Source of the DNA: Branchiostoma floridae
Lineage: Eukaryota > Chordata > Leptocardii > Amphioxiformes > Branchiostomatidae
Direction: 5' to 3'
NCBI RefSeq assembly: GCF_000003815.2
Contig: NC_049996.1
Location: 15,385,161-15,449,160 of the forward strand
Length of the DNA: 64,000 nt
Below are positions 1 to 64,000 of this stretch, piece by piece. Numbering within the stretch: the first letter of the stretch is position 1; each line of letters opens with the position of its first letter. A program made the translations under genes and the position numbers. The notes beneath the pieces are model-generated. The model was not told the origin of the DNA and made no database searches. It saw only the letters and a list, made by a program, of their open reading frames with translations.

Positions 1-186
1 GCTCTGTGCTTGATTTATTTACTCCTTACCTCTACTGGTAGTCCATAGAGTTCACAGCAGGGGTGTACTCATCTTTTTTTACTATAGCTACTTCAGTAGG
101 GTAATAGTAGAGTAGGCGGCCTTCCCAGTGTGAGTGGCTCAAAAACTTGCTGTCCTTTGGTAGCACATGGGGCAATTGCAATTGCT

Positions 187-306
187 GTCGTATTGAGGTC
201 ACTTGAGTAGCGCTGAATGGCAGCCGCTCCAGACCCTTGCAACAGTCGTGTTGAGGTCATGATCACCTGAGTAAGCGCCGAATGGCAGGTGCTCCAGACC
301 CTTGCG
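187..306. repeat. Two-copy direct duplication, about 60 bp
   Basis: Two adjacent near-identical segments (about 187-241 and 246-306) share the pattern GTYGAGGTCA, then GAGTARCGCYGAATGGCAG, then CTCCAGACCCTTGC. No gene is visible here. A short AATAAC microsatellite follows at about 374-400. Confidence 0.6.
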
Positions 307-1380
307 ATTTAGCCTATTGTAAGATCCTCTCAATTCAGCCCATGGCTGCCAAGAGAGAGTAGTCATCGCACCCAATAACAATAACAATAACAATAACAAT
401 TAGCCAATATCTTAATTTGAAAGTTCAACTGTGTTGGTAAAGTCATCCTGAATCAGAATACAATTTGTAACTTCCAATACCAAAATAATTGGACTTGGTC
501 TTTTGTTTGCATTTGTTACCATGTTTGTAGATGAACAACATAACTCAAGAAGCCATCGATAGATTGTTAACATGTATGTGATTAGGTTTTGACCTATGAA
601 AAGAATGATTAGATTTCGGGACCACTGGTGACCTTTTCTTCTTAGCAAAACTTACTAGAATCAAGTATATATTACAAGGAAATTGATACCAATTCAACTG
701 ACTGCAATATTAGACTGCATAAAACTCCTTTAATGTTGTTTGATTTCATACCAACACATATAGGTTACGTAAACTTACTCCTAAACAAAAGGCAGAACAT
801 GAAATGTGAGAAAATCGTTCACAAGAGGGAGCCATGGGAAAACTAGAGGCCTGTCTCCTCACGATTGTGACTGACAGTGCTATCGCCCCCAACCCCACGG
901 AGACAGACACTTGATCAGAGAAGTATTTCTCCTGTTGAAATCCTGGCAAGGTTTTGAAGGATGAAGTGCTAGAATGGTATGTTATCTGGTGTGCTAGTGC
1001 CTATAAATACCCCGTTGATGGAGTTGTTTAAGTTAGGGTTGAGTGATGGATGATTGGGGAACAGACAGGTCAGCAGTTGTGATGCTGTCAAGATGCAGCT
1101 GCAGTTTGAGGCTAATCTGATAGAGGGGGCAGCTGTACTGGTGTAACACCATCATACGTAATGGGGGTAACTTGGGTAGTTGAATTACCGAATAACAATA
1201 TTCTTTATTCAGAATCAGGGAGTAACATTACAGCCAATGTTACAGCGCCAGTTGATAATCGATGGAAGTAAGCGGTTATGTTTTGCCTCATCTACAGTGT
1301 TCTTTCTAAACCCTGCTCATAAGCTATACTGTCATGTAGTAGTGCAGTGTTATAGAAAACATCAGTCTAGCTGTTAACAC
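307..1380. other. Non-coding flank upstream of the BTB gene
   Basis: I see no convincing coding exon, RNA gene or transposon end here. The longest open frames are under 80 codons with no recognisable domain. The stretch probably holds 5' flank or a non-coding first exon/intron of the BTB-BACK-TLDc gene, because a splice acceptor lies just before its start codon. Confidence 0.4.
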
Positions 1381-1494
1381 TGCAAATATCTTGTATTTTC
1401 AGGTAGGCTTTCACTGCAAGGGTAACCATGGGAACACAGGTTCCGCATTCCGCGTCGCTTCCCGACGGCCTGTTCTCGGGGCTGCCTAGCCTGT
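1381..1494 (+). repeat. Truncated copy of BTB gene first coding exon
   Basis: This stretch is nearly identical to 1828-1950. It repeats the acceptor (TTTTCAG), the 5' untranslated bases, the start codon (ATG at 1428) and about 22 codons of the first coding exon ([10 protein letters not shown] onward). Similarity stops after GGGCTGCCTAGCCTG, and the frame then ends at a stop within about 20 codons. There is no splice donor at the break, so it is probably a dead pseudo-exon. It is one of many exon-edge copies in this gene. Confidence 0.85.
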
Positions 1495-1883
1495 TTATTG
1501 TCTCCGTTTTGTTGTGTAACAATATCTGTATATGTGACAATATCTAACACTTGGGAGGACACTTGACAGCAACATCTTAACTGCAGTGCAAAGTGAAATT
1601 GTCAGAATTGCCTTGAGGAAGGTCGCAGATACGTCAGCTCTTATGTGACTCCCTTGTTGTGGATGAAGAACACTGTTGTTCTGCCTTTGAGATTCCACCA
1701 CATACGATTTGAGACTATGTGTCTGATACCATACTTTTTTTTGTTGAAAATTTTCAGGTAGGCACCACAAATGTTACCTGTCATGCCTTTGAGATTCCTG
1801 GATTTAAAACTATGCATGTAAGTCTGACATTGCAAATATCTTGAATTTTCAGGTACTAGTAGGCTTTCACTGCGAGGGTAACC

Positions 1884-4800
1884 ATGGGAACACAGGTTCC
1901 GCATTCCGCGTCGCTTCCCGACGGGCTGTTCTCGGGGCTGCCCAGCCTGGTCTCTGACCTTCAGAAGCTTCTGGACGATCGCGACACGGCAGACGTGATG
2001 TTCGTGGTCGGGCGGGAGGAGGTTCCTATGTACGCACACAGGCTGATCCTGTGGGCACGGTGTAAGGGGTACCAGAGGTACAAGAGGGACTTCTGGAGCA
2101 AGGTAGGTTTAAGATATAGATTTAATTTGATATACTTGTTACTTTGTACAGTCATGACATCAAGCATAGAAAAATAGAGGCAATAATGAGAATTCCATTC
2201 CTGGAAGTGAAAATGCATATAAAAGTGACATTTGAATTTTGGGCAAATGAAAAATCAGTTGGGGCAAGTCAATTTTTTATGTGCTTGCCCTATAGTAAAA
2301 GTGAATTTTTGGAAACTTGTCCAACCCTGGTACCAGAGATACAAGAGGGACTTCTGGAGCAAGGTAGGCCTATTTTAGGCACTTTCTTCTAGAATTATTC
2401 AATGTTCAAAGATATACGCAGTACCTTTGCTACACTAAAGTCTTGTAAAACAGAAATATGCACACCTAACAAAGGGAGACTTTTTCAAATATCTAATGTC
2501 ATCAGCTAGCTACATGTACAATTTGATAACTGTAAGTTCGTCTTCACAAGTTTTACTGAGAAGAGGGAAGAAGCATGTTGAAATATAGATACACATTTTT
2601 TTTTGTATAAGTAGAACATAAAATATTTCACCTATCATTCTCTTTGTAAAGTTTGTATGCAAATTACTGCATTTAGCCCCAAAGGTATGAGAGAGACTTC
2701 TGGAGTAAGGTAGGTTCAGGGTTGTGTTTAAAACCGGTTGTGTCACTCAAAAGTTAGAGATTCTGGGTTTGAATCCATTTGTGAGCAGGTCTCAATTTTT
2801 TTTCAATTCAGCTTTAGGGCTGCCTACCAAGGCTTGTACATGTACATTTGAATTGTTTTTTGAATGATAAACCAGTCATCATCATCATCATCGTCATCAT
2901 TTTTTTTTAAACAGGTTTGTGCCATGGAATAGTTTTGAATGCCTGAGGCTGAGAGGTAGCATTTTGCCAGCATTACACAACAATGCTATGCCCTTGAGAA
3001 AGGCACTTAATACGAACTCTCACTCCACTTCGTTGAAAATGAGTAATACTATCTATATTTAGTATTTTCAGGGAATTTTTGTTAACGTTACAACATGTCT
3101 GTCCATTTTACAGCTGTTGCCTCATTGTGCTATTTTCCAGGTGACAGGAATGAAGGGAATCATGACCATCAAACAGCCCAAGTACAAACCTGAGGTCTTC
3201 AGGAGTGTTCTCAACTACCTGTACACAGGAAAGGTAGGGGCTCACTATTGTACAGACTACAATGGAAAATAGCAGTTACTCAAGCAACAGAATATGATTT
3301 TGGTGGCATATCTTATTACCTTGATGTCTAATCTTTATCGACGTACAGAGAAAGATATAAGGATGTGCAGCATGTACAATGTATCTTGTGTAACACTTGC
3401 ATAACATTGCAAAGACTAAGGTACAAATTGTACAATGTAGGCACTTCATTCAGGTTTAATCCTCTACCTATATTTCGTACAGATGACACTGAATGATACC
3501 AGTGTTTTAGATAGTTAACTGTGATGTTGTGTGCTATATTTTGTACAGATGACGCTGAATGATACCAGTGTTTTAGATAGTTAACTGTGATGTTGTGTCG
3601 TATATTTTGTACAGATGACACTGAACGATACCACAGTGTTTTAGATAGTTAACTGTGATGTTAATGTGTGCTATATTTTGTACAGATGACACTGAATGAT
3701 ACCAAAGTGTTTTAGGTAGTTAACTGTGATGTTGTATCCTATATTTTGTACAGATGACACTGAATGACACCACAGTGTTTGAGGTGTTAGTGATAGCCCA
3801 GGACATGGGGGTACCAGACTTACAGTACAGCTGTGAGGAACACATCTCCAGTCAGCTGACCGTCCAAAATGGCTGCTTCTTCCTGGCGAATGCTTTAAAC
3901 ACTGTTCCCACGCTGACCACCAAAGGTTGGTTCTGTATTTTGAGATCTGTTTCTTTCTAGAGATATGTTCTGTCGGTCAGACTAGTTGACATGTTTTAGA
4001 TTTTTGATAATTGAATGTAAGGCCACACCAATTTAATTTCTTGGTTCACGGATTTTTTCATAAAGAATATGGAGCGAGAGGGCGAAATAAAAATGAAAAT
4101 AAAAATTGTAAAATGGTTGGGGTAAAGGTAACGGCTAATCCAAAACATAAAGAAAAAAAGTTTTCAGCTTGATAAAAGTACAAAAACACTATTTTTGTAC
4201 AGTAACAGCACCTGTACCCACACTTTAAGGAGCTTATGATATAAAGGCCAATTTGCTACACCAGAAAGTTGGTGAATGGTTTCATTAATGGTGAAAATTT
4301 GCTGAGTGGTAATTTTTATTTTTATTTTTTTTCCCAAAAAATAGGATTGAGCGAATCCGTGAACCAAGAAATTCAATTGGTGTGGCCTAATGTCAAGATT
4401 TTTTTGGGCACCCAATTTCTTTGGCAACCCTGCCAAATTATAGACTAATAGAGGCCTTCTCCACATCTATAAGACGTCTTTTAGGATTCAGCAACGTACC
4501 TATGATCTAGAAAACTTTTTAATACTTTAACAGTACACAGATCTATAAAGATTAGAAAAAACAAGGTTTCTTACATGCATATGTGATCCTTTTCCTTTTA
4601 ACATCTTTATTTAAAACTTTCTTAAGAAGGAGCCAAAGAGATCTACCTCCTTAGGTTAGAAGAGACAGTCTTTTTTTAATTTGTGCATTTGTGAGAAAAA
4701 TCCTTTTTACTTTTGTCTTGACATCTATAAACTTTCTTAAGGAGGAGCCACAGAGATCCATCCCCTTGTTGTCAGATGTCTTCACTTCATCGAGGAAAAT

Positions 4801-7800
4801 GCAGAAGACTGCTTGAGAACGGAAGGGTTCTTACAGCTGCCGAAGGAGTCGGTCATCAGACTTGTGTCCAGTGATCAGGTCAGTTGCTGTTGTATTTTGC
4901 CCCCAAACTTATGAAGAAAACTAACGTTGACAATCTTGTGATTCAGCTAGTTAACTCCATATTAACAACTTTACTTTGGTTCAGCTCCTGCTCGATCCAA
5001 GCTTGAAAGCCCCGTGATATCGTGCGGCGCTGTGGCAGTGTTTGTCGCATACCCTAGAGGTCCTGGGTTCAAAGCCTTTGATATGTCACCAACCTTGCGC
5101 CCTTGGAAAGGCACTTAACATGACTTTCCTCACTTCATTCAGGTGAAAATGAGTACCAAGCTTTAGCTAGGGCCATCCCTCAGATAGGACGTTAAATGGA
5201 AGTCACATGCTTGAGGAGAGCCACACCTACATAACTGACTACATAACAACATAGCAATAAGTAACACTGAGACTGTAAAGTTGTGCCTAAGTTCCTATGT
5301 AATCGATAAATTTTCCAGAAAAAACAATCTTGGTTGTCCAGGCACTTTTTGGCAATACAGCCACAAAACAGTTTCCTTAAGCCCCGTTTACAAATCAAGA
5401 ATTTAGCTCGGCCGAGTTGTCAGCGAGCTCTAAATTACGGGGCTTTACCACATGGTGTAGTATAATTTTCCATAGCAGCTACATTATTCTGACAAAAATA
5501 GGAGAGAAACTACCATGAGCTCAAATTAGTTTGCTAAAGAAACAGTGACTAGGTTAACAATGTAATCAGTGACTTAAAAAAGTTATGGTTTAAAATGCGA
5601 AGTCTTAACATTTTTACCAAATATTTCAGTCTATGATCAGTTCAGTCTATGATAATGTTACATTTATGAAAATTTTTTGAGTAATGTCCATTTATCAGAC
5701 TGTTCTCAAGCAACTTTTACTAAATTTGATCAGGTAAGTTTGATAGTAAAATAAACGTTAAACCCAAGTAATACCAACAACCTTATCAAATATCAAGGAG
5801 ACCTTATTAAGTAACAAGTAAGTAGTAAAAACCAACAACTACCACAACCTCTTAGAAAAATCTTAGTCTGATGTCAAGATGTTACAGTTCTAAATCATGC
5901 TTTACCAAACTCGGTAATTTCTGACTTTCTGTCTAACTACTGTGCCAGGTTTGATTTACCTAACTCAGTCAATGCACCAAAGAACCAATTTGCCCAACTT
6001 TGTGCAGTGGTCTATCAGCTCTACCTGCCTAACTATTGTAGTATACGAATCGGTGTTCCAGAGTAGGTTGCGTTTTGCCATATCTTGACATGACACTAGT
6101 GCCTATGTACTCTGTTTTCTTTCTGTATATATATAGAGACGGGCAAGTCCATCTTGCATGTCTGATAATCTGCCTAACTATTGTAGCATGTGAATCAGCA
6201 TTCCGGAGAAGGATTTGTTCGGTCGTATCTTGACGTGACAGCAAGTGGCGACTATGGCATAGACAGGAAGTGGGCTTCTCTTCAGAGCTTGCCTAACTGT
6301 GTGCAGAGTCTGTTCTGTCAGCTCTGTCTGCCTAACTATCGTAGCGTGTGGATCAGCATTTTGCAGAGAGGTTGCTTTAAAACTTAAATGGCTGTATCTT
6401 GACATGACAGTGCCTATATTCTCTGTTATTTTCTGTATAATATATAGACGGGAAGTCTATCTTGCTTGTCTATCTGCCTAACTATTGCACCCAGACACGA
6501 TGCTGGGGATTGAGCTCTATCTGCCTAACTATTGTAGCATTTGGATCAGCATTGCAGAGAAGGTAGCGTTGGGCCGTATCTTAACATGACAGTGCCTTAT
6601 ATACTCTATTTTCTTTCTGTATATATATATATATATATATATAGACAGGAAGTGGACTTCTCTTCAGTGTTTGCAAAGTCTATCTTGCATGTCTATCTGC
6701 CTAACTATTGAGAATTTCAGAGAAGGTTGCATTTGGTCGTATCTTAACATGACAGCCAGTGGCGTGTAGTACTACATGATACATAAACAGGAGGTTAATT
6801 TGCCTGCATATGTGCTCTTGTGCTCTTAGCTCTATCTGCCTAACTATTGTAGCGTGTGGATGAGCATTCCGGAGAAGGTAGCATTGGGCCGTATCTTGAC
6901 ATTCTCCTTGACGCGGAGCCAGACGCGATCCCGGGGGTTGAGCTGCAGGTACAGGGAGTTGCTGGTCATGGCGTGGCCAGACATGTTCATGCCCTGCTGG
7001 GGAGGGGGGCAGAACACAAAAGTTTAGGATTCCAATCGAAGGACATGTTCCAATGTTCAAGGTCATGAACTTCAAGGCACAAGGTTTGCCCTGACTGAGC
7101 ACTATTGTGCAATGTTCTGAATGATACCCTACTGGGGAGGGGGGCAGAACACAAAAGTTTAGGATTCCAATCGAAGGACGTGTTCCAAAGGTCAAGGTCG
7201 TAAACTTCAAGGCACGGCTCTTCAATAAAGATTTGCCCTGACCAAATGTTGTAGAGGGCTGAAGTTTCACATGTATGATGATGGCGTGGCCGGACATGTT
7301 CATGCCCTGCTGGGGAGGGGGGCAGAACACAGAGGTTTAGGATTCCAACTGAAGAACATTTTCCCAAGGTCAACTTGACACTAATGCATTTCAATAAAGA
7401 TTTGCCCTGACCCTCTATTGTAGAATACCCTGCTGGGGAGGGGGACAGAAAACAAAAGTTTAGGATTCCAATTCAAGGGTATTTTCCAAAGGTCAAGGAC
7501 ATGAAGTTCAAGGCAATTCAATAAAGATTTGCCCTAAAACACTTTTTTGGAAGGACAAAGTTTCACAGGTATATGTATGATGATACATGAACATATCGTC
7601 TCTGTAGGTCAATGAATTAAGTCTAAACCTTTGATATGTCGATGAAAGTTTGACAGACGAGTATATAATTAAGATATGCCAAGTAACAGTTAATCAAGCA
7701 ACTGAATGTGAGTTTTGGCAAATCCTATTTGTTTCCAAAATAAATGATGTTTGGCGAATCCTCTATAGTTCCTCTTTTAGGACTCTATAACTCACTTTTG

Positions 7801-10800
7801 TCCAGGATTCCAGAATGACATATCCATGAAAATTTTTTTTTTTTAAATTTTGGAAACGGCCCAAAATTGATGCGCACGCGGATGTCATCAACATGGCCTA
7901 AAACAACTCCAATGACCGGCAAAGGACATACCTGCAGGGACACGATGGTGACGCCGTTTCTGACCAGCTGGACCGGTTCGTACTGGTTCTCCGGGTGCTC
8001 GCACAGAACGTGGAACGTGAAGAAGTAGATGCCGGGCTTCTCTGACGTGAAGCTGTGGCCATCAAAACCTGCAATAACAAATGGGATCCACCTCAGATGA
8101 AGTCAATTTTAGGATGTTTTTATTTTCCTGGGAATACTGAAGATGCAGAAATATTTGCAGTGGTTTTATGTTTGCATTTTTTTTTGCTGTGGCTGCCTCA
8201 CTGCGAACTCGGAACCACCGCGAACATTTCCATTATAATTTGTAGTATGTGCATGGCGCTACTGCAAACACAAATCCACTGCAAACACTCCAATTTTCTT
8301 GCTGCCGTGAAATAAACCCCGTCAACATAAATGCATTTACAGTAGATATATCTTAATCTTTAGATTACTTTCTTTTCCATACACAATGTGTTCCTTAATT
8401 GTTATTCCGATATTTCCAGACAAGCATCTTTCTTAGTTAATCTTTTTGTCAGGTTTACTGAGTGCAGCAGTTGAGTAGTAGAGTATCATCTTACTCCTTT
8501 CTTGACGTTTCATGCATATTCTTCGGACCACAAGTTTTTTGCTAAAAATGCTGACTGTTTCCAAATTCAAGAAAACGTAATATTCAATATCTACATAAAA
8601 GATCAATAGTTCCATGTTATGATTTTAGCCTTGTTAAACCTTGTACAGTTAAGAACTTCTAGAATACTTCTTGCCCATTGCTTGTGTACGACAGCTTTGG
8701 TTAGTTGAAGACAAGAGAGCAACCATTGATTCCTTGTTGCCATCCAGTAAGGGAAAAAGGACACTGTCATAGCAAAGATCAGCATGTCACTGGAGAGACT
8801 ACTATAATTACTTTCCATTTAATGCCCATTTGGACTTCATTTCTGCATGCCCCCTAACATGCTGCAGACACAGTAAGAAGAATGCATGTACCCCAGCTTT
8901 CTGTCAGTAAGGCCATATTGATTTGATTATATGGATGACATCCGTGCGTTCATCAGTTTTTTTCCGTCCTTAGGAAAAGCAAGTTTTCAACCATATTATA
9001 CTTTTATAGATAGTACAAAGTAGCTGTAAAATGCTGTATATTGCAAAAAAATATCGGAGAACAGACGCTAATGTCATACATTGTACAATGCCAAAGTCAA
9101 TTTCAAAGTCAATGTCAAACAAAATTAAGAATCTATTGTTCGATGTCTAATTTTTTTGGTCAGTTTTAGAATTCCCAGAATATGTCATCCATATGATCAA
9201 ATCAGCCTAATGTAAAACATTTGCACAAGCTTGGTTAAAGGTTTTAACAGCCCAGCAAGTCGGGAGGGGGGCAAGATTTAGGCCTAGGGAATAAATGCTG
9301 TGTTTCCTGTTTCCCTACCTACTCTAGAAAAAATTGCAGACCCTAGACTTTTTTGGATGGGCAGTCACATAACTTCCAGTTAGAATTTTTATTCAACCTA
9401 CTTCCTATTGAAGTAAAAAACACTGCTTGTCCTATTTTCTTCTTCTTCAGGTTGAGATGGCCAACATCGTCATATTGATGAATATGCTAATGAAGGATAA
9501 AAACTATCTATTATGCTCAACATTCAAGTTTGACATTGAAAGACAAGTGTTGCATGCATTTTCTCTTTTGTTCAACTGTATTGTGATATGTATCACTAGA
9601 GGTTTGGGCCAGCCTTAAAGAAATCACAAGAAAAAAAGATAGCCCCTACCTACCGACCCTAATTTTTCAGGACTGAAACAGGAGACAACATTTTTTTCCT
9701 TTGCCTTATTAAACCTAAGTTAGGTTTTAACAGCCCGGCAAGTCGGGAGGGGGGCATGATAATGATTAAGAGCAAAATCAAGGCTGGCTGTGTCAAGACC
9801 ACCCACCTCCTGTTCCCCGGTGACCTCTTGGTCGAGGTTTTTCTGTGAACAAAGTTAACAATGTGGAAACTTTAATCTGTTCAGTCAGGCTGAAATTGGT
9901 CAAGTTTAAGTCTTAGAGTATATCATCGGGACTAGTTAGTGATGCTTGCGCATTGCTGAAAGTTCAGAGAAAGATTGTATCATAGTTTTCCTAACATTTT
10001 AAGCGTTGAAACACCACCTGCAAAGCAGGTTAGTGCAGGTTGTGCACTGTTGTAACCTGCATCTAATATGTGCCAGCCACATGCAGCATTCAATAATTTG
10101 ACAGCATATAAGGTGGCATCAGGACCACATTTATACATTTTTTTATGGACTGTAAGAAATCAAAAAGAGTAAGAATTTGAAAAAATTGTAAAATATTAGA
10201 TTATACAATGTATCTATCTGTGTAGTTGCACATTTGAGAATGGTTTGACTATAGAATGAGACTGTTGAATACTAAGCTTCAGAAGGAGTGATCTGTGTGC
10301 ATTTGCTCACCTGTTCCTGTGTTTATAAGCACTTTGTCGAAGATGATCCTATCCTGTCCGCTGGGCCCGCTCCCAGTGTGCACCGCTGAGAACACCACTG
10401 GCACAGTATCCGGTTTTGGGGTCACCTCAGGTCGTCGTCGCTGCGGGAATATCCGCTTGATGTCCTCCTCGCTGAGGCCAGGTCCAGGCGGCCCCGGCGG
10501 GCCAGCGGGACCCTGCGGCCCAATCTGCCCGGGTAACCCGGTTGGGCCGATCCACCCCTGTTCGCCTTTGCTGCCGGGAATGCCCGGGCCGCCGATGGGA
10601 CCGGGGCTGCCGGGAGCGCCGATCGGGCCTGGGGTTCCCGGCGACCCGGGTTGACCCGGGGGTCCTGGTGGCCCGGGGTAGCTGCTGTAGCCAGACTGCG
10701 AGCCAGGCTGGGTGTACCCGGGTGTGCCCGGGGGACCTGGGTCGCCGCGGGCTCCTTTGTCTCCTTTTGCGCCCGGGACGCCGGGAGCACCCAGCATACC

Positions 10801-13800
10801 GGGTGGGCCGGGGACTCCGGGTTGGCCAGGTGGCCCGGGTAGTCCCGGACCTGCAGCGCTGGGATTGAAGCGACCGGTTGTAACGGAGGTGCATTCCTTG
10901 CAGAGACCAGGTAATCCTGGGGGGCCGGGGGGTCCTTGTGGGCCAGGGGGGCCTGGTCGGGCGGGTCCGGCGGGTTGGTCAAAATACGGACTTCCGTACG
11001 GCTCTCGTGGGCCAGCTGGTAACGATGGCCCCGGAGGGCCAGGCGGGCCAGGAGGTCCTTGAGGGCCACTTGTGCCAGGCGGGCCAATCACTCCGGGTGC
11101 GCCGACAGGGCCAGGAAACCCCCTGGGGCCCCCTGCTGACCCCTTCTGCCCGGTTAACCCAGGTGGACCCGGCTGCCCGGGTGTACCCGGGACCCCAGGC
11201 GACCCGGGTTCTCCAGCTGGGCCTGGGTCACCCTTCTCCCCCACGATAGGCAGGCTCACCCCGCCCTCCGTACCGGTGCACCGGATCTTACAGGTGGGCT
11301 GCGGTCCCGTGCTCTGTGTGGGCGGAACTGCAGGCTTATCGTCGTCAAACAGGAACCCCAACGTTAACGGAAATGTCCAGAGCAAGAGAATGCACGTCTT
11401 CAAATCCATTGTACACTGAGAATGTCACCCTTGCAGCTTGACAATGTCTTGTTTCTGTGAAGCTTTTCTGTGAAGCTGAGCCACACTGAAAATGTTTGCC
11501 ATATACTGAGAATGTCACCCTTGCAGCTTGTGTTGTCTCTGTGAGGCTTTATCTCTCAGAGTGCAGGAAATTTCTCAAAGTCCTGTGGCAGGCAGACCGT
11601 AGAACCCTGAGGCAGAGAGATGGACATAGAATAATTACCATTCCTCACTGGTACAAGACGTTGACAACTTTAACATGCATAGCAGCACTAATCAACCATT
11701 CCTTGTTGGTACAATTGTGACAGCTTTCAAGACATGGGAGGGGTGATAAATGAGTTTGCGCCTCACCAAAAGGTAATAAGTAATCTCCAAGCAGATCCTA
11801 CGGTAGCACAAGATAGTATCAAAAGCTGCCAGAGGAGTGAAGCTGGCCTAGGAGTGTGTTTGGCTACCACTGATGACTCCTTTTGGCCAGCTGTAGTCTC
11901 CTTAGCCTGCTTTGATACTATCTTATGCCACTGGTAAATCTGCCTTGAGATTAATGATAAGGTACAAAACTTAAACTTCAGTGCATAATTATTAAGTAGA
12001 AAGCCTTTGATGAATGTCTACCAATTTTCAAATCTTTGTACCCCATTTTGCAGGTGACACCCAGTAATGTTAGGTGAGTAAGACTGCAAACTGTGACCTT
12101 ACATTTTGGGTCAGTTTTGCTCTGCTGAAAGTCAGATACCCACTTCTTTCTAGTTCAAATACAAAGGGAATCCTCATTAAACATTTTGACAATGTCTTCA
12201 AAGATTTGATGGCATGAGGAACTCGACTCACACAGCTCTGATCACAGATCATTGATCATGATGATTTGAAATCAGGTGGATATTGATTAACGACCTCATT
12301 ACATGATTTTGCCACAAAATTTTAGTTCTATCTGCACCTTATTTCTGGGTGAGACCAAGAACTTATTGATCACCCCTTGTAACAGCACCAAGCAACATGC
12401 CACATATACATATTTTGCACTGGACACTTTCTGCTGCAGAAAACATAAATTTATTGTACAACAATTGTACAAGGTACCAAGCATAGCATCTACTGAGACT
12501 AATCTACTTAATACAAGAGTGCATAATATATAGTATGGGATGAAAATGGTCTTTTACAATCATTGGAGGCATTTGTAGCATCTAGACATTCTTTGATATA
12601 TTTTCCTAAGTATACCGTGCAGGGGTTGTCGCATACTTATAGCTCAAGAAAACTGTAACTGTTGTGCTAAACATTGTATAAAACATTTTATCGAAAGAAA
12701 AGAGTTGTTTCTTGAATACATACCATCCAAAATGTCAGTTGCAATGGGAGAACTGGTCTTCACCCAGTGACACTTATGTCGGGGCCATGTGGGGGATAAT
12801 CAGATCCTTTCCTCTGTTTGAGGGTGGGTAAGGGGTTTGGAGAGCCCTGCTATGGATGTTTTATTCACATCATTCTAGTGAGTACCTCCTGTGTTTAGTA
12901 TGTGTATTGAAGCCTAGTGCTGACTATGATGATTGAGAAAAATAGTCTGGTTAAATGTTGTGTTTGTAGACATACATGTACATTTGTACTACCATATCAT
13001 AACCATAGAACTCAATAAAAGCAATTTGATAAGTTTTTCAAAGAAACTGGATGTATGTAAGTCAAGTAAGTCAAGGATGTATGCAATTGAATACATGGTA
13101 AAATCAAGAAGGTTATTATTTATTAACCTCCTTGGTAAGAAACTGGCATCCAAAACTGAATTCGATAGGGAAAATTTTTTAATGCCTTGACTCCCTTGAA
13201 AAGGACCCTTGTGTTGTATAGTCCCAAATCAATTCAATATGCGACAAGATTGACCATTGCCTTCCTCTCTTAAACATTAATATTATGATTTGATTGTGAC
13301 TACAGTGAACAACCCTCAAGGAAAAACAAAATTAACAAAACTAGAGGTCTGTAGTTCCAAAAACCCTGAAGAAAAAAATAAGACATCATGTTATGTCAAT
13401 GAAGGTTAGACAATGTCAGCTAATAAGATACGCCGAAAAGCAGTTACTCAAGCAACTGGATATGATTTTGGAAACGGTCAGCCATTCGGTGTTTTTACTT
13501 AAGACATCATGTTCCTTGGTAAACCCCAACACATCCCTAGCAAGTGCAGACCTGCTTTTCTTCCTGACAGCCGGCGTGTTTACTGACCAACTGTAATAAA
13601 CACAAGATATGGCAACAATCCGAGGCATCTGTTACGTTAGACAACACAAACAACTCTGCAACTGTTACCGCAACGATTTTACCAGAAAAAATGTAAACTC
13701 TCTTTAGAAATATCACAACTTTTTCACAAGAAAACCTCCTTTTTTCAATTGAAAGTCTCTTAGAAATAGTTCTGCTGACAATCTTCAGTGACATTTAGAA

Positions 13801-16800
13801 CTTTAAACTTCCTACGTTACACCAAAATTTGTTCCAGACAACCAGTGTAGTACAACCATCCTGTGGAGCTGCTTAAATTTTTATTTTCTGCATTTGTGGG
13901 GAAGTCTAGGGGCCATAGGTGGGATTCCAAGGCAGACCCTATCTTTACTGTGAGTTTAAGACCATGGTGCACTCAATGTATCTAAATCAAATCAGGCATG
14001 CCTTTTTCTGTTAGACCTATTGAGCTATTTTAATTCACCATTAATCATATATATCGTTGTATAATACCTAAAGATAGCACAAAGAAATGATTCTTGTCAA
14101 TATAATGGTTCAAAGACTACCACTACCATTTAGACTCTTATTTTAGGAAAGAAGACCTATTTTGCATTACTCTGTCGGTTGGAAACCAGATACTAGGAAA
14201 CTTCTAATTGAAATTTGCTCTGTGGGTTAAAGTTTCAAGTTTTGTATCCTGACATTTTGATCTCTGGGTTAATATTCTTATTAAGATTCGGATGTTAGAA
14301 TAGATAGATGAAGTACACATTGCAATATTTAAGTATAGCAAAGGTGACAACAAAGAAATATGTCATTAGAATTTTTTAAAGGAGATTTGTCATGCCATTC
14401 CTCACAAAAATGCTTCACACCACATACCAGTAAACAAATCAAGATAACTTTAGCGTTGTGCAGTTTCGGCTGCATGTCTGGCTTGCAAAAGCATGTTATG
14501 GCTTAAGGCCTTACCAATTGTATACATCGCTTATCAGCACTGTTGAAATAAAGATCATAATTTAGCTTTATTTCTCTTGTAATGTTGTATTGTTTCAAGT
14601 TTAAACTACAGCAGTTTTTCTCATCTAAATTAGAGAATTTATGTGACATGTAAACATGTCATTATCACCTAGTCTTTCAGGTGCTGGGATAAAATCTCTG
14701 CAGTTTCTATAAAACTACAATCAAGAAAAGTTTGGACTATCCTCCAGCAGCTATTCATTGCAAAAGGCATGTGGTTAAAATTTAAAAGTACTGCAGCTCA
14801 CCATGGCTACAAAGTTTGCCCCCCTCCCACTGTGACACCAAGTGTAGTGCCTCTGAATAAGGACCCCCTTGCCCTTAATTCACTGCGAAGTCAAAATCAC
14901 GTCTGTGGAAATGTGAATTGGTTTAAAGTAACTGTTGCCAGGCCTTGCCATATGACCCGTCAAAGGCTAAAAGTACTGTCTTTACGTCTGCACACACATC
15001 TACGAATGTTCTAGATGTGGTGAGTTATGGGGACCTGTGTTGCATTATGCTTCTTTGTCTCTTATTGTCACCAGGTTTTTCTGGTTACAGTAGCAGGTTA
15101 TCAGGTGTAGTGAGCATTGGGCTCAGAACCAATAAGTCCCTAGTTCAATACTTGTGCCCTTGGGAAAGGCTCCCACTCTGTCTCAGAGTGAAAACAGGTA
15201 TCTGATTTGGGGTGGGGAGGTAAAAGGCAGGAGAAGGAGAGGGCTCTGTCTTGCCCTTCCAATAATGTACCCTAGACACACTGTCTATTCAGGAAGCTAT
15301 GTATGCCACATGGCTGCCTCATCATATACTATTAGATGTTTCATGCCCGGCTGGGTGTCAGCCTTTTTAGCTTTACTCTGCTCTCTCTGTCTCTTTCCTA
15401 CATGTAGTTACGTAAGCGGAACAAAGCTACATGTATACGAAGGCAGGCACCCAGGCTATGTTTCCTAGCTGCAAGAGACTTGTATTATATTGTATTATCA
15501 TGGTTACATTCTGTGTTCTTTGTCTAAATACAGTTACAAGTCATTGGACAGATATTTAAGTTAAAGATGAGATGCCAAAACTACATTGTGTAATATTAGA
15601 CTGTAAGTTTTGTTATTTGTACATTGCCATACATTGTCACTGATGCAATTGTTGCACAATAGATCCATCCATCAATCCATCCATTCCTAATCATAATCAT
15701 AATCAATGCTTGTGTTGCTGCAGCTTGCCCTGGAGGAGGAGGAGGTGTGGAGACGGGTGCTGGCCTGGGCCAAGTACCAGGCTAAGGTGGAGAGCTCCCC
15801 GCAGAGATGGAGCCCTGAGGAGAAGGCTCGGGTGTGCCAGGTAGGTTCACTTTCTACAGGTGTGCCAGGTAGGTTCACTTTCTACAGGTGTGTGGCAGGT
15901 AGGGTCACTTTCTACAGGTGTGTGGCAGGTAGGGCCACTTTCTACAGGTGTGTGGCAGGTAGGTTCACTTTCTACAGGTGTGTGGCAGGTAGGGTCACTT
16001 TCTACAGGTGTGTGGCAGGTAGGGCCACTTTCTACAGGTGTGTGGCAGGTAGGTTCACTTTCTACAGGTGTGTGGCAGGTAGGGTCACTTTCTACAGGTG
16101 TGTGGCAGGTAGGGCCACTTTCTACAGGTGTGTGGCAGGTAGGGTCACTTTCTACAGTTGTGTGGCAGGTAGGGCCACTTTCTACAGGTGTGTGGCAGGT
16201 AGGGCCACTTTCTACAGGTGTGTGGCAGGTAGGGCCACTTTCTACAGGTGTGAGGCAGGTAGGGTCACTTTCTACAGGTGTGTGGCAGGTAGGGTTACTT
16301 TCTACAGTTGTGTGGCAGGTAGGGCCACTTTCTACAGTTGTGTGGCAGGTAGGGCCACTTTCTACAGGTGTGTGGCAGGTAGGGTCACTTTCTACAGGTG
16401 TGTGGCAGGTAGGGCCACTTTCTACAGGTGTGAGGCAGGTAGGGTCACTTTCTACAGGTGTGTGGCAGGTAGGGTCACTTTCTACAGTTGTGTGGCAGGT
16501 AGGGCCACTTTCTACAGGTGTGTGGCAGGTAGGGCCACTTTCTATAGGTGTGAGGCAGGTAGGGTCACTTTCTACAGGTGTGTGGCAGGTAGGGCCACTT
16601 TCTACAGGTGTGAGGCAGGAAGGGTCACTTTCTACAGGTGTGTGGCAGGTAGGGCCACTTTCTACAGGTGTGAGGCAGGAAGGGTCACTTTCTACAGGTG
16701 TGTGGCAGGTAGGGCCAATTTTTACAGGTGTGTGGCAGGTAGGGTCACTTTCTACAGGTGTGTGGCAGGTAGGGCCAAGTACCAGGCTAAGGTGGAGAAC

Positions 16801-19800
16801 TCCCCTCAGAGATGGAGCCCTGAGGAGAAGGCTCGGGTGTGCCAGGTATGGTTCACTTTCTACAGGTTTCTCCAGGTTGCGGGAAAGCAGAAATGCCCAC
16901 TTGCACACTTACACACTTACACTTACTTAGGGAGTGAGTGACACTTACAAACACAACCACATTTTGCTTGGTGCAACATGGCTGAAAAAAAACACTAGTG
17001 CCAGGTACAGTCACTTTCCACAGGCTTCTCCAGTTGTCACCACGAGGGGGATGACAGCAAATTTTCCCTAGCTTTTCCTTTGTAAAGTCAGAAGAGTAAC
17101 GACTTTGTATACATTGCACCAAACTATAGCATGATAGAAGGCACACAGATATTACTTAATGACAGTAATCTCAGTTCTATGCACCTCCTTACTTCTTACT
17201 ATGTTAGACATTCATCAGAAAGATAGATGACAAATAACCTTTGTGTCTGTTTCTTTCAGCACCTGTCTGGAGTGATAGAACATGTGAAACTGCTGCTGAT
17301 AGACAGTAAGGTGTTTGCTGAAGAGGTGGAGCCCACTGGAGCTGTGCCCATGGAGCTATCACTGGAGAGGTAAACAAATAATTCAAAACCTAATAAAAGA
17401 GTATCTTCATTTTTCTGGTCTGTCTGCACTGTACCAGACACATGAATAAGTAAACTATATAAATTATGTGTTCACACTGCTTTGACTTTGTTGCACTTTT
17501 GACAGCCCAGAAAGACCTTCCAGGGTACTGAGAACATTTGGTTTAGGTAGACAGGTGTGGTCACTTATTACTATTAGACAAGATTCTTTTAAGAATGCTT
17601 GCTGTGTCATCAAAAAGTGGTCACATTTCCAAGGTCATCTTTATGTGGAGGTGGGTACTTGTACGGGTCTTTCTGAGTCAAATGCTGAGTGCTTAGGCAA
17701 GAAAGCAGCATGTACCCTTTGCTATGATGTACCCCACTCAATAGATAAAGGTTCCAACCATCCATGACTCGGTGGGGATCAAACTCATGACCTACCCAAC
17801 ACTCTCCAGGGCTCGAAATTCATTTTGGGGATTAGGTGCACTGGTGCACCCAGCTTAAAAAATTGGGTGCACCAAAAACATTTTGGGTGCACCACTTAAA
17901 TTTCAGTAATAACCTTATAATAAAACTTGGTTACAAGCTATCAAATCCTTAAACAAGTACCATGACAGACATTTTATTCTCTTTCTAACACTTAGAATAT
18001 GATGCATACTAGTATACTTTGATATCTTTACATACATAAACCTAAGAAAATATTTGGGTGCACCCTGTGCACCCACAGAAAATAATTGGGTGCACAGCTC
18101 CAATTTTGTGTGCACCTAGTATTTCAAGCCCTGGCTCTCCAATACAAGTCAATAACAACAGGATTGTGATGCTTTGTCCCCAGGTATCGCATTGCAGCTG
18201 TACCCACAGGACTGAAGAACAGCAGAGACAGGAGGCTGACCCCCAGAGTCTCCCACAAACTCTTCAAAGGGACAGACATCCTGAGCAGGGAGAGACTGCC
18301 TCTACAGAGGGTACTCAACCAATGGTAAGGACCTGCCTCTGTAGAGCCTTTTGATGTAATGTGTTATCTACAGTTTTGACCATGTTGGTGTCCCCATTAG
18401 CATTGGACAGACATTCTGAGCAGGGAGAGACTGCCTCTGCAAAGGGTACTCAACCAATGGTAAGGACCTGCCTCTGTAGAGCCTTCATGTAATGTGTTAT
18501 CTACAGTTTTGACCATGTTGGTGTCCCCATTAGCATTGGACAGACATTCTGAGCAGGGAGAGACTGCCTCTACAAAGGGTACTCAACCAGTGGTAAGGTC
18601 CTGCCTCTAAAGAGTCTTTTCATGTGATGTTCTGTCTACAATGTCAGCCATGTTGGTGTCCCTATTGGCATTTTATTATATCATAGCTGAAACATGTTTG
18701 GATGGACATTCTGATCAGGGACAGACTGCCTCTACAAAGGGTACTCAACCTATGGTAAGGTCCTGCATCTAAAGAGCCTTTTAATGTAATGTGGTGTCTG
18801 CTTTGTCGACCATGTTGGTGTCCCCATTAGCATTTCATTATATCATAGCTGAAACATTTTTGGACGCACATTCTGATCAGGGACAGACTGCTTCTGCAAA
18901 GGGTACTCAACCAGTGGTAAGGTCCTGCCTCTATGGAGCATTGTAAAATGTGACCTGCACTGTGTTGGCCATGTTGGTGTCCCTTAAAGTCATAGCTGAA
19001 ACATATTTGAACAGACATTCTGAGCAGGGAGAGACTGCCTCTACAAAGGGTACTCAACCAATGGTAAGGGCCTGCCTCTGTAGAGCCTTGTCAAATTCAA
19101 ATGATGTAACCATGTTGGTCTCCCTATTAGCAATATATATCTGAACCATTTGGAGCTATCAAGCAGCTTTCTGTAAAACTGTATAAAAAGTTTGATCAAT
19201 AGCATTATGCAGTGTTGTAAGCAGTAAGATTGTTTCCCAAGCTCTTAAGGTAGACAAGCCAGAAGTTAATAATTGCTAATCAGGTACAAAGGAAAATTTA
19301 GAAAGAAGAGGAAAAGTAGACCACACAACCTTGGTATACCTCAGTATGTTAATTAGGTAATGTAATCCGAGTTGTTCTTTGAGTGTCTACCATCTTGCTC
19401 CATAGTGCAGCCCTGCTGTAATAAAGGTCCACGTTGTGACAGTTTCTGAGGGACCCCTTTGCAATCCTTGTGTACTTAACTGGTGTTATGTTTTCCCGTT
19501 GTGTTTAACCCCAGGTACGGGGACAGTAAGCAGGAGTGGAGACTGCTGTACAAGGCGTCCAGAGACGGTTACACGGCCGATGCATTCCACCAGAACTGTG
19601 ACGGTTTCAGCCCCACCATTGTGCTCATCCTGGTGAGTTGGTCGTTTCACATGAGCGCCACCTAGTGACTTTTGCTATTATTACATAAGTCTGGACTCTT
19701 ATGAACATGTTTAATATGTTACTATCATGTCCTGTTGATATATCTGCCTATGTTGGTCAATTTATATACAACTCTTTTAAAAACGGGGAAAATATCATAC

Positions 19801-22800
19801 TGTCCTGAAGCAGCACATAACGTTAGCCTGATTGTTAATCCTATTATCATTCGTAAAATAGATTAGTTTCTTGGAATTTTTTGGATATTAGCAACTCATG
19901 TAGTTAAACTGTTCTGTATGTATTGTATGTACAAGTTGCCACACATTGTAACCTTTACAGTTTCGTGCAATTAAGTTCTATCTTCTTCATGTATAAAAAT
20001 AGAAGTACAGTATTTCTAAACAGCATTGTTATATAATTACAGTGGGTGAATATACACATCATGTACTGTTTTGGGTGTGCAGCTGGGTTTGGGTATATAT
20101 CTCAAGAACCGCTGGATGGATTGTGATGGTTTCTGGTGGGTAGGTGGGGTGATCCCGACAGTGAAGCTTGATTTTGGGCCTCCTGGTGGTTGACTTTGGT
20201 ACTACAGCAACAATTGTTTTGCATACATTTCGTCCTGGATGTGCTGTGGTGTTTAATTTTTGGTGTTGACATAAAGATCAAGTATTGTAAATTTTGGCCC
20301 CCTAGCTGTGGATCTGCTGGGTCATATTGTGTTTGTTTGTTTGTTTGTTTGTTTATTTATTCGCACACAAGTATTACATTAAAACACAAAACGAAAACAA
20401 TGGATAAAACAGGTGCAGGAGGAGGGAAAAAGCTTGTGAAGCTTATACTTAGCTCCCTCCTCCTTTAAACTAAACAAAATTGATTATGATATATAATAAT
20501 AAAGTAAAGTAATACATAGAATGATATTGATACAATAAGGATAAACAAGTAATTAATGGTATGAATTAACAATGAATGATAAAGTAACGTAATATGTAGA
20601 AAATAATAATGATGCAATAAGGATAACCATGTAATTAATGGTTTGACTTAACAATAAATAATAAATCATGTGTTAATGTGTGTCTATCCTGTCAAATATC
20701 TTAAGAACAGCATTTCTAGACAGCATTGTTAAACCTGTTTGTCCTGTACCCTGTATTGCTGTAGGGCCACAAGGGGAATGTGTGTGGGGGATTCAGTGAT
20801 GTACCCTGGACAAGTAAAGCCCCCGCACAGGGGAAGTACATCGCTTCAGACAGGTAAGAGTGATGTACAGTTTTTTACAGCAGTCAGATGTGCAAAAGTT
20901 AGGTGTGACTGGTTGCTCAGTGTATAATATGACCAACTGCTGCCGTGCCGCGTTCCTGCGAAGCTGGTGTGTTATGCGGAAGGGCAGTTGTACCGGCTAT
21001 ACAGATACAGATAGTTTTTGTTTTGATAGATTTTTTGTTGTTAGGGGTTGATATTCTTGGCTAATTCATATGGCATTCCAAATGAACAAAAAAGTACCAA
21101 AATGTGCAAAATATTACACAATGATGTCCTGAACTGAACTGAACTGATGTCCTTTGACTTCTAACTCTTCTCTCTTTGACTTAACAATATGTCAATATGA
21201 TAGCCTGGGTACCATCAGGATAGCTGTTTTCTCCTATGTTCGCTTCTGCTACCCGTCTGGAGACATGCACATTCACACCTTTTGGTGGTTACGTCAGTTC
21301 ATGGGAGTGGGTTCTAGAGCACTCATTCGATGACAACAGGCCCTCCCGCAAGCGGACGGAGGGCCCTTCGGAAAGGCCTGTTCGAACGAGCGCTTGTACT
21401 CATACCTTAATTTGCTCATATGTAGGGACCAATCACCACCTGTTCAAAATTTGGACGATTAAAGACGTTAACATGGTTTGGGATCCCAGACAGAATGGCA
21501 GAGAAGCTATATATATAGTGTATAATGAATGTCAGAGCTAGAAGTGACTGTATACATAGAATACAACACGGTGTATTCTGTATCGCCCAAGGTATCAGCC
21601 TGACCGCGGGTTGGATCGCCCGACGGCCGAAGGCATATCATGCCAACCTGAGAAAACTCATGTTTATCGCAAAAAAAGAGCAAAAACATGTCCTTGATGC
21701 ACGTTGCGACAACAACTTTATTCGTCCATTCGAACAAAAGAACAGGGTAAAGGAACAGGCTTCGAACTGGTTAACGGAACAAACTTCTATCTCACTACGA
21801 GTTCACCTGAGCTCAGCTAAATGTAAATTCATAATAACAGCTTGATTTGTTGCAACATTTGAAACATTTGAAAGGCACGGCAGTCATAAGTTTCTACTGA
21901 ATTTGAATCTGCTGGCTAGCCAATGCGCTGGAGCTCGAGGAAGAGCCGCCGAAGTTCCAGGTTCCCCCTTGGATCGTTGCTCCGGCAAAAGTTATGTGGA
22001 CAGTGGGCTGCGTGGAAGGGGTCGGGAACACAGGCGATGGTGCTGGCGGTTTCTCGGCACTTCCCATGATGATGTCATTCATTTCCTTTTGTTGCTCCTC
22101 AGTAGCACACGAGTAGTTGTTGACAGACTGGAGGTTCTTGTGCCCAGACAGCTGCACGATTCGCGTAGGGGGGAGGTCGGCGGACACGAGCGTTTGCATC
22201 ATTGTCTTTCTTGCACTATGGTTGACCTTACAGCCCGACAGACCTGCTTTCTCAGCCATGGTGCGCATGATGCTCCCGATTTTGTTCTTCCCCATCGACA
22301 AACCATACTTCAGCACCAGCTTTGCGCGCTTGGTTGATTCCAAGGTAAAAATGTGCCGTTGGATGCATCTGCGTCATTGGTCTGCGCTTTCGGTACTCTC
22401 TGTACAAGTTGACGGGACATGGAGACGGGCGCTCCGGACATGCGTAGGCCCGTGGCCGAAATGGTCGTGAATCGGAGGTTGCACCGGTCCTGGTTTTAGT
22501 CGCCCGCTCACTGTACTCTAGTACACTCCGTCCTTGGCTGTCGGTTGTTTCTTCTATGTCCCCCCAGAGCATGGTGCAATGCTCCGCCCGGGACCGCATG
22601 CCAAACAGCATGGTGTTATTCAGCCACAGGGCGCTGATGAGGCTTTCGGGGTTGTACGGCCCAATAAGCCTCTTTTTTTCCAAGAGTTTCATTTGGGCTG
22701 CGCTCAGTGGCTCCGCACGGTTTGGCTTACTTCCCTTCCCTTCCTTCTTCAGGCTCTTCCGCTTCGCCACAAGGCATTCACGTGAATGCGCAAAACGGCG

Positions 22801-24308
22801 ATCAGTCATGATCTCTGCTGGGTAGGCCTTCTCTTTTAGATAACGGGCAATGGACCGATGCTTGCTGGTTAAGCTGTCTGGCTCATATTCTTCGCCACTA
22901 TCCTTGCGTATGCCTATGAAGAATCTTCCCAGCATCTCATCCAAGTCTTCCTCCGACATGTTCTCCGGCCTCCTCTCTTCTCCATTTGCCTCCAGGAACA
23001 ACACGAAGTGACTGATTTCGGCCTCTGTCTTCCTCTTCGTGTTGAGGTTCTTCTCATTGTCAATGTAACTCGAGCTTGAAACACTATCATACTCTTGGAA
23101 AAGAATACTTCTCTTCATCTTGGATGCTGCCATCGTAAAAATGTAACAATTTGGTTCGAGAAGCCAGTGTTCGATCGAATTTTCAACGGCGCGTTCTGTT
23201 TGATCGATGGGACCCTGTGTGATACAACTTTCGAACCCGGGCCGTACGGATAGTTATCATCCAGTCCGGACTACCCGTATCAAACGTTTTCGCGTCACAG
23301 GTATGATATAAATAGTATATAGTGAACGTCGGAGCTAACTATTTTCCGGATGGTACCCAGGCTACCTGGAACGTGTAGGACGTCCGTAAAGTTGGAACTT
23401 TTAACGCCTGATAGCCACATACCTGCAGATATAAATCGAAATTTACTCTTGATCTCTTGTAGGGCATTTCTGTTCACCCTGGTAAACCAACAAGGGGTGG
23501 AGCCGACACGTTTCCACATCCTTAACAAGAAGTTTGCCACATCACACCATCCAAAGTAAGTATTAGCAGAGTTGGACAAGTTTTCTAAAATTCACTTGTC
23601 CTATCGAGCAAGTACATAGAAAATTTACTTGTCCGAACTATCTTTTCACTTGTCCGGTAATTTAAATGACATTTGTCAAGTATTTTCAATTCCATCAATG
23701 GAATTTGTTTATTGTTGACTCAATTTTTCTGTGTTAAGCAATGCTTGATGCTATGACTGAAAGGTCACATGTATGTCAAAATCTCTCTCATGGAAAAATC
23801 TTACTTGTCCGATCGGACAAGTGGCCATGCACTCACCTGATCAGCATTTTCACTTGCCCTGGACAATCAAGCTAGTGGACTTGTCCAACCCTGATTAGCT
23901 GACAGCATTGTCCATGGAGTGTTGAGAAATATTTAAGCAATAACCTGATAGAAAGACGATTCCATAAGATTCTAAACTTTTATTTGTCTCCTTTTGGATG
24001 ATAAGAAAGGGCATCTGGAGTTACTGTATTGATATCTTTCTATATAATCATACAGTATTGTAAAGTATACATCATTGAGTATCATGTACTTTGACTTATG
24101 ACAGGTCTTCACTCTGTTCTGCAGTTTTGGACCCATCTTCGGAGCGGGCGCGGACCTCTATATCGCTAACAACTGCCACACAGGCACGGAGTGTTACTCC
24201 AACTTACCGCACTCGTACAGCGGCGACAATGCCTCCTGCAGTATACTCATGGGGGATTATTACTTCAACGTTCTAGACTACGAGGTCTTCACTCTGGGCG
24301 ACCATTAA
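1884..24308 (+). CDS. BTB-BACK-TLDc domain protein, 490 aa, 11 coding exons
   Basis: Coding exons read as 1884-2102, 3141-3233, 3754-3925, 4742-4878, 15724-15840, 17260-17369, 18184-18324, 19515-19632, 20765-20853, 23463-23555 and 24125-24308 (stop TAA). All junctions are GT/AG, all phases agree, and the total is 1473 nt. Residues about 20-135 are a BTB/POZ fold ([27 protein letters not shown]). Residues about 140-250 are a BACK-like helical region ([25 protein letters not shown]). Residues about 275-490 are a complete TLDc domain ([47 protein letters not shown]). BTB-BACK parts usually mediate dimerisation or Cullin-3 binding, and TLDc domains are linked to oxidative-stress protection and V-ATPase binding; neither role is shown here. 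The start ATG has a good Kozak context and follows an acceptor, so a non-coding 5' exon is likely. The intron after exon 4 (about 10.8 kb) hosts an antisense C1q gene, and the intron after exon 9 hosts a Crypton. I do not recognise a vertebrate one-to-one orthologue. Confidence 0.88.
2331..2717 (+). repeat. Two copies of exon 1 end plus splice donor
   Basis: The last 30 or so bases of BTB exon 1 and its donor (ACTTCTGGAGCAAGGTAGG) recur in the following intron at 2331-2370 and, more diverged, at 2683-2717. Both keep the AAG|GTAGG donor. The first copy lies immediately after what looks like the right end of a foldback element (ACTTGTCCAACCCTG at about 2315-2330). Confidence 0.75.
2745..3065 (+). 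mobile_element. Possible tRNA-headed SINE, diverged
   Basis: The stretch carries a B-box-like GGGTTTGAATCC and a later segment (CCCTTGAGAAAGGCACTTAA, then TCACTCCACTTCGTTGAAAA). That segment recurs with variation at about 5095-5160, 15150-15195 and 59775-59815. The shared body suggests one SINE family. Ends and target duplications were not resolved. Confidence 0.4.
3470..3782 (+). repeat. Five tandem units of exon 3 acceptor, about 67 bp
   Basis: Each unit has a 3' splice site and the first bases of exon 3 (TATATTTTGTACAG, then ATGACACTGAATGAYACC), followed by a common tail TAGTTAACTGTGATGTTGT. Four units lie upstream and the fifth merges into the genuine exon at 3754. In the upstream units the coding match stops after about six codons and a TAG or TTAG soon interrupts the frame. 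Use of an upstream acceptor would therefore be harmful unless it is skipped. Confidence 0.85.
4019..4388. mobile_element. Foldback MITE, about 370 bp
   Basis: Long terminal inverted repeats pair AGGCCACACCAATTTAATTT on the left with its complement ending in ATTGGTGTGGCCT on the right; both include a TTGGTTCACGGATT match. A perfect 5-bp AATGT flanks both ends (4014-4018 and 4389-4393). There is no coding capacity. It resembles the AAGGCCA-ended elements at 8909-9209 and 62551-63039. Confidence 0.7.
4990..5200 (+). mobile_element. tRNA-headed SINE-like repeat
   Basis: A tRNA-like segment (GTGGCAGTG, then AGAGGTCCTGGGTTCAAAG resembling a pol III B box) is followed by CCTTGGAAAGGCACTTAACA and ATTCAGGTGAAAATGAGTACC. 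The downstream body is shared with the repeats near 2970-3060, 15150 and 59780. It lies in the long intron after BTB exon 4. Confidence 0.5.
5201..6005. other. AT-rich intron sequence, nothing recognised
   Basis: This is part of the long intron after BTB exon 4, downstream of the antisense C1q gene. There is a short palindrome-like stretch (GCCCCGTTTAC to GTAAATTACGGGGC-type, about 5380-5445) but no convincing gene or complete element. Confidence 0.3.
6006..6780 (-). repeat. Five copies of C1q gene 3' end
   Basis: On the - strand, segments resembling the end of the C1q gene ([20 protein letters not shown] then a stop) recur just downstream of the genuine end, near 6021-6095, 6171-6245, 6325-6410, 6519-6595 and 6695-6755. 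Shared plus-strand marks are CTGCCTAACTATTGTAG and GTATCTTGACATGACA. Copies are partly degenerate, with (TA)n tracts between some (about 6620-6645). Several still read in frame for 15-20 codons. Confidence 0.8.
6844..11409 (-). CDS. Secreted collagen-C1q domain protein, 462 aa, 3 exons
   Basis: Exons on the - strand are 11409-10311, 8068-7932 and 6996-6844; phases agree and the total is 1389 nt. A signal peptide starts the protein ([16 protein letters not shown]), followed by an acidic/proline linker and a CKIRC cysteine pair that could oligomerise chains. Residues about 55-330 are Gly-X-Y collagen, interrupted at two or three places (one insert contains LCKECTSV). The C-terminal ~125 residues form a C1q domain: [11 protein letters not shown] and [12 protein letters not shown] in exon 1, [13 protein letters not shown] in exon 2, and [15 protein letters not shown] plus [10 protein letters not shown] in exon 3. 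Family members form trimers or higher oligomers that bind glycans, pathogens or receptors outside the cell; the ligand here is unknown. The whole gene sits antisense inside one intron of the BTB-BACK-TLDc gene. Tandem CAG at the exon 3 acceptor leaves a one-codon ambiguity. Confidence 0.9.
6990..7500 (-). repeat. Repeated splice acceptor of C1q exon 3
   Basis: The exon 3 acceptor (plus-strand CCTGCTGGGGAGGGGGGCAG, followed by AACACAAAAGTTTAGGATTC) recurs about 7123-7200, 7302-7370 and 7429-7500 inside the upstream intron. One copy (about 7275-7330) also keeps exon codons for the GMNMSGHA segment. On the - strand each copy has a polypyrimidine tract and CCCCAG, so each could act as a competing acceptor. 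Confidence 0.8.
8150..8330. mobile_element. Foldback element with CGCGAAC-type motif, decayed
   Basis: The segment GATGCAGAAATATTTGCAGT matches GTGCAGAAATATTCGCGGTG at 54461. Both continue with CACTGCGAACT and ACCGCGAACATTT, and end in repeats of the motif in the other orientation. Two related copies about 46 kb apart in the window support a mobile family. Many CpG sites of the 54-kb copy are TpG or CpA here, consistent with methylation decay. Confidence 0.6.
8909..9209. mobile_element. Foldback MITE with AAGGCCATATTG ends
   Basis: The left end AAGGCCATATTGATTTGATT, then ATATGGATGACATCC, is mirrored on the right by TGTCATCCATATGATCAAAT and CAGCCT. It is about 300 bp with no coding potential. 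A second copy with the same ends spans 62551-63039, across an assembly gap. Confidence 0.65.
9238..9760. repeat. Direct repeat pair flanking about 450 bp
   Basis: AGGTTTTAACAGCCC, then GCAAGTCGGGAGGGGGGCA, occurs at 9238-9275 and 9723-9760 in the same orientation. The interval is AT-rich and non-coding. It may be the long-repeat ends of an unrecognised element or a plain segmental duplication. It lies in intron 1 of the C1q gene. Confidence 0.45.
11414..11560. repeat. Duplicated C1q 5' flank, 90-bp spacing
   Basis: ACTGAGAATGTCACCCTTGC, then AGCTTG, occurs just upstream of the C1q start codon (about 11416) and again about 90 bp further out (about 11506), with similar CTGTGAAGCTTT / CTGTGAGGCTTT tails. 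The 5' untranslated region or core promoter of the C1q gene has been tandemly copied. No clear TATA box is seen. Confidence 0.6.
11781..11953. mobile_element. Foldback MITE, TAATCTCCAAGCAGAT ends
   Basis: Terminal repeats TAATCTCCAAGCAGATC and its complement near 11930-11953 flank internal inverted segments (AGATAGTATCAAA / TTTGATACTATCTTA). About 173 bp and non-coding. The same end sequence occurs at 40445-40589 and, as a single end, at about 44323. Confidence 0.65.
11954..15080. other. Long intron interior, no gene seen
   Basis: This is AT-rich intron of the BTB gene upstream of the C1q gene. A dispersed repeat piece (AGTTACTCAAGCAACTGGAT, then ATGATTTTGG) occurs near 13440-13475. It also appears near 3265, 7695 and 24346. 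No exon of the BTB protein is missing by phase, so I expect none here. Confidence 0.4.
15085..15300 (+). mobile_element. SINE-like repeat copy
   Basis: The segment holds CCCTTGGGAAAGGCTCCCAC, GTATCTGATTTGGGGTGGG and TACCCTAGACACACTG. The same order recurs near 59775-59900 (ACCTGATTTCGGTTGGGGAG, GCCCTAGACATAG). It is therefore an interspersed repeat family; the tRNA-like head is weak here. Confidence 0.45.
15832..16845 (+). repeat. 31-unit splice-junction minisatellite and duplicated exon piece
   Basis: The end of BTB exon 5 and its donor (GTGTGCCAG|GTAGGTTCAC, then TTTCTACAG) is repeated head to tail. There are two 28-bp units (15832-15887) and then 29 units of exactly 30 bp (15888-16757), consensus GTGTGTGGCAG then GTAGGGYCACTTTCTACAG. 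Every unit has a donor-like CAG|GTAGG and an acceptor-like TTTCTACAG. The array ends in a second, 72-nt copy of exon 5 (about 16774-16845) with donor GTATGG. The exon 5 frame stays open through the whole array into the second copy, because units are 10 codons without stops. Units fall into GGTTC, GGGTC and GGGCC subtypes in a partly regular order, indicating growth by multi-unit duplication. Confidence 0.95.
16860..17259 (+). other. Intron remainder before exon 6
   Basis: Non-coding. It includes one more diverged array-like piece (TTCACTTTCTACAGGTTTC at about 16850-16868 and CAGTCACTTTCCACAGGCTT at about 17007) and the acceptor TTTCTTTCAG at 17250-17259. Confidence 0.5.
17807..18133. mobile_element. 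Foldback element E1, GGTGCACC motif, 327 bp
   Basis: Ends are CAGGGCTCGAAAT and ATTTCAAGCCCTG. Inside are eight copies of GTGCAC, mostly as GGGTGCACC, clustered in both end regions with an AT-rich centre. CAGGG/CCCTG termini suggest a non-autonomous hAT-type element. A near-match flank (ACTCTCCA / GCTCTCCA) could be a target duplication that overlaps the first bases of the end. It lies in the intron before exon 7. Confidence 0.7.
18265..19069 (+). repeat. Five extra copies of exon 7 end with donor
   Basis: The 3' half of TLDc exon 7 (GACAGACATCCTGAGCAGGG ... CTCAACCAATG|GTAAGG, ending at 18324) recurs downstream, with exon-like ends at about 18459, 18592, 18754, 18916 and 19063. All five keep an intact GTAAGG donor. 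Spacers of 80-110 bp are also shared (CCATGTTGGTGTCCCYATTA), so the unit is about 135-165 bp. Each copy is preceded by ATTAGCATT or similar, a possible weak acceptor. Confidence 0.9.
19633..20764. other. Intron between exons 8 and 9
   Basis: There is no coding signal. It holds a (GTTT)n tract at about 20331-20355, followed by TTATTCGCACACAAGTATTA and a short hairpin (GGAGGAGGGA ... CTCCCTCCTCC). The hairpin looks like the tail of a retroelement, but its ends are not defined. Confidence 0.35.
21203..23362. mobile_element. TIR-flanked element carrying a Crypton-type recombinase
   Basis: GCCTGGGTACCATC, then MGGA, occurs at 21203 and in inverted form ending at 23362. A TA dinucleotide sits outside each end. 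Inside lies the tyrosine recombinase gene (21894-23133, - strand). A second, direct repeat pair (TATATAGTG, AATGTCAGAGCTA near 21511-21541; TATATAGTG, AACGTCGGAGCTA near 23312-23337) lies just inside. Cryptons are usually described without inverted repeats. Either this is an unusual element, or a Crypton inserted into an older TIR element. It lies in the intron between BTB exons 9 and 10. Confidence 0.6.
21894..23133 (-). pseudogene. Crypton / DUF3504-type tyrosine recombinase, frameshifted
   Basis: The first frame runs from ATG at 23133 to about 22300. The reading then moves by one base to a frame that ends at 21894. Together they resemble the DUF3504 domain shared by Crypton transposons and by the host proteins QRICH1, ZMYM and KCTD1-long. 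Visible marks are [17 protein letters not shown] before the shift and [50 protein letters not shown] after it. The catalytic set of tyrosine recombinases (R in [17 protein letters not shown], final Y) appears intact. The C-terminal tail is serine-rich. The single frameshift suggests a recently dead copy, a sequencing error, or less likely programmed frameshifting. The function would be DNA integration by recombination. Confidence 0.8.
23567..23893. mobile_element. Foldback element E2, ACTTGTCC motif, 327 bp
   Basis: Ends are CAGAGTTGGACAAGT and ACTTGTCCAACCCTG. At least seven ACTTGTCC/GGACAAGT motifs cluster near both ends (for example CACTTGTCCGG and GATCGGACAAGTGG). The length equals element E1. 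Flanks ATTAGCAG / ATTAGCTG match at 7 of 8 positions if the duplication overlaps the end. It begins only 11 bp after BTB exon 10. Confidence 0.7.
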
Positions 24309-24345
24309 ATATTCGGGTTCTTTTCCGCATTCGCCAAATAGACTA

Positions 24346-24585
24346 TTACTCAAGCAACTGGACATGATTTTGAAAATGGTCAGACGTTTCAGGTAATAGC
24401 CACTACCTCTTGGCAATGACACTTGTTGAAGAAGAGATTTTATACCCTTACTATGAATGGTTAGGGTATAGTTAGGGTAGAAAATCTGCTTTTCAACAAG
24501 ATCATCTCAGTGTCACTGACAAAAGGTATTGGATGCTACCTGAAACGCCCGACCGTTTCTAAAATCATATCCAGTTGCTTGCTAT
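24346..24585. mobile_element. Foldback MITE after BTB stop codon
   Basis: TACTCAAGCAACTGGACATG, then ATTTTGAAAATGGTC, on the left pairs with GACCGTTTCTAAAATCATAT and CCAGTTGCTTG on the right. Inner arms TTTCAGGTA / TACCTGAAA also pair. It is about 240 bp and starts 38 bp after the stop codon, so it may be in the 3' untranslated region. Single-arm relatives occur near 3265, 7695 and 13440. Confidence 0.65.
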
Positions 24586-25492
24586 TTGGCATATCTTATT
24601 ACCTGGATGTCAAACCTTCATCGACGTAGCCTTTCCACATTGTTTAGGTATGCAGCTAAAAGAAATCCCTATGAATTATGGAAAAGTTTTTTTATAGTTG
24701 TAACATTTGAGCGTTGTTCTAACAGAAAAGAAACACTCACCCTGAATTTTCAGTTGATCTCGCCGACCCGCCGTCATAATATAATATATTGCCAGATGTT
24801 TGTCCCCATTCCCCTGGTTATATTCAACCAGAAGAAGAAAAAGAGTTCAATGGACACAGACGTTTGTCAAGAACAACACACATCAAAGCCTACGAAGAAT
24901 ACTTGAAGTTCTTTATTACATTGGTGATGCTGCCGGTAATCAAATCATATTACTGAACCCAAGTTAAAAAGCCTCAGCTAAGACGTACGAACTGTGATTT
25001 GCCAAACCATTATACGTGTCTAAAACTTGTAGGTTAGTCTCCAATTAAGATTACATTTGATAATGAATTCTAAATATTATTAGAATAACTATCTGGTATT
25101 GCAAAGTAGTCTTTGAATTCCTTAGAAAGATTATTAAGAAAGACACATGTTCATGACTTAAGGATAACGAACTCCCAAGGGCAGGAACTCTCCGAGGATA
25201 AACTGAAGTGGACTGATGCGTCATCATGATCGCTTACATCTCGTTGATGCATCAGAACTAAGTCTACCTGCATGCAATTCAGACGTAATTAAACTCTCTA
25301 ACAGCTACTACATTTACAATGTTGTACAATTGTTTAAAAAATGTTTGCTGGCATAACACACCTTGAGGAGAAGATTCCACCTTACTATACATGTGTATGA
25401 CGAGTATCAGTTAAGCGCACAATAGTGTGTGATGATACATGCTGACATCTTAGAATCAACTCACAATATGAAAAGGCCCTTTCTATGACACG
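24586..25492. other. Intergenic between BTB gene and kinase cluster
   Basis: I see no gene. The BTB gene (+) and the first kinase (-) converge here, so it should contain both 3' ends. TTTATT at about 24910 gives AATAAA on the - strand, but it is 730 bp from the kinase stop, so its use is uncertain. Confidence 0.35.
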
Positions 25493-25705
25493 GACAGCAA
25501 TATTAGAACAACACGGTTGAACACGTTTTCATATTCCATTATCGCCGTATTTGCATGAGTTTCTAATACAATGAGAAAATGCATTTTCTCGGCATGACTT
25601 GTACTGTGGATTAGACAGCAATATCCCAACAACACGATTGAACATTCAAACTGTGGTTTCCTTTTCCGTAATCATCGTGTGACACATTTGCATGAGTTTC
25701 GTCTC
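25493..25705 (-). repeat. Duplicated tail of kinase copy 1
   Basis: The last codons and the 3' flank of kinase copy 1 (25605-25705) are duplicated, with decay, at about 25493-25575. Shared pieces are ACAGCAATAT, AACAACACG, TTGAACA and ATTTGCATGAGTTTC. The outer copy has lost the reading frame and stop context. Confidence 0.65.
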
Positions 25706-28525
25706 TAGAACATTCGGAACCGGCCTTTCTGGTGGACTTTCCCGCCAACACGACATCATGACGTCATACATCTCTCCGGAACAATCCGGAGGCCTCCTCA
25801 GCCGGACTCCCCTCCGGAGTGTCCTGGCGAGCTGGTGGCAGGTTGGTTGGTTGTTGCCACCGTAACGCGGTTCTCGTCCCAGCGTGGCGATCTCCCACAG
25901 CAGCACGCCGAAGGACCAGACGTCACTCTGACAGGTGTACTCGCCTGTCTCTAAAGACTCCACAGACATCCAGTTCAACGGCAATACTTCATGTCCTACG
26001 TTGTTTGTATCTCGATCAGCCGGTTCTTTGCCACGTTTATCATTGGACACGTGTTGGACAGTGGTATAGACGTCACGGGCCTGTCCGAAGTCGGCCAGCT
26101 TGGCCACGTTGTCGGCAGTGATGAGGACGTTCCGAGCGGCCACGTCACCGTGAGTGAGAGCCAGACGCTGGAGCTCCTGAAGAGCGCGGGCAATGTGTAC
26201 GGCGTAGCGGAGATTACTATTATATGGGAGAGGCTGTGCGTGTGGTCGGTTTTGCCGTCGTTTCTGTTGCAGCAAACGTAAAAGGCAGCCTTTGGAAGCG
26301 TATTCCATGACGATATACGTTTTAGTCGACTCATTGACCAATGCCAACAGCTGGATGATGTTGGAGCGAAGGTTGTCGTGATGCCGATCCTCGTGCACGG
26401 CTACCAAGATGGCTGCCTCCCTGAAGAAGCTGCGGTAACACGGACCGTCTCGTGTGCGAACCTCCTTGGCAGCAACGGTGACGTCCCCGGCAGATGTCTT
26501 GAGCCTGGCCCGAATGACGTGACCGAACCTGCCCATACCTACCAGCTGACCGAGTGTCAGATGTCGGCTGGTCGTGCCCCAGCGCCTGAGCCAGCCCGGT
26601 CGGACGGCCTGCGCCAGATCTGACTCCACCTGCTCCAGCTGCAGAAGGGCTTCGGTCTCTCTGTCTCTGTCTGGCTGTCCACAACACAACTGTCTCCTTT
26701 TGTACAGCATTATTATTGTCGCTACGCATGCAGCCAGTACGATTATGGATCCAACTGGCACAAGGCTCTCCAGTAGTGGCACTGTTTGTTCTGCTCGCTT
26801 TTCGTCACAGTTCTTCCCTGTCCAGGGCGCAACGCACGTGCAGCTGCCGTCCACGTTGTCGCAGGTGGCGTTGTTCTTACAGGTGCAGGTCAGTTGGCAT
26901 CCCAGACCGTGCCTGTATCTCGGACAGGGTACGTCACACCACAGTCCGTACCAGCCGGCCGTGCAGGTACACTTGCCGTCGCTGGGGCTACAGCTCGCAC
27001 CGTTTCGGCAGCGGCACTTCTTCAGACACCGCTCGCCGAAGGTTCCGTTCCGGCAGGTTGCCTGACACCTGGTTCCCGTCCACCCCGGGGGACAGACGCA
27101 GCCATCCCGCCAGTCACAGGCCGCGCCTTGGAGGCAGTCACAAGCTTCGTCACAGAACTCGCCTTTTCGATTAGGCGGGCACTTGGCAATGTCAACTACA
27201 ATGGTTGCATTGAAGACATTTCCATTGGCGTCTGAAGCCTGGCACTGGTAGAGACCATTGTCTTTCAACCGTATGTTGAAAAGAGTTTGTTCTAATCGAG
27301 TAGCATTGCTCCTAGCAATCTCTGATCCGTTTGCAAGTCGCAATACTAACATTGTGGCACTGACGTGATGGACTTGACAGTGAACAGTGACGTTAGCGGA
27401 AATGTAGATATCAGAAGGGTCGCTAGGTATCGTCGTTACAGAAACACCAGGCTTTGGAATGTCACAGGCGACACCTTGCCACCCGGCTGTACATTTGCAG
27501 GCACCATTGAAGCCATGGCAACGGGCACCATTTTTACAGATGCAGATCTGATCACAAATAACGCCATATTTATCGGGATCGCAGCCGACCGGCGTCAAAT
27601 CAAAAGTTAGGGTTTCAACATGCACAATGACGATTCTTCCAAATTGTTTTTGTGAAATTTCGACAGGATCCAGCAGTGTCGGAAATTGGCAAACATAATG
27701 AGTTTTGCTTTTCTTTGGAAATGCGAAGGAAAATAACCATATTAAAATCGGATTCTGAAGTTTTTCTTTCAATTGAGGGATCTGCTGTTCTAAGTAACGC
27801 AGGTCTTCCCTTTGACTTTTGTGATTGTGGATAAGCTCTATTGACAGTTTTGGCAGTATGTCATCAGATTTAGCACTACATGATAGGTACGAATTCTCTA
27901 TCCTCTTCCACTGTCCTGACTCAAAGGCAAAGTCATCCAGTCTATGGACTGCGATTGCTATACGAGCCTGACACCTACTGTCTGTTGTAATTAAAATAGT
28001 AGGATCGTCCGTGTTCCATTGCTCAAGAGGTTTGCTAATTGTCTGCTCAAAAGAAACAACATCTCCGTCAGCTGTCTCAGCTTCTGCACTCAGCGAAATA
28101 CTGAATAGAAATTCCTTAGACCGGTTCCCGTTAAGGTTGACCGGTGTTGCACACGTCTCGTTGTACACAGGAGGATAGCCCAAAACGTTTCTCACATTTA
28201 CTTTGATACTGACGACATGGTGACCAGGGTCTTGGAGCCCTCCGACACGAACCTTTAAAAGATACTCTGACTGTACTGACCAGTCCATCGGCCTGGCCAC
28301 CACAACTGTACAGTTCGTACTCACAGAGAAGCGACCATAGCGATCCCCCTCCAACATCACACACGGAAGTTCCGCTTTCTTCTGTCCAAGCAAATTCGGC
28401 AAACTGACAACTCCTGTTCCAATCTCGGCATTTTCAAACACAGAAACAGTGAAGTTGGTGCCTTCATCGGCCCGGCAAAGAAGAAAATATAGATCCAGCA
28501 GAAGTATGACACCTTTGATTGCCAT
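25646..28525 (-). CDS. Receptor tyrosine kinase copy 1, single exon, 959 aa
   Basis: The start is placed at the Met at 28525 because the signal peptide MAIKGVILLLDLYFLLC begins there; an in-frame Met at 28603 would add 26 residues of non-signal sequence. In order: a cadherin-like repeat (about 25-120: VSVFENAEIGTGVV, YLLKVRV, VNVRNVLGYPPVYN), a ~200-residue region I cannot assign, one EGF module (CKCTAGWQGVACD), an Ig-like domain (VTVHCQVHH, GLYQCQAS), three EGF/laminin-type modules (CVCPPGWTGTRC, CTCTAGWYGLWC, CTCVAPWTGKNC), one TM (IIVLAACVATIIMLY) and a tyrosine kinase. Kinase motifs: GMGRFGHV, VAAKEV, HGDVAARNVL, DFG, LNWMSVESLETGEY and SDVWSFGVLLWEIATLG. The Arg of HRD is Gly, while Lys, Asp and DFG are present, so activity is likely but non-RD. 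EGF modules recall Tie or MEGF proteins. The intron of copies 2 and 3 is absent exactly (LEQ joined to VESDL). Confidence 0.9.
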   Translation of the reverse strand: MAIKGVILLLDLYFLLCRADEGTNFTVSVFENAEIGTGVVSLPNLLGQKKAELPCVMLEGDRYGRFSVSTNCTVVVARPMDWSVQSEYLLKVRVGGLQDPGHHVVSIKVNVRNVLGYPPVYNETCATPVNLNGNRSKEFLFSISLSAEAETADGDVVSFEQTISKPLEQWNTDDPTILITTDSRCQARIAIAVHRLDDFAFESGQWKRIENSYLSCSAKSDDILPKLSIELIHNHKSQREDLRYLEQQIPQLKEKLQNPILIWLFSFAFPKKSKTHYVCQFPTLLDPVEISQKQFGRIVIVHVETLTFDLTPVGCDPDKYGVICDQICICKNGARCHGFNGACKCTAGWQGVACDIPKPGVSVTTIPSDPSDIYISANVTVHCQVHHVSATMLVLRLANGSEIARSNATRLEQTLFNIRLKDNGLYQCQASDANGNVFNATIVVDIAKCPPNRKGEFCDEACDCLQGAACDWRDGCVCPPGWTGTRCQATCRNGTFGERCLKKCRCRNGASCSPSDGKCTCTAGWYGLWCDVPCPRYRHGLGCQLTCTCKNNATCDNVDGSCTCVAPWTGKNCDEKRAEQTVPLLESLVPVGSIIVLAACVATIIMLYKRRQLCCGQPDRDRETEALLQLEQVESDLAQAVRPGWLRRWGTTSRHLTLGQLVGMGRFGHVIRARLKTSAGDVTVAAKEVRTRDGPCYRSFFREAAILVAVHEDRHHDNLRSNIIQLLALVNESTKTYIVMEYASKGCLLRLLQQKRRQNRPHAQPLPYNSNLRYAVHIARALQELQRLALTHGDVAARNVLITADNVAKLADFGQARDVYTTVQHVSNDKRGKEPADRDTNNVGHEVLPLNWMSVESLETGEYTCQSDVWSFGVLLWEIATLGREPRYGGNNQPTCHQLARTLRRGVRLRRPPDCSGEMYDVMMSCWRESPPERPVPNVLETKLMQMCHTMITEKETTV

Positions 28526-28603
28526 ATTGCGGTCACGATTGTGCTCTATATCTAGACTTCCGCATCTACAAACAGCGCTTCCTGATTTTGTTGAAGATAT
28601 CAT

Positions 28604-29733
28604 GTGTCAGTCATGGTTGATGAAGCAAAGGCACTGTATGCAACAATTCTGACCTTATATCACCCGGGAACATGGTTCGTTGCATTAAAACATGAGAGAG
28701 TACTTTTTTAAAGGAAAGCTTGCTCATTTCCTATAATTAGCCTACCGCTGCATTATAACGTCTAAACGTATTGACTAATTTTTAAAGGCCGTTTTTTTTG
28801 GAGGACGTCGATTGGCTTGGTTGAAAATAGAAATTAATAGAATACTTGAAATCCTTGGACTTGAATAATCTTGAATGTCATTTTACTTATTTTTAGCACA
28901 CGGAAGTTCCGCTTTTGTCATATTCTGTTGACAGATCCTCAACGGACATAGCTTGTTCGTGTCACGTGGCTTTTCAGTCCTAATGATGTGGCAACAATGA
29001 TACCATTTGGGGTACTTGGGAAGTCCTTATATGGTAAACTTCACCGTTACACTAGTGACAGCGGTGCTGGTGGAATTCTGGAAGGGCGTTTTGAGCCAGT
29101 ATGTAAGATAACGGCAAGATAACATGTGGAACCTCTGTCTTATGTTACTACGAACTATATTGCATCATCGAACTCCTCCCACTTTCACCTTTACATGTGT
29201 TCCTTATAAGGTGAAGTAAGGGGTAATAATGCCTGCCTGACACAGGTGTGATAATGTAAGAAACCTCATGATCACAGTCAACCCAACTTAAAGAAATCAC
29301 TGTGGACTGTTCCTCTTCAAAACGAAAGATTCATATATACCATAGAAGTCATGAGTACATCTGTTTGATCAGGCAATATCGCATAAAATTCTTGTTTTAT
29401 TCAGTCCATACCTGTAGGTTTTTTACAATTTAAATAACCACTTTGATCATCATTATGATTATGTAAGTGTTTTTATGCATGTGACGCTGTATGTTTCAGT
29501 CAGCTGTGCACATGGCCAAATATTTTAATGAAATGTATTTTAAATCCCTAACAGGTACGAAAACAAGTTATCGACGATAGTATTCACTGTATAACACCCT
29601 ACTAAATCCTATAGACAGTTCTGTTATGATGGTACCCACCGAATTTTAGCACGTTTGTTCAACTTACGAAAAGTCGCTAGCCTATTTGACTAATATGTGA
29701 TGGACAGTAGCCCTCAACAACACACTTGAACAT
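28604..29733. other. Intergenic spacer between kinase copies 1 and 2
   Basis: Non-coding. It is collinear with 33068-34290, with shared blocks such as GTCACGTGGCTTTTCAGTCC, TGGTAAACTTCACCGTTACA and GTGCTGGTGGAATTCTGGAA. The tandem duplication unit therefore includes about 1.1 kb of promoter-side sequence. The block ACACGGAAGTTCCGCTTT, also found within the kinase coding region, recurs here near 28900. Conserved spacer blocks are candidate promoter elements of copies 1 and 2. Confidence 0.6.
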
Positions 29734-32700
29734 TCAAACTGCCGTTTCCTTTTCCGTGATCATCGTGTGGCACATTTGCATGAGTTTCGTCTCTAGAATA
29801 TCCGGAACCGGTCTTGCCAATGGACTTTCCCGCCAACACGACATCATGACGTCATACATTTCTCCGGAACAATCCGGAGGCTTCCTCAGCCGGATTCCCC
29901 TCCGGAGTGTCCTGGCGAGCTGGTGACAGGTCGGGTGGTTGTTGCCATCGTAACGCGGTTCTCGTCCCAGCGTGGCGATCTCCCACAGCAGCACGCCGAA
30001 GGACCAGACGTCACTCTGACAGGTGTACTCGCCTGTCTCTAAAGATTCCAGAGACATCCAGTTCAACGGCAATACTTCATTTCCTGCGTTGTTTGTATCT
30101 CCGTTAGCCGGTTCTTTGCCACGTTTATTACTAGACACGTGTTGGACAGTGGTATAGACGTCACCGGCCTGTCCGAAGTCGGCCAGCTTGGCCACGTTGT
30201 CGGCAGTGATGAGGACGTTCCGAGCGGCCACGTCACCGTGAGTGAGCGCCAGGCGTTGGAGCTCCTGAAGAGCGCGGGCAATGTGTACGGCGTAGCGGAG
30301 GTTATGTGGGAGAGGCTGCGGTCCGTTTTGCCGTCGTGTCTGTTGCAGCAAACGTAAAAGGCAGCCTTTAGAAGCGTATTCCATGACGATATACTTCTTA
30401 GTCGACTCATTGACCAATGCCAACAGCTGGATGATGTTGGAGCGAAGGTTGTCGTGATGCCGATCCTCGTGCACGGCTACCAAGATGGCCGCCTCCCTGA
30501 AGAGGCTGCGGTAACACGGACCGTCTCGTGTGCGAACCTCCTTGGCAGCAACGGTGACGTCCCCGGCAGATGTCTTGAGCCTGGCCCGAATGACGTGACC
30601 GAACCTACCCATGCCTACCAGGTGACCGAGAGTCAGATGTCGGCTGGTCGTGCCCCAGCGCCTGAGCCAGCCCGGCCGGACGGCCTGTGCCAGATCTGAC
30701 TCCACCTGTGTAATTCATTGATGAATATGATATGATACATTATTGTTAAACGATGCTATTGATTGAGGTTAAATCATGTTGATTTGTATGTATGTGTGTT
30801 TGTGGACTAGATTACTCGAGGTTAGTTCTAATGGATAAAATGGAATTTCCAACTGCTACAAACACGTTCATGCAGTCGTTTGCTTTTGGGGTAGGCATGT
30901 TCTCTTTAACAATACATGGATGAGACCTTAAAGTCTTGAATAATGACATGATTACTTGGCGAAGGGATGTGTTCTTAGAACGCTAGTTGATTGATGCTAA
31001 ACGTGTAATTTATTGTATTATTATTAGTAGACAACTTTTCGCAAATAGTAGTTAATGGAAGAGGACTCCAGGAAGAGTAGTGGATGTATTTCAGCACTAA
31101 TGGAGTCTCCTTGATGAACAAACAAACCAACAAACCTGCTCCAGCTGCAGTAGAGCTTCGGTCTCTCCATCTCTATCGGGCTCCCTGCCGCACACCTGTT
31201 TCCTTTTGTACAGCATTATTATTGTCGCTACACAACCGGCCAGTACGATCATGGATCCGATTGGCACAAGGCTCTCTAGTAGTGGCTCTGCTTGCTTTTC
31301 GTCACAGTTCTTCCCTGTCCAGTGCGCCACGCACGTGCAGCTGCCGTCCACGTTGTCGCAGGTGGCGTTGTTCTTACAGGTGCAGGTCAATCGGCATCCC
31401 AGGCCGTGCCTGTATCTCGGACAGGGTACGTCACACCACAGTCCGTACCAGCCTGCCGTGCAGGTACACTTGCCGTCGCTAGGGCTACAGCTCGCACCGT
31501 TTCGGCAGCGGCACTTCTTCAGGCACCGCTCGCCGAAGGTTCCGTTCGGGCAGGTTGCCTGACACCTGGTTCCCGTCCACCCCGGGGGACAGACGCAACC
31601 AGCCCGCCAGTCACAGGTCGCGCCTTGGAGGCAGTCGCAAGCTTCGTCACAAAGCTCGCCTTTTCTATTGGGCGGACACTTGGCAATGTCAAGTACAATG
31701 GTTGCATTGAAGACATTTCCATCGGCGTCGGAAGCCCGGCACTTGTAGGGACCATTGTCTCTTGACTGTAGGTTGAAAAGAGTTTGTTCTAATCGAGTAG
31801 CATTACTCCTAGCAATCTCTGATCCGTCTGGAAGTCGCAATGCTAACATTGTGGCACTGACGTGATGGACTTGACAGTGAACAGTGACGTTAGCGGAAAT
31901 GTAGATATCAGAAAGGTCGCTAGGTATCGTTGTTACAGAAACACCAGGCTTTGGAATGTCACAGGCGACACCTTGCCACCCAGCTGTACATTTGCAGGCA
32001 CCATTGAAGCCATGGCAACGGGCTCCATTCTTACAGATGCAGATCTGATCACAAAGAATGCCATATTTACCTGGACCGCATCCGACCGGCGTGAAATCTA
32101 ATGTTAGGGTTTCAACATGCACAATGACGTTTCTTCCAAATTGTTTATGGGAAATTTCGAATGGATCCAGCAGTGTCAGAAATTGGCAAACATAGCGCGT
32201 TTTGCTTTTTGTTGGAAATGCAAAGGAAAGTAACCATATCAAAATCGGATTCTGAAGTTTTTCTATCGCCTGAGGGATCTGTTGTTCTAAGTAACGCAAG
32301 TCTTCCCGGTGATTTTTGTGATCGAAAAGCTCTATTGACAGTTCTGACAGTATGTCATCAGATTCAGCATGACATGATAGGACCTGGTACGAATTCTCTC
32401 TCCTCTTCCACTGTCCTGACTCAAAGGCTACGTCTTTAAGATTACGGACTGCGAATGCCATACGAACCTGACAGTTGTTATCTGTTGTGATTACAAGCTT
32501 AGAATTGTCGTCCATTTTCCATCTCTCAAAAGGTTTGCTAATTGTCGTCTCGTAAGAAACAACATCTCCGGCAGCTGTCTCGGCTTCTGCACTCAGCGAA
32601 ATACTGAATTGAAATTCATTAGACCGGTTCCCAGTAAGATTGATCGGTGTTTCACACGTCTCGTTGTACACAGGAGGATAGCCCGAAACGTTTCTCACAT

Positions 32701-33028
32701 TTAATTTGATCCTGACGACATGGTGACCAGGGTCCTGGAGCCCTCCGACACGAAGCTTTAAAAGATACTCCGACTGTACTGACCAGTCCAGCGGCCTGGC
32801 CACCACAACTGTACAGTTCGTACTCACAGAGAAGCGGCCATAGCGATCCCCGTCCAACATCACACACGGAAGTTCCGCTTTCTCCTCTCCCAGCATCTTC
32901 GGCAAACTGACAACACTTGTTCCAATCTTGGCATTTTCAAATACAGACACAGTGAAGTTGATGCCTTCATCGGCCCGGCAAAGTAGAAAATATAGATCCA
33001 GCAGAAGTATGATACCTTTGACTGCCAT
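29734..33028 (-). CDS. Receptor tyrosine kinase copy 2, 954 aa, 2 exons
   Basis: Exon 1 (33028-31136, 631 codons) encodes a signal peptide (MAVKGIILLLDLYFLLC), a cadherin-like repeat, an EGF module, an Ig-like domain, three EGF modules, TM and juxtamembrane ending LLQLEQ. Exon 2 (30705-29734) starts VESDLAQ and carries the whole kinase. The 430-bp phase 0 intron has donor CAG|GTTTGT and acceptor ACACAG. The kinase has GMGRFGHV, VAAKEV, HGDVAARNVL and DFG, with HRD changed to HGD. The activation segment reads DFGQAG (copy 1: DFGQAR). A ~1.9-kb ectodomain exon without introns is unusual in this intron-rich window and suggests an old retrocopy origin or massive intron loss. The start upstream at 33067 is less likely. 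Copy 2 and copy 3 share the intron sequence (for example AACGATGCTATTGATTGA). Confidence 0.9.
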
Positions 33029-33067
33029 ATTGCGGCCACGATTGTGCAAAGAAAGTAAGCAAAGCAA

Positions 33068-34290
33068 GTAAGCAAGCTCTATATCTAGACTTCCGCTTCG
33101 ACAAACAGCACTTCTACAAACAGATCATGTGTCAGTCATGGTTGATGAAGCAAAGCAAATAGTCCTGGGAGCCACTGCATGCAAGGTTTCTAACCTTTTC
33201 ACTCGGGAACATGGTCGGGTTAAAACATGAGAGAGTACCTTTTTAAAGGAAAGCTCGCTCACTTTTTAATTAGCATACCGCTGCATTATAACATCTAAAT
33301 GTATTGACCATTCTTTTTAATGACGTTGTTTTGGAGGAGGTAGATTAGGCCCTTGGAGAATAGAATACTTGAAGTCCTTGGACTTGAACGTCACGTTGCT
33401 TATTTTAAGTACACGGAAGTTCCGCTTTTGTCATATCCTATTGACAGATCATTTACGGACGTAGCTTATTCGAGTCACGTGGCTTTTCAGTCCTAATGAT
33501 GTGGCAACGTTAACAGTGATATCATTTGGGGTACTTGGGAACTCCTGATATGGTAAACTTCACCGTTACACTAGTGACAGCGGTGCTGGTGGAATTCTGG
33601 AAGGGCGTTTTGGGCCGGTATGTAAGACAACGGCAAGTTAGCATGTGGAACCTCTGTCTTATGTTACTACTATTTTGCATCACCGAACTCCTCCCACTTT
33701 AATAAATTTCTCTTTTACATGTGTTCCTCGTAAGGTGAAGTAAGGGGTAATAATGACTGCCTGATTCAGGTGTTATAATGTTTACAGGATGCCGCAATCA
33801 CAGTCAACCCAAGAAAAATCACTGTGGACTGACAGGTGTGATAATGTAGGATGTCACAGTCAACCCAACTTAAAGAAATCACTGTTGTATGTGCCTGGAA
33901 GTCATGAGTACATCTGTTTGAATCCGGTGATATCGTCTTTAATTCTTGTTTCATTGACTACATTGGTTTGTTACAACATAAATGCCTACTTTGATCATCG
34001 TTATAATTATGCAAAGTTTGATGCTTGTGACGCTGTACACATGACCAAATATTTGAATAAAATGTACTATGTTAAATCCCTAACAGGCACTAAAACAAGT
34101 TATCAAGGAAAGTATTCACTGTATAACACCCTAGTAAAGTATATACACAGTTATGGTATGATCAAGGAGCTTTTATACTCCTTTGTATGTTGGTACAGTC
34201 TGAAATTTAGCACATTCGTCCAACTTGCGAAAAGTCCATTCTCGACTAATATGGGATGGACAGCAGAATCTCAACAACACGTCTGCACAC
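33068..34290. other. Intergenic spacer between kinase copies 2 and 3
   Basis: It is collinear with 28604-29733. It shares the CACGTGGCTTTTCAGTCC block, the TAAACTTCACCGTTACACTA block and the AAGGTGAAGTAAGGGGTAAT block. A small internal tandem copy of AATCACTGT / CAGTCAACCCAA occurs at about 33795-33885. I see no coding exon, and the 183-codon open frame here is not conserved in the sister spacer. Confidence 0.6.
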
Positions 34291-37200
34291 TCAAACTGTG
34301 GATTCCTTTTCTATTATCATCGTATGACACATTTGCATGAGTTTCGTCTCTAGAATATCAGGACCCGGTCTTGCTGGTGCACTTTCCCGCCAACACGACA
34401 TCATGACGCCATACATCTCTCCGGAACAATCCGGAGGCCTCCTCAGCCGGACTCCCCTCCGGAGTGTCCGTGCGAGCTGGTGGCACGTTGGCTGGCTGTT
34501 GCCATCGTAACGCGGTTCTCGTCCCAGCGTGGCGATCTCCCACAGCAGCACGCCGAAGGACCAGACGTCACTCTGACAAGTGTACTCGCCTGTCTCTAAA
34601 GACTCCACAGACATCCAGTTCAACGGCAACACTTCAATTCCGTTGTTTGTGTCTCGGTCAGCCGGTTCTGTGCCACGTTTTTCATTAGGTACGTGTTGGA
34701 CAGTGGTATAGACGTCACCGGCCTGTCCAAAGTCGGCCAGTTTGGCCATGTCGTCAGCAGTGATGAGGACGTTCCGAGCGGCCACGTCACCGTGAGTGAG
34801 CGCCAGGCGCTGGAGCTCCTGAAGAGCGCGGGCAATGTGCACGGCGTAGCGGAGATTACTAGTATATGGGAGAGGCTGTGGTCCGTTTTGCCGTCGTGTC
34901 TGTTGCAGCAAACGTAAAAGGCAGCCTTTGGAAGCGTATTGCATGATGATGTATTTTTTGGTTGACTCATTGACCAATGCCAACAGCTGAATGATGTTGG
35001 AGCGAAGGTTGTCGTGATGCCGATCCTCGTGCACGGCTACCAAGATGGCTGCCTCCCTGAAGAAGCTGCGGTAACACGGCCCGTCTCGTGTGCGAACCTC
35101 CTTGGCAGCAACCGTGACGTCCCCGGCAGATGTCTTGAGCCTGGCCCGAATGACGTGACCGAACCTGCCCATACCTATCAGCTGACCGAGTGTCAGATGT
35201 CGGCTGGTCGTGCCCCAGCGCCTGAGCCAGCCCGGCCGGACGGCCTGCGCCAGATCTGACTCCACCTGTGTAATTCATTGATGTATATGATATGATGCAT
35301 GTATTGTTAAACGATGCTATTGATTGATGTGAAATCATGTTAATGTGTATGTATGTCTTTGTTTGTTGACAGCAATACTCGAGGTTAGTTGGAATGGATA
35401 AAATGGAATTTCCAACTGCTACAAACACGTTTATGCAGTCGTTTGCTTTTTGGGTAGGTATGTTCTCTTTAGCAATAAATAGGTAAGACTTCAACGTCTT
35501 GAATAAAGACATGATTATTTTGCAAAGGAATGTGCTCGTGGGATTCTAGTTGATTGATGTTAAACGTGTTACTTATTGTATTATCGTTTTTAGATGGTAA
35601 GTGTTAGTAAGACAACGTTTTGCAAATAGTAGTTAATAGAAGAGGACTCCAGGAAGAGTAGTGGATGTATTTCAACACTAATGGAGACTCATTAAGAAAC
35701 AAAGAAACAAACAAACCTGCTCCAGCTGCAGTAGAGCTTCGGTCTCTCCATCTCTATCGGGCTCCCTGCCGCACACCTGTTTCCTTTTGTACAGCATTAT
35801 TATTGTCGCTACACAACCGGCCAGTACGATCATTGATCCGATTGGCACAAGGCTCTCTAGCAGTGGCTCTGCTTGCTTTTCGTCACAGTTCTTCCCTGTC
35901 CAGGGCGCCACGCACGTGCAGCTGCCGTCCACGTTGTCGCAGGTGGCGTTGTTCTTACAGGTGCAGGTCGATTGACATCCCAGGCCGTGCCTGTATCTTG
36001 GACAGGGTACGTCACACTGCAGTCCGTACCAGCCTGCCGTGCAGGTACACTTGCCGTCGCTAGGGCTACAGCTCGCATCGTTAAAGCAGCGGCACGTCTT
36101 CAGGCACCGCTCGCCGAAGGTGCCGTTCGGGCAGGTTGCCTGACACCTGGTTCCCGTCCACCCCGGGGGACAGAGGCAACCATCCCGCCAGTCACAAGTC
36201 GCGCCTTGGAGGCAGTCACAAGCTTTGTCACAGAGCTCGCCTTTTCGATGAGGAGGACACTTGGCAATGTCAAGTACAATGGTTGCATTGAAGGCATTTC
36301 CATATTCGCCTGAAGCCTGGCACTTGTAAGGACCCTTGTCTTTCAACTGTATGTTGAAAAGAGTTTGTTCTAATCGAGTAGCATTGCTCCTAGCAATCTC
36401 TGATCCGTCTGGAAGTCGCAATGCTAACATTGTGGCACTGACGTGATGGACTTGACAGTGAACAGTGACGTTAGCGGAAATGTAGATATCAGAATTGTCG
36501 CTTGGTGTCGTTGTTGCAGTAACACCAGGCTTTGGAATGTCACAGGCGACACCTTGCCACCCAGCTGTACATTTGCAGGCACCATTGAAGCCGTGACAAC
36601 GGGCACCATTTTTACAGATGCAGATCTGATCACAAAGAATGCCATATTTACTGGGACCGCATCCGATCGATGTCAAATCAAATGTTAGCGTTTGAACATG
36701 TTGTACACTATATTGAGGAATCCTGAATGAACTCAGATATGACGGGAAATCGCACACATGCGTTTTGCTTTTTGTCGTAAATGCAAAGGAAAATAACCAG
36801 ATAAACATCGGATTCTGAAGTTTGTCTATCACTTGAGGGAACTTTTGTTCGAAGTAACGTATTTTGTGCCATTCGCGTTTGTAAAAAAGCTCTATTAACA
36901 GCTCTGGCTGCATATCATCAGATTCTGCACTACATGATATGTTAAGATTCCATGCCCTCTGATACAGTTCTGATGCAATGGCTAAGTCTTTCAGACTACC
37001 GACTGCGATTGCCATACGAGCCTGACAGTTGTTATCTGCTGTGATCACAAATTTATTATTGTCCATGCTCCATCTCTCAAGAGGCTTGCTAATTGTCGTC
37101 TCGTAAGAAACAACATCTCCGGCACTCGTCTCAGCTTCAATATTCAGCGAAACACTGAACAGAAATTCATTAGACCGGTTTCTGGTTAGATCAACCGGTG

Positions 37201-37582
37201 TTTCACACGTCTCGTTGTACACAGGAGGATAGCCCAAAACGTTTCTCACATTTAATTTGATACTGACGACATGGTGACCAGGGTCTTGTAGCCCTCCGAC
37301 ACGAACCTTTAAAAGATACTCCGACTGTACTGACCAGTCCAGTGGCCTGGCCACCACAACTGTGCAGTTCGTACTCACAGAGAAGCGGCCATAGCGATCA
37401 CCCTCCAACATCACACACGGAAGTTCCGCTTTCTCCTCTCCCAACAAAGTCGGCAAGTTGACAACGCCTGTTCCAATCTTGGCATTTTCAGACACAGAAA
37501 CGGTCAAGTTGATACCTTCATCGGCCTGACAAATTAGACAGCAAAGACCCAATAGAAGGAAAGTCTGGTAGTTACTTGTCAT
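34291..37582 (-). CDS. Receptor tyrosine kinase copy 3, 946 aa, 2 exons
   Basis: Exon 1 (37582-35717, 622 codons) starts with a different signal peptide from copies 1 and 2 (MTSNYQTFLLLGLCCLICQ). It then follows the shared order: cadherin-like, unassigned region, EGF, Ig-like, EGF x3, TM. Exon 2 (35265-34291) starts VESDLAQ and encodes the kinase with GMGRFGHV, VAAKEV, HGDVAARNVL and DFGQAG. The 451-bp phase 0 intron matches copy 2 in position and sequence. The Ig and EGF part is very similar to copy 2. The unassigned region between the cadherin-like repeat and the first EGF is the most diverged (for example ELYQRAWNLNISC), pointing to ligand-side divergence. One membrane-proximal EGF has changes such as KTCRCFNDASC. 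The kinase tail is short, without an obvious adaptor-binding cluster. Confidence 0.9.
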
Positions 37583-39179
37583 GGTGTAGCCGATGCGCTA
37601 GATCTGGACACGCTCGTACAACACATCTAGCACTTCATTCATTGTGTTCTGAAGAGATCTTGTGTCACTAAACGTTAAATTGGTTAAAGAGGAACGTAAC
37701 TCTATAAGCAGGTGTCATGTTTCTTAGACGCTATTTTCTTTCTGAACAACAACAACAAAAAAGAATGTATCGGGAACTTAACGTTGATTTGGGAAGTGTT
37801 ACGTCATACAAAGGCTATTTTAACTCCCATTTTACCGCGTTCTATTTGGCGGGGTGATATTAGTCAAGATCTTTATTTGCATGTTCCTGCCCACATGGGA
37901 TAAATGCAGTGATTCAATAGTATTGCATGGAATACTAAAGACTAGATACTATTACAGGTAGTGCTACAATCAAACAATTGAATAAAAATATTTAGAGCTA
38001 TGCTATTACTAAAACTATTTTTTACATGCCTCTTCCCTCTTTTTAAAACAAGTATATACGAACTCACAGAGTTTTTGTTGTACAATGTTGTCTCTGGCTG
38101 TCATTATATATAAAAATAGTTCGTCTTTGGTTAACTGTTTACATAATTAGTAAAAACTTGGCTGAACTTGAACTCTGGACCAAGAAGCCGTGAGGTCGAT
38201 CCCGGCTGTGTCGCTCACCCGACATGCACGCTACCGGAAAGGCCTGCAGTCCTTATACCCCCCTCACATTAGGTGAAAATCGATCGGACGACGAGTCTGC
38301 GAGCTCTAAAGGACTAAATTTATTTATTTATTCATTTATTTATTTATTGTACTTCCCATTAAAAAAATGGGACGACGAGTCTGCGAGCTCTAAATTACGA
38401 GGAGGCATGACCCTGCTGCCGACGAAGAAATGGCAGAGTTTCCCCTTCCGATCAGGGTCATGCCTCCTCGTAATTTAGAGCTCGCACACTCGTCGTCCGA
38501 TTGATTTTCGCCTAATGTAAGGGGGGTATAATACCCCTGTCAAATTTGGTGAAAATCGATCGGACGACCATTCTGCGGCAATCGCCCGAGCCTCGCTTAT
38601 AATAATACCTTTATTGCACAACAATTGTACAATGTACAAAGTATGGCTTATATGTGACAGAGACGGTTTTCAGGTGAAAAATACGCACAACCCTCTGTCG
38701 ATCTTAAATATGGCCGATCTTCCATCGATACGCCCGAAAATCGTGAATGATTTGGCAGGGGTATAAGGACGGGACATAAAGCCGTGTTGCACTCTTCTTT
38801 GTGCTTGTCCAGAAGAATTTCCCAGCATTATGAACCTGTTAATAATGTACATGACGTCTACCTTCTCGGTCAAGATCTAAAAGTGAAATATAAGCTTTTC
38901 ATTGAATTTAACTGGTTCCAGATCATTTTCACTTTGTACAAAGTGTGGTGTCCAAACAATGCGAGATATTATCATGTTAGAAACGGTTTGTTGTGTTTCA
39001 ATTTTCTTATTCTGGAACAAACGCCATACTATTGTAGGGTAAGATACCACAAAACAATCGAGTCCAATCGTCAGCGATACGATTGTTCTAGAACGTCAGA
39101 ATGAGTCGCTGCATAGATACCGTTCGAACAACACCAGCATTCACCACTGGAAGTTTGCCTCGGAAGAAGAGGACATAAA
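37583..39179. other. Intergenic between kinase copy 3 and CCDC60-like gene
   Basis: The two genes are divergent, so promoters of both should lie here. It holds a foldback MITE (38254-38530), a partial second MITE end (38531-38590, CCCCTGTCAAATTTGGTGAA), and a TTTATTGCACAACAATTGTAC-type repeat end at about 38610. No TATA box or coding exon is convincing. Confidence 0.45.
38254..38530. mobile_element. Foldback MITE, TATACCCCCC ends, with nested insertion
   Basis: Left end TATACCCCCCTCACATTAGG and right end CCTAATGTAAGGGGGGTATA are complementary. Inner arms include GAGTCTGCGAGCTCTAAA and ACGAGGAGGCATGACCCTG with complements. The left arm piece GACGACGAGTCTGCGAGCTC occurs twice (about 38288 and 38372), separated by a (TTTA)n-rich insert of about 60 bp. 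This looks like an insertion or repair event within the arm. An intact 193-bp sister is at 55611-55803. Confidence 0.8.
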
Positions 39180-42100
39180 ATGACGGGCTCCACAAATGTG
39201 TCACTAAAGAGGAGGAGCACTCTAACAGGAGAAAAGATCAAGGATCATCATCATCATCCGCACCATCATCATCATCACCATCATGGAGGTAAGGTTATTA
39301 CAAAAGTAGGTCGGGCACAAAATAGGTCGTCGCAGTACTAGTTCTTGAAAAGCCATAGAAAGTTTTCTGTGCACGTCAGCGAGTCGGAAACTGTGGTGGA
39401 TAGTAGAGGAATATGTAAGTTTTGAGACTGTACGGGTTACGATGTTTGTTTGGCTTGGTAGAATTTCGCGCACGAATCCGGTTCCCGCTACGTCTAAAGA
39501 ATGTTAAATGTAAGAATTAAAATGTATACCTAGATACTTACACAAATTATGCCCATGAATATTATGTTGACGTGTTGTGTTTTTTTTTATCTCTTTTATA
39601 TCATTCTTTTCCCTCCCGAAAACTGCACGGCCGGGTCCGGTTTGGAAATGTGACCCAATAAGCCTTAGATATCTTGGTTGTTGTGAATTAAGAACCAAAT
39701 CAAATCAGCTCTATCCGTTCCAGCCCACCACGTGGACTCCGCTACGGTCCTGGCTACAAACATCACCAACTTCGTCCGCAAGAACGCCCCGTCATGCACC
39801 GCGTCAGAGCCCGCCGGTCGCGAAAAGGTACCCGTATTGTTTCGACCGCCCAAACATTTGGTAGTTTTAGATTAATCGATAGATCAATAGATCAGCTATA
39901 TTTGAAGTGGTGAGATTATAGAATTACTATTATTGACCTTATCGTCTCTCCACGTTTTATTGCTTATTGAATGATTGTTAATTGGGCTGTGATGCGTTTA
40001 ATTTTTTCAACAAAATGTGATGATAATATAGGTTGTTTATTTGCAAATACACGCCCGAAGGCTAATTGCATATAGTCTTAAGGGCTAAGATCTGAATAGT
40101 GTGATACATAAAACTAGTGTCTAATCAGCTATATGATACAAGGAACAATTAATTGAACAATACGATATGAGCAGAATTTTACATAATTGTATCTCGTCTG
40201 TCAGTAAATTTTAGATTACGCCATGTCCTAAACTAACCAATATGTAATGTCTTTGTAAGAATTCAGAGTTCAGTCTTAGGGCTGCGAGTTGTTCAATAGC
40301 AATAGACCATTATATTATCCGTGAATAGGTTCATCAGGTTGGTAGGTCACTGAATAAAGAGACTTTTAATAAAGCTGATTGTACATAATTATGTAAATAC
40401 ATGTACTTACGTTTTGTGACTGCATCTGAACTGTGAGCAGCGACTAGTCTCCAAGCAGGCATGAGACAGTATCATAAGCTGGGGAAGGAGTTTAGCTGGC
40501 AGAGGAGTAAGTTGGTCACGCGTGGCCAATTTACTCCTTCCCCAGCTTATGATATTGTCTTATGCCATGCAAGATCTGCTTGGAGATTAAGCAGCATCGC
40601 CTGTCCTGCAGTGGACCAGTCGGAATTGCCCTGAAGAAGGTGACAGTCGGTCATGCACCGAAACGTCGGTGGGAATAAAGCATTGATTGTATAAAAAGAG
40701 TCTCCTTCTTCACCATTATATTATATTACCATATAAGGTTGAGCAGCGCACCAGCCGGATGTACGTCAGCACCCGCCCGGAGGGCATGTGGGAACGTCAC
40801 TTCCGGTTAGTACTCATCTGTCATTTTATGGATGGACTTTCATAAAAGATAGACTGTGTTGATGTGAAACCCGTTGGAAGTCCGACGAAGTACTATGTTA
40901 TACATTTTGCTTAGGCTAAGTTCGAGTTTAGGCTCCGCAGCCGGCTTGCTTTGAACGTCTTTTTAGGCGTTTTGGTTGTCTTTTCTTTTAGCTAACAGAA
41001 CCGCACAAAGCAGCCGCAAAATGAGCGTACATATAGTATGCCGTAATCAAATGGACCAGTCTTTCTTTCTTTTCACTCCTTCTTTCAAACATTTTTTTCT
41101 CCTACAACAAGCCGTCGCCAGAAGCAGCTGCATCAGGGGTTCTTCAGTGTGGCGCACCGCCCGTACCAGGCTATGGGCGACCTGAAGCTAGATCCCCGCC
41201 TTCTGGTCACTCAAGCCCTCAACCTGCCCGTACAAGCCAAGCTCCCGCCTATCAGGCGAACTGTCAAGGTTTGTGTTTTTTGTTTCTTTATTTGTTTGCT
41301 TTGCATTTTTAGTAAACCGCCTTAAGGCGTAACACAGCAGGTTTGTACTGAACAATACAAGCTGCATATCCGGACAGATTTGCCGTTGATCCACTCACAC
41401 GGGACTCCTACTGTTTTCGAACCCAGAATCGAACACCCTGCCGATTGCGCCAACAACCCCATGACAAACTTTTTTTTTGCAACTCATGAAATGATTTCAA
41501 CACAGTAGTGCTGTGCTCAAAACAGCCTTCATCCAGAGAAATTGCTACCATCATCTTTCGCGAAACATAATTTAAGATATGACACATGAATTGTCATCGA
41601 TTTTAAAAAGGATAGAAACGACATTGCGGTTTGGCGAACATTTAACTGTGTGAAGGAATTTATAAAGAGCATTGTTATGAAGGATTGTGGCTTGATACAG
41701 GAAGGAGCTTATGTGTCTTTTCAGATCTGCATTTCGGAAGTGTACGATGGTTGGAATTGATTAATGTTCTTCCAGTTGCTACATTCCATACGTTTTATCT
41801 TCCTAGCCGGACACATCTTCCCCCGATGGCCCTGGCGGGACAGGAGATGTCCCGCTAATGTTGGGGACGGAAACGTTGAAGACCGCCAAGGACTGGCGAG
41901 AAAAGGACGCGAGGACACCTGCCGACTTTCACCAGGTTTGCAGCAGGGTGTATGAGGGGGTCTAGAAATTAAATAGACGAGTTTAATCTAAGTATGAAAG
42001 TTCATCTGTGTTAATTAACCGCATTTTGGAGCAAACTAAAACAACAGGGAAAAGGTGTGAAAGAAGCTGTGTACATTTGAGCACACCGTCCGACGTTGAA

Positions 42101-45100
42101 CAGAAACGGGGGCTGACATAGGTTATCTGGGCACCTACGACTCGCTGCTACAGTCACGTGTCTTTGACGTCATGTCCCGAAAGCTGCAGAAGACGGGTCA
42201 TTTCCGTGAACAAGACTCATGGGAAATTTGTCAAACCCATCGCATGTCAAGATCATAAGATACAAAGACCGAAAGTTCTGCTGCAGTACCGGTGTGTGGG
42301 GTGTGTGTGTGTGTACAAACTCGACCTTGGTCATTGTCTTTCCAAGAGCAACCCACAGACCAAATATCAACACCATCAGTTCAGAGGTTCTTAAGGTTTG
42401 CTGACCTAACATATCTGGAAACACAGCGACACACACAAAGTCACACACGCACACGTACGCGCCCTCACACACGCACATTCACCACACTGACAGGAAATAC
42501 AATACCTCCATATTTTACGGGGGGTAACAATCCTGGTTTACTACTCACGCTCCTGTGCTAGGTCCAAGAGGAGATACGGGAGAGCCAGAACCTCATGCGG
42601 GCTGTTGCTGCGGGGAAACCGTTCAAGGAGATGGTGCAGATGATGCAGGCCATGCGCGCACGTAAGGGCTCCCTCATGGAGGACCCCAGCAAGAGGAGGC
42701 CGTCCACGGGCGGCTGTGCGGAGGTCCCGGTCACAGAGATGCTTTCGGGTCGGTAGAATTTGACCTGTACACCAGATTTATTTGAAGGGCTTGAAATACA
42801 TTTTTGGATGTGTACGGTATATACAATCTACCTTCGGAGAGCTAATGCTAACGTTACACGTCTAATGATGGTCACAATTGGGCAAGGGGCCCTGCCGGGG
42901 CAGTTCGCGGGCTGTCAGTTCGGCTCTTTCAGGCGGTACACCTGCCTGGACGCCCTGCGGCTACTGGGTTATATTTGGGCCCGGCCGGGCCCCGGATTTT
43001 TCTTAAGTCGGAATTAAAATCAACCCGGGACCTGGCGACAAATAGACACCATGATTTACCCGTGAAAATACCGAGAGTTACCTCCGCGGTATCCGGCAGT
43101 CCAACCGATCCTGTCTAACGCCATATCGAACAAATAGAACCCCCTATTCTGTTTTGGTCACCAAAGCATAGCCTGAATGGACCGATCCCAAAACTCCGCC
43201 CCCTGTTCGATCATGGTTCTATTTCGAACACCTCCGTCAAAAATAGCAATTTCTGTCCCGCTGGAACAGTTTTTGGCGGAGGTGTTCGAAACAGAATAGT
43301 GGGTTCTATATGTTCGATATTGCGTTCGACAGGATCGGTCCATGACGGTCCATTCCCTGGCAGCGTTTGGCATTCAAAAGTAACGCTGCTCTTTCTGGTC
43401 TAATCACGTATCTTTCTAGCCTCGCAATACCTAACAACTTCTCCGGATAGCTCCATAACAACGTGTCTCCATATGGTCTGAGTACAGCGTGTCGTCTATC
43501 ATGCCTGTTACAGGTCTACCCGAACCGACCCATCACGACAGCTCCGTGGAGCTCCTGCGCGCAGAGCGGACCCGGAAAGCTTTCCTGGAGAAACTCAGGA
43601 ACATTCTCCTGATCATCAGGTGTTTGTACAATCTGAGGAGCAAGGACCTCAAGTCAAAGGTCAGTTTTCGGTCAAAGGTTAAAGTTAACATAGAAGTCAA
43701 AGGTCAAATCTAACCTAGAAGTGGGGGTTATTGATTATTATCATATTTTGTATTCCTATAGTCCATGATCGGAGTTTAAACTTTCCACACACTCAAAGAA
43801 TGTTTAACCGACGCTTTGGCTTTCTTCAGGAACATTGACCAGTTCAATTCTGTCACGTGACGTTATAGAAACATGACGTCACGTAGTAGGACAAGCCTCA
43901 GTGAAGGAACATTAACTATTCTCTTGGCAAAGTACTTAAATTACTAGTACAGTAGAAGCCAGTTTATTGCACAACGGATTATCGCACACTTCTGTTAACC
44001 GCATGGAATCCCAACCCGGTGCAGTCCAACTTTTTAATAGCATTGTTGCACCACCCGGATAATTGCACGAAATACGCTGGCAAATGGGGTGTGCAATTAA
44101 CTGGCTTCTACTGTATCTGTTTCTTCTTTTCCACCAATGACAGACCCCGCTCTCGCACGAAGCTGTGAAAGCCCTGCTGAAGAAAGAGGTGCCGACAGAC
44201 GGGCATGGCCGTCCCATGTTACCCCTGCGGCACGTGGCCACTCCCGGCATGCACCACGGCCACTACACGCCCTCGGAGCGCTCCGAATCTGCGGAGACTG
44301 TGGACGGGCAGGTAGGGAGTAGTCTCCAAGCAGATCCTACGGTGCCGCCGCATATCCTACAGTCACGGCCATGTTCACGGCCACATATAGTAAAATCCTT
44401 GTCAACACAACCAGTGTAACGTCCAACGTTTCGATGTCTGTCAGACACCCATCATCAGGGTTAGAATGACTCTGTCTGTTTCTTGCTGCTACTTATACAT
44501 TTTTGTATATAGCCGATGTAGGTGGCGCTGCAGCAGCGAGAATGCCGTCCCAAACGTGACTCAGTTTGTATGCCCCCTCATCTCTGTTCATGACCGGAGC
44601 CGTTCTCCTGATCCAAACAGCCTCTGTTATCCAGCAAGTTCGTCTGTCAAATTTGTCTCCCTATCGATGATGTAACTGATGATGGTGCCTGACAGACATC
44701 GAAACGTTGGTTATGTTTACAAGAACTTTACTATTACCATGCTGATGATATTATTTATTGGGTTAATGAACATGTCTGACTTCCCGGTAGTTCCACCTGC
44801 ATCACCGCCGCCGCCGCATGTCCTACGGTCACGGTCACGGCCACGGCCACGGCAGATTGTCCTCTCGCAGCACCCGTAAGTTTAGCACAAGCCAGCGGCG
44901 GCAAGATCAAAGAGTGGAGACTTGGGAGGACCTTCTGACCGTGGACCCTGGAGCACAGAAACCGGTGGTGATGCCCAACCTCTTCTCGGTTCTCGGTCAC
45001 ATTCACGAAAATTCAGAAGAGCAGAAGTCAGCTGGTGGCGAGTCTCACAAACGTAACAAGTAAGTTATCGTGGGACACGGTGGTAGGGGATGTCTGTGCT

Positions 45101-48100
45101 TGCGTATGTGCATGTGTGGATGTGTGTGTATGTTTGTGTGTGCCTGTGTTTGTGTGCGTATATGTATGTATGCAAGTATGTGTGTGTGTGTGTGTGCGTA
45201 TGTGTGTGTATGTTTGTGCGTATGTGTATGAGAGTGTGAATGTTTGTGCTTGTGTGCTTGCTTGCGCAAGTGAATGTTGACTGTTAATGTGTGTGCTTGT
45301 GATTGTTACAGTGCACGCGTGTGTATATACATAAACAATTAATACTTTTGTGTTGACAATTTCCATCACCTAAGGTATTCTCTAACCTATAAATACGGCG
45401 GGTAAGAATACTGTCAAGTATTAGAAACACGCTTCCACTCACCATTTCAGACGAACCACTCACGGACCGAGCCACACTGCAGAACAGGACAAGGAGAAGT
45501 TGGGTGAGAAGCTTCCCCCATGGATGAGTGTGGGGACCCTGGAAAGGGCCATTAAGGTGAATATGAATGATTTATTACAAATTCATGCCTACATTTTCTA
45601 TGATAGGTTGATTCGATGATCTTAGTAGGAAGAGTTTAGAATGAAAAGCTTGGTATGATTTCGGACACTCTCTCATATACTTAAATGTAAGTTCATCTGT
45701 GACGGTATATCCGTACACAAAATAAAGCGCTTACCAACAAGCTTATCAATCAGTCCACTGATCCTTATCAAGTTGAAATGACCCAAAGCCTATGTCAAGC
45801 GTCCAGACCAGAATTGTGACGTCAGCAATGGATCAAAGGTGCTTGGAAGTCGGTATCGGCCCCCGACACGGATGAGAATAGTCTGTTTCTTTCGGCATCG
45901 AATCGGGAACATTCACAAATGAAACGTGTCTCATTTTCCACTGCATCTAGACCACCATAGCAACACTGAACCATGACATGTGTCTCATTTTCCACTGCAT
46001 GAAGACCACCATAGCAACACTGAACCATGACATGTGTCTCATTTTCCACTGCATGAAGACCACCATAGCAACACTGAACCATGACATGTGTCTCATTTTT
46101 CCACTGCATCTAGACCACCATACATGTAGCAACACTGAACCATGACATGTGCCTCATTTTCCACGGCATCTAGACCACCATAGCAACACTGAACCATGAC
46201 ATGTGTCTCATTTTGCACCGCATCTAGACCACCATAGCAACACTGAATCATGACATGTGTCTCATTTTCCACCGCATCTAGACCACCATAGCAACACTGA
46301 ACCATGACATGTGTCTCATTTTCCACTGCATCTAGACCACCATAGCAACACTGAACCATGACATGTGCCTCATTTTCCACGGCATCTAGACCACCATAGC
46401 AACACTGAACCATGACATGTGTCTCATTTTGCACCGCATCTAGACCACCATAGCAACACTTAACCATGACATGTGTCTCATTTTCCACCGCATCTAGACC
46501 ACCATAGCAACACTGAACCATGACATGTGTCTCATTTTCCACTGCATCTAGACCACCATAGCAACACTGAACCATGGGAAACCTGACTGCGTCTTGACCG
46601 CTATTAAGAAGGACTTTCTGAAGGTCAAGAACAAACTCGGGATAGATTTGGCCGAAGATTTGGACAGGTTTGTATCTTAAGTTTGAATATAACGAATGGT
46701 TCGTGACGAGAGGTAATGCATTTTTATCATTTTTTTTACTCTAAAGGGAAAAGCAGACAGAGAAAGTAACATTGAATAGATACAGGTAGAGTCAATTTCA
46801 CTTCTTTCCTGCTAAAAATTTATGTAGACTTTCAATGCTTGCATTACGTCAGAAATGGAAGCAGAAATGATTACATTAATGAAAAAAGAGACAGAACAAT
46901 AATTGTAACAGACTTAAATAAATACAAACATAGAAACAATTCGAAGTTGTTACTCTGAGAGTGTAAGGCAACCTCCGTCGACAGAGTATTGTAGTCGGTC
47001 TATGTCTTGAGTGTCCGCACCTATATCTCTATGTTCCGTTTGCCGCAGTCGTATGTGGTTTGGCATGTCGTGCGCGATTATGCACTTTTTTCGGTAGCTG
47101 TTGTTATAATCGAGGTTTTTGTTTCTTCTCCAACCAGGCTGAACAAGTACAAATGCGAGGTGTTCGCCAACAAGTTCCTGTGCCTGCGACTGGGCCCGCT
47201 GTTCCAGGAGAACCTGGAGGACATGAGGTGGAGAGGGGTGGCGCTGGCACGCGCTAGCGACGCCGACGTGCTGCCGTCCAAATGGTGAAGCTTGTTTTTG
47301 TTTATGTGTTTGTTTGTTTGTTTATATCCTTATCTGGAGGAGATGAGGTGGAGAGGGGTCGCGCTGTCACGCGCTAGCGACGCCGACGTGCTGCCGTCCA
47401 AATGGTGAAGCTTGTTTTTGTTTATGTGTTTGTTTGTTTGTTTATATCCTTATCTGGAGGAGATGAGGTGGAGAGGGGTCGCGCTGTCACGCGCTAGCGA
47501 CGCCGACGTGCTGCCGTCCAAATGGTGAAGCTTGTTTTTGTTTATGTGTTTGTTTGTTTGTTTATATCCTTATCTGGAGGAGATGAGGTGGAGAGGGGTC
47601 GCGCTGTCACGCGCTAGCGACACGGACGTGCTGCCGTCCAAATGGTGAAGCTTGTTTTTGTTTATGTGTTTGTTTGTTTGTTTATATCCTTATCTGGAGG
47701 AGATGAGGTGGAGAGGGGTCGCGCTGTCACGCGCTAGCGACGCCGACGTGCTGCCGTCCAAATGGTGAAGCTTGTTTTTGTTTATGTGTTTGTTTGTTTG
47801 TTTATATCCTTATCTGGAGGAGATGAGGTGGAGAGGGGTCGCGCTGTCACGCGCTAGCGACACGGACGTGCTGCCGTCCAAATGGTGAAGCTTGTTTTTG
47901 TTTATGTGTTTGTTTGTTTGTTTATATCCTTATCTGGAGGAGATGAGGTGGAGAGGGGTCGCGCTGTCACGCGCTAGCGACGCCGACGTGCTGCCATCCA
48001 AATGGTGAAGCTTGTTTTTGTTTATGTGTTTGTTTGTTTGTTTATATCCTTATCTGGAGGAGATGAGGTGGAGAGGGGTCGCGCTGTCACGCGCTAGCGA

Positions 48101-49472
48101 CACGGACGTGCTGCCGTCCAAATGGTGAAGCAACAAGCTTGTTTTTGTTTATTTGTATGTATGTATGTTTGTTTGTTTGTTGTCATCCTTATGCACTGCC
48201 GTCCAAATGGTGAGTCAAGAAGATTGTGTGATTTTCTTTGTTTATGTCCTTATGGTGTAACACACCAGGTTTGTACTGAACAGCACAAGCTGCATATCCG
48301 GACAGACTTAATTGATCCAATCACATATACACCAGGAAGGGCTCCTGCTCTTTTCGATAAGTGTGGTGGGTTCTTTTACATGCTCGAGGCGTGGCTCTCT
48401 TCAAACACGGGACCTCAATTTAACGCCCTAGCTGAAGCTTGGCACTCATTTTCACCTGAAGTGAGGAGATCCATATAAAGTGCCTTTCAAAAGGGCACAC
48501 ATCGGAGCACATCAGGGTACGTGAACACATGACCTCTGGGCTTGGAGGCAAACACCTTTCCTTTTCACGGATGGTGCGGGAGAAGAAGGATCAAGAAGGA
48601 GTGGAGTCGGTAGTTTGTGTGGCAGGTGATGGGCAATCTTGACGCTGATTTTACCAACCCCACGTGTTGCAGGTATGCCAGTCTGAAGACAGAGTGTGAA
48701 GAGGTGGCCGTCCAGTTTGCTAACGAGCTGAACAAAGTGCTGACAAAGCTGGCCATGTTCTCATTGGAGGATGCGAAGAATATTCCAAACGCGATGGTGA
48801 GATGCTTTTACGCTTTAGGCGAAAGTTTAACTCTAAATCCCAGGTGAAAGTTTAAGTCCTTCCTCCAAATGATGCATAGGTCAGCAAGTCTACGAAAACC
48901 TCGCCTTCCGCACTGGTGTCTAAACGGTCTCAGCACTGGTTTTCTAGTGCTGAATGTTCGTCAGCACTCGGTTTCCAGTGCTGAAGCAGGCGTTTCCAGT
49001 GCTGAGAGGGCGTCAGCACTGGAAAACCAGTGCTGACGAACATTCAGCACTGGAAATCCAGTGCTGAAGCCATATACAGCACTGGATTCCAGTGCTGAAA
49101 AAGGAGGGTGAGGTTTTCGTAGTTTTTCCATAGGGCATCGCCCATCTCCGTTTGTGTTGCCCTGGGCCACACAGCTTGGCGTGCGGGTGCAACTATTTTA
49201 CTCTGAAGATCAGTGTGTGCAATTTTAAATTTGGTATGACCTGGCCGGTGATCGTAGTCAAAACTTCATTGACTGTTTCAATTGTATTTTTTCCCAAGGA
49301 AAAGCTGTGCCTTCTAGTGATGTCCCTCCCTGCGGACATCGTTAGCTCGAAGACCATGCAGGAAGCGCTGTTCTTTGTCGTGGAGCGCATGTTAGACGGA
49401 CATGGGGAGCTGTTAGCACACTGGTTCCAACAACGGAAGCCATCATTGGTGTTCAACATTGGCACAGGCTGA
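39180..49472 (+). CDS. CCDC60-like protein (tentative), 667 aa, 14 exons
   Basis: Exons: 39180-39288, 39724-39827, 40738-40805, 41112-41268, 41807-41935, 42562-42748, 43514-43659, 44144-44311, 44791-45059, 45451-45556, 46552-46667, 47138-47284, 48673-48796 and 49299-49472 (stop TGA). All are GT/AG and all phases agree (2004 nt). No signal peptide or TM. The N-terminus is histidine-rich (a run of HHHH, P, seven H from CAT repeats), and exon 9 has GHGHGHGHG. The middle is basic and low-complexity. The C-terminal ~200 residues look helical (LKKDFL-like AIKKDFLKVKNKLGID, KWYASLKTECEEVAVQF, EALFFVVERMLDGHGELL). Order and spacing of motifs such as MPNLFSVLGHI, KWYASL and a final LLAHWFQQR recall CCDC60 (DUF4698) from memory, unverified; CCDC60 has no established function. 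The exon 11 acceptor is the least certain junction because it lies in a 54-bp array. Exons 11, 12 and 14 have tandem edge copies. Confidence 0.75.
40445..40589. mobile_element. Foldback MITE, TAGTCTCCAAGCAG ends
   Basis: TAGTCTCCAAGCAGGCATGA on the left pairs with TGCAAGATCTGCTTGGAGAT on the right. The inner arms ATCATAAGCTGGGGAAGGAG and its complement are nearly perfect, so the whole 145 bp would form a hairpin. It shares ends with 11781-11953. It lies in the intron before exon 3 of the CCDC60-like gene. Confidence 0.75.
40610..40700 (+). repeat. Interspersed repeat tail, CGAAACGTCG type
   Basis: CCTGAAGAAGGTGACAGTCG, then CACCGAAACGTCGGTGGGAA and AATAAAG, resembles the 3' end of dispersed metazoan retroelements. 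A related GACAGACATCGAAACGTTGG occurs near 44692. No open reading frame is associated. Confidence 0.4.
41322..41440. repeat. Dispersed repeat copy A
   Basis: GTAACACAGCAGGTTTGTAC, then TGAACAATACAAGCTGCATA and TCCGGACAGATT, matches 48255-48310 at high similarity. Neither copy has coding capacity. The element class is not identified. Confidence 0.5.
43107..43336. mobile_element. Foldback MITE, 230 bp
   Basis: GATCCTGTCTAACGCCATAT, then CGAACAAATAGAAC, pairs with GTTCTATATGTTCGATATTG and CGTTCGACAGGATC. Inner TTCTGTTTTGG / CGAAACAGAATA and AACACCTCCGTCAAAAA / TTTTTGGCGGAGGTGTT arms also pair. Non-coding; it lies in the intron before exon 7 of the CCDC60-like gene. Confidence 0.75.
43950..44113. 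mobile_element. pogo/Tigger-like MITE with TA duplication, 164 bp
   Basis: CAGTAGAAGCCAGTTTATTG, then CAC, on the left pairs with GTGCAATTAACTGGCTTCTA and CTG on the right. TA flanks both ends (43948-43949 and 44114-44115), giving the typical Tc1/mariner-pogo signature. It ends 30 bp before exon 8 of the CCDC60-like gene, so it supplies part of that intron's 3' end. Confidence 0.8.
44323..44715. repeat. Composite repeat in intron 8 of CCDC60-like gene
   Basis: It starts with a single MITE end (AGTCTCCAAGCAGATCCTAC). It then has an inverted pair, AACGTTTCGATGTCTGTCAG (44428) and CTGACAGACATCGAAACGTT (44686), flanking about 240 bp. The inverted pair suggests a separate element with CATCGAAACGTT arms. 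Confidence 0.55.
45070..45300. repeat. (TG)n-rich microsatellite
   Basis: Imperfect TG/TGTATG tract directly after the exon 9 donor of the CCDC60-like gene. The open frames on both strands here are a by-product of dinucleotide composition. Confidence 0.9.
45557..45950. other. Intron 10 of CCDC60-like gene before the array
   Basis: Non-coding. No element with defined ends was found, only ordinary intron sequence leading into the 54-bp array. Confidence 0.4.
45951..46580 (+). repeat. About twelve 54-bp units, each with a splice acceptor
   Basis: The unit is ACCACCATAGCAACACTGAA, then CCATGACATGTGTCTCATTT, then TCCACTGCATCTAG. The T/C-rich stretch before CTAG resembles a 3' splice site, and the exon 11 frame (TTIATLNHGKPDCV) only works if splicing uses the last CTAG at 46548-46551. 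The array therefore repeats the exon 11 acceptor. Units alternate variants (GTGTCTC / GTGCCTC; CACTGCATC / CACCGCATC / CACGGCATC). One unit has an 8-bp TACATGTA-type insertion (about 46118). In-frame TAG ends each unit on the + strand; the - strand stays open by chance. Confidence 0.85.
46668..47137. other. Intron 11 of CCDC60-like gene
   Basis: Ordinary AT-rich intron with no element recognised. It ends with the acceptor TTTCTTCTCCAACCAG. Confidence 0.5.
47221..48124 (+). repeat. Eight 120-bp units of exon 12 end plus donor
   Basis: The last ~64 nt of exon 12 (ATGAGGTGGAGAGGGGTSGC ... CTGCCGTCCAAATG), its donor GTGAAG and 56 nt of intron (AGCTTGTTTTTGTTTATGTG, GTTTGTTTGTTTATATCC) are repeated seven times after the genuine end at 47284, almost without change. 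A GACGCCGAC / GACACGGAC difference alternates in the last six copies (pairs 2-3, 4-5 and 6-7), implying a 240-bp higher-order unit. Each copy keeps an intact donor. Confidence 0.95.
48125..48660. other. Intron 12 remainder with dispersed repeat copy B
   Basis: It has a (GTTT)n tract, a short further copy of CACTGCCGTCCAAATGGTGA (about 48195), then dispersed repeat copy B at 48255-48530, related to 41322-41440 (GTTTGTACTGAACAGCACAA, GCTGCATATCCGGACAGA). No coding exon is seen. Confidence 0.5.
48890..49122. mobile_element. Foldback element E5, CAGCACTGG motif, 233 bp
   Basis: Outer ends CTACGAAAACCTCGCC and GTGAGGTTTTCGTAG are complementary. Between them are about eleven half-sites of CAGCACTGG / CCAGTGCTG in both orientations, several as near-perfect palindromes (CAGCACTGGAAAACCAGTGC). 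There is no coding potential. It lies in the intron before the last exon of the CCDC60-like gene. Confidence 0.75.
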
Positions 49473-49680
49473 ATGGTGGCCAATCAGCTGTACTGTAACA
49501 TATCTCCGGTTCCAACAACGGAAACCGTCATTGGTGTTTAACTTTGGCACAGGCTGAGTGGCAGCCAATCAGCAGTACCGTAACATATCCCTGGTTTCAA
49601 CAACGGAAGCCGTCATTGGTGTTTAACTTTGGCACAGGCTGAGTGGCAGCCAATCAGCAGTACCGTAACATATCCCTAGA
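49423..49680 (+). repeat. Three units of CCDC60-like last-exon end
   Basis: The final codons and 3' flank (GGTTCCAACAACGGAAGCC ... GGCACAGGCTGA, CCAATCAGC) are repeated at about 49423, 49509 and 49593, spacing about 85 bp. Each unit has the in-frame TGA-like segment. Only the first unit is translated. Confidence 0.85.
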
Positions 49681-49730
49681 GACACAACTCTCAATGATAA
49701 ACCAAGGATTTTACATTTTTCATTGCCATC

Positions 49731-49739
49731 TTTATTAAA
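49731..49739. terminator. Possible shared poly(A) signals of convergent genes
   Basis: TTTATTAAA contains AATAAA on the - strand (for MALSU1, 474 bp past its stop) and ATTAAA on the + strand (for the CCDC60-like gene, 259 bp past its stop). If both are used, the two 3' untranslated regions overlap. Confidence 0.35.
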
Positions 49740-49889
49740 GTATTTCTCTCATCTAAGTTTTATATAATTACATTGTGTGTACATTCATAGCACTTATCAA
49801 GCATCAATTTGATACGTTTGTGCCTTAACTGCCAACATAGAACATAGATAAACTGAATGGGGGGAAAAAGGGGGAAGGCTGTATTGAAC

Positions 49890-50260
49890 AGTTGACAACT
49901 TTTACAGCCAGTACTACTTTACTCTTCTGTTTGTAGCATTTCAAACTGATCGGACAATGTGAAAGGGTCAGCTTTTACAGCCGGCAATACTTTACTCTTC
50001 TGTTTGTAGCATTTCAAACTGATCGGACAATGTGAAAGGGTCAGCTTTTACAGCCGGTATTACTTTACTTTTCTGTTTGTAACATTTCAAACTGATCGGG
50101 CAATGTGAAAGGGTCAGCTTTTACAGCCGGCACTACTTTACTCTTCTGTTTGTAACATTTCAAACTGATCGGACAATGTGAAAGGGTCAGTTTTACGACT
50201 GGCACTACTTTACTCTTCTGTTTGTAGTATTTCAAACTGATCAGACAGTGCGAAAGGGAA
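49890..50260 (-). repeat. Five units of MALSU1 last-exon end, about 74 bp
   Basis: On the - strand each unit encodes the SDQFEMLQTEE-stop segment followed by AGTAGTGCCGGCTGT-type flank. Plus-strand marks are TACTTTACTCTTCTGTTTGT and TTTCAAACTGATCGGACAAT. The genuine stop is at 50210-50212; the other four units lie downstream and would be in the 3' untranslated region. Confidence 0.9.
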
Positions 50261-53200
50261 GTTCAGGAAACTGATGTCGCGTGTTTGGTCGTCGTACTCC
50301 GATCCGAGCGTCCAGAGTTTTTCCAGCTCGTACTTCTCACGAGTCTCGGGGAGCATCATGTGCAGCGCTATGTTACCTGCAAAACGATGGAGGGACTGTC
50401 ACAAAGCGTCAATCTTTTACACCAAACAAAATCTATTTTGACACAATCTTTAACACATTTAGAGCTCATCTGTAGCAGTCAGAACATCTATCAAGAAGGA
50501 TATTTAAGGGGTTAAGGATATCCTAATGCAAGGAAATAGCAAATTCAATGAAAGGAGGATTTTTAACACCCGTAGTGAGGCTTTACAGTGAATATCTCTT
50601 TATCCATATTGTTTGGTATAGTGATATCATTGCCTTAGGAAGAACAACATCTGTTCTGAATCCTACTTTCCTTTTGAAACATTTACACCAAGGGATGCAT
50701 ACTCAGGGCTCGAAATACTTTTTCCTGCATACCTGCCCTGATGTAGGTAACATTGAAAATTTCCTGCACCAGACAGACTTTACCTGCACCACTCTGAATT
50801 TAGGAAGTATGGATCATACTGAAATTGTTCAGTAACCATTATTCTATACTTAATAGGTGGTAACAGTCAATGCAGCTAATTACAATCCACATGCACCTAC
50901 ACCATAGGATATTTATGTATAAAACCCAGTACATAGACCAGTGCAGGTTAGGTGCAGGTAGACACCAGAAATACCTGCACAGCTCCAATTTTACCTGCAC
51001 TAACCTGCTTATGCAGGTGGTATTTCGAGCCCTGATACTACTAGCCTGAGCACTATACTCTGTAGTGACTGCTGGCTAAATTGAGCCAGCGGTCACTTAC
51101 AGAAGATGGTACTCAGTGGTTTAGCAAGCAAAAAAATTGAGCCAGCGGTCACTACAGAGGATGGTACTCAGGTTAGCATACTACACTGTACAAAGAAATT
51201 ACAGTAATGATATATCTTTATTGTTTCCCGTAAGACATACCCAGGTCAATGGCCATCCAGTCATCACAGTCCGCTCCTTCTACTGTCACAAACTTGTCCC
51301 TGGCACCTTTCCGGTCTTTATGCTGTACAAGGAAAGCAATGAAACATTTACCACAAGAATGCTGAATCACAAGGTATAGCTTAAAGGTCACCAAAACATC
51401 AGTCAATAAAATCTCGTTTGTGTTACTTGTGCTTGTGCCGCTAAGGGAGCGGTCACTAGTGCATATGTACACACAACTCTGTATGAGTTGCATATTGGCA
51501 TTCATTTTGGTTTAGGTAAAGTTTCCAAGGAAGATGTTGTATTTTACAAATGTACTTTGACTTTTACAATGCAGCTTGGTTATCAAACCAGAGATCAAAC
51601 ACAAATTTTTGGCCGCAAACTTTACCAAAACCAAGAAAAAAATGTACATATGGAACTCTTACGGATTTGCATACATGTATAGGCACTTGCATAACTGGTC
51701 CCTAAGAAAATATCAATCAAGATACTATTCGAATTTTCCCCTGCCATGCTCAAGCTCCTTACTCAGTTTCACATCAAAACACCTTAGCCAAGGTCTGTCA
51801 GTGCCAGTCAAAGCTGAAGTGAAAGGATACGACGACTGCAATTCCTGTACTTTTATGTTCACGTTTTTCACAGTGACGACTGTAACATGAACTTATCATT
51901 ACATATAACAAATAATTCATCTTGGTGACGATAGCAAATATTTTGTTCACTGTGAACATTTAGATCTGAGAACAAGCTAAACTTTCTCAGACCGTGAAAG
52001 TTTGGTACCGAGAAGACAATTAAGTGAAGTACAACTTATTCAGAGTTAAACATACCAGACTTATGACATACTGTGCAATGGACTTCAGATGTCTGGTGGA
52101 GGAACCGCTCACAATAACCAGGAAATCCACATACTGCAGGGACTGTATAGAAGGAGAGTGAACAATATAAACAAACAAACAAACAAACAGAGAGGACAAA
52201 CAGATGGTCAACAAATACTAGGAAGCTTTAATGGGCATTTTGCTCACTTATCACTGTTTTGGGGATAGCAAACTCAAATGATAAGTGATACTTGTATGCT
52301 GATAACGTATTTAACGTTGCACATGTGCCCAATACACCCTGTCTTAACATCAATATTACTTCAAGAATCAACAGAGTAAGATTTTTGTTTCTATATTATG
52401 AGCTTAGTATAAGATATTAGATTAAGAAACGTTATGTAGAAATACTAATCTATAATGTAATATTAGTGTAATAAGCCCTTTCACAGATATCAGAACGCAC
52501 GTGTGGCGACAGGAAGTCTAGGTAATATGTTAAAGTTCAAGGTCTTGAAAAAGAAAACAGTCCTTGTCTCGACCATTGTTTCCATTTGCCTAACAATGTC
52601 CAGACGGGTTTTGTTTACTTTTTGTGGGACTTTACCTTTGACATATTACGTAAAATTCCTGTGGCCGCACATGCGCCCTGATCTCTGTAAGAGGGTTTAT
52701 GAGATTAAGTATGTAGAAATACTAATGCGATATTTAGCGCAATACACTATACTTAATATTTGAATATGAGACTTACCACAGGCACTTTGATAACACAGAT
52801 ATCCTTGGCGTTTTCTCCCCGTAACTCCTCCACAAGTTCATCAATGGTGAACACCCCCTTCAGCCTGGCTGTGGAGCAGACGGGGAACACAATCATCAAT
52901 GTTGCATAACGAGAGACATGTGTAACATTATAATGTAACATTACATGGCCATACAGTCATAGATATAGCTTTGTCCAAGCAGACGCGTCAACCATCTATC
53001 TATCAACCGGTCAGTTCACTCCTAGGCCAGAAACTGCTAGCCTGATTAAATCTCGCTTATAGCAGGCCGCCCAACATGCCTGGTTACAGCCTTGTCCCTG
53101 GACAGCGGAGTTTGTGTTATACAGACTGAATAACTGCTACTAGGATTTTATTCCTTACTTGGCAAAACCCCAATATTACTATTCGGCCAACCCTCAGTCT

Positions 53201-53813
53201 GCAGTCAGTAAATACATTAAGTCTTGCCTCTTGGGGTCTCCAGAGGATGTAATCCATATGAAAAAGCAAGTCTGTGTGGTTTAACATAAATCAGAAGCTA
53301 TAGCTAGTACTCCAATCTCTATCCAAGGTGGTTTTAACCTCCTTATTCTATCCAAGGAGGTTAACATTTAAAAAATCAAGATTTTTAACCTTGCTCTTTC
53401 TATATACCGTTACAGTGATACGCACCCTCCCTTTCTCGTGGTCTCCCTGTGACTGCTTCTGCTTCATAGCTGGATCCCCCAGTTCTATCAGATCCGTATG
53501 ACGTGAAAAGTCTGTGGTTAATACTTCTGTATGGACTCCATCCAACGTATAACAATCCCGTGTTCTGAAGACCAAGTCTTCTTTCGTCCAAGTCCAGCTG
53601 CGGCGAGCTCCAACGGTGACACAGGTTTCGCGAAAGTTTCGCGTCACTTTTTGAACAGATAGTCGGCCAATTTTCAGTTCTATGATAGCGACATACAGCA
53701 CTTGTACACACCCGATTGCACATTCTAGAAGAAATTACAGAAGAACGAGAAAGAAAGCGTTTGAAAGACATGATGCCGAGGAACGACCCTGTTTTGCAGC
53801 ACATGGCAGCCAT
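50210..53813 (-). CDS. MALSU1: MALSU1, mitochondrial ribosome silencing factor, 268 aa, 5 exons
   Basis: Exons on the - strand: 53813-53426, 52868-52777, 52133-52056, 51322-51241 and 50376-50210; phases agree (807 nt). The first ~130 residues are basic, with few acids, like a mitochondrial presequence and linker. The C-terminal ~110 residues form the RsfS/Iojap domain: [60 protein letters not shown] and [18 protein letters not shown]. The WMAIDLGN-type and YELEKLW motifs are hallmarks of the family. RsfS binds ribosomal protein uL14 and prevents subunit joining; in animal mitochondria MALSU1 assists large-subunit assembly with LOR8F8 and mt-ACP. The start at 53813 is the most upstream Met; Met codons at 53771 or later would also leave a plausible presequence. 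Its end converges on the CCDC60-like gene. Confidence 0.92.
50704..51034. mobile_element. Foldback element E3, CCTGCAC motif, 331 bp
   Basis: Ends CAGGGCTCGAAATAC and GTATTTCGAGCCCTG are an almost exact inverted pair. About eight CCTGCA/TGCAGG motifs (mostly ACCTGCAC) cluster near both ends around an AT-rich centre. Flanks GCATACT and ATACTACT share ATACT. The terminal sequence matches E1. It lies in the last intron of MALSU1. Confidence 0.8.
51041..51176. mobile_element. Foldback MITE, AGCCTGAGYACYAT ends
   Basis: AGCCTGAGCACTATACTCTG, TAGTGACTGCTGGCT, pairs with AGCCAGCGGTCACT(T)ACAGA, AGATGGTACTCAG. The right arm occurs twice (about 51085 and 51138). The end sequence is related to the TIRs around the Crypton (GCCTGGGTACCATC) and to 57265-57370. 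Confidence 0.65.
52500..52770. other. MALSU1 intron 2 sequence
   Basis: An 86-codon + strand open frame spans this stretch. It has no recognisable domain, and the region lies within the MALSU1 intron between exons 3 and 2. I treat it as non-coding. Confidence 0.4.
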
Positions 53814-54454
53814 TGCTGTTACCTTTGACCTAGAATGGCACAGTCGATTTGCCCAAAGGGGGTGTGGAGTGAAAGGCTATTCCAGACCATCGTGAAACTT
53901 CATTGACCCGCAAGGTTTATAAATATAGCCGTAATATAGCGGGGTAAAAATGAAGACTTACGTATGGTGGAATATGAGTTACAAATACGTTTATATAGGA
54001 TAACCAAAATAAATCTCTGGCTAAACGTCACTATCTTTTCCTAATTTCTCCGAAGCCGCTGAATCTTTGATGAATGCCTGTGTAAAAGTAGCTGTGTAGA
54101 GACGACAGATGTGACACCAAAATTTTATTAGAATTCAGCATTATACATCAGAAACATTGCCATTGAATATAACGCTACATACAAACATTATCTTCTTGGC
54201 GAAAATAACTACTCTCCCAGGACTGGGAACTGACTGGCTTTCTTATCATATAACGTTACAGAGCATGCGCCGATTGAACTAACTGTGACTTTCTTCTCAT
54301 ATACAGAGCATGCGCCGATTGACTGACAGAAAACGGTGCATTTGACAAGGAGCGCACAGTCTTCCCAACAAACCGTCTGTTTGAAGAGTATCAATAACTA
54401 CCGATCACTTATGACGTCACTTGCCTTACCTAAACAGCACAGTGCGATGCAGTA
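53814..54454. other. Upstream region of MALSU1
   Basis: Candidate MALSU1 promoter region. A small tandem copy (GCATGCGCCGATTGA with ACTTTCTTCTCATAT flank) occurs at about 54265 and 54308. No TATA box is apparent. Confidence 0.4.
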
Positions 54455-54640
54455 CTGTAAGTGCAGAAATATTCGCGGTGGATTAATGTTCGCGGTTTTC
54501 GCGGTGACCACTTCACTGCGAACTTAAACCCACCGCGAACATTTTTCTATCATGGTGTATATTAGACTGCACTCTATGGTGTTACCGCGAACTTAAATCC
54601 ACCGCGAAAAGTCCCTTTTCCCACGTCTTTTATCTCTGAA
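54455..54640. mobile_element. Foldback element E6, ACCGCGAAC motif
   Basis: GTGCAGAAATATTCGCGGTG begins the element. CGCGGT or ACCGCG occurs at least six times in both orientations (CACCGCGAACATTT, TTACCGCGAACTTAAAT). It is a better preserved sister of 8150-8330, with CpG sites intact. It lies upstream of MALSU1, so it may place CpG-rich sequence near that promoter. Confidence 0.65.
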
Positions 54641-55421
54641 ATTCGTTGAATAATCTTTCGAACCCCGCAGTGCCCCAAGTGCAGTGAGATACCACCTTAA
54701 GGTAATAGGTAACATATCATAACGTTACCTTCGACCGGCGGCCCGTTGCCTCTGTCGGCGAACATTAGATCGCTCAACTAGTCAAACATGGCGTGGCGAT
54801 GTTGTAAAACAATGTAAGTACATGTATATTTATTAATTTAGATTGCACAAGTTGTTGACCGTGAATACAACAAATGGTTCGTTCGCATTCGTCGCAGGCC
54901 ATTGTACGATTAATTTTCGAGCAGGCTGTGATAGAACCAACCACTGACAAGGCTCAGACACAGCCTAACAAGATACCGCAATATTTTACAAGGTACCAAT
55001 ATCCCAAGGAAGGCGTATGTATGACGATCGTACGTCGCTAAAGCCGAGTTTTACGTCCTTGCAGGTAACTGGGCACAGCTAGCTGCCGGATAAGTGACAT
55101 AACAGACCACGGTTGAGTTGTAAATTATGTAAGAGCGCGATCACACAGGTCGTGCGATCGTCGTGCGATCGCCAACTTCGGGCATTTTGGGGGACACAAA
55201 TGTACGTCTTCTGCAAAGTTCAACTGTCTTGGTACACAAAATGCTGAAAGTATGGGTTTTTAGTGCCGTGCTTGTATGTTTGTTGGACAGTACACGTAGA
55301 CCATACCTATAATAGGAAAGGGCTGTAAAAACCATTAAGGTTACTGTGTTTCTTACCTAGGGCTCAAAGTCCACGCTGTGGCTAACGTTGTTGCCAACCA
55401 AAATATCATATCTTCCCGAAT
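54641..55421. other. Intergenic between MALSU1 and Fuseless-like gene
   Basis: It contains an ATGGCGTGGCGATGTTG segment at 54788 in good Kozak context, followed by an AAT|GTAAGT donor at 54813. This could be a first exon of a transcript, but nothing downstream confirms it. Otherwise no gene is seen. Confidence 0.3.
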
Positions 55422-57217
55422 ATGAAGAAAATGGTGGCAAAGTGGTCTTGCACGGATGTGTTTGGAGCGTTGTCTTACAATATGAAGGTTCTGGGACAAG
55501 GTAGTATGTTGTTTTATAAAAACGGCAATTTAATCGTTTTCATCACTTGACCCAGTTGACTGAGTGCTTAAGTTCTACTCTCCAAGCAGAGGCTTTTGGC
55601 TCCGACTGTTTATACCCCCCTCACATTAGGCGCGATTCGATCGGACTTTGAGTCTGCGAGCTCTAAATTACGAGGAGGCATGACCCTGACGGGAAGGGGG
55701 AACTCTGCCATTTCTTCGTCGGCATCAGGGTCATGCCTCCTCGTAAATTAGAGCTCGCAGACTCGTCGTCCGCTCGAATCGCGCCTAATGTGAGGGGGGT
55801 ATTATAACGCGTCTTAGGCGTTTATTGTGAGGTTTTCTATTTTGATTGTCCCCATTTACTTCATGTTCGCCGAACAAACTAGAAGAAGAAAAAAACGCCT
55901 TAAACACATCAAAACCATCCCGAGCCGAACCTCTGCTCGGAGAGTACTAAAGTTCTAGGATCTAACATCGGCCTTGTGCCATACTTGTGTGTAATAATAT
56001 TAATCATATCTTGTCTTTTTAAAAATCTCATTCAGATTTTAAGTTCATACATTTTATTTATCTAGGAGACGAACCCATCGCCTTTCCTACTACAATAGCT
56101 GACAGAAGAAAAACCATGCCAGGTGACCAACAAGAAGCCGTGACGCTGCCCTGGTCGTGGTGGGTGCGTCTCAAGATCAGCGACTTCCTCGTCATCGCTG
56201 TCGTCATCACTCCTGCCGTCAACCTGTTCTGGCGTGGCACGTGGAACGTGCTGGAAGAGTCCCTACCAGGAGACGCTGGCAGCCGCGCTTGGTTGTCTCT
56301 CGCGATCGGCAGCCCGGCCCTTCTTCTAGCCGGGCTGCTACAACACCCCTTCCGCCGGCTGGGGGTACGGGTACAGGGGAAGAGCATGCTTGGGTACCAT
56401 GTTCTCGGCATGCTGTATTCGTACGTTATCGCGTTTGCCTCTGTGTCACAGTGGCGGGGGTTCTGGAACCTTCCAGACTACTACATACCACAAATGGCTA
56501 CCCCCTCCGGGTACGGACTTAGGACCATTCTAGGCTTCGTTGCCATGGTAATTTTGCGAACCGTTCTTCTAGGAGGAGGATGTCCGCGGTCGGTTTCTGT
56601 CGACTTCGATCCCGATCCGTCCGAGTCGATCTCCGATTTCACACGAACAAAGCCGAACGCTTTTCGTGGCGGTTCGTCCTGGACGTCAGGTTCTCGCTGT
56701 GGGCCTGCGACTTTGCCACAGTCCAATACTGGGCAGGGCTCTGGGGTTCCTTGACGTTGTGCTTTTTCCTGACAACCCCTGCTTTTCCTACTGGCTGTCG
56801 GTCGGTATAGGTTACGGGGTTTACGTGCTCGCGACGTTCGCACAATATCCTGTGAGCGCGCTCTCAAAACATCTCCAAGGTACCGACAAAGAGTTCTGGA
56901 AAAGGCTGGCGCTCGAGGACGTCTATCTGTTAATAGTAAACAGCGGCGTGGTCAACATTTGGAGAGGAGTATGGAGCGTGTACGACTGTTACATCCTCCC
57001 TGAGCAGCCTAAACTCAGCGCCTGGCTGACTCACGGGGGCGGAGCGGCGGTCTGCTTCCTGGTGTTTGCAGGGAGGAGTCTTTCCAACGGCGGGGGAATC
57101 GGCGTGTCTATAGACGGGGAAGCAGACGACGGGACGGCCGTCCTGAACGGCAGTTACCTGCAGGCTGGCCCGAACGAGACCGCCAGGCGCGTTGACTTAG
57201 ATGTCTCTACAAATTAA
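55422..57217 (+). CDS. fusl: Fuseless-family multi-pass membrane protein, frame broken twice
   Basis: Exon 1 is probably 55422-55500 (MKKMVAKWSC, ends phase 1) and exon 2 starts at 56066; the phases agree and the join is open (GDEPIAFPTT leads into MPGDQQ). The alternative start is the ATG at 56116. Exon 2 encodes four similar units, each with a pair of hydrophobic spans around a W-R-G-x-W motif: FWRGTWNVLEESLPG, QWRGFWNLPDYYIPQ, a YWAGLWG variant, and NIWRGVWSVYDCYILP. Eight membrane spans are implied, as described for fly Fuseless, which organises presynaptic calcium channels. The frame shifts twice: units 1-2 are in one frame to about 56640, unit 3 in a second (to about 56745), and the rest in a third (ends 57217, stop following). 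Two single-base errors in draft sequence are the simplest reason; true decay is possible. Symbol assignment is from family memory. Confidence 0.65.
55611..55803. mobile_element. Foldback MITE, TATACCCCCC ends, intact copy, 193 bp
   Basis: Almost the whole element is one hairpin. TATACCCCCCTCACATTAGG, CGCGATTCGA, GAGTCTGCGAGCTCTAAATT and ACGAGGAGGCATGACCCTGA pair with the right half. A loop of about 30 bp (GGGAAGGGGGAACTCTGCCA) separates the arms. It is in the intron between exons 1 and 2 of the Fuseless-like gene. Confidence 0.85.
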
Positions 57218-58092
57218 CAAGTTCAAAAAGTCTTTTTATGATGATAGTCTTGTGCGGTTATAGCCTGAGTACCAAACGAAAGGATTGAGCCAGCGGTATG
57301 CAAATCCGTAAGAGTTCCATATGTATATTTTTTTGGTTTAGGTAAAGTTTGCGGCAAAAAAAGACTCAGGCTAGTGCGGTTAAGATTTTGACAACCGAAA
57401 ATGCTATGAAACTTTTTTGGGGGTGACGCCTCGCGGGCGGAGGCTTTTTGATTTATATTTTTATATTCTGAGATCTTGTACTTCAAACTGAATATAAGAT
57501 GATAAACGAGTAAAAGAACAGAATTTCGTCTTCGAAACGTAACTTATTATTTAACACCAACTTACCTTGTTGATTATATCGTAATAGAAAGAATATTGAC
57601 ACAACAAAAGTACAGCTACTTCTGCAACGTCTGAGGTAAGCATAGAAACATAATGTAAATAGTGCTAGGGGTATCGCCATATGTGTCCATCATAGTATGG
57701 ACTCTTTGAAGTTTATTATATAACACAGGTATCGTCTAGGTGGTGAATTATGGTCTTAGTGAATAAAAAACAACAACAAGGTTTCTGGCTGTCTTTCTCT
57801 TCTGTTTTTCAGTCAATGTAACCCTTACTTTACATTTGACATCTTGTTATCTACACATATGTAAGGACTAAGGTAACACAAATATGGAACATAACATCAG
57901 GCAGAGTTTAAAAACAAACTCAAAGCCGATCGACCTTCGAAGTCCAAACGTTGCCCCCTCCCACGTTAGACAAATATCATTAAACACACATCATCAGGAG
58001 CACCAACAGATCTTATTTACATTGTAAAGTTCCAAGCTCTCTTTAAGAGGGCAAACATTGATGACAAACTTCACGCCTTCTCGCAAAGCCAA
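57218..58092. other. Flank after the Fuseless-like gene
   Basis: A small foldback piece (AGCCTGAGTACCAAAC and GACTCAGGCTAG, 57262-57372) lies here. Its inner part (ATTTTTTTGGTTTAGGTAAA) is related to 51505-51645. The rest is AT-rich and without genes. Confidence 0.45.
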
Positions 58093-58312
58093 GCCAGGAA
58101 CACACACACAAAGACACACAGACACACAGACACACACACACACACACACAAGCACACACAAACACACACGCACACACACAAAGGCACACACAAACGTACA
58201 CATACATACAAATACACACACGTGCACATGCGCGCGTGCACACACAGATACACACACAAGAACACACACACATACACACAAGCACACACACACACACACA
58301 AATACACACGTG
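58093..58312. repeat. (CA)n microsatellite
   Basis: Imperfect CA repeat with CACGTG/CGCGCG interruptions. The cysteine-valine open frames on the - strand are artefacts of the repeat. Confidence 0.95.
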
Positions 58313-59994
58313 TTGTGCAGTCTACAAAATATTGACTGACTGGTCGGCGATCTTTGGTCGCCCTAACACGGCTCTATAGATTAGAAACAAACACGTGAGC
58401 GGCTCGTGGCCTCTGTACCAGGTACGACGTACAGGTATTTGGTTCTACCATGTGATATTTGTGTACGTCATGGGGTCATGTCAGTCCAACGGTTGTAGAT
58501 TCTGTTCTACAATACCTTTATTATTAGTCACCTCAAGGGCAGCACTGTTCAGCCTTTACGGTCTGTATATTGAAGACCGTTCACTGTGAGTACATTCTGT
58601 TAATCATACGTTAAGATAAAAACCGTAGGAATGTTATGTAGTAGTATTAATATGACCATACGGGATATCGCACGTTGACATGGTTCACTCGTAATATATT
58701 TACGCTTGCCGACGTTGTCCATGAAAGCTGTCGGACATTCTACGTTCGTATCAGGAAAGAACTTAAGCTGTAATTCATGCTTGTTGTGCATGAATGGTGT
58801 TTGAATGATAGAATATAGAGGTACATGTACTCTCAGTCACAGTGTCGGTACCAACTTGCACATGACCCTGGTTAAATTTTAACACGCCATGCTACGCGTA
58901 CGGTGAATAGCTTCATTCTATTTTAAGTAACAAATAGTAAGTAAACCATGGCATTCTAAAGTCGCCCGGGCCAGACTCTATTGCTAATTCATAGCTACTC
59001 TTGTCTGTGTGGAGAGGGGACAGTCGTGCGAGTGTTTGTGACGTCATTGACCCAAGGACGTTCTATATAACGTCCTTGCTTGCCCTTAAAACTTTCTTTT
59101 GTGGCCAAATTGTCCTTGTCTGTTAGTCCTATCGTATTTTATGGAAACCCCCAAAGATGTATAACGTTAACAACCCCCAAAACACACACATTCTGATGTT
59201 TTAGATGATCCCACCATCGGGGGTATTCTAACATGTAGCGTTATCAAAGAGAACTGTTTATTTGGGTGTACTCTGACCTTTGGGCGTTTTCATCCAATAA
59301 TGATTTTAGGACATAAAGGTTGCTTAACTAAATCAACAATGTTCGAGTAATTAAGACGCTTGTATTGGGACGGATAAAATCATTACCATGGGTTGGGTAC
59401 CCGGCCCGGGGTTACTCGCACAAATAGTTTTTTACCCGTCCAAAAAAACGGCCCTGAAAAAATTCAGTGGACCGTATTTTTGACCGATAAGAAAATGAAC
59501 AGATTATACCGCAGGCGTTCACGTGTTTTAGGGCTTACCGGTCCAAGAAAATAACAAGAATGAAGTAGGAGTGTTGACTGTTGATAGTCATTTCTACAGT
59601 CAAACTCCCTTTGTTAACAGAGGCAATTGGTGTTGTTAACATGAAGATAAGATTTCAAAACGCCAGTGGGAGTCGGATACTCCGTCAAACAGATTCCTAT
59701 GCAGCGAAATGGACCATTGCTTTGAGTATCATATATGCTACAGATCTTGTGCTCGTGGCAAATGAACTTCACACGACTTTCTTCACTCCACGCAGGTGTA
59801 AAAATGGGTACCTGATTTCGGTTGGGGAGGTAAAAAGCCGTCTGAGTAGAGGGATGGGCTCCACCTCCCAATACCGTGCCCTAGACATAGTGGATCACAA
59901 CCCACTGCTCCTAGTAACACAAACACAAACTCCGCTGCCCAGGGCTGTAACTGGCCCCTCCCTACGAAGGACCATTGGGACAAAACCTGTTTTA
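58313..59994. other. Intergenic, with SINE-like piece
   Basis: A SINE-like segment (about 59775-59930; ACCTGATTTCGGTTGGGGAG) matches 15185-15300. At about 59396-59560 there is a fragment with ACCGTATTTTTGACCGATAA and GAAAATGAACAGATTATACC, related to 60940-61030. I see no coding exon. Confidence 0.4.
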
Positions 59995-60262
59995 GCGAAT
60001 GAGCTGTGTGCTCACAGCGAAGGGGCTGCATGCTCGGCGAATGAGCTGTGTGCTCACAGCGAATGGGCTGCGTGCTCGGCGAAGGAGCTGTGTGCTGACA
60101 GCAAATGGGCTGTGTGCTCGGGGAAGGAGCTGTGTGCTCACAGCGAATGGGCTGTGTGCTCAGCGAAGTACCTGTGTGCTCACAGCGAAAGAGCTGTGTG
60201 CTCACAGCAAAGGGGCTGCATGCTCGGCGAAGGATCATGTGCTCACAACAAAGGGCTGTGTG
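59995..60262. repeat. 42-bp minisatellite, about six units
   Basis: The unit is GAGCTGTGTGCTCACAGCGA, then ATGGGCTGCGTGCTCGGCGA. The halves GAGCTGTGTGCTCACAGC and GGGCTGYRTGCTCGGCG are themselves related, and GTGCTCACAGC is partly palindromic. Both strands have open frames across the array because the unit is a multiple of three. No gene is inferred. Confidence 0.85.
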
Positions 60263-61039
60263 CACCAGGCTGAAGTTGGCCGCCGATTGGTAGCCGCCGA
60301 TCCAGCCGCCGATTCGTCATTAGACAAAACATAGGATCCCATTCAGACGCCCATTCGAAGAAACTGAAAATTCCTAATTTCATAGGGAATTGTCTAGGGG
60401 ATTGGTGCAAAAATTGTTCAAATTATGGTTAAAGCATGAAACTTGGCATATGTGTTCAGTACAAAAATGGAAACAAGTCTAGGGGTGGAGCCAAAAGAAG
60501 CCAGATCTAGATTTTACATGGCAACTGTTGCTAGGCTTTTATGAAAAACCTGTTGTATTTTACAGCATATTGAGGGGAACTGATTTTAAAAAAACAAAAC
60601 AGACTTTATGTACCTTTGATGCAGTGTACACTGGATCTATAATGTGGTACTTCTCTCCACATTTTGTGCAAAAACTTCCCCTATACCAAATCACCCAAAT
60701 TACTACATGTAATTTATTCGTCTGTCACATAATGAAATTAAGAAGTTCATACTATTTTAAGGTAGAAAAAAGGTTCAAGTCAGCATCATAACAAAGTACA
60801 CCGTGAAAGAGGTTTCAAGAGTCCAAAATTTGAGTTCACATTTCTCATATTCTGCTGCAACACGACAATAGATATAAGCATGGCTGAAAAGGTTGTGCAG
60901 TGAAGTATAATTATACCGATTTTTCTTGTTGGACCTGTCCGGTAAAACCGGACGTAAAACAGTGGACCTGATGTTGGACCGATTCGAAAATGAACTAATT
61001 ATACTGACAGGCGTCCACATGTTTGGGGCTTACATGTCG
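60263..61039. other. Intergenic, no gene seen
   Basis: AT-rich. The last ~130 bp before the gap (GGACCGATTCGAAAATGAAC, ACAGGCGTCCACATGTTTGG) match the repeat fragment near 59465-59540, so the gap probably falls in a repeat. Confidence 0.4.
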
Positions 61040-61294
61040 NNNNNNNNNNNNNNNNNNNNNNNNNNNNNNNNNNNNNNNNNNNNNNNNNNNNNNNNNNNNN
61101 NNNNNNNNNNNNNNNNNNNNNNNNNNNNNNNNNNNNNNNNNNNNNNNNNNNNNNNNNNNNNNNNNNNNNNNNNNNNNNNNNNNNNNNNNNNNNNNNNNNN
61201 NNNNNNNNNNNNNNNNNNNNNNNNNNNNNNNNNNNNNNNNNNNNNNNNNNNNNNNNNNNNNNNNNNNNNNNNNNNNNNNNNNNNNNNNNNNNNN
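61040..61294. other. Assembly gap, 255 N
   Basis: Run of N. Any frames drawn across it have no meaning. Confidence 1.
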
Positions 61295-61813
61295 TGTCAG
61301 AACTCCCATAATGCAAAAATAGGCAAATATATGAAGGACTGCTTTGCTATCAGAAAAAAATACTGAAACTAATGATTAGCCTACTTCATTATGATACTGT
61401 ATCAAAGAATTGTGTCAGCCCTTATTGTTATGTTAATACAATAAGCTTTATCCTATACCTCTATTTTGTACTTTGTGTAATACTAACGGTAGTTGCCATA
61501 CTTTGTACCATGTACAATTGTCGTGCAATAAAGTTCTTCTTCATCTATAACCACCCCGCATCCCCATAAAAATACTTTTCCGTTTGCTTTTAAACAGACG
61601 AGGACAAAGTGGCACTGCCCTCAAGTTAGTTAACGGTAACTTATTTATACTAACAGTACAGACAGAAGGTAGAGGTAGTCTTTTTCTTTCACCTCTCCGA
61701 CCGAAGTCTGGTACCTATAAATTAGTTATTTATGGCTGAGATATGAAAAAAAGCTGGTGATGATTATGATGATAGTACTGTTGATGATGATTAATAAAAC
61801 GTGTGAAGCAATG

Positions 61814-62154
61814 CAGGGCTCTAGCCAGCTCGAAATTTTTTTCCGTCAGCCAATTCCCATTGTCACGAAAACTGCGAAAATCAAGTTAGAAAGACGGAAC
61901 TGAGACCTCGAAAAACAGGTTTTTAATGAGATTATCGTATGCGAAAGGGCGCCGACACAATAAGTCAACAATAATAACAATAGCAAGACAAACAGTGTGT
62001 GGCTTTCCGACCGTGGACAGCGTCCCCAAGCCGCCTGTAGCTTCCACCAAGAATTTTTGTCCGTCAAGGTTGACGGATTGGTTTAAACAATTTTCCGTCA
62101 CACGCAGCAAATTTCCGTCAATTGACGGGAAAATGGACGCTGGCTAGAGCCCTG
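61814..62154. mobile_element. Foldback element E4, TTCCGTCA motif, perfect 8-bp duplication
   Basis: Ends CAGGGCTCTAGCCAGC and GCTGGCTAGAGCCCTG are perfectly complementary, flanked by AAGCAATG on both sides (61806-61813 and 62155-62162). An 8-bp duplication with CAGGG ends is the hAT superfamily signature. Six TTCCGTCA/TTGACGG motifs lie near the ends. It is 341 bp and non-coding. Confidence 0.9.
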
Positions 62155-62550
62155 AAGCAATGTCACAGCTGAAAGACGACAAATTTGATTGCAGTTTTCA
62201 AACTCCTCGCTAGGTGAAGTATCAAACATTATCTACATCGTAACATGTCCACAGCGTTTGCCATAAGGGCAGACATTAAGGTTAGGGCTGTCCAAAGGAA
62301 AGCATGTTGAAATGCACTAAAAGATGGCTTCAAAAAGAACTAACACATAAAAATTATTCTCCACCAGAAAGTCATCTGGGTCTAGTTTATAAACAGGGGC
62401 CGGTTGTTGGGCTCAAACTCCGAGAAAAACTTGCTGTATGAAGAAACCTCAACTTTGACCCCAGTTTCCTCCTGTTTCAACCCTCAGCACCCAACAATTC
62501 AAATCTGTCATTACACCGACTAAACTGCTGAACTGAACAAATTTTGCCCT
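62155..62550. other. Intergenic, nothing recognised
   Basis: No coding signal, no clear element ends. Confidence 0.4.
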
Positions 62551-63039
62551 AAGGCCATGTTGATTTGATTATATGGATGACATCCTCCGGGAACTCCAAA
62601 ACTGACGCGAGCGAGTGAATAAAAAAAAAGTTTGGCAAAAAAAAGTTGCCTTCAGTATGAAATCAAAGTGGCCAGGAAGGTTGAACATAGGACTAAACAC
62701 ACATAGTATGGTATACCATGATCCTCTGGACCTGAATTTTCTGTACTGGTACCTCCCCCAACCAACAATAGACTTTTTTTTTCTTTCCGTCCTTTCACAT
62801 CTTATTCTTTGACTTAAGATTCATTCTTTATATGGCATTAGTTATCTGTTTTCTGATACTTTTTTTCACTCTACGGAATATTTGTGCTCATTTTACAGCT
62901 GCTTTGCACNNNNNNNNNNNNNNNNNNNNNNNNNNNNNNNNNNNNNNNNNNNNNNNNNNNNNNNNNNNNNNNNNNNNNNNNNNNNNNNNNNNNNNNNNNN
63001 NNNNNNNNNATGTCATCCATATATCAATCAACGTGCCTA
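62551..63039. mobile_element. Foldback MITE with AAGGCCATGTTG ends, across a gap
   Basis: The left end AAGGCCATGTTGATTTGATT, then ATATGGATGACATCC, and the right end ATGTCATCCATATATCAATC, then AACGTGCCT, match the ends of 8909-9209. The 100-N gap (62910-63009) lies inside, so the true length is unknown. Confidence 0.6.
62910..63009. other. Assembly gap, 100 N
   Basis: Exactly 100 N, typical of a gap of unknown size. Confidence 1.
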
Positions 63040-63263
63040 AACAGGAACTTAGACCCGTCTGTGTCTTCTAATTCAAAATGTCTCCAGATTGGGTAAAAGT
63101 TCTCAAGGAAAAGAGGGATTTTCAAGGATTTAAAATAAGTGGCACTAAGATGTACCGAATTAGTCGCCGGTACAACAGTTTTTCTGGAGAACACTTGTCT
63201 GGAAGCTCTGAATGTCTGCAAATTTGCATACTCTAGTTTGAAAACTGAGAAACAGACAACAAA

Positions 63264-63303
63264 ATGGCGGACTATCATGACAGCGAACCTCTTGTTGACC
63301 AAG
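63264..63303 (+). CDS. Possible first coding exon of a gene running out of the window
   Basis: ATGGCGG in strong Kozak context (AAAATGG) starts 13 codons, MADYHDSEPLVDQ, plus one base, and ends at a consensus donor AAG|GTAAGT. An acidic-dileucine-like SEPLV stretch is the only visible feature. No second exon can be recognised before the window end, so this rests on start and donor quality only. Confidence 0.4.
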
Positions 63304-63867
63304 GTAAGTTTTGTGGATACTTTTTAGATGTTTGAATTTGGCGGTCGAAAACAGATAGGAAGGTTGATGAAGATAATTGATTGATTCATGTCAATCTGAG
63401 ATAATTGAAGACACCATAGAATTCGATCGTGTCTGTATTAATGCAAGAAATTGAAGTTCCTTCTACAATGAAACGTTTTAAAGCTACGATTTATGGTTTA
63501 TTTTCTGTATTCTGTGAAACAACGTATTTGGGTGGTAGGTACATGCACTATGATGGAAATATGACTTTTACAACCTTACCATCGGATATACACCCTCCCC
63601 CATTGGACCAAGGAGGTATTAATTTTTCTATGGGTTTTATAAAACCTCCTTGATTAAACTGACCAGCTAGCAGTGTATGTGTTGTTAACATAATAACAGT
63701 GAAGCCATACATCCTTTAACAACACATGGGGGAAGGACAGAATAATGAATACATGAGACTAAGGACACTGTACAGTGTCTGTGATGTTACCTTCAAAATG
63801 CAAGCTGCATTGTTGATACATTTGAATGAAACGCTAAAGTTACCGAGTTATAGATTTAGAAATAGTG
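63304..63867. other. Window-end sequence, no gene seen
   Basis: AT-rich and probably intron if the exon at 63264 is real. A repeated GGACCAAGG / GACCAAGG bit occurs at 63604 and 63296, but it is too short to interpret. Confidence 0.3.
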
Positions 63868-64000
63868 TGTGTGTGTACTGTGTGTGTGTCTGTCTGTTTT
63901 GTGTGTGTTTTTATGTGTGTATTATTATGTGTGTTTGTGCTTGTGTTTTTGTGTAGGCGAGTGTACGAGTGTGTGTGTTTTGTGTGTGTGTGTGTGTGTG
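63868..64000. repeat. (TG)n microsatellite at window edge
   Basis: Long TG tract with TCTG and TTTG interruptions running off the end of the window. Confidence 0.95.

Follow-up and report, generated by a model that had tools for sequence, protein, structure and literature searches.

Does tandem copying in the amphioxus genome start preferentially at the ends of exons? The question is raised by a 64,000-nt stretch of Branchiostoma floridae DNA (G000:C18:15385161-15449160; hereafter, the window), in which a sequence-only reading had noticed at least ten duplications that each include a splice site, a start codon or a stop codon. Two explanations had been offered: either copying is triggered near exon edges, or duplications occur everywhere and those derived from exons are the ones that stay recognizable. 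Here, we relate local duplications to exon edges both in the window and in other genes of the same assembly (513,431,437 bases searched, in 431 contigs).

Genes of the window

On the plus strand, eight exons of a BTB-BACK-TLD gene join into a single open frame with GT-AG sites and, once joined, match the BTB, BACK and TLD domains of Pfam. A collagen/C1q gene (5987-11424, minus strand), recognized by a Collagen match and by a C1q domain in two joined exons, is nested on the opposite strand in intron 4 of the BTB gene. The minus strand further carries three tandem receptor tyrosine kinase genes (25646-37597)—copy 1 being a single open frame of 986 aa—with the kinase domain matched in copies 1 and 3 and copy 2 assigned through its DNA similarity to the others. 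Adjoining this cluster is an open frame (22252-23253, minus strand) with a match to DUF3504 and another, under the cut-off, to QRICH1. MALSU1 (minus strand; exon supported by an RsfS match) and a Fuseless-like gene were likewise identified through Pfam. The naming of the CCDC60-like gene is weaker: none of nine single exon stretches matched Pfam, and of three pieces of joined exons one (four exons) matched DUF4698, which we take to be the CCDC60 family, at an E-value of 0.00097 and with 18.6 bits, under the cut-off of 28.6. A scan of the window against Rfam at gathering thresholds returned zero matches. Outside any annotated gene lies a tandem array of 42/64-bp units (59994-60263).

Local duplications at exon edges

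Self-alignment of the window, blind to genes (blastn, plus strand, spacing ≤1500 bp, ≥45 bits), yielded 19 families of local duplications. Twelve of them, distributed over four genes, contain an exon edge, that is, a splice site, start or stop:

1377..1949 (+): BTB gene start, two copies (1377-1493 and 1827-1949; 91% over 123 nt); the downstream one holds the genuine ATG (1884), the other a decoy ATG (1428)
2068..2716 (+): BTB exon 1 donor; genuine boundary 2102/2103, decoys at 2364 and 2710
3467..3789 (+): BTB exon 3 acceptor array; unit of ~66-71 bp, four decoys and then the genuine site at 3754
4614..4767 (+): BTB exon 4 acceptor at 4745, one decoy at 4630 (87% over 39 nt)
15767..16877 (+): BTB exon 5 donor at 15841; ~31 units, 30 bp each, come after it
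18270..19151 (+): BTB exon 7 donor (18325), five decoys, units of 133-162 bp
5987..6902 (-): C1q stop-codon end; genuine stop 6844-6846, six decoys downstream in the sense of the gene
6968..7572 (-): C1q last-exon acceptor; boundary 6993/6994, decoys upstream in the sense of the gene
45919..46576 (+): CCDC60-like acceptor (46552), 11 decoys upstream, 54-bp unit
47214..48131 (+): CCDC60-like exon end (donor or stop), AAATG/GTGAAG at 47285, seven decoys
49421..49677 (+): stop end of the last CCDC60-like exon, itself without a Pfam match; TGA 49470-49472, two decoys, 85-bp unit
49896..50258 (-): MALSU1 stop-codon end; TAA 50210-50212, four decoys, 73-bp unit

Eleven of the thirteen cases named in the sequence-only reading were thus borne out, given our reading of its exon numbers. 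The BTB gene start, the donors of exons 1, 5 and 7 and the acceptor of exon 3 all emerged from the blind alignment, the MALSU1 array was found with its four decoys, and the three CCDC60-like arrays correspond to named cases if their edges are those of exon 11, exon 12 and the last exon. For the C1q gene, the acceptor and the stop end held, while the 5′ flank did not, its duplication (11412-11550) ending 3 nt before the start codon. The tail of kinase copy 1 also fell away: the pair found there (25493-25523/25614-25644; 31 nt, 87%, 39 bits) adjoins the stop rather than crossing it. The duplication at the BTB exon 4 acceptor is an addition to the original list. Nor did the claim that every multi-exon gene is affected stand, as the self-alignment shows no edge-containing family in the Fuseless-like gene or at kinase copies 2 and 3. 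A further pair (44344/44810) has no edge either, beginning 19 nt inside an exon.

The repeat unit crosses an exon-intron boundary in seven of the twelve families (eight if 47285 is a donor), at donors (2103, 15841, 18325) as well as acceptors (3754, 4745, 6993, 46552), and a start or stop end in the remaining four. In 12/12 families the genuine edge occupies the exon-side end of the array with the decoys on its non-coding side, an arrangement that is nearly true by definition. Counting a decoy only when 17 of the 24 bases around the site matched, we found the splice dinucleotide (AG or GT) kept in 62 of 64 splice-site decoys; 32 of the 64 belong to the exon 5 array. At the BTB exon 1 donor, for example, both decoys (97.5% over 40 nt and 87% over 38 nt) retain AG/GT, and AG is intact in all four decoys of the exon 3 acceptor, an array defined by TRF and self-blast. 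The C1q acceptor has decoys at 7128 and 7306 plus a further related copy at 7399-7496. Splice-site decoys and genuine sites score similarly, and strength by itself is therefore unlikely to set the two apart.

One array of ~31 units follows BTB exon 5. Each of its 30-bp units carries a CAG/GTAGG-like donor together with an acceptor-like site resembling TTTCTACAG; GT is intact in 31 of 33 copies (the genuine one included), and at the end of the array exon 5 recurs in part, with a donor of its own. The stretch 15703-16941 (plus strand) is open throughout in the frame of exon 5, and use of a decoy donor would therefore add residues in tens. This openness is no sign of coding, since two further frames, one forward and one reverse, are open as well. 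A genome search with this array gave one candidate with one match, its own locus, and hence no second haplotype to set beside it; the C1q arrays likewise matched their own locus only. For the two arrays upstream in the CCDC60-like gene, one of them built of 120-bp units with copies 98% alike, no array match elsewhere was present among the best 40 of 562 genome candidates; all 40 other matches of this query fall in a dispersed repeat (46947-47116) situated between both arrays.

Edge excess within the window

An annotated edge lies inside 12/19 families, compared with 3.67 expected under random placement (49 edges; p ~1e-5), or 3.96 expected when three extra edges are added. The excess over chance that had been suspected in the window is therefore there, with the reservation that we drew up the edge list after having read the earlier claims, which makes the p-values for the window post hoc. 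The list is without the first exons of the CCDC60-like gene, several donors and any exons at 47300-48670. With the same three edges added and gene spans alone considered, 12 of 15 families hold an edge versus 4.88 expected (p 2e-5; both counts with added edges also treat as an edge the 5′ limit of the open frame of kinase copy 1). It is the BTB/C1q span that accounts for the excess, eight of ten families there holding an edge (2.7 expected, p 1e-4), whereas in the CCDC60/MALSU1 span the figure of four in five (2.93 expected) is not significant (p 0.27).

Counting covered bases gave a weaker result than counting families. Of the 50 listed edges, duplications cover 11, where shifts average 5.4 and reach this value in 4.8% of cases; for splice sites alone the count is 6/42 versus 4.6, reached in 33% of shifts. 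Start and stop ends are covered in five of eight cases. Coverage of gene-span positions (21%) exceeds that of splice edges (14%). Edge copying in this window is nevertheless real and statistically notable.

Edges in kinesin, myosin and P450 genes

We then turned to genes selected by Pfam kinesin or myosin matches and blind to repeats, comprising 48 loci (26 kinesin, 22 myosin) and 228,744 bases. Edges were set by splice-site scores near the ends of domain matches, 54 of the 307 through a fallback rule; all 307 possible edges were placed, under a rule that would skip matches adjoining N stretches. Two tighter placements (117, then 253 edges) were dropped, having missed a real donor duplication in one kinesin gene (L045). 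With 307 edges, 3 of 21 duplication families held an edge versus 6.1 expected, and seven edge positions were covered. Four of these seven sit in decoy copies of a second kinesin gene (L051), and their exclusion left 303 edges with three covered. On this basis, 3/21 families held an edge versus 6.0 expected (upper-tail p 0.98, lower-tail p 0.08), and duplications covered 3/303 edges versus 4.7% of intron points. At 40 bits the count was 4 of 26 families versus 6.66 expected. Loci with an edge family numbered two of 48, or three of 48 at 40 bits. A mild avoidance of edges in the sample, of the kind expected under selection, is thus possible, with the difference below significance. Five P450 loci, several of whose edges are low-scoring, contained no local duplication, and 0/24 of their edges were covered. 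The intersection of arrays with exon edges that the sequence-only reading had itself proposed for the whole genome, run on these 48 plus five loci, therefore gave no edge excess, which speaks against triggering at edges.

All three edge families of the sample belong to the two kinesin genes, one gene having two of them, and their anatomy is that of the window, with an acceptor affected in L051 and donors in L045. Such arrays thus occur elsewhere in the genome, but across the sample edges are not favored. In the 28 fetched kinesin/myosin loci, a Markov-shuffled control gave 0 pairs versus 41 in the real sequence. Duplications cover 3.8% of these 28 loci compared with 11.6% of the window. The proportions of families with an edge differ between window and sample (12/19 versus 3/21; Fisher p 0.003), a gap for which post hoc choice, a local wealth of duplications or weaker constraint on the window genes may account in part.

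Relation to published mirages and to intron gain

The window arrays are new examples of a known phenomenon. Amphioxus "mirage" minisatellites, along with the idea that they give rise to introns, are in print (PMC3087553): that paper describes them in Adh3 and in the globins BflGb6 and BflGb9 and cites troponin C, and PGBD5 was added as a further case (PMC3902484). Globin units are given there as 150-160 bp and those of Adh3 as 10-72 bp (PMC3087553, PMC3902484). Published mirages and window arrays share tandem copies across exon boundaries, at 5′ and 3′ ends, and AG/GT kept in many copies, with diverged units of like length. The window differs in that start- and stop-codon ends are involved too, and in comprising twelve families in four genes. 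A globin search of the genome returned nine matches. Our limited literature search turned up no genome-wide test of edge preference in mirages.

In the Rogers model, as cited in PMC3087553, an intron is gained through tandem duplication of an exon containing AGGT, and a potato RdRp gene is reported as a case of gain by tandem duplication (PMC4974935). The duplicated units of the window contain AG/GT, as in the model; unlike in the model, the arrays lie inside existing introns or flanks. Among the window arrays we found no recognizable new intron made of duplicated exon.

In the window we found a single intron that is not common to all paralogues, and it belongs to the kinase genes. It occupies one shared position in copies 2 (430 bp) and 3 (451 bp), with 87% identity between the two, and is exactly missing from copy 1. 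Gain of this intron by tandem duplication was considered and found no support, the best exon-intron match reaching 17.5 bits (E 0.66 or worse). The suggestion that such copying is a route to new introns is a published model, and this intron resembles its flanking exons at no significant level. Within the copy 2 intron (30706-31136, minus strand), a stretch of ~200 bp is matched in 38 other places among the best 40 of 569 candidates. A search for kinase paralogues gave 138 rows (best 150 of 553 candidates). Among these listed paralogues, 62 rows, copy 1 included, cross the intron point unbroken, and in four listed genes (copies 2 and 3, C13:12712619 and C1:28321099) both halves separate at it; several listed rows of 33-37% identity end near the intron point, and other genes break elsewhere. 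A single gain followed by later losses would fit this distribution.

Origin of the arrays

Taking together what was observed—arrays with intact decoy signals, placed to one side of the genuine edge, and no edge excess in the test sets—we consider it probable that the arrays are mirages produced by ordinary local tandem duplication, without detected edge preference outside the window, that survive where their copies fall outside the exon. We infer that slippage or unequal exchange would create short local tandem duplications, for whose placement no preference for edges was detected outside the window. An array crossing an exon end would persist under selection if its extra copies landed in intron, UTR or flank, and the genuine edge would then remain at the exon-side end. 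Splicing presumably still uses this edge, through exon definition, despite the similar decoys, and the window is a region locally rich in tandem-duplication events. Against this explanation stands the strong enrichment of the window itself (12 of 15 gene-span families versus 4.88), and the test sample is narrow, consisting of two conserved motor families and a few P450s.

Recognition bias, by which duplications arise everywhere and purifying selection on the exon copy keeps exon-containing pairs recognizable for longer, is compatible with the explanation above, and we hold it to be possible, if somewhat doubtful. Its support is mild: decoys are closer to the genuine copy on the exon side in 9 of the 11 families compared (the exon 5 array being left out), most clearly at MALSU1 and BTB exon 1, but the difference is small (Wilcoxon p 0.08), with a tie at the C1q stop and a reversal at the C1q acceptor. 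Moreover, some arrays (47214-48131, with copies 98% alike) are so recent that decay can play no part, and the bias should act in the kinesin/myosin sample too, yet no excess appeared there.

Seeding of duplications by the exon edges of some genes, with transcription-linked structures or breaks located at splice sites or at the ends of genes as conceivable triggers, would make these hot-spot genes; it appears unlikely. It draws on the strong excess of the window, where 12/19 families touch an edge (8/10 in the BTB/C1q span), and on the clustering of the sample's three edge families in just two kinesin genes. The same sample, however, shows no excess over its 48 loci (3/21 families versus 6.0 expected, 3/303 edges), nor do the five P450 loci (0/24); kinase copies 2 and 3 lack edge families, and the CCDC60/MALSU1 excess is not significant (p 0.27). 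The proposal that duplication is triggered at edges thus keeps its footing in the window, and the other genes tested lend no support to seeding at exon edges. We likewise see little likelihood that a subset of amphioxus genes has true edge hot spots, comprising the BTB-TLD/C1q and CCDC60/MALSU1 loci and mostly not the conserved motor genes. An assembly artefact, with repeats misjoined or expanded, is very improbable: the copy numbers of the 98% identical and the 30-bp arrays are taken as assembled, but copies in most families differ by several percent (best identities of 83-97%), which duplication during assembly would not yield, and independent kinesin loci show the same anatomy.

Implications for amphioxus genes

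The window adds a dozen examples of mirages in four genes, stop- and start-codon ends included, and the sample argues that mirages are tandem duplications overlapping exon ends rather than products of edge-triggered copying. Were hot-spot edges real, they would constitute standing variation, with splice signals intact, for new exons or introns. Mirages are a natural setting in which to test how decoy sites come to be ignored by the spliceosome, as well as a candidate source of new introns.
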